From NCBI GenBank assembly GCA_916610825.1, contig OU744452.1:8526021-8590020 (forward strand): a stretch of 64,000 nucleotides of DNA, written 5' to 3'. The translations under genes were made by a program, and so were the position numbers. The DNA is from Haliclystus octoradiatus (lineage: Eukaryota; Cnidaria; Staurozoa; Stauromedusae; Haliclystidae). Below are positions 1-64,000 of this stretch, one piece after another; the first letter of the stretch is position 1; every line of letters begins with the position of its first letter. The notes beneath the pieces were generated by a model that was not told the origin of the DNA, made no database searches, and was given only the letters and a program-made list of their open reading frames with translations.

Positions 1-339
1 GAATACTACACCTTTTCCAAGTGAATTCTGAAATTTTCAATTCAATTTCAGAAATTTCCAAATGAGTTTCAGACAGACAATTACTTTACAGGAAACTGTC
101 GATTTCTTGCGTATCTGTCAATCATGAAGTTACCGATAACTATGCTTGAATGCGGATATAGGGAGCAATAGATAAATTAGCTGAGTCCGGAGGATTTAAG
201 ATTAATTTAAGATCATTTTTCATCGTCAGCTGATGAACAAATTAATTAAAACTAAATAAAACACACGCAAGGTAAATATTTCATTAAACACACAACCATT
301 CAGAAAAAGCATCCTTATGAATTCAAGTCCAATAAATAC

Positions 340-515
340 CTTTTGGTCGCAGTCGCAGGTATTTTCTTGGTATTGGCCATTCGTTCAACCCATCAGGAAG
401 TGTCACACCCATTGACATGTGATCAACGCCAGTACCAGATTTATGTAATCCTTCGATATAGTATTGACGTCCGATATCGAGATGAATTGCTCGAGACATC
501 TGTTGTCCTGGATTC
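340..515 (-). CDS. PA14 domain 3, second half
   Basis: 176 bp, acceptor tatcctctattcag, donor AAAG|gtattt; phase 2 in, phase 1 out. It holds IHLDIGRQYYIEGLHKSG and MGVTLPDGLNEWPIPRKYL. The phase-1 donor shows that the gene continues beyond the left edge. Bases 1-339 hold intron sequence with nothing else I recognise. Confidence 0.87.
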
Positions 516-3500
516 CTGAATAGAGGATATTTAGCAAATATATTTATCATATGATTATTAGGAAATCGCAACCATGGAAAAAAAGTCGGATGGCATCAAT
601 CAGGGGACAAAACGACACATAAAGCTATATAGTTGATCATTCTATGGGAATTGAAAAATTAAAGAGAATGGAAACTTCTGATGATCATTATGCCAGGGGA
701 AAGTGGTAACTCAAAATGAATGTAGCACGAGCTGCCACTTGTTATGGTATTCTTTACAAAATTGTTGAACCCTATAGTTATCAAATTCAAATAAAAGGCC
801 AAATTATGATTATAGTATATTAGATATTACCTAATAGCAATAAAACAATGCTCGATGTCAGTTGACAGAGCTGTAAATATAAATAAATCAGTCAAAGAGT
901 ATACTGTTGGTTCAAAGTTTCATGCTCTATGCACAGTTTTAATTGACAGTTTTTAACTATCGCATAAAGCGTTAGACTTTTTTAATATCTGCATGAGGAT
1001 CGCATAAAGCGTTAAACTTTATGTGACAGGACCAACATATGTGTAATCTTTGGTTTATAGTTTATGAATGAAATTAATTTCTTTAGAACTTTTAATGCAT
1101 TTATTTTTTTTTCAATATGTTTCTTTAATCTGTCAATTTTATTATAATTTTGAAAACCTTTTTAAATCGTTCCTTTTACATTGCATCTAGACTTAACAAA
1201 ATTATCTAAAATGAATTACTGGACTATAAATCTTCCTTATTTACAATTAATTATCTACACATTCTTTGTTGTTAAATGTATACCCATGATACTAATGGGC
1301 TGACGTCTATGGTGCCAATATCGTATTATTATCATGCGTGAAATGTGTAATATCCTGGCAGTTGCTGCGCGAGATGATCGAGAGTGTAGATGGCTGAGAG
1401 TAGACCACATCTCACTTGTTGCTCTACTGCATTTCGTTTGTTTCATTATATGTTATGTTTTATTCATGATAATATACGATATTGGTACCATAGACGTCAG
1501 CGAATCATTGACAAAAGAGCACTTATTGACACAACACTAGTTCAGTCGCCTCTCTGCACAGCAATGACCATTCGTCAGCGGAGGTGTTTTCCAGATAGAG
1601 GGTCTAATGTTGCTTCTTGCATCCTAGAAGATAGCTCTTTTAAGATAGAAGATAGTGAAATGGCCTCAGAACTTTATGGGCATGGCCACGCAATTTATTA
1701 AAAGTGACACCCTTCATGTTAACATATATAGGGACCTACTGCCCGTGTTACTGTCGATAACATCGGAAATACAGTGAAACCTGTTATGCAACAGCCAGCT
1801 ATAAAATTGACCGTTATATGGTCTTTATAAATGTGGTTGATTCAATTGAAAATACTCTTTTAGACATTGCAATAGAGTGACCTCAGGATTAGCTCAGATG
1901 GCAGAGCAACCGAACTTCAGATCGGATCATATCTGATCGACTGTGGTTCAAATCCCCCTAACGTCAACTCAGCCTTGACTTTATCTGAAACATCAAATGA
2001 GTACCATCTGAGGATGGCGGATGGAATGGTCAAGAGGGAATTGCATTGTGAGTAGCTGCGGCGCATGGTTGTGCATTGACAATCAAGACTTATCTGCCAT
2101 GAAATCTGTTGAAATTGATCTGCAGTGTCGCGGCTGAGATCAACAAAGAGCGTTTAAAATAATTGCTCTCAGCGAAAAAAGCCACTCGTCTAGAAATAGA
2201 GGAGTGGTACGGGTGCCTTCGGTAGGGGCAACACCGTCTACATTACTTATTTTATTAGAGTGACCACTATTAGACATATTGCCAGTGTATAGAGGTGACC
2301 GTTTTAACAGGTTTTATTGTAATTCATTATAAAGAATTTTAAACTTACTTGTCAAATTGATGATAGTCACTGCTTTCATTTTGTTTCAATATTCTAGACT
2401 TAGAGGCAGGATCTTCACTTGTTGAAAGATATAATTCACATGATTTCGCACATGAAGATACGAAACGATAGTCTCCTGTCATCGGTGCAACAAAATAACC
2501 ACGTAGTCTTTGACCATAGTTAAATCTCTGGTTTTTAGGTGCATCAAAACTGCTAAGTAATTGAACGTTTGATGGCAGGTCAGGATAATTCGGTACTGTG
2601 ATAAGATCACGGATTTCAGCTCCTTTTATTCCGTTCCAGACTTCTCTGATTACACCATGTTTGCCTAGAAAATGCAAAATGGAGATAAATAATACTATTC
2701 CGTCCTAAACCTTCCCCTGCCGAAATCAACGACCCACACGATCCTCCACCGTCTCGTCTTTTATCCCTTCAGTAGTCAATAGCAGCAGTAGGAATATTTG
2801 ATGTAGACAATAGCATACTTTAGAATGACACAAGCAAGTCGAACAACACAGCAACGAGTTCGCAGAGAGAGAAGATGAGTCGGTCATGGACTGTAGGTTC
2901 GATACCTCTTTACTGCAAACATGTCATATTTTGTTTGTGTATCTCTGCCTACATGTTTGTAATTTAATTAGTTTTTATAATTCCCAGCGCGTTTCCACAT
3001 TTGGTTTATTTTATATCAGCAAACATGTTGCCAACTAGATTATTTTCTTATTTCTGTTGGTCGTGGTTAAGAGCCAGGAACTAGTTCGATTTGAAGTAGT
3101 GCATATCTTAAAATATTGTGTTAGTCTAATCAGTTTAGAATATTATAGTGCTGAATAATTATATATTATCTCGAGCCATTTGAAAGTCAATTCATCCCTG
3201 TGGTTGGTTATCTTTCTGTTGAACCATTAGTCAACACCCAGACGATATTATATACAGTTATACAAATTGTTCATTTCGCTCAGGTATAGGCCATACGCCG
3301 TGAGATGCAATCACATTACCTACGTACTAATGATTGTTTAAATGGTAAAGATCGGGTCTTTTAAACACCACAAGATGAAACAACATTTTTGTATGAGGTT
3401 ATGCTTATACTAAAATTTTAACATTGCACCGTTATCATCTATCATTTGTTTGTTTAACCATAACTATAGTCCATATTTGCTAAGTTATCTTACTTGGTTG

Positions 3501-6500
3501 GAATTGCTTGAGGTATTCCCTCTGAATAGGGAACGATGTTTTCCCGCTTGGCATGACAACACCCATTTTCATGTTATTTCTTCTACCCCCTGTTGTTGAT
3601 TGGAGAGCTTCGATGTAATAATATAGGCCAGATTTCATATTCACTGTTCGCGAAACTTCGAATCTTCAAAGAAAACAAAGAAAGTATATACAGTGTAAAC
3701 AGCTTATGCTCAACTCGGATAAGTGAAATTCCCGCTTATCTGCAACCGCAGGTTTAACAGCCGAAAAAAAATTTTCTGGTCAAGTCCTATTGTTTATCAA
3801 TTTCGGATAACTGCAACTTCGGATAAATGCAATGAAAATCGTTGGCAATTTTGACTTGCACGTGTGTACCACTGTATACGTTAATAAACAGCATAATCAT
3901 TGTTGCTGAATGTCTAGCAAATAAAGCATATTTAAAGCAATATGTTACCGGAATTCGGGAAGTAAAATATTGTTACGTTTTATTGAATCTCTTGACACTG
4001 TTGTCTCTAAATAACTATATAATCGTAAATATTGTGAAATCGGTAAAATGCGCTGCTGAAAACGGGTGACATTATCAGATGGAAGAAGATCATTGATTGG
4101 ACATCTGATGGTCGTTTGATCAAAATCTCTATAAGTTAACTCAGAGTTGATTTATTCAAGCATCGAATCAGTACCATTTTCTGATGGTATGGAATGGCAT
4201 CGAGGGAACTTCATTATAAATAATTACATGGTACCGCTGCGGTCTTTTCTAATCAGCCCATATCTGCCATGAGACCTGTTGAATAAGCCTTTTCGGAGTT
4301 TGGAAGTTTCATTGTTTTGAGGTGGGATGAATGAAGTAAATTCAATAGAATTATCCCGCGTTTTTCTCTAGGAACTGGTATCAACAACGAGAAATAGCAA
4401 ACCGACAAGAAACGCCGAAGAGGCTTATTGTATGGCACTGTAGCACCCATAGGAATTGATCAACATTGCTCTGGGTTGTAAGAGATAGTCGTCTACAAAT
4501 ATTGAGTGATACAGACGCATTTTGTAGGGTGATACATGTATAGTTGCATATAGTTGTCAATTTATCTAGATTTGATAATTTGTATTTATATGCAGATTAC
4601 TCGATCCATCAGATTTGATATGTTTATCATTTTCACCATTTATAGCAGCATACCATGCATGTAATAATATGCAATCGTTATTTACAACAATCTACATTCC
4701 AAAGGTCCTACCGTGGTGAAGTCGGGCTTTCAAGAACAGATCGATAATCCAAAACCAGCGATCTTTTATTACATGTGTCATCGTCACTCAAGTACAGCTG
4801 ACATCCCTTTGAGCATGAGCCAAAGAATTTATGCTTTCCAGTCTCTTTTGCAAAAAAGTAGCCTGACACACGATGGCCCACTTTATTTCCTTTTTCAAAT
4901 TGGCTCAAACCAAACTGTTGAAGGGCTTGAGCTTGACTTGGGACTGAAGGGAAGTCCGTTGATTCAATCAAGGCTTTGACTGTGGCACCATTTACGTTCG
5001 TAAACACCTCATCAACGAGAGCTGGGAAATATACAATCAAAATGTGAATGAAAATGCCCAATTGTATTTCAAAACTTCTATAAGAGATGATTTAGAATAA
5101 ATAACTTCATATAGTCTATATTTGTGTAATTCTTAAATTTCAACAAGGAATTAATCATAATTCTTTTAAGAATTTTGTTCGAACTAAACAGGTTTCTATT
5201 TTCTATTAATTCTTGGCAAACAGTTAAATTATTTTTTAGTCAATTTTATTTAATGTTGGATTCATTATTTTTCCACAAACCGAGTAACAAACAAACTTGG
5301 ATTACAGCTGGGCATTGCATTTCTAGTTGCCTTTTTTAACCGGGGTGGTCGGTTATGTTTGGGGAGCGCGCTTGTTTTTCATCAAAAGTTACCCTTTTTG
5401 ACGTTAACAATTGAAACTTCTGGCAGCAATTGAGCCCAAAAGGCACAGCGGAATAACTGTTTGGGTGAACATTACCTAAAAGTATCATCTAGAGTATTTA
5501 TAATAGCGTGATTTAATAATACTTTAACCTTCTTTTCATGTAATCATTGAAAATATAGTAATAATTAACCTTTTGTAACTGTGATGTATTGTATAAATGG
5601 TTTTGGATAGTATATGCTAAGTTATGTCTAGATGTTGAGCTAACCGTCTCCTCCATATATAGGAATACAGCGAAAGTAATAAATAATAATCGTGAAGTGT
5701 TCACTTGTGTTGATCCCTCTAATGTTTGAGTTCTGTAAATATAAATTATTAAGCCTTCATATTGTATAAGAGCCTTATAACTTCTACACTATTATGCTAC
5801 ATTCCATACCAAAAACAATTTTTTTAGACCCACAATCTATTAACACGTGAAAAATTCTCAGCACCTATTTATCAGTATCAGTAACAATTGTATATACCTC
5901 CAGGTCTTTTCCTAAGGTATTCCTCTGTGATCGGTACTAATGTCTTTCCATTTGGTAATCGCACAGCTACTTGTGATGACCCATCGCCACTCGATCTTTT
6001 CACCAATGATTCAATGAAATATGTTCGACCAGCTTGTAATTGAACCATTTCAGAACTTTGATCTTTCGCTCTACGTATAATTGAAAAAATATATATTCAG
6101 GAATGATTATCCTCTGGTACGCTCGTCATCATCATCATCATCATCATCGTTTATTCATAGCCTGATAAGTCCAATAGTTCACATAGAAACTTTTTCACAT
6201 GACTGATTTTAAAAATAAAATATATGATATACAGTAACAAACATTAAATTATATACAGTAATAATAATTATTATAATCTTAAATGAAGAGTAATCTGTCT
6301 GCAAAGATAATGAGGTCAAGGAATACATTATTATAGAAATTCGTTATACATTCGTTCATTCGTACATTCAACACCAAACCTTCGGGTTAGTATACACCGG
6401 CTATATACATTCGTTAAACCGAAATTGGATTGAGTGTTGGTAAGTGCTTTGATGAAGGTCAGGGTTACCTATATTCGCTATTGGTGACATTTGTAATCAG

Positions 6501-9500
6501 CACTTTTGAAACCAATGTTACACGACATTTATTTTCTTATTTTTTTTGGATTTATCATTTATCCAAAAACGGTTAAGCTCACAGATTTTTTCGCCAATGC
6601 GGTTGGTTAATTTGGGTAATATTTGAAGCGTGTGAGTTTAATGACCGGGTACCCGGGCAGGATACCCTTCCTGACGCTAACCAATAATGCCCCGGCCAGG
6701 GATTGAGACTAACGCCCTAATCAATACACTAACGCCGCACAGAGATTTATAGAGTTACTCCATCTTTATAATGTTCAAAGTTAAGGTCAGTCGAAATCCA
6801 TCTTTAATACGTACCCTCCTGCTTTGTGAAAAATTATTTCACTTTTCTTTCCTTCGTCATCAGTTTTACTAAGAAACAGTTTACATTCATCGTTACAAGA
6901 TGAGGCAAACATGTATTTTCCAGTCTCTTTTGGTACAAAATAACCCCATAACCGCTGTAGGATATTATCCTTTACTATTCGTTGTGTCGCAAATTTATCT
7001 ACTGTTGATGTGATGTCAGCATTTTTTGGAAAACTTGTAAATCCCTCGAGTTCGTCCAAGGAATTACCAGGGAAATGAAGCCAGATTTGACGATTAAGAC
7101 CTGTAAATGTGATAGTGAAACATGTTTATTACGGACTGAATAAATTTGATGATCGGACTTCTGGTCATATACTCTAATCGACCGTGGTTGGAATCTGCCG
7201 AAGTTCAGCTTAGCCTTGACTTTTATATATGAGCATCAAACGAGTACCATCTCCTGTTTGTGGTTGGAATGGTCCAGAGGGAATTGTATTATAAGTAGCT
7301 ACTCTGTATATCGTTGCGCATAGACAGTCGGACAATACCTATCTGCTGTAAGACCTGTTGACATTGATCAGTATAGTGTACAGTCTGTCTGAGATCTGTA
7401 ATGAACAATTACGTTGCTCTGAGTAAAAATTGCCACTGAATTACTTATTTATTATTTTGATCCAGTTTTCAAAACCAAGATAGACTTACATGAATGAGAG
7501 GCATTATTAAAATGAGGCTAATTAGGGATAAGCAACAGTTGGATCCAGATGCAACGTTGCTATGCAATATGCATTCTGATCCTTTCATACGTGATCAACC
7601 GTAGTTCAAATCCCCCGAATGTTATGAGTGTAAAATGATTGAGAGAGATAAAATGACATCCACTCTCGTAGAGATTTCAAAACGGAGTCAAGTGTAATTC
7701 AATAAAATAAATTGCAATACACAGTGGTGAGGGAAAGTCGATAATAATCAAGGTAATGACACGCACACGCATTAGCCTAACACGAAGGTCAACTCAGCCT
7801 TCACTTTATCTTCTAACATCTTTAAGCCTCAAATGAGGTTTTAAGCCTCGTTGCGCATTGACAATCAAGGCCCATTTGCATGAAATCTGTTGAAATTGAT
7901 ATGCAGTGTCGCGGTTGAGATCATTAAAAAGCATTTACAATTATTGCTTTTTGCGAAAAGAGCCACTCCTCCAGGAGTGGTACTGCTGCATTTGGTAGAG
8001 GGATACAGTTCGGGTAGGAAAATTCACGTCTTAGAACTCTTTAGGTCTTCTTTTTTAACTTGAAGAACTTCTCGAGATTTTTGGGGTAGCTTTTTCAAGT
8101 TTTTGGAACTTTTTGGGTATGGCATTAACAGACCAGAAAATTATTTAACGGGTTTCAAAGCCAGGTTGCAGATAAGCGGGAATTTCACTTATCCGAATTG
8201 CACATAAGCGGGTTACACTGTAGCATTAACAGGATTGTTGGATCTTTTTGGGTACTCTGCTTTTTCCAAAGTGGCACCCCCTATCAATGCAGAGCTGATG
8301 CTAAGCCAAGGGAATAAAATAGTTGAAATCCATCTCAATTTAACTAAAGAAGTTTAAGCAAGCAACCAACACACACTATCTCATTCCTCAATTATATGGT
8401 TAAGTTTATTCCTTTCTCAGGAATTTTCATAGAAAAGAAGTTAGTGTTAGTAAACTATCTTCAAACAGGCATATCAAGCTTGCCAGAATAATATTAATTA
8501 TTCAATTATTAAAATCATTTATTTGAAGTTCATTTGCGAAATATGTTGTCGTTGAATTATATCCAAAATCTATCAACATAGATAGCCTCTTTTATATTGT
8601 ATCTACAGACTTCATAACGTCAGTTCCAGTCCAATACTATCACGAAAATGAGGCTGTGAGATTAGAATTCCTGTGAGTTGCAAAGGATCGATCATTTTCT
8701 GTTATCTGGAATTAAAGAAAACATAAAGCTTATACTGCTTGCAGAGACAGAGTATATAAGGACAGTTTGGCTGCAGTAATAGGTTCTCTTCATATGTGAT
8801 AAGAATATTTATATAATAACGAAATTGACTCCATCAATCTGTTTGGCTTAAAGATAAAAGTGTGCTAGCTATTTTACAAAGCAGTTGGCTCACAGTTTCC
8901 CATGAATGAGCCATATAGCTTAAATGATGTATGAAAGCGCACGAGGAGAAAATAAGGAGAAAATAAGGAGAAAACGAAAAGGCATCAGAAAACCCCGATC
9001 TGTCACATGCTAAATAGTATACCGACATTTTTTTATTTTTCAGGATAAATTTGACGAATTATAATCTCACACATGGATTTGAACTTTCATACATAATTAT
9101 TTTATTATCACCATCATCAATTGTAACGCTGGTTTAGTTTCCTATATATGCGGGATTTAACATCAACATGATCTGCGGAGTGCTGTGAATAGGCTACTAG
9201 GCATGGCTAGAAGTTACCAATCTACCAGCCTCCTACATATAGTTCATGCTTATATAAGTATACTCAGAACTACTAAGATGTATGACTAAGCAGTATCTTT
9301 TTCTCAAAATGTAAGGAATGTATATTTACGTTACAGGATAATAAAAATATTAAAACTTACTTTCTAGCTGTGACTTTTCCTTCCTTTTCTCGTCGAACTT
9401 TTTCGATGAGATTTCACTTTAGCAGGAATGTCATGCCTCGATATTTTCCTTCGTTTTTGATTTCCTATAATAATAAATAATCAAGGTAATATATTATCTC

Positions 9501-12145
9501 ATCGAGAAGATCTCGAAATGTTAATCAGATTAATATTAGTTTGTGTCAGTATGAATGTCGTACTTACATAATATATATTGCCATTTTTTACATGTGTCAT
9601 GTTCATGTTAGTACTTGGAATTGTAAAAAAGTTAGTATCCAGTTAGTTGATGTTTGAAGTCATAGGTCATGTGTCATGCTTTGAAAGGCTCACGTAACTG
9701 TCGATATATTGTTTGAAGTAATGTAGCATTATGTTGATTTCAATTATGTGGTTTATATCCACGGTGAGTTGTTATTTGTTAATGGTGTTATAGTATTAAC
9801 TTCAGGATTAGCTTTTCAGATCTGATCATATCTGATCGACTGTAGTTCAAATCCCCCTAAGGTCAACTCAGCCTTGACTTTATCTAAAACATCAAATGAG
9901 TACCATCTGAGGATGGCGGATGGAATGGTCCAGAGGGAATTGTATTCTGAGTAGCTGCGGAGCATCGTTGCGCATTGACAATCGAACTCCTATCTGCCAT
10001 GAAATCTGTTGAAATTGATCTGCAATGTCGAAGCCGAGATCCATGAAAATCATTCCACATATTGCTCTCAGTGAAAAGAGCAAATCCTCTAGAAAATTTC
10101 TCTAGCAATAGAGGAGTGGTATACGGGTGCCTTCGACAGGGCGATATATTGTCTCAGTTATTATTACTATTATGCTAATAGTATAATCAGACTTAATTAG
10201 CGGTTCTAGAATATTCTCAAAATTATTCTGTCGAAGAGCAATCATAGTCATCGTTTAATATATATTAAAAATATTTATAAAGAAAAATAAAGGTTAATTC
10301 CAAGAACTTTTTGCCAATCTATTGTGTATTTCTTCAACTTGAAGAGATACTCTCGGGGGCAGGTCCGACAAAAGTAGGAATCCTGGAATCCTAGATTTTG
10401 AAAGGCTAGAGGCACGAAGCTCTATATTATATGAAGTTTTACAAAAATTGTGCTACAGAGGCAACACATTCAACGAAGTTACAAACCATGAATGAAACAT
10501 AACTTAATTTCAAGAATAATGAGACGTAAATATAGAAGTCATCTTTTAATTTCTGCGAGACCATGTCAGATGAAAACAATCTTGCTTGATGAAGACATGT
10601 TAAATTGTTATCAGAAGGGTTGGAACCTAGAGAAAGCTATCATCATACAGGAGGCGTGGTCAATATTATCATTAATATTATTTGGTTATTATATCTATAC
10701 ATTAATTTAAGATAGTAATAAAACATGTAAATACCTGCATCACTCGACGAATCTTTGACAAGTTTTGCTCTTTTCTGTAACTTGGATTTTTTCTGTAATT
10801 TTGATTTTTTTTTCAAATCTGTTTTGAACGAACTAGAACCAGCTCTTGGTCTTACTTTCTCAAAATACTTTGATAATAACATAGCCTTTCTTGAAACAGA
10901 ATCCTCTTCTTCAGGAGCGACGTTTGTTGAATTTGAATGTTGTGTCATTGAGGAATTATGACCGAGAAACTTCTTTCGTGTATACTTTCTTCGTCTGTTC
11001 GGAGGGTAAAATGAGTATTAGAGATTAACATTGAATTTTTTTTTATAATAATGAATTATAATAATAAATTAAAAAAAATAATTATAGTGAATGCTCAGAT
11101 GACAATTGATGTGAAAGTAAAATTTCGCAATTACTCCTATCAATACATTACTCCTAATAATGAAAAAAATAATTATGTTGACTGCAAACTGAGATACACA
11201 TATGTATATGAAAGTGCTCAATGTTTTATTTACAATGTTGAGTAAAACAGAGCATTGTAGAATAAGAGACAAAGAAAGATGAGGCAAAAGGTACTCAGAG
11301 ATTATATTGAATTAACTTATGATAAAGTATTTTTATTTTCGTCTATAGTTTAGTATAGTTTAGTCTTTCGTATACTTTAATCTTATGCAGTGTTTCAAAT
11401 GTGGGAGCCCTACTAGCCTCTAATACACTGGTCATATACTACATATTATCATGATGCTATACGGTATGTGACAGTCAGCAGGGTCCGATAACTTAGAGAT
11501 ACTCGGTATATATAGGCCACCTGTGCATAGTTGACTGTTATATACAGGGTCCACTCTTTTTTTTATAAAAACACTGAACCACAAAGTTTGGTCAAAATCA
11601 AAGAAAACTAGCCAAATTGATCGTAATGAAAGAAAGACAAATCCAGTATCGACGGTCCAGTCTTATTGGTGGAAGGGATAGGGGGCAAGAATACCCAATT
11701 TTGAAAAATCTGAATCATGGCTCAGGTTATACAAACATAATTGAGAAACTGTAAACTAATACCGCCCCTGCGAAAACAGTTTAGGAGTTCATGAATAGTT
11801 CATGAACACTGTTTTTCATGAACGTTAAATGACCCAAATTTTTCAATTTTTCATAAACTGTTCATGAACTGTTCAGGAAAATGCTGTTTGGAGTTCGAGT
11901 TTGGTTCAAAAACGGTTCAAAACTCCTGAATCGTTTTTTGCAGGGGCGGTATCTGATTGTTTGCTTTAATTTCATGTAGCCTCTGAATAATTTTGAAACT
12001 TGCCTTTTTCCACAATGATCTGGCCCTAGAGTAATGTATTTTTCATATTCACCGCCATCATCAGATACTTTATTACTATTGGCTGTTTCACCGTCTTGTC
12101 CGGTTGGCTTCTTAGCTCCTGCGCCTGCAAACGCGCAACATCCAC
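340..12145 (-). CDS. Three-PA14-domain protein: partial gene or long 3' half of the large gene
   Basis: Exons at 12145-12004, 10994-10735, (9464-9361), 7100-6815, 6070-5898, 5021-4712, 3663-3494, 2664-2349 and 515-340 run on past the left edge. The first two are Gly/Ala/Cys-rich and Lys/Arg-rich; the last six make three PA14 domains. PA14 is a beta-barrel domain found in adhesins, glycosidases and fibrocystin-type receptors, often binding sugars (family knowledge). The first exon starts with two bases that complete a codon, so it needs an upstream phase-1 exon. Exon 20 of the large gene at 15737 fits, or there is an unseen signal-peptide exon. I found no convincing signal-peptide exon between 12.2 and 15.3 kb. 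Confidence 0.75.
1769..2322. mobile_element. Pogo-like MITE split by a SINE
   Basis: The left part (ACAGTGAAACCTGTTATGCA to AGAGTGACC at 1882) continues after the SINE with AGAGTGACCACTATTAGACA and ends GTTTTAACAGGTTTTATTGT. The order of insertion is therefore clear. Confidence 0.65.
1883..2256 (+). mobile_element. tRNA-derived SINE, family 1
   Basis: An A box (TTAGCTCAGATGGCAGAG) and B box (GTGGTTCAAATCCCCC) give a tRNA-like head. A roughly 290 bp body with GAGTACCATCTGAGGATGGC and GAAATCTGTTGAAATTGATC follows, ending in GGTAGGGGCAACACCGTC and a T/A-rich tail. AGAGTGACC flanks it at 1874-1882 and 2257-2265, a 9-bp target duplication. It is inserted in a pogo-like MITE. Confidence 0.85.
2349..2664 (-). 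CDS. PA14 domain 3, first half
   Basis: 316 bp, acceptor gcattttctag, donor GACAA|gtaagt; phase 1 in, phase 2 out. This is the most typical copy: IREVWNGIKGAEIRDL, YGQRLRGYFVAPMTGDYRFV, SSCAKSCELYLSTSEDPASK. The word YLSTSEDPASK is where PA14 proteins often show a calcium- or ligand-binding loop (family knowledge; not tested here). Confidence 0.9.
3494..3663 (-). CDS. PA14 domain 2, second half
   Basis: 170 bp, acceptor gttttctttgaag, donor CCAA|gtaaga; phase 2 in, phase 1 out. It holds VNMKSGLYYYIEALQSTTGG and MGVVMPSGKTSFPIQREYL, matching the domain 1 second half in order and spacing. Confidence 0.86.
3690..3840. mobile_element. Second pogo/Tigger-like repeat family, copy
   Basis: ACAGTGTAAACAGCTTATGC, then TCGGATAAGTGAAATTCCCG, CTTATCTGCAACC and CTTCGGATAAATGCAATG. 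It lies in the intron just before the second half of PA14 domain 2. Confidence 0.5.
4070..4290 (+). mobile_element. SINE family 1, strongly diverged copy
   Basis: The family-1 words survive only in part: GAATCAGTACCATTTTCTGA, TGGTATGGAATGG and ATCTGCCATGAGACCTGTTGA. The tRNA head is unrecognisable. Confidence 0.5.
4712..5021 (-). CDS. PA14 domain 2, first half (diverged)
   Basis: 310 bp, acceptor tatatttcccag, donor CACG|gtagga; phase 1 in, phase 2 out. The core is kept (GYFFAKETGKHKFFGSC, then SKGCQLYLS). The usual Trp near the start is replaced: it reads ALVDEVFTNVNG where domains 1 and 3 have QIW and EVW. The domain may have lost part of its original binding surface (inference). Confidence 0.86.
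5898..6070 (-). CDS. PA14 domain 1, second half
   Basis: 173 bp, acceptor attatacgtag, donor GGAG|gtatat; phase 2 in, phase 1 out. It holds VQLQAGRTYFIESLVK, then VAVRLPNGKTLVPITEEYL. The G-x2-Y-[FY]-I-E-x-L strand and the final P-I-x2-E-Y-L mark the end of a PA14 barrel. Confidence 0.87.
6580..6735 (-). mobile_element. tRNA-derived SINE, family 2 (diverged copy)
   Basis: On the minus strand it carries TTAGGGCGTTAGTCTCAATC, a decayed B-box region, and TTGGTTAGCGTCAGGAAGG, matching the core of the copy at 50.6 kb. It lies in the intron before PA14 domain 1. Confidence 0.5.
6815..7100 (-). CDS. PA14 domain 1, first half
   Basis: 286 bp, acceptor catttacag, donor GGAGG|gtacgt; enters in phase 1 and leaves in phase 2. 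It starts NRQIWLHFPGNSLDEL and holds LWGYFVPKETGKYMFASSC, then NDECKLFLS. The pattern G-Y-F-x4-T-G-x3-F-x-S-C-x3-C-x-L-x-L-S is typical of PA14 domains of the fibrocystin type. The cysteine pair probably forms a disulphide. Confidence 0.88.
7148..7460 (+). mobile_element. SINE family 1, diverged copy
   Basis: It has ATCGACCGTGGTTGGAATCTG (eroded B box), AACGAGTACCATCTCCTG and GGTCCAGAGGGAATTG in the family-1 order. Confidence 0.6.
7590..8010 (+). mobile_element. SINE family 1, interrupted copy
   Basis: A B-box piece (ACCGTAGTTCAAATCCCCC) at about 7600 is separated by about 160 bp of other sequence from the body (GTCAACTCAGCCTTCAC to GAGCCACTCCTCCAGGAGTG). Confidence 0.6.
8120..8226. mobile_element. 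Second pogo/Tigger-like repeat family
   Basis: Minus-strand reading starts CAGTGTAACCCGCTTATGTG and continues CAATTCGGATAAGTGAAATT. A related piece lies at about 3690-3840 and a looser one at about 51000-51130. Confidence 0.5.
9361..9464 (-). CDS. Questionable exon c: basic peptide with an in-frame stop
   Basis: 104 bp between acceptor attattatag and a consensus donor AAA|gtaagt. In the frame set by exon b it reads GNQKRRKISRHDIPAKVK and more basic residues, but meets TAG four codons from the exon end region. Its length does not fit: one extra base would give phase 1-1 and remove the stop. Exon b can instead splice straight to the PA14 exon at 7100 in phase. It is thus an exon with one base lost (error or mutation), an alternative exon that ends the protein early, or not an exon. 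Confidence 0.4.
9802..10165 (+). mobile_element. SINE family 1 copy
   Basis: Nearly full length, with the A box damaged (GATTAGCTTTTCAGATC) and an intact B box and body. It lies in the intron between exons b and c on the PA14 side. Confidence 0.8.
10735..10994 (-). CDS. PA14-side exon b: basic segment
   Basis: 260 bp, acceptor taccctccgaacag at 10995, donor GCAG|gtattt. It begins RRKYTRKKFLGHN, continues with a Ser/Asn/Glu-rich part and ends with Lys/Ser repeats (KSKLQKKSKLQKRAKL) and SSSDA. The basic motif at its start makes RRRKYTRKK with the previous exon, a possible proprotein-convertase site if secreted (inference). It ends in phase 1, compatible with both the next exon and the first PA14 exon. 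Confidence 0.75.
11759..11952. mobile_element. MITE of the TTCATGAAC family with GC-rich inverted ends
   Basis: ATACCGCCCCTGCGAAAA at the left matches TTTTTTGCAGGGGCGGTAT at the right as an inverted repeat. The inside consists of GTTCATGAAC-type words. Relatives lie at 17512-17610 and 21583-21765. Confidence 0.8.
12004..12145 (-). CDS. PA14-side exon a: Gly/Ala/Cys-rich, with GC donor
   Basis: 142 bp, acceptor ctatatttctag at 12146; donor AAAAG|gcaagt at 12003, a GC-AG intron. It encodes GGCCAFAGAGAKK, then a polar part and YITLGPDHCGK. Three cysteines. It leaves with two bases, and the next exon supplies exactly one, which restores frame and supports the GC donor. Its Gly/Ala/Cys style resembles the module exons of the large gene. 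The frame stays open upstream to an ATG at 12269, but that would include the polypyrimidine tract, so splicing is preferred. Confidence 0.7.
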
Positions 12146-12479
12146 CTAGAAATATAGAATAGCAAAGTTTATAATTTAATATGATAAAATTGAATAGGGC
12201 TACATAATCATCATCATCATCATTGTTGTCATCTATATTAACGTCTACTTGATGCCATGAGGACGTCATATGGTTTCACTTATACCTTTCCTGAAAATTT
12301 ATATTCATCGTCTAATACTTTCATCAACTATATTCGAAAGAACTTCATTATAAAATCATACTATTCCGTTTGCACTTACAAAGACTGTTACGTATGTTTT
12401 TAAATTGTATTATTTTTTGTATAGTATGTTAACTTCTTAATTACAATTAACTTTTGAATTTTCTTTTACTGTAGTTTAA

Positions 12480-12664
12480 ATTCACCATTTTTATTTTAAC
12501 CTTTTACCCATGTCATTCATAAATTCTATAGCGTCTCTCAATAGACGCTCAAAATTTTGCTTACGAGATGACGTCAACCACTGTATATCATATTTCATAA
12601 ATCAATGTCTTTAGTCTGTAAATATTTTGTTATCATGTGGTTGAAATAAAATTCTATTCTATTC
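12480..12664 (+). mobile_element. Possible LINE 3' end with ATTCT tail
   Basis: GTTGAAATAAAATTCTATTC followed by further TATTC units looks like the short-repeat tail of CR1-like LINEs. No coding part remains. Confidence 0.35.
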
Positions 12665-12743
12665 TATATAATGCCTCATACTTAAAAATTCCAAGAACAA
12701 ACCACCGGAACCTCTTGTAACATCCTGTTTATTAAGAATATTA

Positions 12744-13574
12744 GGGAGTTTCAGATCTCGTTGAACGACGACGGTAGGATCACGTCATTTACAACTTCCT
12801 GTTCTGATCGTCGTACTCACGCAGTTTACATTTCAGATTATTTTGGCCATCGACGGTAGTTCCATTTCATTGCAAAACATGAAAACCATCATTTTGATAA
12901 TGTCAATCTGGCGAATACGCATTTTGTATGTTATGGATTTTGAAGATAAAACAACGCTACATATTGCAAAGGTCTAAAGCAATCGTTAATGAAACATCAT
13001 TGGAAGAAGATTTCTTTTAAATCATGTTTAAATGAAATAATCAACTAATGTTGTAAATAAAGACTAAAGGAACAAAATCATTTCGGCCAAATCTTATTCA
13101 AATAACATACAACAAACAGCGGTAGAAATATAATTTAATTCTGTATTTTAAACTTCAAGCTTCAACAAGAACAAAATCTATAATTCCATGTCAAAATAAT
13201 CAAACCTCAGCTTACTTTAAATCTTATGGTGTTGTTTTCAACATGTTTATGTAGCCAAAGGTATTTGACCACGCAAAAGACCATAAACTTCATCCAAGTA
13301 TATATTTTTTAAGTGTATTTATCAATAAATTCTGATAGAAAAAGAATTCACTGCATATCTGATTGATATAGCAGTACTAAGATTGTATTGAATGCACTTT
13401 CTATGCTACATTTGTCGTATTTCAAAGTTGAGCTTCGCTATCGTTCACGACGACGATAGATTGCTCATGAACCGTTCACGTGAACGGTTCTTGCACAGAG
13501 GTGATTCCCCAAAGAGATGCGCAGACGCACTGCGCACCCTTCTAACGTCGTCGTTCATGCAATCTGAAACTCTC
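12744..13574. mobile_element. MITE of about 831 bp with TA duplication
   Basis: Left end GGGAGTTTCAGATCTCGTTG then AACGACGACGGTAGGA; the right end is the inverse (CGACGTTAG then GAACGACGACG when reversed). TA stands at both borders (12742-12743 and 13575-13576). No coding frame of note. Confidence 0.7.
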
Positions 13575-14224
13575 TAATAAGTGCGCACAATCTCCATATA
13601 CAAATTGATAGATACAATAACGCGAAACTTCTATTCGAGAATCTTCCTATTCTACAGTAACAATACAACTGCTATGATTGAATCAATGATTGCTATGTGT
13701 GCTCATCATAAATAAAAATATATATAATTTCTACAAATTTTAACTTTTATTTTACTTTATCCGTTTTCATGCTGTTTTTATCTTAATTTTCTATATTATG
13801 CTGAAATTAATAAGCTTATATATAATTGAAAATATTTCATACTTTTAAAACTTCTTTGATTTACTATTTCCGCTACCTCTTTTTATTTTATTACTTTTTT
13901 TTGTATTATTTTGTATAATATCTTAATCATCGTTAAATACCCAATCGATTCAATTTATAACCAGTTTTAACTTTTAACCAATAGTTCTTGTTCAAAAATG
14001 TACGTATGTATTTCTGATTTGTTTGAGCAGGTCCATATCCTGGCAGCGCTTGGCTGATTGTGGACCTGCTTTAAGTTTTGATATATACGAGGGGTAGAAA
14101 AGCGCAAAGGCTTTATACTTCTAATAATTGCTAATATTTACATGCTTATATATATTTTTATATTTATATATTTTTTTTTGTATCAAATAGATTAGGCTAT
14201 ATATATTTTATGGGAACTGATTAC

Positions 14225-14465
14225 ATTGGGTCAATAATCAATGAACTGATCCAAATCTTTTTTAGAGTTCGTCGCCGATCTGTCAAAAGATATTGAGTCT
14301 AGCAGTTGGCTATGCTTTATTAAATTTTTCTTGTAACTTTCATATGTGTTGTCCTCATTTAATGTTTCAGGTAATCTATTCCAAATGATAGCTGCCCGGT
14401 ATTTAAAACTCGTTTTCCCGATTTGGGTCTCCAATCTTGGTAGAGTTACTTGTATATGTTCCGCA
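14225..14465 (-). mobile_element. LINE 3' fragment (ORF2 C-terminus)
   Basis: The minus strand reads VTLPRLETQIGKTSFKYRAA then IIWNRLPETL and a Lys/Ser-rich end. This is the usual C-terminal tail of CR1-like LINE ORF2 proteins. Only about 80 codons survive. Confidence 0.65.
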
Positions 14466-14648
14466 TGCTTCTGTGTTGCTTTTTCTATTCAATTGAATTA
14501 CGGATTATATTCATTAAGCCTTCAGGTTACATATGTAACTTCTTTTGGAGGCCTGATACATGTGGCATAATATAGTTAACAGTCAAACAGACATTAATTA
14601 ATATAGGGTTAACAATGGAATTATCAGTAGGCCGAAGTAGGCCCTATA

Positions 14649-14834
14649 TACAGAAAAACCTGTATATAACAGCCAGCTATTAGATGTTGAGAACGTGACC
14701 GCTATATGCATGTGATCTTTATATACAAGGTTGATTCAATAACATAAAATACAAACTTAGACATTACAAGAGTGACCACTATAGACAGGTTGTTGCTGTA
14801 TAAAGGTGACCACCATAATAGGTTTGACTGTGTA
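14649..14834. mobile_element. Pogo-like MITE (ACAGTGAAACCTGTTATA family)
   Basis: Ends AACCTGTATATAACAGCCAG and TAATAGGTTTGACTGTG, with GTGACCACTATAGACAGGTT inside. The terminal words resemble Tigger/pogo inverted repeats (CAGTGAAACC). Other copies: 1769-2322 (split by a SINE), 17283-17477, 22130-22240, 30571-30764, 30790-30893, 34240-34300, 40388-40540. Confidence 0.6.
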
Positions 14835-15291
14835 GTGATATAATATATTAAGTTCGAAAATGCTTCTCAAGGGGACATTTGAAAGTAGGTCTGCTTTGGA
14901 CTGTCTTCGTATCAGACGACAGTAGATCATCCACTTGTGCGCATCAGCATTTTGAAATGAATGGTGATGACTTGAAATAATGAGTTTATTATCACTATGG
15001 GAGTGAGATATTGGCTTGGTGGTATACTTTGTTGTTGGAAAACTTCTTTGGAAAGTAAAGGAGGAGCTAGGCTTAGTTTAACTTTACGAGTGAATATTAA
15101 TTTGTGCAATAAGTTAGCCTGTCTCTAATTGTCAATAGTAGAATCCTTGTGCTAGGATCTCCATATATATATTATATTGTCAAATCTACTCCACATCAAG
15201 TTACAATTAATTATTTGATAGTAGGCCTATATTTTCTGCTGTTTGCCTGTTAAAAAAATATACCTTGGAAAAAAAATTAATAAACATAATA

Positions 15292-15333
15292 TTTATTCTT
15301 CAACAAGACTAGGAGTTTTCTAATATTTTTATT
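15292..15333 (-). terminator. Two AATAAA poly(A) signals after the candidate last exon
   Basis: On the minus strand AATAAA occurs at 15328-15333, eight bases after the stop codon, and at 15292-15297, about 45 bases after it. The second is at a more normal distance for a very short 3' UTR. AATAAA is common in AT-rich DNA, so the support comes from position. Confidence 0.5.
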
Positions 15334-15340
15334 AAGTTTT

Positions 15341-15405
15341 TCAAGAATCAAGATTATCAACAGCTTTTTGTTGATCTGGATTTAAGTCTAACTTTTCCAA
15401 TGGAC
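15341..15405 (-). CDS. Candidate last exon of the large gene
   Basis: After acceptor caaaatttag at 15406 there are two bases, then 20 codons and TGA (15341-15343). The peptide is PLEKLDLNPDQQKAVDNLDS, ordinary helical sequence continuing exon 20 in phase. It is short and rests on four agreeing signs: acceptor, phase, sensible residues, and two poly(A) signals just after the stop. The alternative, that exon 20 skips it and joins the PA14 exons, cannot be excluded. Confidence 0.65.
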
Positions 15406-18400
15406 CTAAATTTTGAACTTATGTGCCTAATGTTCATAATGTACGTACTCGGTTCATTGGCGAGGAGGGTCATACCAAATCCGTACAGTGGCGTACAAAG
15501 AGGAGGGGATGTCAATCGTCAAAGTACATCGATATTTATTGCATAATAGTTAAACTATGAATAGTTTTCCTAAAAAGCAATTTAAAACTTTCTGAAACAA
15601 CAAAGAAAAAATCTTTAAAAATGAAGAAGGGGGTTGAACTCTTTGTGTATTTTCCAGGAAATGCAGCCCTCTCGCTAACCAACATATGAGGTTGTTTAAC
15701 CCATTCAATGACACATAAATTGTTAACATAACTCACCACTCATGAGTTTTCCCATCATTTTAGCTGCCACGCCTTGTTCATCTTTACTTAATGAACAACC
15801 ATCATCTTGTAACAGAGATCCAAGTATTTTCATCGTATTGGCAGTACTTTCAGCTTGGTTGCTAAGTAACTCACTAAGCATCATAGAGCATTTAGTATTG
15901 CCTCCACCTCCTCCTTTGCCATTGGCTGGATCTCCTTTGCCGTTGGCACCAGCTGGTACAACATTTAGACCTACGAAAACATTTTTTAAAAGTGTTATCT
16001 TTAAGTCTACAAAGAATGAATACACGGATAACCTTTGAAGCCAACATTAATAGTCTCAATTTCAGGTGGTCACTCAAAAAGGTTATCAACAATTCCACTT
16101 TGTATTAAACGATAAACTACGTCTATAGAGGTGAATTAAATTAAATAGATGGTTTGTTGGCTTTTTTTAATGTGTGTAGCACTTATCTACATTCTAGACA
16201 AATGTTTCTCCAGCCACCAACTGACGCGACAGAGTAGTGCTAACAGAGTTACAAAGTTTGACGGGCATATTTTGGTAGGCAAGACTACTTACCTAATCTG
16301 CTGTGTCACACATTAAATCGCATGTAGTCTATTTTTCTTGGATTTGAACTGGATAAAGGTTCATTTTGAGAAGAACAACTATCTTGTCGAAGCATTCCAT
16401 ATTTTCATGAACGGTTCACAAACTCAGATTGTCTTATTTATGAAATGCTGTTCATCAGGGAATTAAAACCTAATCTGAATAAACAATCTGACTATATAAA
16501 GGCAAAACCTTTTTAATATGTATATTCCCTTTATTTCAATTTTCATGATATTCTGTATAAATAGCTTATATGTAACTTTATATTTTCTTAACTTGAAAAT
16601 GGTAGATGATATATTAGACTGTTGAAACGTTTGTTCGAATAAATAGAAAACAATTACTTTTGCCTTTGATCCTTTTACTGAAATGTTTTGAAGATAACAA
16701 ATATGAAAATGATACATACAATTTAACAAACTAAAATACGGAAAACCTTCTTTAGATCTGTTTCACTTACTTTTCAATGCTTCTAAACAGCTCAATGGGA
16801 TACTTGGTTCCGGGCCGCCCGGTTTAACCTCAGTGTCTGCTTTGCCACATCCTCCACCGTCACTATTTCCTGCTGGCTCAGCACCATTTCCTCCTAAAAA
16901 TCAAGAATTCATGATTAGAATTGCAATAAGGCTTGCTAATAATTCTATTATTCATTTCAATTGTCTAAAGTGGAACAAACTTACCATCCCCGCAATCCAC
17001 AACAGGTACCAACTTGTACTTTAATTTTGGTGCAGCTGAGGCAGATGATGCAGCCGGTGCACTGTTACCACCTCCACCGCAATCATCTCCACCTCCTCCG
17101 CTGCATCCGCCTCCTCCTCCTCCTCCGCCTGAATCTGCACAGCCACCTCCTCCATCGGCTTTTCCTGGGATTTTATACGAAATACAGTATGTTAGTGGTA
17201 CAATTGATTAATTGTATGAAATCACATTGTGGTGATGTCAAAATTGATTGAAACTGTTATATAAAATTAGCAAAACATCTATCATTGAACCCGTATATAA
17301 CAGCCAGCTACGAGAGGTAAATAATTGACCACTATACACATGTGGTCTTTATATACAGGGTTGGTTGTATAGAAAATAATATTGTAGATTTTTCAAAGGT
17401 GACCACTATACACAGGTGGCTATTGTATAAAGGTGGCCACTGAATAGAGGTGGTCATTTTAACATGGTTGATTGTAAGTGACAGAAGTTTGTTCAATTAA
17501 AGAGCATTATCACCTCTCTGCGAAAAAATTAGTTGAGTTTATGAACTGTTTATGAAATGCCCACAAATTGTTATGCAATTTAACGTTTATGAACTGTTTT
17601 CACGGAGGGTATTCATGGAAATGATTAGTTACAATCAAATTTCTTAACCGTTTTAATTTCCTACCTTTTTTAATGCCCCACTGGACATCTTCACGATAGG
17701 GAACGATATTTAACAAACTTGACTGCAGGCCTATTTCTTACTTATTTTGAAAAAATATGGAATAAGGGATTCTACTGAAAGAAACATTTTTGAAAGTAAT
17801 GATTGATTCTGATGAATATCAACTGAAAAAATTGATTTCTAAAATATTGAAGCCGATCCGATAAGAAATGATGGAGATATCAATGTTTCAAAGAATCTAT
17901 TTCTGCCGCACATTTATTTTCGTAACATACCGATACCATACATACAATAACATATGATATTCAATTTTGTCTCGAGCTAATTAAATATAATATTGAATAT
18001 TGAGAACATTGCAACATTTTCTTTCACGCGCAAACCCAAATCTTTTTTTTTCAAGTTTCAGACACTCCTCCAATTCAACCTAGCGTAAGCTTTCTGTTAA
18101 TACTTTACTAATCCACTAAAAAAGATTTGGGTCAGCGGGAAGACTAGATCCGGCTCCGAATGCATAAAAAAATGTAAATCAGGATTTAAGGCCAAACCAA
18201 TCAATCACACTTTTCAACTCATTTAACCTCTCACCTCCTCCTCCGCATTGAATTATAATAGGACCTCCTGAACCTCCGCATCCTTTACTTCCTCCAGCGG
18301 GAGAATCATCACCATCTTGAAAGCAAATTTAATATTCAACTGATTTTTAGATGCCAAGAAAAATAATTGTTTTGTAGGTGGATACTATCTACTTGTGTCG

Positions 18401-21400
18401 TTAATGGAAGTAGCATTAATGAAGTCATTTCCAATTATATTGATAATTTACTGTCCAAATATTGATGTCTATCAATTGTAATTTAGCAAAAATATTTGTA
18501 TCGTCGTCATGTTTTGATTTAATATGATCTAAAATCTACTTTGGAGATGGTTTGTTTTGCTTTTGGGACCACGTACGAGTGTATATTAATTAAGCCTTCA
18601 GGTTACATATGTAACTTCTTATAGATATCGTTGATAATAAATGAAGAAAGTAGGAAAAATAGTTGTATCGTTGTCCTGTTTTGATTTAATATGATCTAAA
18701 ATCTACTTTGATTATGTTTTGTTTTTGGACTTTGAGCGTTTGTTGAGTTGAAGTGAAAGTGTGTGCATGTTAAATGCAATGTAATTTTAAAATTTCAAAT
18801 CATTTCAAAATCAAACTTACCACTACTGCACGGTGGTGGTGGGGGAGGGGGAGGCGGTGGAGGGGGCGGAGGAGGTGGTGGTGGGGGTGGATGTGGAGGT
18901 GGTGGAGGTGGAGGTGGAGGTGGTGGTGGTGGTGGAGGTGGTGGTGGAGGAGGTGGGGGTGGCGGGGGTTTCGGATGAGGCTTTGCGCATGCGCTACCTG
19001 ATGGAACAAACACAATTTAGATTTAAATCCATGTATAGAAAAAGTAAATTCTAAAAACTGCTTTGTTTTCATGGCTTTGCGGGCATGCATGTATTGTTTT
19101 CTAGCTAAAGGTTTTTTATTTTTGTAATTAATTAGCTGATGAAGTAGATGTTTCATTTTTCAAGTTGACTGATATCTGCCTTTGTAGGCCAACATTTTAA
19201 TTTCGCTGTTTTCCCCGTTTTTTAATAGTAATTGTGAAATAATAATATTAATAGAAAGGAGTCACAGAGACCACACATTCTTATATTACTGCTTTAAGTT
19301 TCATGCTTTTGTTGTAGAAATCACAGAGACAGAAATAAACTATTTTATTCTGTCTGATGATTGCCATTGAAGCATGAAACTTAAGGTAACAGTATAAGAA
19401 TGTGTGGTCTCTGTGACTCCTTTCTATTTATATCATTATAATTTACAGCTCTGTCATATGACAACGAGCACTATATTCTTTGCTGTTAGATAACATCTAA
19501 TTTTAAATTATGATATAAATGTAATAACAATAATAGCCGTGGGATTGTTTTTAGTGCAGTGCTCATTAAAAGAAATGGGGTGATTAGCTCAGTTGGCAGA
19601 GCAACCGAACTTCAGATCGTATCATATCTGATCGACTGTGGTTCAAATCCCCCTCAGGTCAACTCAGCCTTAACTTTATCTGAAACATCAAATGAGTACC
19701 ATCTAAGGATGGCGGATGGAATGGTTCAGAAGGAATTGCATTGTGAGTAGCTGCGGCGCATCGTTGCGCATTGACAATCAAGGCCTATCTGCCATGAAAT
19801 CTGTTGAAATTGATCTGCAGTGTCGCGGCTGAGATCTAAGGAGCGTTTAACATCATTGCTCTTAGCGAAAAGAGCCACTTCTCTAGAAATAGAGGAGTGG
19901 TACGGGTGCCTTCGGTAGGGCGACACCGTCCATATTACTTTTATTAAAAGAAATCAAAGCATTTATAGAATGAGAGTCAAAAATGAAATATGCTAGAATT
20001 AATCTACTTAAAGTTTCACACCATAAGTTGATAATAAGGAGATTTATTTCAACTCAAGAGTTGAAATAAATCACCTGCTGATCGCCCTATGGGTGAAACT
20101 CGCAATAGCATAACTCTGGCAGCTTTCAATCTTGATATCACTTATATACATAATACTGGACCACACTCATTGCTAGTAATCTATATATCATCAATTGCTG
20201 TATTAATATTTTGCTTACTTACCTCCGCCGCCTCCTCCACCACATGGCGGTGGTGGTGGTGGTGGTGGTGGTGGTGGCGGTGGGGGCGGTGGTGCTGGTG
20301 CTGGTGCCGCTCCACAGTCATCTCCCCCTCCTCCTCCTGTCAATTTAAAATTAATTTAATTAGAATTAGTTATTTCTACATATAAAAATGCATTGGAATA
20401 ACTGATAAATTATGTACCGTCCTCACAGCTTGGTGCTGGGGCAGCGTCGCAGCCTCCTAAAATCGAAGGTTATAATAGTAAATTAAAATGTTAATTATAT
20501 TGAGCGTAAGCTCATATATACACATGTCATGAAAGCGCTCAATGTTAGTTAGAATGTCAACTCCTCCATATCATTTAACAATTTTAAGGATGGCTGCATT
20601 ATTTACATATGGTCAGTGTGAGGTGGATGTCGGAGCATATTTTATTGTCATATTACCCTTGTAAAATCAGTTGATGAACAGTTTTAAAGATGTTCATGAA
20701 ACCAGGCAATTAACGTTAATGACTAACAGTTCACAAACTGTTATACATAATTTGATCATGAAAACGTTCACGGAAAGGAGGCATTTTTGTTCACAAGTTG
20801 TTTATGAAGTGTTCATGAACACTTGAACAGTTCATGAAAATCTGTCAATTTAAGTTTTATGAACATTTAATGAGCTTTTAATGAAGTGCTCATGGATAGT
20901 TCATAAAAACAATCAATTTAAAGTTCATGAACAGTTGAAAAAATGTCATTTTATGTTCATTAACATTTCACGAGCTGTTTATGAAGTGTTCATGAACACT
21001 TGAACAGTTCATGAAAATCTATCAATTTAGCATTCATGAGCAGTTGAAGAAAATGTCAATTTAGCTTCATGAACATTTCATGAGCTGTTTATGAAGTGTT
21101 CATGAACAGTTCATCAAAAGCTATTAATTTAATGTTCATGAACAGTTGAAAAAGATGTCAATTTAACGTTCATGAACATTTCATGAGCTGTTTATGAAGT
21201 GCTTTCGAACAGTTCAAAGAAACTAGCTGGTTATAAAGTATCCACAAGCATTTCATGGATATGTGTAAGGTTTATAAACTGTATATGAAGCAAAAAGGTT
21301 TTATTGTCTATTTAGATGATCTTGCTAACCTCCGCCTCCTCCGTCACAAGGCGCTGGGGCAGCAGCTGCACATCCTTCGTCTCCTAAAAAATATGTTAAA

Positions 21401-24400
21401 CAAAGATAAATGTAACAATAATAATACAGTACTGTAATACTATTCCATTCTCAATCAACTACACGATAACTGAGAGTCACCCCCTAAGCACAGGCGCTTG
21501 TTTATTGGGGGAAAATAAACACATTTACAGGCAAACACAAGCATGTGTGATCGAGGAATTGAATCCCAGCCTCCCTCAAACAACCTCTGCGAAAAAAATC
21601 CATGAGTTCATGAACTTCATGAATAGTTCCTGAACGTTTTTTTGTTGGCTCATGAACAGTTCATGAACAGTCACAAACAGTTTGGGCAATTTCACGTTCA
21701 TGAACAGTTCATGGATTTTTGGGCAATTTCACGTTCATGAACTCATGAAATTTTTTTCGCAGGGTAAAGTGCCACTGAGTTACCAGTGCACACATACAAT
21801 ATGTGCAATTGTGTGTTGTTACAAGCATTACCATATCTATCATATTATTAATAAATTAGTCACCTCCACATGGTGCTGCACCTCCGCAACCATCACCGCC
21901 TCCTACAAAAATATGTTATACATAATAAATTTACCCATCATTTCTGAGATTAGGAAGTTTGATTACATTTTAATTCTGAGTAGTTGTCATAAGTAAACAT
22001 AATATCATCAGCATATTTGAATTGAAAGGAGTTAATTGATTGTAATTTAGTTACTGCTGGTAGTATGGGTTGGGGTGGTGATTAAACTTTAGACATTGTA
22101 AATGATAGATAGTTATTTAATTTGCATTAAACATTTACATAACAGCCGGCTATAATGTGAAGAACTATACTGGATAAAATCAGTAAAATATTTCTGATGT
22201 AACCACTACAGACGGGTGACCTCTACAACAGGTTTGACAAAACAAAACTGATACTTTCTATCCAGCCTTGTAAGATAATTCTTCTAATACGAACAATGGT
22301 TTAGATTCTCATGATTTCATATATTAAAATTTAATTTAAATTAATGCCTTGTAGGCCTAAATGAAATATTAGGTATATTCCTTGTTACTAGCCAATGCTG
22401 AATTGACATTTGCTGAGAGAGCAGTTCATGAATATTAAATTACCCAATTTTCATGAATTGTTCATCAATGTTTCACAAAGTTCATGAACTATTAAACTAT
22501 TTAGATATTTTTTCCCAGTGTATGTAAGATTGGAAAATTTGTGTAACTGATTTTTAGTTTAATTTGATGCGTCAAAATCAGTATTAGTATATTAAATTTA
22601 GCAGTTAGTCATTAGTCTTACCGTCACATGGTGGCGGTGGAGGTGGTGGAGGTGGTGGTGGTGGTGGTGGAGGGGGTGGTGGTGGTGGTGGCGGTGGCGG
22701 TGGTGGTTTTGGCGGAGGTGCTGACCCACCGCATCCTCCTCCTCCTGATTCTATAATAACATAAAATGAAAATATTGAATATTAATTTTATTCTTAATGT
22801 GTTAGTGTTGTTATATTTTATAGTTGAGCATACACACACCATTCATGTAAAGGTAATTACCTAGTTATTCACCAAAGGAATCACCTAATTATTCATCAAA
22901 TGAATCATCTAATTATTCATCAAGGGAATCATCTAGTTATTCATCATGGGAATCATTTGATTAAGATTATTCACCAAAGGAATCATCTCATTATTCACCC
23001 AGGGAATCATCTCATTATTCACCAATCATCATTATTGTTATTACACTTACCTGGTTCACACGAAACAGATATCTTTACTCCATTACATTTTCCACCACCT
23101 GATCCACCTCCACCGCATCCCCCTGAAGGAGGAGGTGGTGGTGGTGGTGGTGGAGGTGGTGGTGGCGGTGGTTTTCTGCATGGTGCATGGCCACCTCCTA
23201 TAAAGTAATTATTTTGATTGCTTTTAAAAGTTGTTTGCAATACAATAGTACAGATGTTACTATTAATGTTAGTAATGATTGCAATCCTACTATGACTGTT
23301 ATGGAGTATTTTCGTATTTAATATTATTTTCTAGTTACAGTCACAAAAGAAATATCGACACAAAAGTAGGAAGTCAAGGTATACTAATATAAAATGCGGA
23401 CCTCATTCAACTGGCATTTTACGGATCTGGATATGATCTAGAATCAATCAGAATTTTTAAAATCGGTTGAAACAGAATTTTCACGTTTGTTTCTTAAAGG
23501 GGCAAAATTGACCGGCGACCGCTGCGAGCATAAGTTGAATTTATGCTTAGCGTAATTCAACCGTCTCGCTTTGAAACAATTGTTATACGCAGGCCTAACT
23601 TGTAATAAAATTCATGTCAACAATGAACATTGTGTTATAACAATAAGCGTGCACGTGATCCTAAGTGCGTAGCGCCTGCCGGTCATTTTTGCTCCTTTAA
23701 GCCCTGGCCAAATGACTTTTTTATTTCGCCAACATTCATCGGATTTTGTTGAGTTCATTTTCGTCAACAGCGGATGGTATTTTGAGGCTTGGAAGCTAGT
23801 CAATCGAGCCCACCAATCCTGAGACAGGCTACGTCATTGTTGATCAATCATAGCAAGGTTCATATTTTCAACGAAACTCAACAATGTTGAGGAAATAAAA
23901 AGTCATTTGGCCACTTCGCCAACATCGGTAGAGAACAATAGAACTCAACAAAATCCGATGAATGTTGAGGAAATTTTTGAATGTATTCAAAATCGAAATT
24001 CAACATCAGCCAACAAAATCCGAAAAAGTGAGGATGGCCAAATGACTTTTGTATTTTCTCAACATTCATCGGATTTTGTTGAATTCAACAATGTTGGCGA
24101 AATAAAAAGTCATTTGGCCGGGGCTTTAATTCGACCTACTACTAGAATCTTGACAAAAGGGCCGGCAACTATTTCCTGTGCCCATATTTCTGTCATGTGA
24201 TTGGTTCTCAGTTAGATACTGATTGATTCTAAATTGTTCACAGACCCGGATTTTACCATTGTGAAAAGGTCACCAATTGGTAAAAAAAGTCCCGCTTACT
24301 TTGATGTGCTGCATTTTTCAAAATATTATATGAAATTGTGGACCTTCGAAAGGATGAATTATTTTAAAATTTAGTTTAAATAGCGTATCATTAGCACAAT

Positions 24401-27400
24401 TTTTAAAATTTATTTAGGCTGTATGTAAGTGAAATTAATGTTTCCTTTTTATTTGCCTGTCAAATTCCATTCGACAAATATATCATTCATTCATTCATTT
24501 TGATGAGTTGTAAGCGTTTACAAAAAATCAAAATCATCAAAGTGAGAAGTGAGAATTGTGCAAGTAAAATAATTATGCTACTAATAACAAACCTGATACA
24601 CAGATTGGAACCATTTTATATTTCAATGGCGGAGGTGGCGGCGGTGGAGGTGGAGCTGGCTCACAATCAACCATACCCATTTCTGAAAGTTTAAACAACA
24701 TTACGTTGAAGAATGTATCTTGCTATGAAAAATACCTCTACGTAGTGGCCACCTGTCAGTAGCAGTCAGTGTTTACATAGTGTTTACAAAACGGCTCCAT
24801 TTTACTAGGTCAATCCATCCTCCGGATAAAGGTATTGCATTCACCTCTGCACAACGGTTACCTATCTATAGTGATGATTTTTCGGTGTTTAATAATTTGG
24901 TCACCTCAATGTTTAATCAATCCTCTACATAAGAACCATCTCTCTGTAAGGTCAACTGAAATACATATGTTCAACAGGAGTGTTCGCAACATAATGTTGT
25001 CTTTATATATTTGTTTACATAAACAATCAAGTATGTTGTTTTTACTTGCATGTTTGTGTTAATCAAAGTAGTCATGGTTACCTGAGCAGCTGGCTGGGGC
25101 AGGTGCTGGGGCAGGGACACATGGGGCAGCTCCAGATCCTTTAATAAAAAACAATATTTAATTAAGCTGAGATGAATTTTATGTTTATTTATATGTTTGA
25201 AATATATTTAGAACGATTTTTTTACCTGGTACGCACGGCGCTGGATGTGGAGGTGGGGGTGGTGGTGGAGGTGGAGGTGGAGGTGGTGGTGGTGGAGGTG
25301 GTGGCGGTGGTGGGGGTGATGGTGGTGGTGGAGGTGGTGGAGGGGGAGGTGGAGGTGGGGCTGCAGGTGCACAAGCTGAAATGACAAAGGAAATATAGTT
25401 AATAAGTTTCATGATGCTAAGCAATTGGCGCACAGTTTCCCATGGGCTATTGATATTTAGCGCACGAGGTGAGAGGCACGCAAGGAGAAATCGAGAAGGC
25501 ATCGGAAATCCACAAGTATCAATAGCTCATAGGAAACTATGCGCCAATTGCTTTGTATTATAATATAACTAGAACAATGTTTACGAGCATTTACAAGCTT
25601 TCTTGCCTATGAAGTGTTTTTTAAGCTCCTGATCAACTTGGAAAATCGTGATATCGTGAAATTCGTGATATCTAGTTCGAATTGTAAGATCGATTGTGTT
25701 CTCGTACATAGTTTTGCTATGTTAGTTTTGCGTCAAACTCTAAACCAATCAAATTGATCGAATTATTTTCGCTATATAATACAATGTATTTTTATTGAAT
25801 GGAATTAAATGACAGTTTGTAGCTAATATTGATAATAATATGCATTGTTCAACTATTCATTATTATTATTACTTTACGTTATCATCAGGGTCTATTGCAA
25901 TTGAAGATTGTTTCCAAATTAACTCTGAATTATTTTTTTTCTAGGATTTCTATTTCTGAAATATCTTGAAACATATCTGGAATGGATGGACCAAGTTGAT
26001 AAGTCAGGGTATGTTTAGTATGAATCTCAAATGATATGTTTACTAACAGGTCTTTTGATATGAACCAGAACTCAAATAAGGATTTCCTCATCAACATAAA
26101 CTTGAAAACCTGTCTATGAAAACCATCAACGAGATGCAGAGTATGACCGCAATATACATGTGTTGGGTTGAATTTATCAATGCTTCAATCTCACTGCTAG
26201 GACCTGCTCGTGAAATGTATTACTTACGTGCTGCTCCGCCCATTCCTCCGCCGCATCCCATGTCCATGTCCATGTCCATCTCCGGCGGAACACAAGAACC
26301 GTCTACAATTAATCAAACGTTTTAAAATCTTGTTACGATGAAATGCATTGAAACTAACGCGGATAATACGGATTTCAACAAAATGATAAGCATATCGAAC
26401 AGATTCTTTTTTGTTTAAGATGTTTAAATACAAATTTCAAAAATACTCTTCAAATAAGTATAAATCTACAGAATTTTATTTATCTTTATAATTGTTTCTT
26501 TTCTTTCGAATCATATTTATTCAAATATTTATTCATTCATATTAGTTGTTGAAATGTGAAACTTTAGAGGTTGTACAATTTGTTGAATTTCTGATATAAT
26601 ACTTAATTGAATTTGGATCCAAATGATATTATTTTACTGTGAGATTAATGAATCAATAATGAGTGTTCTGCACCTCTGCGTGGGTGTAATTATCAGACTG
26701 TAATTTTTCATAGCTCGGGTCTATTCTTTTTTTAATTTGTTTTATGACATGATAGTTACCACATTGTAGCTATTCAGATTATTCATTGTAGTGTTCCCTT
26801 GATAAATGTTTGAAATGCTACCTATCTATATATCTATCTAATATTTGTATATTTTTTCTTCTACGTTCTAAACGATAATTCATAGCTACTTTGCCGATAT
26901 GTCAATCCTGGCTTGATTGTATCGTTCCATTATTTAGTATTTCTATTGTTTCCAAGAAACAAAGCCATGAAATTATAGTTTGACAGTTCCATGATAACTA
27001 GCCAATCATAACTAAGAACGCATTCGAACTAAAACAATAATTTTTAACCCGAATAGTAGGACATATAGTTTCTTTTTCTTCACTTACCCATTTGTCGGAC
27101 ACATGGAACCTTGTGGTGACTACTTTGCGTAACATCACGGTGCTCTTTTGCTATGAGTTTCGCTGGTAAGGGAGATGTTTCTTTCATTGAGGTACTAGTA
27201 CCAAGGTCACCGTTAATACGATGGTTGCCATGAAATGTTTGGATTTTTACCTCATCTAAAATAGAAATATAGAGCATGATAAAGCCATCTATTTATAAGA
27301 ATTAGGACACGTAATTTTTAGGGCTCGAAAACCGCCATTTCCGTTCCATTTAAAACGAGCTTTCGCTTTTGAACAAAAATTTTTTCGAATTCATGATATT

Positions 27401-30400
27401 GTTTTTGCCGGCTTAGTTCAAATTTCGTGGACCTGGATTTGATGAAATGAAAATGGTGTGAAATTGGTAGTTTATAAACATTGCTCGGGATTGCTAAATC
27501 ATGCACATATTACAACCAGACTTCATTTACATTTTTATCAAAAATTCCTGTGATCATAACGTTATATAATAGGGCGTTCAAACCCTCGGTTAAGAACTGG
27601 AACGAGGATAATCGAACAGCTTATTCCCGTATCTTCAACAAGATGTGATATCATCAAATGGAATCAAATAAAGCTCAATTGAAATTGACCAGCTGCCTCT
27701 GCGCTCGGTCTTCAAATATGGTACTTTATACATGAAGCACGCTACTCGTGGCTTGAGAAATGGCATTCATTTTTCAACTTTGATCCCGCAAGGCGCGATG
27801 GTCAATTTTATGCCTTTAATCTCAGAATAGGAAAGAACTGGAACCTGAAAAATCTATGATAAGATACATCAACCCGGAGCCCAATCTCCAAATGAAAGCC
27901 AGACGGGGACGAGTCACATTTTACGTAGCCTGGCACAAACATCAACAGCAACCAATCTGTGATTAGCTCTACATTCGATGATTTTATAGAATAGGTAATA
28001 CTTTGATTATATTTCATCACGTATATCAGCGATAAATCAAAAGCACAGGTATTTGCGACAGTTTCGATATAATCTTATATCATTTTCAAGCAATTGAGAA
28101 AGAGATCGTTAAATAGTTTGACATGTTACATATAGGAAAAAATCTAATTTTAATAATAATTAATCTATTGTTCTTTGGGTTTTTTAACATTCTGAAACTA
28201 GACACATTATGACAGAAGACAAAATTCTATACAGCAATTACGGATACAATTGATGATTTTATAAAATGCTATATATAGCACCTACCTGGATGATGAGATG
28301 CTTGTATAGATTGTTCTTGGTGTTTAGTCTGTGATGCCATAGATTTAATCCTCTCGTGTTGTTCACCTAACTTTTTTAAAATTTTAACTGTACCAGGATG
28401 TAACGAACTGACATCAATTTGCGTAGGATCTGGATTAGATGATTGTGCTAATTTTTGTAATTGTTGTAATTGAGTTAAAACAATTCTAGAGTTTTCTTCG
28501 ATATTTGTTGAATTGTCTTTTGCATCTTTTTGTTTGGAATTTTCTTTTGGTGTTTTATCTTCTTCATCATTTTTTACTTTTTCGTTACCTTTGCTATTTC
28601 CTTCTTGTATTTGTTCTCCTTTACTTTCCGATGCTGTTGATTTATCCTTTTGTTCTTCTCCCGCTTTCTCAGTTTGTCCAGAATTTTCTGCTTCATCATC
28701 ATTCTGTTTTGCGTTATTGTTACCTTCCTGACTTGTCTTTGTAATATTTCGTTGTTTGGAATTTTCATCTACTTTTCCCGTCTGTTGTGGTTCTCCATTT
28801 TGTTTTTGTTTTGTGTCTTTTTCATTTCCTTTCGCTGATACAGCTTCTGGATTTTCTTTACTTTTGTCTTGAGATGAATCTTGTTTTGCATTATCATATT
28901 CATTACTATTATTCTCTGACTTATTTTGCTCTTGTGGTTTATTTTGTGGTTTATTTTGTTTGTTTTCTTGTTCTTGTTTTTGATTTTCATTTGAAGGTGC
29001 TTTGTTTTCATTTGCAGCGTTATTACTTTCTTCCTTTCGTTCTGAAGCGTTAGGTTTTGTTTCTTCTTTATCTTTAGATACTTCTTTATCCTGTGTCTTC
29101 TGTGGCGCTTGATCCTGTCCTTCTTTCTCTTTTCCTTGTTTCTCGTTTTGTTTTGATCCTTCTTTTTGCTGATTATTTTGTTCATTAGCTTTAGATTGGC
29201 TATTTGCTTTTGTGTTTTGTCCTACAGCTTTGTCATCTTGTTTATCCTGTGTTTTAATGTCATCTTGTTGTTGCTCTTTACCATTTTGAGCATTTGACGT
29301 ATCTTTTGGTTTGTCTGCCTCTCCTTGAGATTGATTATTTTGAGGTTTATTATCGTTTTGTTGCTTTTCTTCTTGTTGATTGGCTGATTCTTCTTTTGGT
29401 TTCTCCTGTGCTGGCTCTTTTTGTTTAACATTTTCAGGTTGCTTTGATTGAGATTTTTCATTTTCACCATTTTGTTTGCTATTTTCAACTGGTTTTTCAG
29501 GTTGTTTTGATTGGGATTTTTCATTTTCATCATTCTGTTTGCCATTTTCAGCTGGTTTTTCATTCTGCTTTCCCTCATTGTTTTGTTGAGGGCCTTCTTG
29601 AGTTGCTGCTGGTTTTTGTTGACCTTTACCTCCAATATTCTTAGCGCTATCTTGTTCTGATGTTTTACTAGCGTATCCTTGCTCCATAAATTGTCCTGGT
29701 TCATCTCCTATTTTTTCATTTCCAGCTGCTTTTGCATTTTCATGTTGTGTTGTAGGCTCAGTTTCTTTAGAATTCTCTTTCTCGTTTGCCAAATTCGCTT
29801 GCTTTTGTTCATTATTTTGTTTACTTGCTTCTTTTCCGTCAGATTTTGCCTGGCCGCCATTTTGCTGCTTGTTATTATCTTGTTCATTATTTTTACTTTG
29901 TTCTTTTGGTGTTGATTGATTATCTTGTTGAGCATTTCTCTCTTGTTTGTCTCCATTCTTTGACGTCTCATTGGTTTGTTCAGTGTTGCCTCCTTCATTA
30001 TTATTACTGTTCTCGTATTGTTTGATTACTTTTGAATTCTCTTTTCCGCTATCAACTTTGACTTGTTTGTCATCTTCATTAATCTTTACTTTAGCATTAA
30101 CTGTTATTAACTTCTCACCATTACCTCGTATCATGCTATTAGCTTGGTTTGTTCCTGTTGCTTTTGTTAAGGCGTTATCTTCACTTGTCATTGCATGGCT
30201 AAGTGCCGCAATATCATCTGGGTTAGGGCCGATAGTTAATTTTTCTGGGGCACCACCTCCTCCCATAAAATGTACTCCCCAGTCAACAATTTGTTTCTTG
30301 TGACCATGCTCGGTGACTACTTTCTTGGCATGCAAATGTTTACGATAACGAGGATGGGTTTCTGTAATAGATAACAAAGGATTCGATTATTACCCGTGTA

Positions 30401-33400
30401 TAACTGTCATGCTAAACTGGTCGCATCAAACAGGTTATACGATGAGGAGACGGTAATGTAGGTTGATCTTATTATATATATGAACTATAAAAGGCTGATT
30501 TACTATTTAATAAAGATAAAAGTAAGATACGTGATAATGGTCTATACTATAGATGGTTGATTATTACTACAGTCAAACATGTTATAGCCACCACCTATAT
30601 ACATCGGCCACCTGTTTATAATGGTTACTCCTTGTATGTCTAAAATAGTATTTTCTATTGAATTGACCCTTTATATAAAGGCCACCTGTCTATATTGGTC
30701 AAAAGGTCTACCTCAATTTACCTCTCATATAGCTTTCTGTTGTAACACGTTTCACTGTGTTGCGTACTAGGTTTTGTTCTCAGTCTAATACAATAAACCC
30801 TGTATATAAAGGTCACCTGTATATAGTGGTCAATTTATCTACCTATCATAGCTTTCTATATACGCACTTCACTGTAGTGGACTTTTTACATAGATAGTAG
30901 ATATTTTTAATAGAGCAGGAGAAAAAGCAAGTCTACATTCTGTGTAGTAGTATCGTTCCATAGAAAAGTTAACCAATAATAGGAACATTTTAACTATCAG
31001 ACAGTTATTGGAAATCGTATACAATTATTGAACGTGATATTCTGAACTATTTAGAGTCAAAAATAGTTTTGAAATCAGCCTACGTTCTGTCCACATTTTA
31101 AAATATTGGTTGACTCTGAGTAATTCTGATTTTCACGTTCAATAATTGTAGACTATTTCCAATAAGTATCTGATAGTCAAAATATTGCTATGATTGTTTT
31201 TCTTTCTATGGGACTATACCACTACAAAGATTGTAGATTTGAAACTATGTGGAACCAGTTAAATAAGGAAATAATATCCGAAATCTAAAAAATTACTTCA
31301 AATGGAATCTTTGTAAAATTTCCAAATCCAAGTAACAGTATCAAATAAACTGAAATCATGGACAACATATTATTAATGAGCACATTCTATGTATATTTAA
31401 TAATTAGACAACGTCGAATAGTCACCGAGGTCCTCCGAGGTGACTATTCAAGTTGGTAGTCAACAAGGGCGAGTTGTCTAATTGTTTAGTAGAAACCAAC
31501 TAGTGGTACAAGCAAAACATATTAAAAGAATTAAATTCCAACTATTTATTCGCTTCTTGAATGATTATTTTAAATACAACCGTCAATCAAAGGCATCCAT
31601 GACGACTGCAGCGTCGTGATTTGGAGGATGAATTTTAATTCGACTTGATTCAGATTTAACTTTTAAAACAAAAAAGTTGGATATTAATACTGGCTACAAA
31701 AATACAGCCCCATAAAATAGCAAACTTGAGCAAGGTAACTATTGAGTATCTAAAAATACATAAATGTTTGCAGTTTGTAATATAAAAGTTTGTTGTTTAT
31801 AAACTTTAGCTGACTAGGATTAATTTATATCTGCAATAAAGTAGCGAGAAGTTGCGAGAAGATTTTTAAATAAGACTAAAATTGTATATGCATAGCCTAC
31901 CATTGAACAACTTCGACTCATATTTTGTTACTTGTTTTGTTTTCTCGGGGACGGGATTTATAAGTTACACTCTATTCATATAAAATTTTTATTCAAAAAC
32001 ATTTGCGAATCACTTGTTTACTTTTTGAAATTTGCGAGGGAACTTGCCAGCGTTCATTATGAGAAAATAGTGAACTATTGAGTAACCAATCAAAATGCAG
32101 ATCATCGAATAGTACCCTAGTCGGTTTCGACTAAATATATATATTAATTAATCCGTTTATTTATTTGCACATTCTATTTAACTTTGTAAGGTTGTATGTA
32201 AGTGACACCTCAAATCATGTGAAGCGTACTTGGTGCCGGTCAAAATGACAACATATATCATTCTATAATCTATATTATATCATATTCTTTATTCGCTTAG
32301 ATTGAGATCAACATTATATTTCTAATACCATGGAATCATGTTCTACTAAAGTTTATAACAGAGTTTTTTGATTCTCATTCTATAAATGCTCAGATTATTT
32401 TCATAAAACACCATACCAAGGACTGGTGTGGAATTATTATTATTATTATAAATGATTTTTACAGTCATGGATCTAAATGAGTTGCGTTCTATTTTGATCA
32501 CATTTTGCAACACTACATGTATAATTTAGAAAACCTCACTTCGGTGCAGCTTTAGTGAAATTGCATAAATTGTCTATTATAAAGACCATATTGATTATAT
32601 ACGACATTTGTGAAAACTTCCATTCAGATATTTCCTAGCATACTAACATATTTATTTATTTTATTTATATTCATTATGATTTACTTTGTTATGTTACTTT
32701 TTGTATTACGATCTCGCTTAATTTTCAATAGCTCATTGATGTCTAAAATTTCACTGTACGATTCCGATTTGAAGAACTTCCACCTCGATTTATCGCTCCT
32801 TACAGTTGCCATAATACATATATATAGTGTTTAGTTTTGCAGCTATACAGTACCTCTAACCGATATGAGTGTTAATAATAACACAGAGGCTAGGCTTAAC
32901 CGCCACCACATAGTTGTAGTAATATAAAACCTTTATTCTCCTTTAATTAGTATTGAATCGCTTTCATACATATTATTATTATATAAATATTCCTTCAGAC
33001 ATAATAATATAGATATATTTTTAAAAAGCTTTACAAACACACGCTGTAACACAAATCTTGAATAAGCCAGTTGAAATTTGGTTGGTTTGATAACGTCATT
33101 GGTCAGTTTATAGCTTCGAACAATACAATGGCGCACAGAGGTCACGCGTTATTCGATTATTGCAGTGGACCAAAGCCAAAGCAAATCACAAGCCATTATT
33201 TATTCACATGGAATGTACTGGTGTTGCCTCGTTTGTGATTTGAATATATATTGAATTCGAGGCTTTATTCTAATGTTATTGTAAATAATGTGATTGGAAA
33301 GCCGGACCATCAATTGTTTTGCTTAAATATGGTTTCCATTTTAAACTGGGGAGCATAGAGAGAAGCCGTCGATATTTCTAACGTGATGGAACGGAGGGTT

Positions 33401-36400
33401 TAACTATATAAAGTCGGATATTTTGCCTGATGATCGTCGAATGCGTGAAACTATTAATAGCCTATTAATAGCGGCTAGTATAAATATCTGATTTTATGCG
33501 CTTATTTATATATTATTTTCGAAGTCGGATGTATACATTTTAAATCGATTAGAATGTCGAAAAAATGCAATTATATAGTTCATATTTGAGGAATAAAAAG
33601 TCATAATGTACGAGAGGGATCTAAAGCCTGGTTTCCATATAGCAAATTTGCCTGCGTCGTAGCCTGCGACATTTGCCTGGGTCACAGCCGTAGACATTTA
33701 ATGATCTTTTTTCTATTGTTTCGACCGGATATCATTAGTTTTGCCTGCGTCATTTCAAAGTTGAAGTGCAGGCTGAACTAATGAATCATATCTGGTTGTT
33801 TATTTACAATATTAATTGTGTATTATCTTGATATCTTTTCCTAGTTGTTCGTTTTCGAATGCCGTTATGATTGGCTTTGATTTTAATATAGCATCGCTGT
33901 GTTTCAGTCGTGGCTCAGAGGGGCTTCAATTTTTTTTAATCTTTTTCTATCTTAATGATTTTATCATAATTATGACAGCTAGTTGGAACAGCGCTAAATC
34001 TATCTAGAAAGAATACTGTTATTTCGTAAATTACATATATTTTACTGATACAACAACATGAGCTGGTTTGCGTGGACACATAGGACTAAACGGCAATACA
34101 CAAGTATCTAATTTGAGATACCAATGAACTTTTACTTCAAATTACGCGCAGGAAATACATTTTGTTCACCAACGAAAAATGTAACCACTACCACTTCAAT
34201 TATTTGATAACTTCAGTTACATATTAAACATTGCTCGACTAAATCAACCCTGTATATATGAAGATCATCTGTATAGATCCTATGGATAGTTGTTATATTC
34301 AAATATCTCTGGACATTTGAACAAAGAAAGTGTGCAAATGTTATTTGAAAAGAATCTCGTAGATAGAATGGAGATGGTGGGAGGAGCAACAGAAGGTGTT
34401 TGTGAAGGATACACAATGAGGAAACAAGCCAGGATGCATTCCCAAAGAATCAGACCAAAAAAGCAAACGAGGTTGGAGAGATTATTCATAGTGACATCTG
34501 TGGTCCCATACAAACCCATTCTCATGGCAATCCAGGGGCGGATGCAGCCGAAAAGTTGACTGGTGCAAAGAAGTGGGCGGAGTCCAGGTGAAGAGGGGCG
34601 GAGCCCCGTACTTCTAGGGGGTCCGGGGGGCATGCTCCCCCGCAAAAAATTTTCAAACTAGAAGTCTGTAGAAGACATCAATCGCAACTTTCGGGAGGCA
34701 AATTCAGGCTAACTTGAATAATATAGTCATCAATATAATCCGACAAATTATCATTTTGGCTTGTCCCTAAACAAATAATGTAGATGGTCGTCAAGAAGGA
34801 TAACATGTGTGATGGAGCCTTTGAATAATTAATTTACTAAAACATGCCAAAATCAAAAATTAACATAGGGTAAACGTAAACAAAAACAAACATAAAAAAT
34901 TGAGCACATACAATTGTATACATAAATAAATCAAAATCAAATCAATGAAAATTCAAGTATAGGCCTTCCAGACTTGGGCGCGATTTGCCGAACGTGCAAC
35001 GGTGCAAGCTCTGATAATGGAAATTGCATAGTTGCATAGAAACTCCGAGAAGTTACATATTTCTAACTCGTTATGGCCAGCATTCCATTTCAAAAAGGTC
35101 GTTAACAATCTCCAATGGAAAAACTAATTTTAACCCTTCCATCCTTATTGCTCTCCCACCTCGAGAACAATTTAAAATACTATAACAACAATAACAGAAC
35201 AATTTTGATCGTCGCCATTGTGGATTTGATTTGGTGATCAAAAGGAGGCGAACTCAAACTTCATTGTTTCTCGTTTCACATGACGACACCACAAAAATAA
35301 AGATCACGCGATGCTTTTTATTGCTAAAATTTTTCTAGGGGTGCAGACTGATGCGAAAAATGCTAGGAATGCTAGATAGAGCACTTTGATTGGTTGCTAG
35401 TCGAGTACTTTCAATGGAATGCTACAGATACGTCATCCTACTGGTGCGAAATCGAACCAATCTATTGGACGAGGAATCAGACTGGTGCAAAATTATGATC
35501 ACCGATTGGCAGAAATATGAGAACGCACTGTACATAAACAGGCCAATCACACGATGCTGATGACAATACCAATGCTACTTTCACCTTACTACGAACAATT
35601 TTGACGTAAACTATACAGAAATTTGTCACAACTATTGTTTTAATGTAGGAAAGTTATCAAAAGAACAGCAGCGCAATCAAAGCTTAAAAGTTTTTGACTG
35701 GTGCGAGCGCTCCTTTTGCACCAGCCTGGATCCGCCCCTGTGGCAATCACCGATACTTCATCACATTCGTCGATGACAAATCAAGATATGTGTCAGTTTA
35801 TTCGATGGAAGAGAAAAGCCAAGCGATTAGCAAGTTTCGTAAGTACAAGGCCATGTTAAAAAACTCACATGAAGACATATCAAGGCAGTTAGAACTGACA
35901 ATGGCAAGGAATATACGGCCAACGAGTTCGAAGTGTTGTGTAAGACGAATAATATTCAAAGGCAACGAAGCAACGATTACACACCAGAGCAGAATGGAGT
36001 TCCTGAGAGGGCAAACATGCCTATAGTTGAGTCTGCAAGGGCTGCAATTCATGCTGCGAAACTCCTATATTCATTTTGGGGAGAAGCTGTTGTGACTCTC
36101 CAAGGCATTTGATATGGTACACCATAAACTTCGGATGGAAAAATTGAGAGCTTACGGTGTAAATCCATCAAGTTGTAACTTAATCAACAATTACCTAAGT
36201 GGAAGAACACAATCTATCAGAGTTGAAAGTCAGACTTCCTCGCCCTTCTCCTGCCCTCGGGGAGTCCCACAAGGATCGATAATATCACCACTACTATTTA
36301 ATATCTACGTAGCAGACTTTTCATTTCTTCCAATAACCTCTTCCATCATACGATACGCAGATGATACAACGCTATACTATTCCTCCAACCACAAAAACAC

Positions 36401-39400
36401 TGCCGTCCAACACCTCAACAAAGACTTGGAAAAGGTGCACCAATGGTTCCAGCTGAATTGTCTAAAACTGAACCCCTCAAAAACTCAATGCCTACTAATC
36501 ACTCACATTCCAGAACCCGACATTCACGTTACGAGCGCAAATCTTCTAAGTACTAATCAAATACATAACAAAGACATTACAATCGACGATGTAACCTTAC
36601 CTTGGCTCAATATAATAAAGATACTCGGTGCTCACATTGACAGTAGATTAAACATGAGATGTCATCTTCGCAATTGCATCAGAAAAGCCAATCTCTCCCT
36701 ATATCAAATCAAACAGGTTAAAAAATCCCTAAACCCACACCCTGAAAAAAAAAATAAATAAAAAAAAATAAAAAAAATAATAAAATAATAAAATAAAAAT
36801 AAAAATTATATTATATTATTAATATTATTATCCTTATCATTATTTCTACTAATTTACAATATTACAATTAATAACTTACTTTTAAATTCGTATCAATTTA
36901 TAAACGAGCATTTGCTCATTTTGGTTACGAATCGAAATAAAATTATACACACACACACACACACACACTTCGGAATAGATCGCCAACAAAAGCCGTTTAA
37001 GGAGCAGTGCCGTATACGCTGTTTACAGGCACAAAGCCAAACATCAAGAATCTGAGGATATTCGGGTTTGATGTCTTTAGCACATACCAACCCCTCAAAA
37101 ACTCAATGCCTACTAATCACTCACATTCCAGAACCCGACATTCACGTTACGAGCGCAAATCTTCTAAGTACTAATCAAATACATAACAAAGACATTATAA
37201 TCGATGATTTAACCTTACCTTGGCTCAATATAATAAAGATACTCGGTGCTCACATTGACAGTAGATTAAACATGAGATGTCATCTTCGCAATTGCATCAG
37301 AAAAGCCAATCTCTCCCTATATCAAATCAAACAGGTTAAAAAATCCCTAAACCCACACCTTGCCAATACACTTAACAAGACATACATCCGTCCTCACCTA
37401 GAACATTGTAGTCTACTTCTTCTTGGAATTAATCAAACGGATAGACTAAAATTAGAAAGAATTCAAGAAAAATCACTAAAACACCTAACACGACCCAATA
37501 CTGGTAAAGAATATCGTCTTCCATCACTACACGTCAGAAGAATAGTAAAATTAACCAATATGATCCACAAAACACTCATAACAGAAACTCCAAAACTTTT
37601 ACACTCCCTCTTCAAGATATCCAACACTAAATATACGTCATCTTGCCGTCCAAACAAACTCATCCCACCCATTTGCAGAACAACCCTGATGAAATGGTCG
37701 ATTGTAGCAGTAGGTACTAGAGTCTGGAACTTTATCCCGGAAGTAATACGTGGGGAAGCAATAAGAACATTCAAAGAGTCAACTCTTGCGTATTTGACAT
37801 CCCTGGAATGGAAAATAAATTATTGGTTTATGTCAATCAGCTGTCGATAGTTAGATTATAATGTTATATATATCAAAAACACTAGCATTTTCCTCATAAA
37901 TATAATACAATTAGCATAATTATGGAACTTGTCTCGTTCAAAAAACGAAAAAAAAAAAAAAATAAAAAATAAAAAATAAAAAAAATAAAATAATAAAATA
38001 AAAATAAAAATTATATTATATTATTAATATTATTATCCTTATCATTATTTCTACTAATTTACAATATTATAATTAATAACTTACTTTTAAATTCGTATCA
38101 ATGTAAAACGAGCATTTGCTCATTTTGGTTACGAATCGAAATAAAATTATACACACACACACACACACACCAAAGTAGAGAAGACGAAAGTTGGACTCAA
38201 AGTCTATCAAGTGTATTTTCATTGGCTACAGCATGCAAACGAAGGGTTATCGTTTGTGGGAGCCAAAGAGCAAGAAGCTTTATGTGTCGAGAGATGTTTG
38301 ACGAGGAATAGTTTGGAAATCGAGACGGTGACGCAAATAACATCAGCTGCAAGAGAGTAGGGGTGAAGAAATTGATTTACCGAATACCCCAGACTAAAAT
38401 CAGTCGAGTGAAGATGCTGCGGACCATGATGAAGAAGCAGATATCCAGCCAGCAGAACACATCCAAGAGGCCGATGATCCAGCAACTGAACAAGACTGCC
38501 AAAGACAGTTGAGAAGATCAATAGTTGCGCCGGACTGTTATGGGCCAACCATTACTGGTGAATGGTGGAAAAAACAATCATGCACCCAGCACGAGAATGG
38601 TTGATCATTCAGAGCCCGAATCGATTAAAGAAGCCATGAATTCAGACAAGAAGAAGGAATGGAAAAATGTCTTGGACATCGAATTTGAATCGCTTCAGAA
38701 AAATGGGACGTGGGAATTGTTTGAGCTACCTCCTAAAAAATCGATTGGTTCCAAGTGGGTATTTAAGACACAAAGAAATGCTGCAGGTGACGTGGAAAGA
38801 TACAAGGCACGACTGGTTGCAAAAGGCTATGTTCAAACTGAAGGGGTCGATTTTGAAGAAACGTTCGCTCCAGTAGCGAAATTCAATTCAATCAGATCAA
38901 TTCTGGCCATTGCCGACCAGCTTGATTTGGAAATACATCAAATGGATGTGCAAACAAAATTTCTAAACGGAGAAGTATCAGAAGAGATTTACATGGAACA
39001 ACCAGAGGGCTATGCAGAGCCAGGGAAAGAGCAACTAGTATGCAAACTGAATAGCTTGAAACAAGCTTCACGATGTTGGTTTTCAACTATCAGGCTGCAA
39101 GCAAAGCAAAGCAGATAACTGCATTTACACCGAAAGAGTGAGAGATTCATTTCTCATCATTGTCCTTCACATTGATGACATCTTGCTCGTTTCCAAGGGC
39201 ATTGACATCATTACAACAGAGAAAGAAAGGCTGAAAAGGAAGTTTTAGATGAAAGACCTTGGAGAGGAAAGCTACGTACTGGGACTGCAAATAAAGAGAG
39301 ACTAAAATCAAAGATTGCTATTTCTGAATCAGAAGAAACACCTGACAGAGCTCATCGAAAATTTTGGAATGAGTGAATGCAATCCAATCGGAGCTCCGCA

Positions 39401-42400
39401 AGATTTCAAGGAGAAACTAACGGAGAACGACGAAGAAGAATCAAAGGAAAAGCAACGATACCGAGCCATCGTTGGAAGTATCAACTATGTTGTGTGCCGA
39501 ACAAGACCAGATTCGGCAAGCACGGCCACTCAGCTAAGTCAATATTGTTCGAACCCTGGTACTCAGCACTGGAGAACACTGAAGCGACTGCTGAAGTACA
39601 TCAAAGGGACAATTGACAACGGCATCAGGTTCAAGGCCGAAAACAGGAGTGTAAATCTGTGTGCATACGTTGACGCAGATTGGGCAGGAGACGAGTCAAA
39701 CCGGAAATCCCGCACTGGATTCATTCGAATGCTATGCAGAGGACCTGTGTGTTGGCTCAGCAAAAAGCAGGCGACATTGACACTATAAACCACCGAAGCA
39801 GAATACATGGTGATCAGTGAGGTAATACGAGAAGTGACGTGGTTTAGAGCATTGTTACATGATATAAACTTAAAGCAAGATGAGGCTACAGTCATATACG
39901 AGGACAACAACGGTGCAGTTTTATTGGCAAAGATTCTAAACATCATAGGCGAAACAAGCGCATCGATGTGAAGCATCATTTCATAAGAGAGAAGATGGCC
40001 AACAAGGAAATCAAGCTGGTAAATTGTCCGTCAAAGAAGATGGTCGCCGACGGCCTCACAAAAGCTCTGCCAAAGAAACAGTTTCGAAAATTACGACAAT
40101 CGATGTGAATTACTGATTGATCATTGCACACTTTAATTGTATCACGAGTTGACGAACAAAATAACTCATGAGTGGGAATATTGGAATAATTAGTGTTTAC
40201 ATTATGGATGCAAAATAATTAGTGCATGAATTATGCAAATCAGATTTAGCCATGTGTTTATTATTAGTCCGTGTTTGTAGTTGAATGAGTATAGTTGTTT
40301 TTATTGATTGCGTTAACTCTATCTCACTGTGTAGTTGATTTCTCTGATTCATGTCTAAATAGAGGTTGTAACGAATATCTCTGTACAGTGGTAGTCAACC
40401 TGCTTTACCAGTCACCTGGCTGTAATGACCACTCCAGTAATATACAAAAATCATTCCGTTCAAAATTCCTGTATAGTATACCAAGGGCCACCTGTCTACA
40501 ATGGTCAATTTATCTATAGGTGGCTGTTATATCAGGTCTTTATATATAATTTGACATGAATAATTATAATTATGCAAATGCATAATAATGTAAAATAAGA
40601 ATTTACATATTTATTTTCCACTTAAGCTCTCAACTACTCAATAAAATAATATTTTACAATCTAGCCAAATGAATCATGCTATATGACCATTTCATAAATA
40701 TTGTAATTCATACGTATTGTAGCATATAGGTGGCTGTTATATACAGGTTTCACTGCAGTTGGGGTTGATTATAAGCTTATTATTGCTTGCATCTGATTCA
40801 ACAGTGCCCTATGATGAAAGCTGTCATCGTGCCCATCCCATAAATTTACATAGACTGCCGATCCCATTGACAGACTTTCAAAAGGTAAGCGTATCCACCG
40901 TTAGGATCCATAATTGCTGAAGATTGAGACCAAAAAATGAAAACTATTGCGAATTTTTGAACCACGTTTTGAATCATATTCGTGAGGACTTTTTGGAGGT
41001 AAACAAAGTTTTCTCGAAGCATAGTGATAAAACTTGCGGTGCATAAATAAATAGTAATGTAGACGGTGTCGCCCGACCGAAGGCACCTGTACCACTTCTC
41101 TATTTCTAGATGAGTGGCTTTTTTGCTGAGATCAATGATTTTAAACGCTGTTTTTTGATCTCAGCCGCGGCACTGCAGATCAATTTCAACAGATTTTATG
41201 GCAGATAAGTCTCGATTGTCAATGCGCGACGATGCGCCGCAGCTACTCACAATGCAATTCCCTCTGAACCATTCCATCCGCCATCCTCAGATGGTACTCA
41301 TTTGATGTTTCAGCTAAAGTCAAGGCTGAGTTGGCCTTCGGGGATTTGAACCACAGTCGATCAGATATGATCCGATCTGAAGTTCGGTTGCTCTGCCATC
41401 TGAGCTAATCCGCCAATAGTTACTGCGATGCATCAGTTACTTTTACAAGTAAAAAGAGCGCCCAAAGAGGCTCAGTCGGGCAATCGAACCATCTTGTGGA
41501 TTCTTATCGTGACGTCACACATTGGCAGTGCATGTAAGCATTACATTTAGTGAAATTTAGCCGGAATATGATTTCACGGTACATTAAATATAAACAACTA
41601 ATCAACAACTGATCATTTAGAGAAAATAACGTAATTTGAAGTTTGTTAATGTAAGATAATTAATGTATTACAATATCATTATATATAATTAACATAGATA
41701 ATAGTTATAATTGCAGATACATAATAATGTAAAATTAGAATTTACATATTTATTTTCCACCTAAGCTGTTAACTACTCAATAAATAATATTTTACAATAT
41801 AGCCAAATGAATCATGCTATATAACCATTTTATAAATGTTGTTATTAATACGTATTGTAGTTTATGACCATTCCTTCGTTTGTTAGATTTGATAATTGAT
41901 CTATTTTATCAAAATAATCAAGTTGATTATCTTGACTTGAGCTGAGCGAGATTAGCCCCCATGTGATATGGGATCCGTTATAATAATGATGCGTCATAAA
42001 TTCGTTACACGCCGTGAAGATAGCACATTGGCAAATTGATTCACAGTACATGCCAATTTGTGTCCAATCTACGCGGGGGTTGATCATCTCTCAGAAACCC
42101 CCTTTTCCGTTTTCATTAAGATGTAACTTTGTTTTTACATGCCCTTTCTTAAGGCTTTGATTATGATTTGTTTTTGATTATGTCTTTCTTCTCTTTATAT
42201 TTTTATTATGAGTTAGTTTGGAGTGATGTTTTCCTTTACCAGGAATTCGATGCCGGGAGTAGATACCTGAAGCAAAAACATATAAGTTTTCACATTTTTC
42301 AATTTTTCGCTGTATAAACGTTTGGATACAGTAATAGTAATTGAGGCGGTACCGCCCTACCGCCGGCGGTAGTGAAAGCACCCGTACTATTCCTCTATCT

Positions 42401-45400
42401 CTAGATGAGTGCCTCTTTTTGCTAATAGCAATGATGTTAAGTGCTCTTTATTGATCTTAGCCGCGACACTACAGATCAATTTCAATAGATACCATGATAG
42501 ATATAGGCCTCGATTATCAGTTCGCAATGATGCGCCGCAGCTACTTGCAATGCAATTCTATCTGAACCATTTCATCCGCTTTCCGATGTCATCGTTTTGA
42601 TATTTTAGATAGAGTCAATGCTGAGTTGATTTCGGGAGATTTGAACCACAGTCGATCAGATATGATCATATCTGAAGCTCGGTTGCTCTGCCATCTGAGC
42701 GAAAGCTCCCTTTGGATACCATCAATATTAAAATCAAAAGGGGAAATCCGTTGTTTCTTGAGTTCAATCTCTGACAGGATCATTATTGGTTGGTGGCAGG
42801 AAGCGCATCCGGCCATAAACCTTATACCCTGTTTGTGGATAAATGATGGATCTAAAATAAAAAAATATAAGGACGCGTCTCCCAAACGCGTACATGCTTT
42901 GCGCAATGAGAAAGCGGAATTAGCAGTAGTACTTTAAACGAGTCTAAACCTCCCTAATACCCAAATGGAACGGACGATCTACATCATCAGAAATGTCTCT
43001 GGTGAAGGTGTGAACCACGTGTTGCGACAGTTTCATCAATTGATTAAATGATCTCACCTCCGTAAAGTGATTCGTCCCGTTTTAAACCTGGCTCCCATAC
43101 GTCTTGCGGTTTAAAAGATTGTACTTGACTAGATTTTGGTAAGTCACTTTCCTCTGATGCATCTTTCCATGATTGTAATTCTTCATTACTAATTGGATGA
43201 TTATAATAATTTACTTCATAATTACTAGGTATAGAGTTCACAACGTGATTACTTCTAACCGAAGGCTGTGCTAACTGGTCAGGTAACCGGTTCGATGGTT
43301 GGCTATATGAAGGTTGATCTCTCTTTTTTGATAATGATTCTAATTCATGAATTAACTTTTTCAATCGAAATGTTTGACGTTGCTCAGTTCTCTCTGTAAA
43401 AGAAATGAATTGACAACATCAAAATAAAACAATCAATAAGCTAGAGTTAAACCTGTATATATAGTAAACATCAGAGCAAAAAGGTATTTCTTAAAAGGGA
43501 CATTTCCCTTTATAGCTAATGTATTGAAGTCAGGTCAGAGCCACATATTTACAAGAGTTGGGACACACTTCCATGTACCTATTTCGGCTCCCATTGACAA
43601 GATGATAGTCATGCTATTTTAGGGACGCTATTTTTTTCCCGTCAAATCCACGCTCGCAAAATTTGAACAATGCGCGCGAAAATATATCATGAATTCAAAA
43701 AGTTTTTGTTCGAGAGCAAACTTCGTTTGAATGAAAATGGGGATTTTCGAGCCCCAAAACTTGCGTGTCCCAACTCCTATAAATAGATGGTTCAGATTGA
43801 AGTATCTCACCGGGCAACTTACCTAATTTCATCAAGGCTATTTTATGTCTTAATCTTTTTCTTTCTTCTTCAGCATGTTGTCCTTGCACGTGTTCCAAAG
43901 TCATCATCTTTTTTGTAGCTGCTATTTCTAATTGACTTTCAACCGACCTTCCCTTTCTATGTTTATGATATTTTTTATTGCTAGATCGCTTTTTTGGCTT
44001 TTGAATCATCGACGAGGCATCTTTTCTTGGTCTTCGATTTGCATTCCGTTTTGATGTTATCCGTTGCGTATTTACTGCCATTCTTGTGTTCGATGGACGG
44101 TTATAACCTTGAAAAGAATCAATAATAATACATTCATGCTCAGTTGACGAAGAAATGTTTTACATTTCACAAACCATCTTTGGCAGATATCTGTTTGATT
44201 TTATTTACATAAAATGTGTACTCCTTATCTTTGTTCCGACGAAAAACATTCCAAATCCTGTCCAAACGTCAGAACAAATTAAATCGTGATTTTTTGTCGC
44301 TATCTTTCATACTAATACATTAGTTATTCTAAAATTAAATCAATAAAGTATAAACAATAAAAAATAGTAAACTATTTCAGAAAACAAACTTCGTGACAGA
44401 ATAGACGCTATAAAACATGGCTGTATCAGTCGTTTCTTATCAGATCGACTCCAAACTTTTACCTATCAATTGTTTCAGTTGATGTATGCGTCAGACTCAA
44501 TCGTTTATTTGAAAAATGATCTATTCAGTAGAAATGTTATATTATCGTTATGTTCTTACCTCTTACTGGGGATTCCCCCCATGAATAGATAATAGTTTCT
44601 CTTGCACTGCGTCCCATGTTCTTTGGCCTCATTCTATTTGATGGTCTATCGAATGGGGATAAAGTTTTCCCTTCTAAACTTCCTCTAAGTGAATCAATAT
44701 CTGCCATATCTTCAGGAAATATTGAATCGGCATACATTGAAGATATTCCACCAACACCTTGAGTTTTGATTGGTCTACCACCATTGGCTGGACCCATAGT
44801 GACGTCATGATCAGGAACTGTGTTCTTCCAATCAAATTGAGAAGAATATCCTGCGTTCATTAGTTCTTCCGGTCGACTTTCTCTGTGTCGCATTTCATGA
44901 TGGCGGATTAATCGATGTCGCTGCGTTCTTCGTTCTTGTTCACCTTGGTTCATCTCAGGATAGTTCTTGGTTTTCCCTTGATTGGGCATAATGCTAGCGC
45001 TCTGCACTTCACGCTGGGCGTTGGTTTCAGTATATAATTTATTTTTGTTTTGATTAGGTGCAGCTCTAGCACTTTGTATTTCACGTTGGGCATTTGCCTC
45101 AGGTAATAATTTATTCTTATGTTGTTGTTCTCGTTGTTGGGCTATATCTGGTGAAGGCACAATAGTATTATCTAGCATTGGATTCATGGGGTTGGACTGG
45201 GAATAGCTAGATTTACCGTTTGTTGACATCTCATGTGTATCAATCGAATTTAACACATCTTCAGCTTGTTTTGTTCCCAATGTTACATCGCTCGTAACGT
45301 GTTTATTTCTTGCATGACGGAAGCTTGGATTATTTAATCCGTCATATGTCTCTGGGCGTCCCTTCTCTTCCATGACAAAGTTATTCGATGTCTTTGAAGG

Positions 45401-46422
45401 ATGACCCTGACTATTTTTACTAACGTCTGCTGGATTTGGACTACCAACTTTACTCTTTTGATAAACATCTATTGGAGCCGGATTGTGACCAGGTGACATC
45501 GACCCCCCTGGTCCCTGTAATATTCCACCTCTTGATCGCCCTTCTTCCATTTCGGGAGGCTTGGCAAAATATTGAGGCATACCACCATCGCTTCTCTGGT
45601 ATTGGTTCTGTGGATTTCCATTGCCTTGAAACTCAGATGGTGGTGGTTCTTGTGGGGGTCCATCATTATCAAGACCTGGCCCACCTTGTCCAGGATCACC
45701 TTGACTTGGACCACCAAACCCTGGTCCCTCAGACCCACCTCCTGGTGGTCCCATATTATCGTCATTTGGTTCATCGTGCCTTTCATCATTTTGTCCGATC
45801 ATTGGAGGTCCATCTCTTTCAAACGGTCCACCTTGCATTTGGTCCATAGTTGTCGGACCATCCGGTTGACCACCTTCACCATCACCGGTGGGACTCATTC
45901 CTCTACCTGTAAATTCGCCGGGAGACTGTTGAGTTGGTGCAAAGTTACTACCTGGCATTGCCATAGGATTTGCGACGATTTGACTATCAATAAATTGATG
46001 ATTCTGTGAAATTGGTACACCATTATGAAACATCATTTTTGGTCTAAAGTTGTTAGCTCCTCCTATTAGTCCTTGTAATTCTTGTTGAAGACCATGTTGC
46101 ATTCCTGGAATGTTCTGCCCATTTAGATTTACTGGAATTGGGGCTTGATTATGCGGATCCATTGGAGGTTGATTTGGTGTTGGTTGGTTTTGCTGATTCA
46201 TGTTATCACGTTCTTCGCCTGTGTTATGTAACGATCCTAACATCTTGTGTAGATTTTTAATGGATTGTGACATGTCTTGATTGCCACTTACAAAGTCATT
46301 CATCATTTCTAATGCTTTATCCGGCGAGATAACGCCTTGATTCAAATCACTCATGACTTCGTTTGCAACAGGACTCACTGGGGCTCCTTTATCCGAATCT
46401 GAACTTGGCATTTCTGCCTGTC
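15341..46422 (-). CDS. Large Pro/Gly/Gln/Asn-rich, cysteine-paired low-complexity protein (partial, 21 exons)
   Basis: I do not recognise this gene. It was rebuilt from exons at 46422-44560, 44107-43823, 43393-43058, 30361-28286, 27255-27088 and fifteen more, ending at 15405-15341. Every junction has acceptor AG and donor GT, and phases match at all 20 joins. The product in the window is about 2,160 residues: a Pro/Gly/Asn/Gln-rich part, a Lys/Arg-rich part, a very polar Gln/Asn/Lys/Glu part, then a string of cysteine-paired Pro or Gly modules and a short helical end. No enzyme domain or transmembrane segment is visible. The first exon seen starts with two bases that complete a codon, so an upstream phase-1 exon, plausibly a signal peptide, is missing. 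Many paired cysteines suggest a secreted, disulphide-linked structural protein (inference). The same exons could also splice on to the PA14 exons further left. Confidence 0.8.
15737..15970 (-). CDS. Large-gene exon 20: helical near-C-terminal segment
   Basis: 234 bp, phase 1-1, acceptor gttttcgtag, donor AGTG|gtgagt. It starts with Gly/Lys/Asn-rich sequence (GANGKGDPANGKGGGGGN), then a leucine/methionine-bearing helical stretch with NQAES, KILGSL and KMMGKLMSG. Two cysteines (TKC, DGC) flank the helix. The KILGSL word matches KMLGSL near the start of exon 1. The phase-1 donor fits two acceptors equally well: the short last exon at 15405 and the first PA14-side exon at 12145. Confidence 0.85.
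16771..16893 (-). CDS. Large-gene exon 19
   Basis: 123 bp, phase 1-1, acceptor cttgatttttag, donor AAAA|gtaagt. It encodes about 41 residues, GGNGAEPAGNSDGGGCGK followed by an acidic/Gly/Pro linker and IPLSCLEALK. There are two cysteines. The composition moves from Gly-rich towards ordinary sequence as the end of the module string nears. Confidence 0.8.
16985..17164 (-). CDS. Large-gene exon 18: poly-Gly module with four cysteines
   Basis: 180 bp, phase 1-1, acceptor ataaaatcccag, donor GATG|gtaagt. It begins GKADGGGGCADS, continues with Gly runs holding two more cysteines (GGCSGG and DDCGG), then an Ala/Ser stretch and LKYKLVPVVDCGD. Its tail resembles that of exon 9. Glycine replaces proline as the spacer here. 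Confidence 0.84.
17283..17477. mobile_element. Pogo-like MITE copy
   Basis: AACCCGTATATAACAGCCAG at the left, GTGGTCATTTTAACATGGTT at the right, GTGACCACTATACACAGGTG inside. Confidence 0.6.
17512..17610. mobile_element. TTCATGAAC-family MITE, short copy
   Basis: ACCTCTCTGCGAAAAAAT at the left against TTTTCACGGAGGGT at the right, with TTTATGAACTGTTTATGAA inside. Confidence 0.6.
18235..18315 (-). CDS. Large-gene exon 17: Gly-Cys module with PIIIQC
   Basis: 81 bp, phase 1-1, acceptor gctttcaag, donor GGAG|gtgaga. It encodes DGDDSPAGGSKGCGGSGG then PIIIQCGGG. Two cysteines enclose a Gly/Ser and Ile stretch, with no polyproline. Confidence 0.78.
18495..18729. repeat. Local direct repeat of about 65 bp
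   Basis: GTATCGTCGTCATGTTTTGA, TTTAATATGATCTAAAATCT and ACTTTG at about 18495-18560 return at 18664-18729. Between them lies ATTAAGCCTTCAGGTTACAT, which also occurs at about 14513-14532. Confidence 0.7.
18821..18997 (-). CDS. Large-gene exon 16: 45-proline module
   Basis: 177 bp, phase 1-1, acceptor ttccatcag, donor AGTG|gtaagt. It encodes GSACAKPHPK, then 25 prolines, one His, 20 prolines, then CSS. This is the longest proline block in the gene, again with one cysteine at each end. All four proline codons are used, so the block is not a recent pure microsatellite. Other frames read as Gly-rich or His-rich ORFs; these are shadows. Confidence 0.85.
19251..19437. mobile_element. Foldback MITE with 55-bp arms
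   Basis: ATAGAAAGGAGTCACAGAGA then CCACACATTCTTATA and GTTTCATGC at the left are exactly mirrored at the right (GCATGAAAC, TATAAGAATGTGTGG, TCTCTGTGACTCCTTTCTAT). About 70 bp lie between the arms. It stands 140 bp before the young SINE. Confidence 0.85.
19577..19942 (+). mobile_element. SINE family 1, young copy with 12-bp target duplication
   Basis: Full-length element with intact A box (TTAGCTCAGTTGGCAGAG) and B box. Flanked by ATTAAAAGAAAT at 19565-19576 and 19943-19954, a perfect 12-bp target-site duplication. This defines the family ends: about 366 bp. Confidence 0.9.
20223..20336 (-). CDS. Large-gene exon 15: Gly, Ala-Pro and 17-proline module
   Basis: 114 bp, phase 1-1, acceptor aattgacag, donor GGAG|gtaagt. 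It encodes GGGGGDDCGAAPAPA, then 17 prolines, CGGGGGG. Its CCA triplets are purer than in other exons, so length may vary between individuals. Confidence 0.83.
20418..20456 (-). CDS. Large-gene exon 14: minimal Cys-DAAPAPS-Cys module (39 bp)
   Basis: 39 bp, phase 1-1, acceptor cgattttag, donor GACG|gtacat. It encodes GGCDAAPAPSCED, again with seven residues between the cysteines. It is almost the same module as exon 13, as expected of an exon duplication. Only 81 bp of intron separate it from exon 15. Confidence 0.74.
20670..21230. repeat. Tandem array of TTCATGAAC units, about 105 bp each
   Basis: About five imperfect units, each with GTTCATGAACAGTTGAAAAA, ATGTCAATTTA, CATTTCATGAGCTGTTTATG and AAGTGTTCATGAAC. 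It uses the same words as the inside of the MITE family around it, so it probably arose by expansion of one MITE. It fills the intron between exons 13 and 14 of the large gene. Confidence 0.8.
21330..21383 (-). CDS. Large-gene exon 13: Cys-AAAAPAP-Cys module
   Basis: 54 bp, phase 1-1, acceptor atattttttag, donor GGAG|gttagc. It encodes GDEGCAAAAPAPCDGGGG, with seven residues between the cysteines. It lies just downstream of the TTCATGAAC-type tandem array in the adjoining intron. Confidence 0.75.
21583..21765. mobile_element. TTCATGAAC-family MITE copy
   Basis: ACCTCTGCGAAAAAAATCCA at the left, AAATTTTTTTCGCAGGGT at the right, with several GTTCATGAACAGTTCATG words inside. Confidence 0.72.
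21864..21902 (-). CDS. Large-gene exon 12: minimal Gly-Cys module (39 bp)
   Basis: Only 39 bp, phase 1-1, acceptor tttttgtag, donor GGAG|gtgact. It encodes about 13 residues, GGGDGCGGAAPCG: two cysteines five residues apart. It is supported by splice sites, phase and composition rather than length. Confidence 0.72.
22430..22520. mobile_element. TTCATGAAC-family remnant
   Basis: GCAGTTCATGAATATTAAAT and TTCATGAATTGTTCATCAA words, with eroded ends. A smaller piece is at about 16410-16460. Confidence 0.45.
22622..22750 (-). CDS. Large-gene exon 11: Gly-Cys and 26-proline module
   Basis: 129 bp, phase 1-1, acceptor ttatag, donor GACG|gtaaga. It encodes SGGGGCGGSAPPPK, 26 prolines, then CD. The cysteines lie at the two ends of the proline block, as in the exon at 25226-25375. 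Confidence 0.85.
22864..23032. repeat. 24-bp minisatellite
   Basis: About six units of GGAATCATCTAATTATTCAT plus CAAN, one of them lengthened to 30 bp. It starts 114 bp upstream of exon 11 and ends near the donor of exon 10, so it fills most of that intron. Confidence 0.85.
23051..23197 (-). CDS. Large-gene exon 10: polyproline plus Gly module, four cysteines
   Basis: 147 bp, phase 1-1, acceptor tactttatag, donor CCAG|gtaagt. It begins GGHAPCRK, followed by 15 prolines, then a Gly-rich part with one cysteine (SGGCGGGGSGGGKC) and KISVSCEP. Four cysteines make it look like two fused two-cysteine modules. A 24-bp minisatellite lies in the intron just downstream. Confidence 0.83.
23698..24129. 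mobile_element. Foldback element, about 430 bp
   Basis: TTAAGCCCTGGCCAAATGAC at the left is the inverse of GTCATTTGGCCGGGGCTTTA at the right. The words ATTTCGCCAACATTCATCGG and ATTTTGTTGA occur several times in both directions, so the element is internally repeated. ORFs reading through both strands are artefacts. Confidence 0.8.
24370..24505 (+). mobile_element. Possible LINE 3' end with ATTC tail
   Basis: GCCTGTCAAATTCCATTCGA followed by repeated CATTCATTCATT resembles a LINE 3' end. Weak evidence. Confidence 0.3.
24593..24682 (-). CDS. Large-gene exon 9: Cys-polyproline module with LKYKMVP
   Basis: 90 bp, phase 1-1, acceptor aactttcag, donor TCAG|gtttgt (weaker than the others). After VDCEPA come nine prolines in a row, then LKYKMVPICVS. 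The words LKYK and VP return in the exon at 16985-17164 (LKYKLVPVVDCG), so the two exons probably share an ancestor. Confidence 0.78.
25082..25138 (-). CDS. Large-gene exon 8: Cys-(Ala-Pro)-Cys module
   Basis: 57 bp, phase 1-1, acceptor tattaaag, donor TCAG|gtaacc. It encodes GSGAAPCVPAPAPAPASCS. Two cysteines are separated by ten residues of alternating Ala-Pro, a short version of the proline spacers in the neighbouring exons. Confidence 0.82.
25226..25375 (-). CDS. Large-gene exon 7: Cys-polyproline-Cys module
   Basis: 150 bp, phase 1-1, acceptor tcatttcag, donor CCAG|gtaaaa. The order is CAPAA, then 13 prolines, one Ser, 23 prolines, then HPAPCVP. The two cysteines therefore enclose a stretch of 36 prolines with one break. 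Proline codons are a mix of CCA, CCT, CCC and CCG, not a pure triplet repeat. Confidence 0.85.
25421..25551. mobile_element. Short foldback MITE
   Basis: GCAATTGGCGCACAGTTTCC at the left is mirrored by GGAAACTATGCGCCAATTGC at the right. A diverged relative (GCAGTTGGCTCACAGTTTCC) lies at about 8880. Confidence 0.75.
26228..26302 (-). CDS. Large-gene exon 6: Met-Asp repeat and Gly module
   Basis: 75 bp, phase 1-1, acceptor attgtag, donor CAC|gtaagt. It encodes DGSCVPPEMDMDMDMGCGGG and a short Gly/Met/Ala tail. The two cysteines bracket a Met-Asp dipeptide run, a different spacer chemistry from the Pro modules that follow. Confidence 0.8.
27088..27255 (-). CDS. Large-gene exon 5
   Basis: 168 bp, acceptor ctattttag, donor ATGG|gtaag; phase 1 at both ends. 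It encodes about 56 residues of ordinary composition, His/Lys/Ser-rich, with one cysteine close to the end in the word VPCVR. The same VPC/PCV words recur in later exons. It is the first of the symmetric phase-1 exons. Confidence 0.78.
28286..30361 (-). CDS. Large-gene exon 4: 692-residue Gln/Asn/Lys/Glu-rich segment
   Basis: A 2076 bp single exon with acceptor ctattacag at 30362 and donor CCAG|gtaggt. The first 60 residues are mixed (HPRYRKHLHAKK, a GGGG run). About 500 residues then consist almost only of Gln, Asn, Lys, Glu, Ser, Gly and Ala, with no cysteine and almost no large hydrophobic residue. A repeat of about 19 residues built around ENEKSQSKQPE occurs twice near 29.45-29.57 kb. The last 70 residues regain helical, leucine-bearing sequence (TQLQQLQKLAQSSNPDP, VKILKKLGEQ). 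This looks like a long disordered, charge-balanced spacer. The frame is intact over 2 kb of low-complexity sequence, which argues for selection on the protein. Confidence 0.9.
30571..30764. mobile_element. Pogo-like MITE copy, followed by a second copy
   Basis: ACAGTCAAACATGTTATAGC at the left and TGTAACACGTTTCACTGTGT at the right form clear inverted ends. A second, incomplete copy follows at about 30790-30893 (CCCTGTATATAAAGGTCACC, then CTTCACTGTAGTG). Confidence 0.65.
30944..31225. mobile_element. Foldback MITE with about 120-bp arms
   Basis: GTAGTAGTATCGTTCCATAG and then ACAATTATTGAACGTGATAT at the left are mirrored by TTTCACGTTCAATAATTGTA and CTATGGGACTATACCACTAC at the right. Confidence 0.8.
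31485..32135. mobile_element. Possible DNA element of about 650 bp with 24-bp inverted ends
   Basis: TTTAGTAGAAACCAACTAGT at the left against ACTAGGGTACT-type inverse GTACCCTAGTCGGTTTCGAC at the right, with several mismatches. A small hairpin (AATTAGACAAC / GTTGTCTAATT) at 31400-31482 lies just outside. Confidence 0.45.
34533..35740. mobile_element. Non-autonomous hAT-type DNA element, 1208 bp
   Basis: Ends are CAGGGGCGGATGCAG at the left and CTGGATCCGCCCCTG at the right, inverted repeats of the hAT type. TGGCAATC stands at 34525-34532 and again at 35741-35748, a perfect 8-bp target duplication, the hAT signature. It sits inside the copia integrase and splits it cleanly. No transposase frame is visible, so it must have moved with help from another element. 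Confidence 0.92.
36098..36969 (+). mobile_element. 5'-truncated non-LTR retrotransposon, copy 1
   Basis: The open frame to 36761 is a LINE reverse transcriptase fragment: SKAFDMVHHKLRMEKLRAYG, RGVPQGSIISPLLFNIYVAD, and the catalytic YADDTTLYYS. After about 36740 the coding region jumps to an A-rich 3' tail through an internal deletion, ending in (AC)n at about 36948-36968. It resembles CR1/Jockey-type elements. It is inserted in the copia integrase after GEAVVT. Confidence 0.88.
37086..38171 (+). mobile_element. 5'-truncated non-LTR retrotransposon, copy 2
   Basis: It starts inside the RT gene at NPSKTQCLLI and is nearly identical to copy 1 over about 270 bp. It keeps the C-terminal part copy 1 has lost (TYIRPHLEHCSLLLLGINQT through VGTRVWNFIPEVIRG, to the stop at about 37850). 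The 3' tail has poly(A)-like runs and ends in (AC)n at about 38151-38170. Copia sequence lies on both sides. Confidence 0.88.
38525..39118 (+). pseudogene. Copia reverse transcriptase, N-terminal half
   Basis: Open frame of about 190 codons with the Ty1/copia RT start: an EAMNSDKKKEWKNVLDIEF region, KWVFKTQRNAAGDVERYKAR, FAPVAKFNSIRSILAIA, then QMDVQTKFLNGEVSEEIYM. It fails after the KQASRCW motif through a small deletion; the HIDD part follows in another frame. In most relatives the second motif reads DVKTAFLNG, so QTKF is a change at a normally acidic/Ala site. Confidence 0.88.
39315..39788 (+). pseudogene. Copia RT thumb and RNase H fragment
   Basis: Open frame from LFLNQKKHLTELIENFGM through YRAIVGSINYVVCRTRPD (thumb) to YVDADWAGDESNRKSRTG (start of RNase H, first catalytic Asp). 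A TAA at about 39785 interrupts it before TTEAEYM; the rest of RNase H continues in the same direction to about 40108. Confidence 0.88.
40560..40720. repeat. 160-bp direct duplicate (first copy)
   Basis: It matches 41700-41863: TGTAAAAT[TA]AGAATTTACA, TATTTATTTTCCAC and GCCAAATGAATCATGCTATA recur in order. The copies are about 1.1 kb apart, with a SINE between them. Confidence 0.8.
41055..41413 (-). mobile_element. SINE family 1 copy, minus strand
   Basis: Reverse orientation, near full length: CGGTGTCGCCCGACCGAAGG at the left, and the tRNA-like head (GGTTGCTCTGCCATCTGAGC) at the right end. Confidence 0.85.
41700..41863. repeat. 160-bp direct duplicate (second copy)
   Basis: Partner of 40560-40720, roughly 90 percent alike by eye. 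Confidence 0.8.
42345..42705 (-). mobile_element. SINE family 1 copy, minus strand
   Basis: Reverse orientation, near full length but older than the copy at 41 kb; the tRNA-like head lies at about 42635-42705. A family-2-like piece follows it. Confidence 0.8.
43058..43393 (-). CDS. Large-gene exon 3: polar linker segment
   Basis: 336 bp, acceptor cttttacag, donor GGAG|gtgaga. The first codons continue the helical stretch of the previous exon (RLKKLIHELESLSKKRDQP), then come Ser/Gln/Asn/Pro-rich residues with no cysteine. If the donor were not used, the frame would stop four codons later (GGEII, stop at 43044). The strong donor and the phase match with the 30361 exon favour splicing over a 12.7 kb intron packed with transposons. 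Confidence 0.8.
43823..44107 (-). CDS. Large-gene exon 2: basic Lys/Arg-rich segment
   Basis: 285 bp, acceptor ttttcaag at 44108 and donor TTAG|gtaagt. It enters with two bases and leaves with one, matching both neighbours. About 95 residues are very rich in Lys and Arg (for example KPKKRSSNKK and YHKHRKGR). A charged, probably helical or coiled stretch follows, containing HAEEERKRLRHKIALMKLG. The Arg/Lys pairs could be protease cleavage sites if the protein is secreted, but that is a guess. Confidence 0.82.
44560..46422 (-). CDS. Large-gene exon 1: Pro/Gly/Asn/Gln/Met-rich segment
   Basis: This 1863 bp exon has acceptor ttacttag at 46423 and donor GAG|gtaagaac at 44559; it enters with two leftover bases and leaves with one. 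The open frame gives about 621 residues. The first 75 residues look helical and end in KMLGSL. A Pro/Gly/Asn/Gln/Met-rich stretch follows, with GGP and GPP clusters (about 45.6-45.9 kb). Near 45.0-45.2 kb two diverged copies of a roughly 27-residue repeat contain NAQRE, QSA and PNQ. The last 100 residues are Arg/His-rich. The first in-frame ATG is at 46411 but has no signal peptide after it, and the frame stays open upstream to the acceptor, so the true start is probably in another exon. Confidence 0.85.
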
Positions 46423-46646
46423 CTAAGTAATATAAAATACACAGTAAACAGTACTTATATGTTATATTTGTACTGTCAAACTTGCTTAGTAATCCCCTCT
46501 CTGGTACAGATGAAAAGCGGGAACTCTAAGCGATGCTGGATTATGAGAAATTGTATGGATAATAGAAATTAGAAATCAGTTTTATATGGGGATATTAAGC
46601 AAGGTGAGATATTGAAAGAGGGGATATTAACCGAGTGCGACTGTAC

Positions 46647-46953
<307 letters not shown>

Positions 46954-47224
46954 TGTTATGTTCATTTATTACCAATTTACCAATTTTAAACAGAGGTGTA
47001 TGGTAGATACAAGAAGCCATTTTGGCCTTAGCTATTTATAATATAATATAAGTCTGCATGCGATTAGGTTACAGAGTTGTTCAGACTATCTTTTCTTTGT
47101 TCAAACGATTGATAAATAAATGTTCCAAGCAGTTTGCATACTGCAAAAAGATGGATGTGTGAATAATATGTCTAACTTTTCTTCGTTGTTTTTTACGTAG
47201 AAGTTTTCAGTGTCACAATATAGC

Positions 47225-47724
47225 NNNNNNNNNNNNNNNNNNNNNNNNNNNNNNNNNNNNNNNNNNNNNNNNNNNNNNNNNNNNNNNNNNNNNNNNNNNN
47301 NNNNNNNNNNNNNNNNNNNNNNNNNNNNNNNNNNNNNNNNNNNNNNNNNNNNNNNNNNNNNNNNNNNNNNNNNNNNNNNNNNNNNNNNNNNNNNNNNNNN
47401 NNNNNNNNNNNNNNNNNNNNNNNNNNNNNNNNNNNNNNNNNNNNNNNNNNNNNNNNNNNNNNNNNNNNNNNNNNNNNNNNNNNNNNNNNNNNNNNNNNNN
47501 NNNNNNNNNNNNNNNNNNNNNNNNNNNNNNNNNNNNNNNNNNNNNNNNNNNNNNNNNNNNNNNNNNNNNNNNNNNNNNNNNNNNNNNNNNNNNNNNNNNN
47601 NNNNNNNNNNNNNNNNNNNNNNNNNNNNNNNNNNNNNNNNNNNNNNNNNNNNNNNNNNNNNNNNNNNNNNNNNNNNNNNNNNNNNNNNNNNNNNNNNNNN
47701 NNNNNNNNNNNNNNNNNNNNNNNN
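47225..47724. other. Assembly gap (500 N)
   Basis: Exactly 500 N, so the size is a placeholder. It lies between the Kv1 donor at 47850 and the first visible exon of the large gene at 46422. The Kv1 C-terminal exon and the 5' (signal-peptide) exon of the large gene are both unaccounted for and may be here. Confidence 0.95.
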
Positions 47725-47850
47725 ATGAGTGCCTGTCAAGCTTGTGTCCTTATTTCTTCTAGCTACACTATACTTACAACATTGGCAGAAAGGAGGATCT
47801 GTTAAAGACTTACTGTAAATCTTACTAGATGCCTGGATGGAATCACTCAC

Positions 47851-49146
47851 CTATGATAGAAATAATTGAAATTTGATACGATGACAGGTACAGGAAGTGC
47901 AATTGTTAACACGCCAGAGATAGCACATAAACTGCCGACTATTTTTCCCCAAACAGTAACAGGTTTCATATCACCATACCCAACTGTTGTCATAGTAACA
48001 ACAGCCCACCAAAAAGCGTCTGGAATGCTTTTAAACGTCTCTTTTTCTCCACCTTCTGCATAGTACACTGCAGAGGAGAATAGTATAACACCAATTAATA
48101 AAAAGAATATTAACAGACCGAGCTCACGTAAGCTAGCACGTAATGTATGCCCAAGTATTTGAAGTCCTCTTGAATGTCTGCTAAGTTTGAAATACGAAAT
48201 ACGCGAACTAACCGAATAACTCTTAGTACTCCAAGTGAAGACACGTTACTTGATTCCATTGGTAATGTTATATAATATGGTATAATGGCAACAAGATCAA
48301 TAAGATTTAAAAACGATCTTACAAATGCACATTTCTGTGGTGCTGATAAGAATCTCATGATATATTCGAAAGTAAACCATACGATGCAGCCTGATTCTAT
48401 CGCAAACCAAGGCATTTCCTTATCACCTTGAATCTCTTTCCGTACAGTCCGTTCTGTTCCGTTGTTATTAATCGTGACGTAACGGTAACGAAATTGGGGT
48501 AAAGTCTCTATGCAAAATGTTACTATAGACACTGTAATGACAACTACAGAAAATACAGCAACAATCCGCGCACCGAGTGACGTATCAGGGAATTCGAATA
48601 ACTGCCATACTCTACGCTGTAGTTCGTTCTCCGGTAGTAAAGGTTTTTCCTCTTCAATATAACCTTCTTCTCTCTCAATCCGATGTAAAACATCGTCTCC
48701 AAGTTCATAAAATCGTATTTCATCTGCGAATACGTCCATAGGTACATTTGGCGGTCGTAATAATTTACCACACGATTGATAATAGAATAATATTGCATCA
48801 AATGCCGGCCGATTCCGATCAAAGAAGTATTCTTGTCTTCCATCGTCGTAATATTTACATCGTTTTGTTGAATCCCCCAATAATGTTTCTGGGTATTGTT
48901 CTAATGTTTGAAGATGCGTTTCAAATTTAAGCCCTGATACATTAATAACCACTCTCTCGGCATTTTTATCGTACGGTCCACGTCGTTCAATCCGATGGAC
49001 AAATGGTGAGCCGTTATTATTCTGTGACGATGCCGAATGGGGGCCGTTGTGTACATTACTAGAATTGATATTGGGTAACCCACTCAGGCTCATAGTCTCG
49101 CTGTCATGTCCAGCTAGGTGAGGATAACGACTTCGCCATGTGCCAT
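47851..49146 (-). CDS. Shaker/Kv1 voltage-gated potassium channel, main exon (one frame break)
   Basis: This exon encodes a Kv1 alpha subunit, a tetrameric plasma-membrane K+ channel opened by depolarisation. From the N-terminal side: a Ser/Asn-rich leader; the T1 tetramerisation domain ([49 protein letters not shown]); S1 at [18 protein letters not shown]; an S1-S2 loop with an NGT glycosylation site; S2; S3 at [19 protein letters not shown]4 with four Arg spaced by three ([12 protein letters not shown]); S5; pore [10 protein letters not shown]6 with the PVPV hinge and SNFNYFYH. The frame breaks after FRI at 48190-48192, where three A's stand for an expected four; the frame then resumes to the end. 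Acceptor tattttag at 49147 and donor ATAG|gtgagt at 47850, so a C-terminal exon is missing. The in-frame ATG at 49093 is not necessarily the start. Confidence 0.96.
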
Positions 49147-49954
49147 CTAAAATACAAATAAAGTATATTACAAGACAAGATTTTACTCGATTGCAATTTC
49201 TATTTTCTTATTGTGAGCCAATCAGGTTCACATTTTCATCCATGTTAAACTTTCAACAAGAAGTTTGACGATATTCAATCCTTTATAGGCTCCAAGAGAA
49301 GAATGTTGAACCTACGTAAGAAAGTTTTGGCTCGAACTAATATAAAAATATGAAAACTGTCGAATCAAGAAAATAAATATATGAATTTTCCTCTAGGACC
49401 AAGTAAGTATACATGCTTCTGTTGGAACAAATTGAATTATTTTACTAAGTACAAGTCAAATATAGAAGAAGCTTTTTCTCGATCAGTAATCAGGAACTAT
49501 TGATAATGAATTTCAGACGAGATAATTATGCTTTTGAATTTTTCTTTTGTTGAAACTTTGTTCAGTTATCATTTTAACTCAATTGACTGCTCTTTTCAAC
49601 GATACGGGTGCAGACACTTTTGATGTTGATTACGCTTCGATTCAGAGTTACAATTCAATTGCATAATTTTTAATTATGTTCGTTATTGCTATTATGCCTA
49701 TTATGTGTTCTTTTCTCCAAGCTATTCCATTACATGCTATTCATTTCGTAATCTGGAAGCATGTAGAGCAAGCATAAAGGAAGTTTCTAAAAATAGAACA
49801 ATCTTGAATACTACATAACATGCTATTTTTAAAGCTTTGACAAACAAATTAACAAATTTAGTCGTTTACGAATCTTTGGCATGTTTAGATTATACTAACA
49901 AAGTTTAATTGCCTTACTTGTTTAAGCTTTCGCATTATTTTGTCATAACAAAAA

Positions 49955-50560
49955 CAAACAACGACAACAACAATAGCCAAACAAAAGTAAACAACAACAA
50001 CGACAAGAACAAACCCAGGAGAATCGCAACAGCATCAATTACAGCAACATAACATGGAATCAACCAACATTTAGATAACATCAACAACAACACAATAACA
50101 TTATCCATCTCAGTAACATTAATTACAATAACAATGCTAACAACTGCAATTAAAATAACAAGAGCAGGAAATATACAATCTAAACATTAACAAAAAGATT
50201 AACAAAAACAATAAAGACACCAACAACAACGACAACAACACGCATGATAACTACTATGAAACCAACATGAGGAACAACAACAGTACAACATCCGTAATAG
50301 CAGCATGAGGAACAACAACAACAGCAACAACAGTGCAACAGCCGTAATAGCTGCATGAGGGACAACAACAACAACAACAAGAAACATCAATAAAAATGAA
50401 AATTGGTACAATAATATAAGCTGCAACACAAACAACACCCACGATTACGACAAGCAAACATAAAACTAAAGTGTCGGCTCGGTAACAATAATAAGAACAG
50501 CATAACAAAACAATAGCGACAATCGCAACAATAATTATCTTAATAACATCGGAAAGAGGC
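49955..50560. repeat. Degenerate CAA/ACA-rich low-complexity region
   Basis: About 600 bp of irregular CAA, ACA and ATA triplets in the Kv1 intron. Reverse-frame ORFs of Leu/Val/Cys are by-products. It continues, thinner, to about 50.9 kb. Confidence 0.8.
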
Positions 50561-50760
50561 CTTCGTGTAGTATTTAGGGCGTTGGACCTCTTCCCGCAGG
50601 GTCTTGGGTTCAATTCCTGGCAAGAGCACTATTGATTGGCTGGCGTCAGGAAAGGCACCCGGCCATTGAACGCGAACATGCTCCAAAACACTAACCGAAA
50701 ATTAACAAACCACCCCGGTGAAAAAAAGCTACCTGCTCACCCGTTTTGTCGTAAAATGAT
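50559..50760 (+). mobile_element. tRNA-derived SINE, family 2
   Basis: It begins like a tRNA with a B-box-like GGGTTCAATTCCTGG at about 50607, followed by TTGATTGGCTGGCGTCAGGAA and CACCCGGCCATTGAAC. Related pieces lie at 6580-6730 on the other strand and about 42776-42830. It sits inside the CAA-rich region. Confidence 0.6.
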
Positions 50761-53700
50761 AAATACAATATACCATCAAATACAAAAATTAACAAAACAG
50801 TAACAATAATTACAACAATAACTATCTTAACGATATCATAAACGTTACAACAAAAGCAACATCAATCATAAACGAGGCCTCGACTTGAGTTTAGACCGGA
50901 CCCCGACCATATCTAAATGAACGTAATAAACCAATAACAGCAGCATTAAATTTCATAAGCATATGAAACAATTACACTGCAATTTATAGATACAGTGAAA
51001 CCCCTTTTATAACACATCGGTTATTATCACGACCTGCCTATCATCACGATTTTTATAAACCAATGATCGCTCTGTATGGAATTCAACTAATTTTGCCCAC
51101 TTAATATCACAATCCCATTGTACAAACTACCTTTGCTTCCCGGCAAAATAGATAATATACACTGCTAATCAAAATTTTAAAAAATCTAAGAAATCTTTGA
51201 CCTACAATGCTAATCAAATCAACTACTATTCATTACTACAGTACTGAGTCTCAGATCCATTTACAAATTTACTGATTGGCCAATCAAACACGTCTTTTTA
51301 GTTCACGATAGACAAACCAACTCAATTAATGTCATTTTACAGAACAAAAGATGATTAAGATAATAAAAATAAGTATATTACCTACTTTCGGTTAAAAGGA
51401 ATTAGGAAATATTAAATTGAAAAATTATCAGAATTTTAAAATATTTTGATGAGGTTTCAACAGTGGCAAGCCAATCAATGGACGTGTCAACAGTATCTGA
51501 TTATGACATAGAAACATCACATCATCACGTTTAATAAATTGGACATATAATGTAGTTGCTAGTACATTGAGTTGGAGTGAGTTTAAAAACGATGGCACTA
51601 CCTATAGAATTAAACACTCTACCGGCTTGAATCAAAATCAGCATCTAGGATGTCATCAAAGTACCCATTAAAATGCTCTAAACAAATATCAAACAATCAC
51701 GTTATTATTCAACCAGGACTGCATTCGATATAAAGGGAGGTTATCACCATATATTCTATTGGTTAGCTGAGATTCAAGCACGATGCCTCACGAGCTACGA
51801 CATCAGAAGGGTCTCTGGTGATTCATTTGCACGAACGAAACAGGTTGTCAGACCAGCGTCATTAAATAAATATCATTCATTTATCCTACATTGCAATAAT
51901 TTGAAACAAGAAGCTTGACCTGATTTACGAAGAAGAATAGGGTGTGTGTAATAATAAGCTTTGCTATTATGTCCTCTCAAGTAATTTGCTGTCCGGAAAA
52001 CTTTGGAAAGAAATCGCATACTAACGCTGTATCACTTGAAGACTTCGTATTTCAATGTAGTTTCCGAGATCAGTGGTATTTTATTTTCTATTCACTTCTT
52101 TCACAGATCACAAGGAAGGTGAGACAATCCAATAAATCCAAATAATTAGCATAAATTATTAAGCATCAAGGCACGTGGACGGACAGGACAACAGAACGTA
52201 TTACATAGACCCTATTTTTTCGTGAACAGAAGATTTTCTGTGACGCAGACTAGAAGAAGGCTTGATGGTAATTGATAGATGTAACTAAATCAAGCTATAG
52301 GCCATCATAACGATTTAAGTTGTAAGTAACTTATAATAATAACAAAACGTACGTAAACATACGGTTACAAATCTCTAACATAAAATTACGTAATCTTTCT
52401 TATACAATACCTTAGCTAAATTGATCCTCCGAGGATTTTACAATTTACCCTCTATCGGTCTTCTGCTGAAGCAGTAAATAATTGCTTGTTTTGCTGAATT
52501 GAAGATTTCACAGTTACGAGACAACCTTATATTAGACGTAGATTGTATATGTTCGTTTTGAAGAAGAACATGAAAAATTGAGCTGAGCCTGAAACGTTTT
52601 CAAGTGACTAGAAATATAATCCTTCAATGTTCTTAAAATTTTCTTCTTTTGATGTTGATAGTATATATCTAATGTTAATTACAATATATCCTTTATCTTA
52701 CAAGTAAATAGCTTCAAATCATTAACCTCGCGGTATACATTTTTTTGCAGGGAATTTTAGACTAAATACTCTTATAAAAGTATGTTCTTATAAAAATGAG
52801 AGTATAAGCTGTTGAGTTTCAACGTTTGTAATCTTTACAAAGCAACCAGGTGAGAGATAAAATAAGTTTAGATTTACTTGGTAGTAATCCCCTTAACATT
52901 GTCTAGCCCTACAATTGAGATCAACAATAAAAATCGTCAAAAACTTCGCGTTATATAAAACTACAAAATATTTATGAACGAAACCATGTACTATAATGAA
53001 AAAAAAAACACTTTATAAAAAATCTTTTTTGTATATATGCTCATAACAAATATATTATTATAGTCAAAGCAAACCGAGTTCTAGCAGACTTTAACTTGTC
53101 AATATTGAAAAGAAAATGAATTCAAATCTATAATTATCCTAAACTCAATAATATAGCGCACATTGTGTGCCGGCACTTTTGGTGTGGATCATCATTCGCC
53201 TGTATGATTCATTCTTGAGGCTATATTTTCTACAAATTCTTATCAATGAAAAGTGAACCCTATTTTTGTTATTATTTCCTCTGATTCAAGACCTTTCATC
53301 AACATAAAAAAACGATTGAAAATTCACCGTCTGCGATGAAATTTGGCTCTATATACTGTAAACTTTAGAACGCTAATATGTTCGAATAACACATTCGAAA
53401 ATTGTACACATATGCCGCCATGTTGAAATTTACGTCAATAAATATTATGAGTGTAGTTACTATCAAAACAGGTATCGTAAAGTTTGTCAATAAATAAAAG
53501 CGACCTTATTAAGAAATAATTTTCAATTGTTCCTGTTATGTTGTCGATAGAATAAAATGATATATTTCTTGTATATTATATTATCAATAACGTTATACAT
53601 ATAGGATTTTTTTGCTTTTTTTCCTTAAATATTTCATATTTTTAAATCTATTATACTATACCGTACGATTTTTTTTCTGTGGAGTTACACTTACACTGTC

Positions 53701-55865
53701 ATGCATAATTGATTACTTTCTGCATTATTCACGAAGATGCAATTGAATTTCTGTAGTTGGTGTTGTTCCACGTGCAGGAAGATACTTATAATGCAAGATA
53801 TGAATGAAATTATTATCGTTTACTTGCCAACTTATCCCTAAGATTTATATACATCTAAATTGTTAAGTTTGTACTGTATTCATTAAATTAAAATAAATGT
53901 TCAATTAATATAAATGTTAGGTGTTAGTCTAGAGTATATGAGTCGTCTAAGTTGCACAGCTGTCGAGAACAGTAACGGCTACATTTGAGTCGGTTGTTTT
54001 CTTACAGTGAGCAGTGAACCATAGATATAAAATTGTACTGTCGACTAGATTTCACGTAAAAAATAATTAGCGACATATAAAATAACATCAAAGATTCTCT
54101 AAATAGTGATATTATTCTCATATTGACAACGATTCTTTTAGCGCTAAAAACTCAGCTATCTTTTGATAAATTTTCTACTGTATAACGGATGAATAACAGG
54201 AGTGACAACTTCGATTTAATAATTCCTATCTCAAATCGATGGGAAATATTGATATTATCTAAATCTATAAAACTGACTTATAAAATACAATTGTGTATTC
54301 ATACTCTTCAACGGCTCTTGAATTAATTTAGTATGATTTCAAGCAGGTCATTTTTAGGCTATTTTGAAACTTACATAATCGAGGCAAAACAGCGATTTCA
54401 AACATGATTTTATCTAGCCCACACAAACCTCGTTTTTTAGTCCGTAGCAATAAGGCGCAAGTTATCAGACTTATGGTCGGGTAACATTCTCTGATCGCCT
54501 TCTTATCATTTTGTAAAGCATACATATATATGTTTGAAAGAATCCATATGCGAAGTTATAAATGTACCGTTTTTCCCGTTTTCTTTTTTTTCAAACATTT
54601 GCCTATCGATATATTATTTAAACCTACCACATATATATAGCTCGATTCTCCACTACAGATTCGATAACATTAACGCTATAGAAATCGCAAAATTCTCTTA
54701 TAAATCCACATTTGTAAATGCATCAAATTGTAAATAATCGCCACCGTGTTTATAGCCACGTAGTTCTATAAATATATATATAAAAAATGAATTGTTTTCT
54801 TGGATACATATATATATATATATTATTTGCGCTTTCGCTCTGCCGTCAAAGTAATTTGGTCGCGGCGCTTTGGTGATGAATTTTGCGACCACAAGGTAAA
54901 AATGCAAGCAAGTCAGCGCTAACATCTAGTAAGTAGTAATTTATGCAGAAAAACATGACTAGCTATTGGTCAAATATAATTATGCTGAAGCTCAACAAAA
55001 CAAAGTTTACGCCGATCTCTTCTTTTGAACGTAATTAATTATTTATAAAGTTTTAGGACAAGAGAAAATGCTCTTGTAGTTTAGACTGTTGTTCTGAAAT
55101 AAATATAATAGATAATCGAAAAACGGTGATTTCATTCATAGAAATAAAACTTCTGAAATGAATTGTGAAGAGCCGAAACTGTGGCATTAAAAAACAAAAC
55201 AATTTATCAATATAATTATATACAAGAAAAATAAATTATTGAACAATAAACGAACAATATTTTTGTAATTCTTTATGTTTATCTATCATAATTAATTTTA
55301 GTTAAGCAAAGCAAATGTATGGTTGCTTATACTACAGACATTGGTTGGTAATTAATTTGAATATAAGCTTTTTGAATAATGGGACAGATGCATGCTGACT
55401 AGAACAAAATGCAATAATATAGAAACTGTTACTTGATTTGTTAAATGCGACAAATTAGCCTCTATAGATCACCTTTTTGATTATGTAATTATTGTAATGC
55501 GATTATTCTTTGCATACAACATATATTATTCACCGGGGCTAAAGGGCAGGGAGTATTTTGGAAGTATTTCAAGTTGGACATTTTGAAATCTCCGTGGAAA
55601 TGCCAGCTTAACATAATTTTTTCTAGATAGAATACCTGGTGCTTTCTGTTACAACTGAAGCTATTTACAATAGCTTAATCAGCATGTTATCACATTAATT
55701 TATAATGTTTGGCAAAAAGGGTCTAGAGAGGCATATATATCTAAAAAAATATAAAAATATCTATTCAAATTAAAAAGGCGTAATTATTGTAGCCATTTTG
55801 AAAATACTGTAGAATCTTTCCCACTCTGTTAGCTTTTTAAATCAACCAATGATTTGGGTTTCACA

Positions 55866-55909
55866 ACAGCAACAACAGCATCAACAACAACAACAACAAC
55901 AATAATAAT

Positions 55910-55940
<31 letters not shown>

Positions 55941-55945
55941 TCAAC
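55866..55945. repeat. (AAC)n microsatellite
   Basis: CAA/AAC triplets with a short AAT interruption in the Kv1 intron. Confidence 0.9.
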
Positions 55946-56113
55946 GTCGGCCAGGTCATGTGTGGCTATCGATTGAATAAAAGTATCTGATTAATAAAAT
56001 ACCGCATAATATATATCGGAATCAAAACTAAAATAATATTTATGTTATAAAATGGTTATGTTTGTATTAATTTATTAATTTTAGCATTTCATTCAAATTT
56101 ATAATAAATATTT

Positions 56114-56245
<132 letters not shown>

Positions 56246-56966
56246 TTTTAGGTGTATGCTTGATCTGACCAAGGTGAGACATCATTAAATGCCTCACTGT
56301 CATTTGGAGTCAAACCAACCAGACTATTAATCTACTTGATATGCTACATTATTCAGGATAATCCAGCTATTATTGTCAACATCAATAAAATCTTCATGCG
56401 ATATGTTATTTAGTAACAGTTATTAATCGAATGCAATGTTAATATCGGTCGAGAATGACAGATGTACGTCATACTCAGTCATTCTACCAAGACATGATTC
56501 CATTTGCATGAGATCAATAATTGTTTTAGTCAATGATTAACAGGTCCTTAAATTATGAATATATAATTATAACGTAAATTTTGATGTATTGTAACGCACC
56601 AGAGACGCAATTATCCGCTGCATCTTTCAACAATAACGCTTGGAAACAAGGAGCTGTCAATACATCTTAGAACAAACGTTTTATCGCTCTATAGTCATTT
56701 GATGTAGTACGATTATTGCGTTAAAAATAATTCACGGCGTTAATATTTATACGTAATTTAATCCCCTTCTTAAATGGAATATTCATAATAGTAATAGCGT
56801 AGTAATCATATAAGTGGCAATTTGGCTTTGTAATTATAAAGTGAATTAAGCTGTAACTGAATCTGTTTTGCAAATTAAAACAAAGCTGCGTAACTCTACA
56901 ATCTCCAAACTATACATGTGATGTGCAGAGTTTGAAACTATACTATCATATAAATCAATTACTCAC

Positions 56967-57052
56967 CGCTGTCTTCGTTTCCTTGGCCTTGATTGCCGAC
57001 AGTGCATCCGACCATCGCCGATGTTGAATACATCACAAACCCTTTCCAAGCC
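56967..57052 (-). CDS. Probable 5' exon of the Kv1 channel
   Basis: 86 bp between acceptor gttctttag and donor AGCG|gtgagt. It reads AWKGFVMYSTSAMVGCTVGN then QGQGNEDS and leaves in phase 1. The Kv1 main exon starts with two bases, so the join gives [17 protein letters not shown] in frame. Two in-frame ATGs in this exon could be the start; the frame also stays open to the acceptor, so there may be coding sequence further upstream. Shaker genes often use alternative N-terminal exons (known), and this could be one. Confidence 0.6.
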
Positions 57053-60000
57053 CTAAAGAACAAATGAAGTGTCAGTGAGCGCGTATAGAAAATTGAGATA
57101 TTATAGTCCAAACTAGCTATTTTATCAGTTAGTTTTTCAAAATTTAAAGGCAAAACAAATCAGGAGAGTTACATCATATTATCTCATTGAAATGTAGCCT
57201 ATATTTTCAAACATTTTTTTAAAATAAATGTAGCATATAATAATAAGTAAATATAATTAAATATAATAAGCAGTATAAATGTCCAGGGTTCGTACACATG
57301 AAATACTATTTGCAAAGAGTGAGATACTGAGCACATCACTTCTGGTAAATATATCTCGACCAAGGGAAGACTTTGGGAAAAACTTGAAATTTCACGCTCA
57401 CGAAGTCCAGATCCAGAAATATCTAATGAACTATTAAGTAGCGATATACAATATATGTATAAAAATCAGATTCATTCTTCGAAATGCGAGAGCCCATTTT
57501 ATACTTTAGGTAGATCTTCATATTTAATCATGTAAATGACTCGCATAAAATTGAGTTATTTGAAACTTAGTTTTCAATACATGATAAGGTTAATCTCGAA
57601 AGCAGCTAATGGAGTTACAAGCAATTAGGGTTAGGAAGAGCCCAGAAGCAAACTATAAATTAATTGATTAATTATGATTACTTTCAGAGAGCTAAAGCTG
57701 TTAAACTTAACTCACTGCACAGGACCCTTAAGTTAATAAAATAAATTAAAATGCAATTCCAAAACTTATAGAAACTAAATAATTAATATATAAATATTCT
57801 AAATAATTAATTCTATTTTATAACTTTTACTTTTAATTCCTAAACGATTGTATTCTGCTTGACCTGGGTCTCCAACATGTAGTGCCAAACGCCAATATTT
57901 TAAAGAATTCATTTAAATAACATTAAAAATAACATGTAAATAAATAATAAATAATAGATAAATGAAACGAAAGTATGAATAAAAACATAAAAAAATTAAT
58001 TTCAATAAGTATTGCATATAGCCATATTATATTTATCATTATTATTTCCATATACATCCTTAAGAGTATATAGCTAATTCATGACACATATTATACGATA
58101 CATATCAATATCTATCAATTATTAGAAATCACAATGATATGAAAAAACAATTCTTATTTTTATATCACATCTGCAACGCAATTCTTAAATTAAGAAAACA
58201 TTTTTCTCTTTTGAGAAAATATTTCTATTTTTTCAGAATTTTTTCTCAGTTAAAAAAAAACCTGAGAAATATTGCAAAACTATTCTTGAAGAGAAAAATT
58301 TCCTCTATTAACAAGAATTTTATTGGGATTTTTTGGTTTTTTGCAATGACGATACTATATCTAAGAAATACATATAAGTTGATGCAATTCAATTTGATAT
58401 AATTTGTAAGATAATAGAATATAATCGGATAATCATTTATATACTGTCGTAAGATCAAGTTTATTCCACTTACTTTAATTAATATAATAAAGTAATATAC
58501 AATTTGGTAAATGGTTTTAGTTATTTGATAATTTATGCGTTATTTAGTTACAGATGCGTTTTGATGCTAATGCGATAAATTTAATATTCGCACACAAGAA
58601 AAAGATACAGTTTGAAATGTATTTGAAACAGAATCAATTTTGTTTTAAAGGAGGGGGCATATAATCTTAATGAAAATTGTTCTAGTCTGAATTAATATGA
58701 ACTAAGTTCACAAACAAAGAAATAACAAAACATGTTTGAAGTTATTCCTCGATTGTGTATATTTTTGTAGAGGGATTATTCTAATTAGATTGAGTATAAA
58801 GCATTGATTATTTTCTGTCAGTTAACATGCAATTAAATTTTATTTTCATTACGCGAACATGTTGCATGTTGAGACTTCCAAAGCTTGCCTTTTTGTTGAA
58901 TTTTCAAAATCAGAATATTGCCAAAAAGGAACAGTGTCACTCAATCCATTCTGCAACATTAATATTTGAATGACGAATTTATCTGGTATGCCTTTCATAC
59001 AAAGGCTGTACGGGGACGTGCTATTTTTAAGGAGTGTACTCTTTTCCAGATTCTTGTGAAATTTTACAGTGTCAATTTAGAGCTAGAGATTTTCAACATT
59101 TTTAAAACTTTTCTTTTGTTTTGTTCGTAAAAACATGAAATTTTAGGGTCTTCATTCTTACTTGCTGTCAAATTTTACGGTTTTCCTCCATGTTTGAAAA
59201 TGGCACACGCCCGATAACATGACCCAAGTACCTCTCCCCCCGGGGAATTTATTTATTTCTCTTAATAATTACTTAATCGTAAAAATTTAGGAGCTTTTTG
59301 GCGAACAACTTAATTAATCATGTTCACAAAGATTATATGAAAATATTTCTGGAAATCAAGCTTATGACGGAGTCGGAGATAGACATGCATAATGTTTAAT
59401 TTAAGTCATGTTCATGAAATCGACTACAATAATGATAAACTTTTCTTTTAGTGATGGATTGTCTCGCTATAATCATTTGCTAGCCTCATTACTTGGTAAC
59501 CTCGTATATGCAAGTCAATAATATATCTAGTTTGGAGTTTCCCCGGAATTGTTGTAGCATGAGACTACATTTATACCAAGGGAGTCTAAGGGCTAATAGG
59601 TCGATCCAACTCTGCATGGAATATAGTGTTGTATATATGATGTTTGGTTAATTTACGTGTAGTTCTATTTCAATATTTTGTTCCATGAAAAAGATTAGAT
59701 TATTTAACATTACTTTTGTTTACTCATAAATTTTTATTTATTTATCTTATTTAGTTATATTCCAAATTATATTTCAACTTTGTATTCATAGAAGGAATGA
59801 ATAAAGAAATTATTACTTGTCTTAAAATCTGTAATAATAAAAAAAAATATATAAAAAATGAAGAAAGTTAATTACTTGTACAGACTATAATTACAATCTC
59901 GAGTATAACGATTTTAGTCCATTTTATCGACACAATTTCGTATAGTTGCAGTGAAGTCCACTTTCCTTACGATATATTTACCATTAACAAGCAGATGGCT

Positions 60001-63000
60001 TTAGCCAAAGGATCGTCGCTATATTGGATGTCTGATACAAGATTATGATAATTACGTTGATTATAATTAAGTCACGTTATGCTGTTACCATCATCATCAT
60101 CATCATTTTGTTCTACAGTCGAGTTTAGAATATCATGATGATGATGATTATATGTATTAACTGAGTCCTTTTATCGTCGTTATCATCATCGTATGATTAT
60201 AATCTTTTTCCAGCTTGAATCACGTTAACAGAAGTTTCACATACTTGAAAATAGCGCCCTTGACATTAACAATAATCAACATACTATTGTGAATTTTAAT
60301 AAAGGTTTCAAGCGAAATAATGAGAACGAAATTACATTGTATGAATTTTGATTTAAGATATATCTTTAGACTTTATTAGAAGCATTTTTCAATGAGAAAG
60401 AATTAAAAAGGTATAGAATTGCAAAAAAAAATTAAAAGTTTATAGAATAACTTTCATTTCTATATGAATAGTTTTGTTGCATTTTAACATGTTATCTATT
60501 TCATTTTTTGAAAATGTATATAGACAGTTGTAATTAGTTTTGATTAAAATCAGTAGGATATAGAATCTTAAATATATTTCTTTTATTTATAATAGAATGG
60601 AAAAAATAATACTGATAATTAAATAAATACAGTAAACATGTTGATGGACAGCAAAAAAAAAAATTTCAATAAAATAAATAATGAAAAAAATATTAATCGT
60701 AATGATCAAAACTTTGATAAGAATGTTGAGGCTTATTACATCGGCGAATCAAACAGATTGAAATTATATCCTGAATTTTATATTTATGATCGGATATCAT
60801 AGGATTAATATCGAAAGGTATTCCCGATATGTTTCATAATCAATTTATCTGCATATATTTATGTTACTTAGGCCGCTCGATTACGATATACGAAGCTTCC
60901 GATTATCCTGATAAATTACTTGTCAATGCTTTCTGATTCGATATGATACTCAAGCTTGACATTGGTTTTATTGATTCAGACTTATTAGTACATTAAGTAT
61001 TTAGGTAAATCCATAGTAGTTAAATGCACGCGGTATTTATGAACTTGATATATCACCGTTATTAAAGCAATAACAAATGGCTTATGGGAGCGCGTATAAT
61101 TATCGGAACCATCGTTCTACAATGCCACAATCGCCGATTCACTTTCCAATAAGTTTTGTTTTTATTTCAATTAACTGCCCGTTACTGACAAAACTAATGC
61201 AAGATGCTCAATAATTTAGACGAAGTTATTGCCAACGATTGGCCTCATCTCAAATGACCAAGAATAACTTCTCTAACAAAAATAAATTAATTGTATTTGT
61301 ATATGTTATATTTACCACAATTTTCGCATCAAAACTTCGACATGATCTATATACCAGCAGCAGTCCAGCATGGTTCAACTTACCTTGTTGTTAGTCTCTA
61401 TTGTTCGTATTTTATTTCGTTGAGGCCAAAAATATCCTTATCCCACATTATCAATAAAAAATTATTTAACAAAAATACCGTAGTTTAACTATATTGACCA
61501 ACTATTTACTAATTGTATTTCTTGTTTACCGTGACCATTTCGTGTTATCAGAAAAACCAAAATGTTGTCATTCTCGTCTAGAAATCATTTGCGTATATAA
61601 TACGAAGAAGTAACAACTTCTACACAATAGATAATTGGTTAAATGTGGAGTTAAATGATAGATTTTGTCACAGGGAATGTGAAATTGCTTATAATTTATT
61701 AACCACGTTTTGCCTAGGATATTTGCCTGTTTTATATCGGGAGATCGCAATTTATATTTTGTATATGTGTAACTTGCATGCACATTTTTATAGTAAAATT
61801 ATGGCTAGTTGTGTTGTTATTTCATCGATATGCTACTAGATTTAAGCGGGTCTTGTTTCGTTAGACAGTGTTATCCATCTGGTAATATAAACTGTCTGCT
61901 TAAAATACAGACATCATTTTTAATTGGTTTTAAGCTCATTTGTGATTCCGCTGTAAAGCAAAGCTCAGACATTTTATTCCAAGATGGCTTTGCACGTTCA
62001 AAAACAAATCGACAGGTGCCATATATAAATATAATAGACATTTTAAAAATGTATCCTGACTTTAACGTCTCAATTTATTTAAATGTAAATAGCAAGCAAT
62101 TTTGACCGGTTATATACAGCGCTTCTGGTGTTTTGAATACTTTTAGCAGTATAAAATTGTAATCTGAAGAACTGTTACTAGATAGCGATAAACTAATACT
62201 ATTTTATGTAAAATAAACATTTCGTTATGCTTATCCGCATTGGATTGCTCCCAATCAGGGAATATCAATTCGCTTTTGCTTTGATGAGATCAGATAATTA
62301 GCGCAGATGTTTTTTCTTCTTATTGTTGTTGGTATTGTAAAAAAAATTATTTTGTTGGACATCATTATATGTATTATATAAATCCTACCTTGTGAGAATT
62401 TCAGGATAAATATTTCATATATTCCAGAACAGGTTTTCTGCTCTCCATCGCTTCAATATTCTGTGGTTAACAACTCGCTCAATCAATCATAAATAGTATA
62501 ATAAATAATATTGAAAACACTTCTGGGCTTATATAATTCAAATAAAATGTAAAAAAAATTAATAAAATGTTTTCCAAAAATATTGATATTGCATTGATAG
62601 ATAAACGACAGGAGTTTTAAGTACGCTACGGATGTAATGATTTCTCTATATAGGTAATTTTTCTCCAATTTCAAAGTGTAACTACCATCTGCTTAAAAAC
62701 CTTTAAAAGAATCAGATGGATTTTGTAGAGCCAAAATAAACCAGATGTAGAGCATTACATGACTTTGTATATTCTTGACAGTAATTTTTTTAAATAGCCT
62801 GCCTGCCAGCTTTTATAGATATATTAATAAAGCTTGATAATAAGCAAATGTATATACATGCTATAGCTTGCTTTAATAGAATCGAGTTGTCGCTTAGAAG
62901 AAGACGACAGGTTGTTCATATGCATTGTACCTTTCATAGAGTATATTCAACTAACAGCGGTATTCCTGTATGAACTATTGAATTGGTTACCATAGCTACT

Positions 63001-64000
63001 GATATGTAAACCGCACGGTACACCAATTGCGCAGAAATTATATTTTTCGAGAGAAATCTTCGTTTTAAATACCGATTTTTTTGTAAGCATACAAAAGATA
63101 AAGCGAGATGAAGTGGTAGTCTCAGTACGCTAGTTTGATTATATTTAACTTCAAAAAATATGCATAATTCGTAAAATATGGAGCAGCCTATTTTCTTACT
63201 TATATTTATCATGCTCACTTCTCTGTTTTGATGCAACTGTTATTGACTATTACGCATGCGCGAAGATTATTCGACTTTTGTTGATTTTTGTCTCTGTTTA
63301 CAATAAGCATTTTATGCACCAGTGCAATATCAGCACACCCCCAAGTCCCGCGGGAATATACGGACATTAAAGCGTCCTACTAGTATCTAGTACGAGTTTA
63401 ATAGCTACATTTTATACGGTGCCCGTAATCTTGCCATGATGCTAACATTAAAGGGTTACTGTAAGGCAACCGTGTTTGGGTTTTCTGATACCAACACGTA
63501 GATGGGACACAGGAGAAAGCATCATAAAAACAAGACCCTTCAGGGATAGTGGTTTTCATCTTTCGAGTGTGTCCTAACATCACAAGTATTGGTATCATAG
63601 AACCTAAACACAAGACGGTCGCACAGTAACCCGTTTGTAAAATAACATGTAACATGTTTTCACTTTTTTAAACAAATTTAGCTTAACCATAACAATTTGA
63701 TTGCTTGGATCAATTTTCTTCTATAAATCTTCAAGTCTTCGTCATATTTTGCCTTTCTTCCAATCGCAGATCCAGAGTCCTACTTTCGAACGCTATGATT
63801 TTGATGGTCTATAGTATCTCATTTCTGCTGTTTTTTAGTCGGCCGATTCAGAAGGGTTCTGTATGGCCTTTGATTTGACTCGAACTAGCCACTATATATG
63901 ACCCAACAAGATGACGCAAGGAAGAAGAATGATTAGAATTATAATATTTTGAAAGATATAGCATCAACGATGGTAACATAAATTTGATTATTTATTGAAG
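57053..64000. other. Region upstream of the Kv1 exon, no gene seen
   Basis: AT-rich, with no convincing exon or RNA gene. There is a (CAT)n/(ATG)n pair at about 60090-60195. At 63448-63640 is an imperfect inverted repeat (GGGTTACTGTAAGGCAACCG against GTCGCACAGTAACCC). It should hold the Kv1 promoter, but no core promoter stands out. Confidence 0.5.

Follow-up and report, generated by a model that had tools for sequence, protein, structure and literature searches.

A mosaic low-complexity gene of cysteine-bracketed polyproline and polyglycine exons in Haliclystus octoradiatus, a candidate for a crosslinked structural protein

The capsule walls and glues of cnidarians attract study as biomaterials; the crosslinker known from them is the six-cysteine CRD. 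Spider and insect silk proteins carry a long low-complexity core between helical ends, and plant extensins are polyproline structural proteins that are crosslinked via tyrosine in Ser-Pro repeats. In excerpts of the published account, CPP-1 (cnidarian proline-rich protein 1) is a small protein (26 kDa predicted) with one rigid polyproline stretch flanked by two six-cysteine CRDs, disulphide-crosslinked in the capsule wall of Hydra, and in cnidoin CRD units enclose an elastic, silk-like domain (PMC6910907). For Haliclystus octoradiatus, a stalked jellyfish (Cnidaria, Staurozoa), the genome paper names peculiarities of gene structure among the possible causes of the low BUSCO score (PMC9975415). 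The titles and abstract openings of the literature searched contained no report of the gene described here or of staurozoan adhesive proteins, and 'glycine-rich' and 'proline' each had 0 occurrences in the main text of a paper on Hydra basal-disc adhesion (PMC5080974).

We analysed a window of 64,000 bases (C8:8526021-8590020), and genome-wide searches were performed on the assembly of 261,861,806 bases in 33 contigs. Splice-site scans of the minus strand from 46422 to 15341 rebuilt 21 exons that join into a single frame, with 2,156 codons when counting begins at the ATG at 46411 and 2,159 whole codons when it begins at the acceptor of exon 1. The only stop in the joined frame is the terminal TGA (15343-15341), and an AATAAA is present at 15333-15328 on the same strand. 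The exons were rebuilt independently of the list in the original prediction, and its 21 exons of about 2,160 codons over this interval were reproduced, together with its spacer of 692 residues, which is exon 4. Intron sizes range from 81 to 12,696 bases. The largest, intron 3 (12.7 kb), holds retroelement fragments on the plus strand at 36096-39118, with RVT_1 at 36096-36761 and RVT_2 at 38525-39118, the latter presumably of Copia type.

The first scan of the minus strand combined splice sites with composition and allowed all phases; it was not wholly independent, since its amino-acid score had been trained on stretches of this same gene. It returned 14 non-overlapping exons, 13 of them sharing a phase class in which the exon opens with two bases that complete a codon and closes with one base of the next, with exon 6 read in another frame and the acceptor of exon 20 placed 18 bases further in. 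Exons 8, 9, 12, 14 and 17 came from a list of proline- and glycine-rich stretches, which also gave exon 20 with its earlier acceptor. The source of exon 5 was a list confined to the matching phase (four rows, two being forms of exon 5 and two dropped) and exon 21 was placed by eye from the sequence, so the phase 1 position of all 20 introns is partly by construction. Scanning for exon 5 (27088-27255; 56 residues, 1 Cys) over all nine phase classes together gave 18 candidates, which makes it indistinguishable from background and the exon with the weakest support of all; with exon 5 removed the frame remains open at 2,100 codons. Splice scores were weak for the donor of exon 14 (0.1) and for the acceptors of exon 17 (-1.6), exon 21 (0.3) and exon 6 (0.4).

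A phase-free control searched for exons with at least two cysteines and a proline- or glycine-rich product, with no phase imposed and nine phase classes possible. On the minus strand at 15300-28300 it returned 12 exons, all 12 in a single phase class; two were shorter forms of exons 10 and 11, and exons 14, 17 and 20 were missed. The plus strand gave 0 exons at 15300-28300 and 0 at 1-15300 and 28300-64000, and the minus strand gave 0 at 1-15300, 28300-46500 and 46500-64000. The reversed string gave one exon, in a different phase class, and 30 dinucleotide shuffles gave 0 exons in each, an easy control; because shuffling destroys the tracts, the strand and reversed controls weigh more. Proline codons over the whole protein were CCA (180), CCT (69), CCG (31) and CCC (19), with third bases mixed inside every one of the eight long runs of proline as well, unlike a pure microsatellite. 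On this sequence evidence the stretch is very probably a real gene of 20 or 21 exons. Its reading as one mosaic low-complexity gene is likewise supported, as originally predicted.

Cut at exon borders, the predicted protein consists of a head of 617 residues, a basic part of 207, the spacer of 692 and a module part of 640. The head is coded by exon 1 (44560-46422; all exons are on the minus strand), in which the first ATG is at 46411-46409 and the product is rich in Pro, Gly, Asn, Gln and Met with no cysteine. A single-sequence model of its first 80 residues (mean pLDDT 68.7) predicted a helical N-terminal stretch with helices at 14-25, 30-43, 45-64 and 68-71. Exons 2 (43823-44107) and 3 (43058-43393) code for the basic stretch and exon 4 (28286-30361) for the cysteine-free Gln/Asn/Lys/Glu spacer. 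The first 1,516 residues, which are charged and rich in Gln and Asn, contain 0 cysteines and the last 640 contain 35, with counts from exon 5 to exon 20 of 1, 2, 2, 2, 2, 4, 2, 2, 2, 2, 2, 2, 2, 4, 2 and 2; 15 of the 16 cysteine exons thus carry two or four. Dropping exon 5 leaves 34 cysteines and an even number in every cysteine exon.

The module exons vary around these cysteines. Polyproline is bracketed by two cysteines in exon 7 (25226-25375; 41 of 50 residues Pro), exon 11 (22622-22750; 29 of 43 Pro, the phase-free form being 6 bases shorter), exon 15 (20223-20336; polyglycine flanks) and exon 16 (18821-18997; 47 of 59 Pro), Pro-Ala in exon 8 (25082-25138) and Ala-Pro in exon 13 (21330-21383), where polyglycine follows. 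Exons 12 (21864-21902) and 14 (20418-20456) are micro-exons of 13 residues with two cysteines each, and two are also found in exon 6 (26228-26302; Met-Asp and Gly-rich), exon 17 (18235-18315; Gly-rich) and exon 19 (16771-16893; Gly/Glu/Pro). Exon 10 (23051-23197; 4 Cys) combines polyproline and polyglycine, its phase-free form starting at 23122. Exon 9 (24593-24682; 2 Cys) has polyproline followed by LKYKMVPIC and exon 18 (16985-17164; 4 Cys) polyglycine followed by LKYKLVPVVDC. The LKYK(L/M)VP common to both ahead of the closing cysteine suggests a module duplication; the corresponding DNA pattern showed no enrichment genome-wide (5 places, two in this gene, versus 15 for the reversed control). 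Exon 20 (15737-15970; 2 Cys, with a possible alternative in-frame acceptor 18 bases inward) codes for a Gly/Asn linker and a tail in which a low-confidence single-sequence model predicted helices at 24-36, 42-54 and 62-76, and exon 21 (15341-15405) codes for the C-terminus. Overall the protein has eight proline runs of at least nine residues (lengths 9 to 26) and a highest 15-residue mean hydropathy of 1.22, and the module part has three aromatics in 640 residues. The helical stretches at the two termini, one of ten pairs compared among five stretches, reached a best local score of 36 (shuffle P = 0.064), and we claim no likeness between them.

Exons 1-4 were without a Pfam match at 0.01, and exons 7-19, exons 20-21, the first 140 residues and the stretch from exon 2 to the start of exon 4 were without one at 1. 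An FH2 or other actin-related domain was absent from the Pfam searches, which covered the parts outside exons 5-6. Exon 1, exons 20-21 and the stretch from exon 2 to the start of exon 4 were also without a match among PDB sequences. The claim that the gene belongs to no known family thus agrees with the parts tested, although this is not proof of novelty. No six-cysteine CRD ending in CC was matched in the protein by a regular expression that did match three of three typed exon pieces (from loci L024, L048 and L051, chosen for showing the pattern), and no adjacent cysteine pair is present. There was also no run of at least five Gly-X-Y triplets and no Pfam Collagen match among the parts tested, and the resemblance to minicollagens is one of style only, as had been proposed. 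Within the own genome, exons 20-21, exons 5-6, and exons 2-3 together with residues 1-33 of exon 4 each matched their own places only.

Similar materials were found elsewhere in the genome. A polyproline-cysteine pattern occurred at 24 places compared to 7 in the reversed control, with three of the 24 in this gene, and 14 fetched regions covered 17 of the 21 places outside the window. Two further cysteine-polyproline or cysteine-glycine patterns occurred at 12 and 8 places (reversed controls 4 and 5), and 10 of their 16 loci were examined at 3 kb each. No second array of phase 1 two-cysteine exons was seen in these regions and loci. Searching four parts of the protein against 18 loci by tblastn found no relative, either masked at an E of 1 or composition-adjusted at 1e-3, and a repeat with the window added as positive control did find the window. 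Unmasked and unadjusted at 1e-10, the modules matched 17 of 18 loci and the spacer 2 of 18, matches that reflect shared composition only. A gene near 12.19 Mb on C1 (L019-L020, C1:12.188-12.192 Mb, minus strand) has a start, MKILVVLIAISLVLLSDHCDA, judged signal-peptide-like by eye, followed by a Cys-polyproline exon, and this suggests by analogy that secreted proteins of Cys-polyproline make-up probably exist in this genome. Since these exons are joined in phase 0 and similarity does not extend beyond composition, the C1 gene is an analogue of the gene studied here and not a relative. With its Lys-rich and Gly/Ala-rich exons it appears to code for another mosaic protein.

The fetched regions and examined loci also contain a cluster of minicollagen-like CRD exons on the minus strand of L024-L027 (C5:7.915-7.955 Mb), one of which bears a very long run of polyproline, and a CPP-1-like exon on the minus strand of L048 (C5:9.4765 Mb) with CRDs and polyproline-Met tracts and no collagen pattern. 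On the minus strand of L024-L027, the five CRD exons listed all share the phase class of this gene. At C2:28.95-29.01 Mb the minus strand of L030 stays open for at least 2,601 codons with HRPxxVIHQP-like repeats, the frame being cut off where the fetched stretch ends, and L031:3523-6000:+ has a frame of 826 codons that combines a signal-peptide-like start with an acidic Lys/Glu part and a Gly-His part, with no Pfam match. Other low-complexity genes are also present in these regions.

Secretion, which the original prediction had put forward, was examined upstream of exon 1 (46423-64000). At the strict setting there was no ATG exon combining a signal-peptide-like stretch with the right phase, and at the loose setting none of 10 rows was convincing as a signal peptide: two lay inside the neighbouring channel gene, seven had weak donors, and one (57033-56967) had a good donor and weak hydrophobicity. 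A 500-base N run (47225-47724) lies in a suitable place for an upstream signal-peptide exon. We consider it probable, by inference, that the protein is secreted. Immediately upstream of exon 1 is an ATT microsatellite of about 300 bases (46646-46955), and the neighbouring gene at 47847-49207 on the minus strand has exons of a voltage-gated potassium channel (Pfam BTB_2 and Ion_trans), which we take to be Shaker-like and whose last exon may fall within the N run.

The best explanation of these data, to which we give an even chance, is a structural protein of some 2,156 residues, disordered for the most part, in which cysteine brackets would crosslink rigid polyproline and flexible polyglycine, with secretion inferred. 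In its favour are the evidence for a real gene, the partition of the cysteines, their paired counts per exon, the LKYK(L/M)VP common to exons 9 and 18, the C1 analogue and the published precedent of CPP-1; against it stand the failure to find a convincing signal peptide upstream, the odd cysteine count with exon 5 included, the lack of genome-wide enrichment of the LKYK(L/M)VP pattern and the phase 0 junction of the C1 gene. Taken as a function, crosslinked and structural is somewhat favoured by the sequence, and a disulphide-linked, fibrous or adhesive character is plausible. Microsatellite noise, in which the open frames would be repeats expanded within introns or between genes, is very unlikely: CCN and GGN repeats are common in the region and in the genome, but the tracts are surrounded by phase-consistent splice sites that were seen neither on the other strand nor elsewhere in the window, and coding exons 2, 3, 20 and 21 are non-repetitive. 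An intracellular protein would start at 46411 and lack a signal peptide, and its polyproline would bind profilin, SH3, WW or EVH1 proteins; that the searches found no convincing signal peptide, the basic stretch in exons 2-3 and the proline runs of 9-26 are compatible with this. We nevertheless regard it as unlikely, given that the part with the polyproline also holds 35 cysteines, nearly all in even numbers per exon, and that the four parts submitted to Pfam showed no domain up to an E of 1.

Two transcription units or start sites would instead yield two products, a long cysteine-free one from exons 1-4 and a short, secreted one made of cysteine modules, which would start at an ATG at 25412, just upstream of exon 7. 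From 25412 an in-frame MKLINYISFVISA leads directly into the CAPAAPPPP of exon 7, two of the three signal-peptide-like ATG stretches with a phase 1 donor on the minus strand at 46423-15000 are forms of MKLINYISFVISA, the cysteine count is even in each cysteine exon from exon 7 onward (total 32), and the division between cysteine-free and cysteine-rich parts is sharp, with intron 3 at 12.7 kb. However, the third of those stretches (21544-21481) also fits exon 13 in phase, which shows that such stretches arise meaninglessly. At 13 residues the hydrophobic stretch at 25412 would make a short signal peptide, and it coincides with the pyrimidine-rich sequence at which intron 6 ends. Exon 6 and its two cysteines precede this start, the borders of exons 4, 6 and 7 share a phase, and we consider two units improbable. 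A divergent wall protein of the stinging capsule (nematocyst) specifically is a reading that partly coincides with the best explanation and adds a location to it. It is consistent with the cnidarian host, with the combination of polyproline and cysteine crosslinks described for CPP-1 in the excerpts of PMC6910907, and with the minicollagen-like and CPP-1-like genes in the same genome, including the phase class of the CRD exons of L024-L027. The protein, however, has no six-cysteine CRD, no CC and no Gly-X-Y run of at least five, and is far longer than the 26 kDa predicted for CPP-1 in those excerpts, which leaves this site a tentative possibility.

Under the preferred reading of a largely disordered, crosslinked structural protein, an upstream signal-peptide exon would direct the chain into the secretory path, and in an oxidising compartment the cysteine brackets would form disulphides between chains. 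Polyproline would act as stiff rods, glycine stretches as hinges and the long cysteine-free part as a hydrated spacer, and the symmetric phase 1 exons would allow modules to be duplicated, lost or skipped with the frame kept. The product could then harden into a network, as the wall of a stinging capsule or as a glandular adhesive or matrix secretion. It is conceivable, if speculative, that this is a staurozoan invention of CRD-independent crosslinking, in which each symmetric phase 1 exon is a disulphide bracket around a polyproline rod or polyglycine hinge, stiffness and crosslink density are set by exon number and alternative splicing, and the long cysteine-free spacer is part of the same chain. 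If true, small exons carrying cysteine-bracketed rods and hinges would represent another way of building a tunable protein network, and genes like this could be missed when repetitive micro-exons pass for microsatellites.

Compared to silk proteins, the predicted protein similarly has a low-complexity core between helical ends (the ends coming from weak models), but the ends are not detectably alike and the core is not one tandem repeat. It shares polyproline in a structural protein with the extensins, and differs in the scarcity of aromatics in its modules. Like cnidoin it would be a crosslinked low-complexity structural protein, the crosslinking being proposed here, but it has no CRD. With minicollagens it has in common polyproline near cysteines and the phase class of this genome's minicollagen-like CRD exons, whereas CRD and Gly-X-Y collagen are absent. 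CPP-1 is likewise cnidarian and has rigid polyproline between cysteines, with a disulphide network that was shown for CPP-1 and is proposed here; unlike CPP-1, this protein has eight proline runs of at least nine residues, single cysteine brackets in place of CRDs, a cysteine-free part of 1,516 residues and a far greater length. Because similar physical parts are arranged in a different layout, with single cysteine brackets mostly on their own symmetric exon, we hold, by analogy, that the protein would work like a CPP-1 or minicollagen network while belonging to neither.
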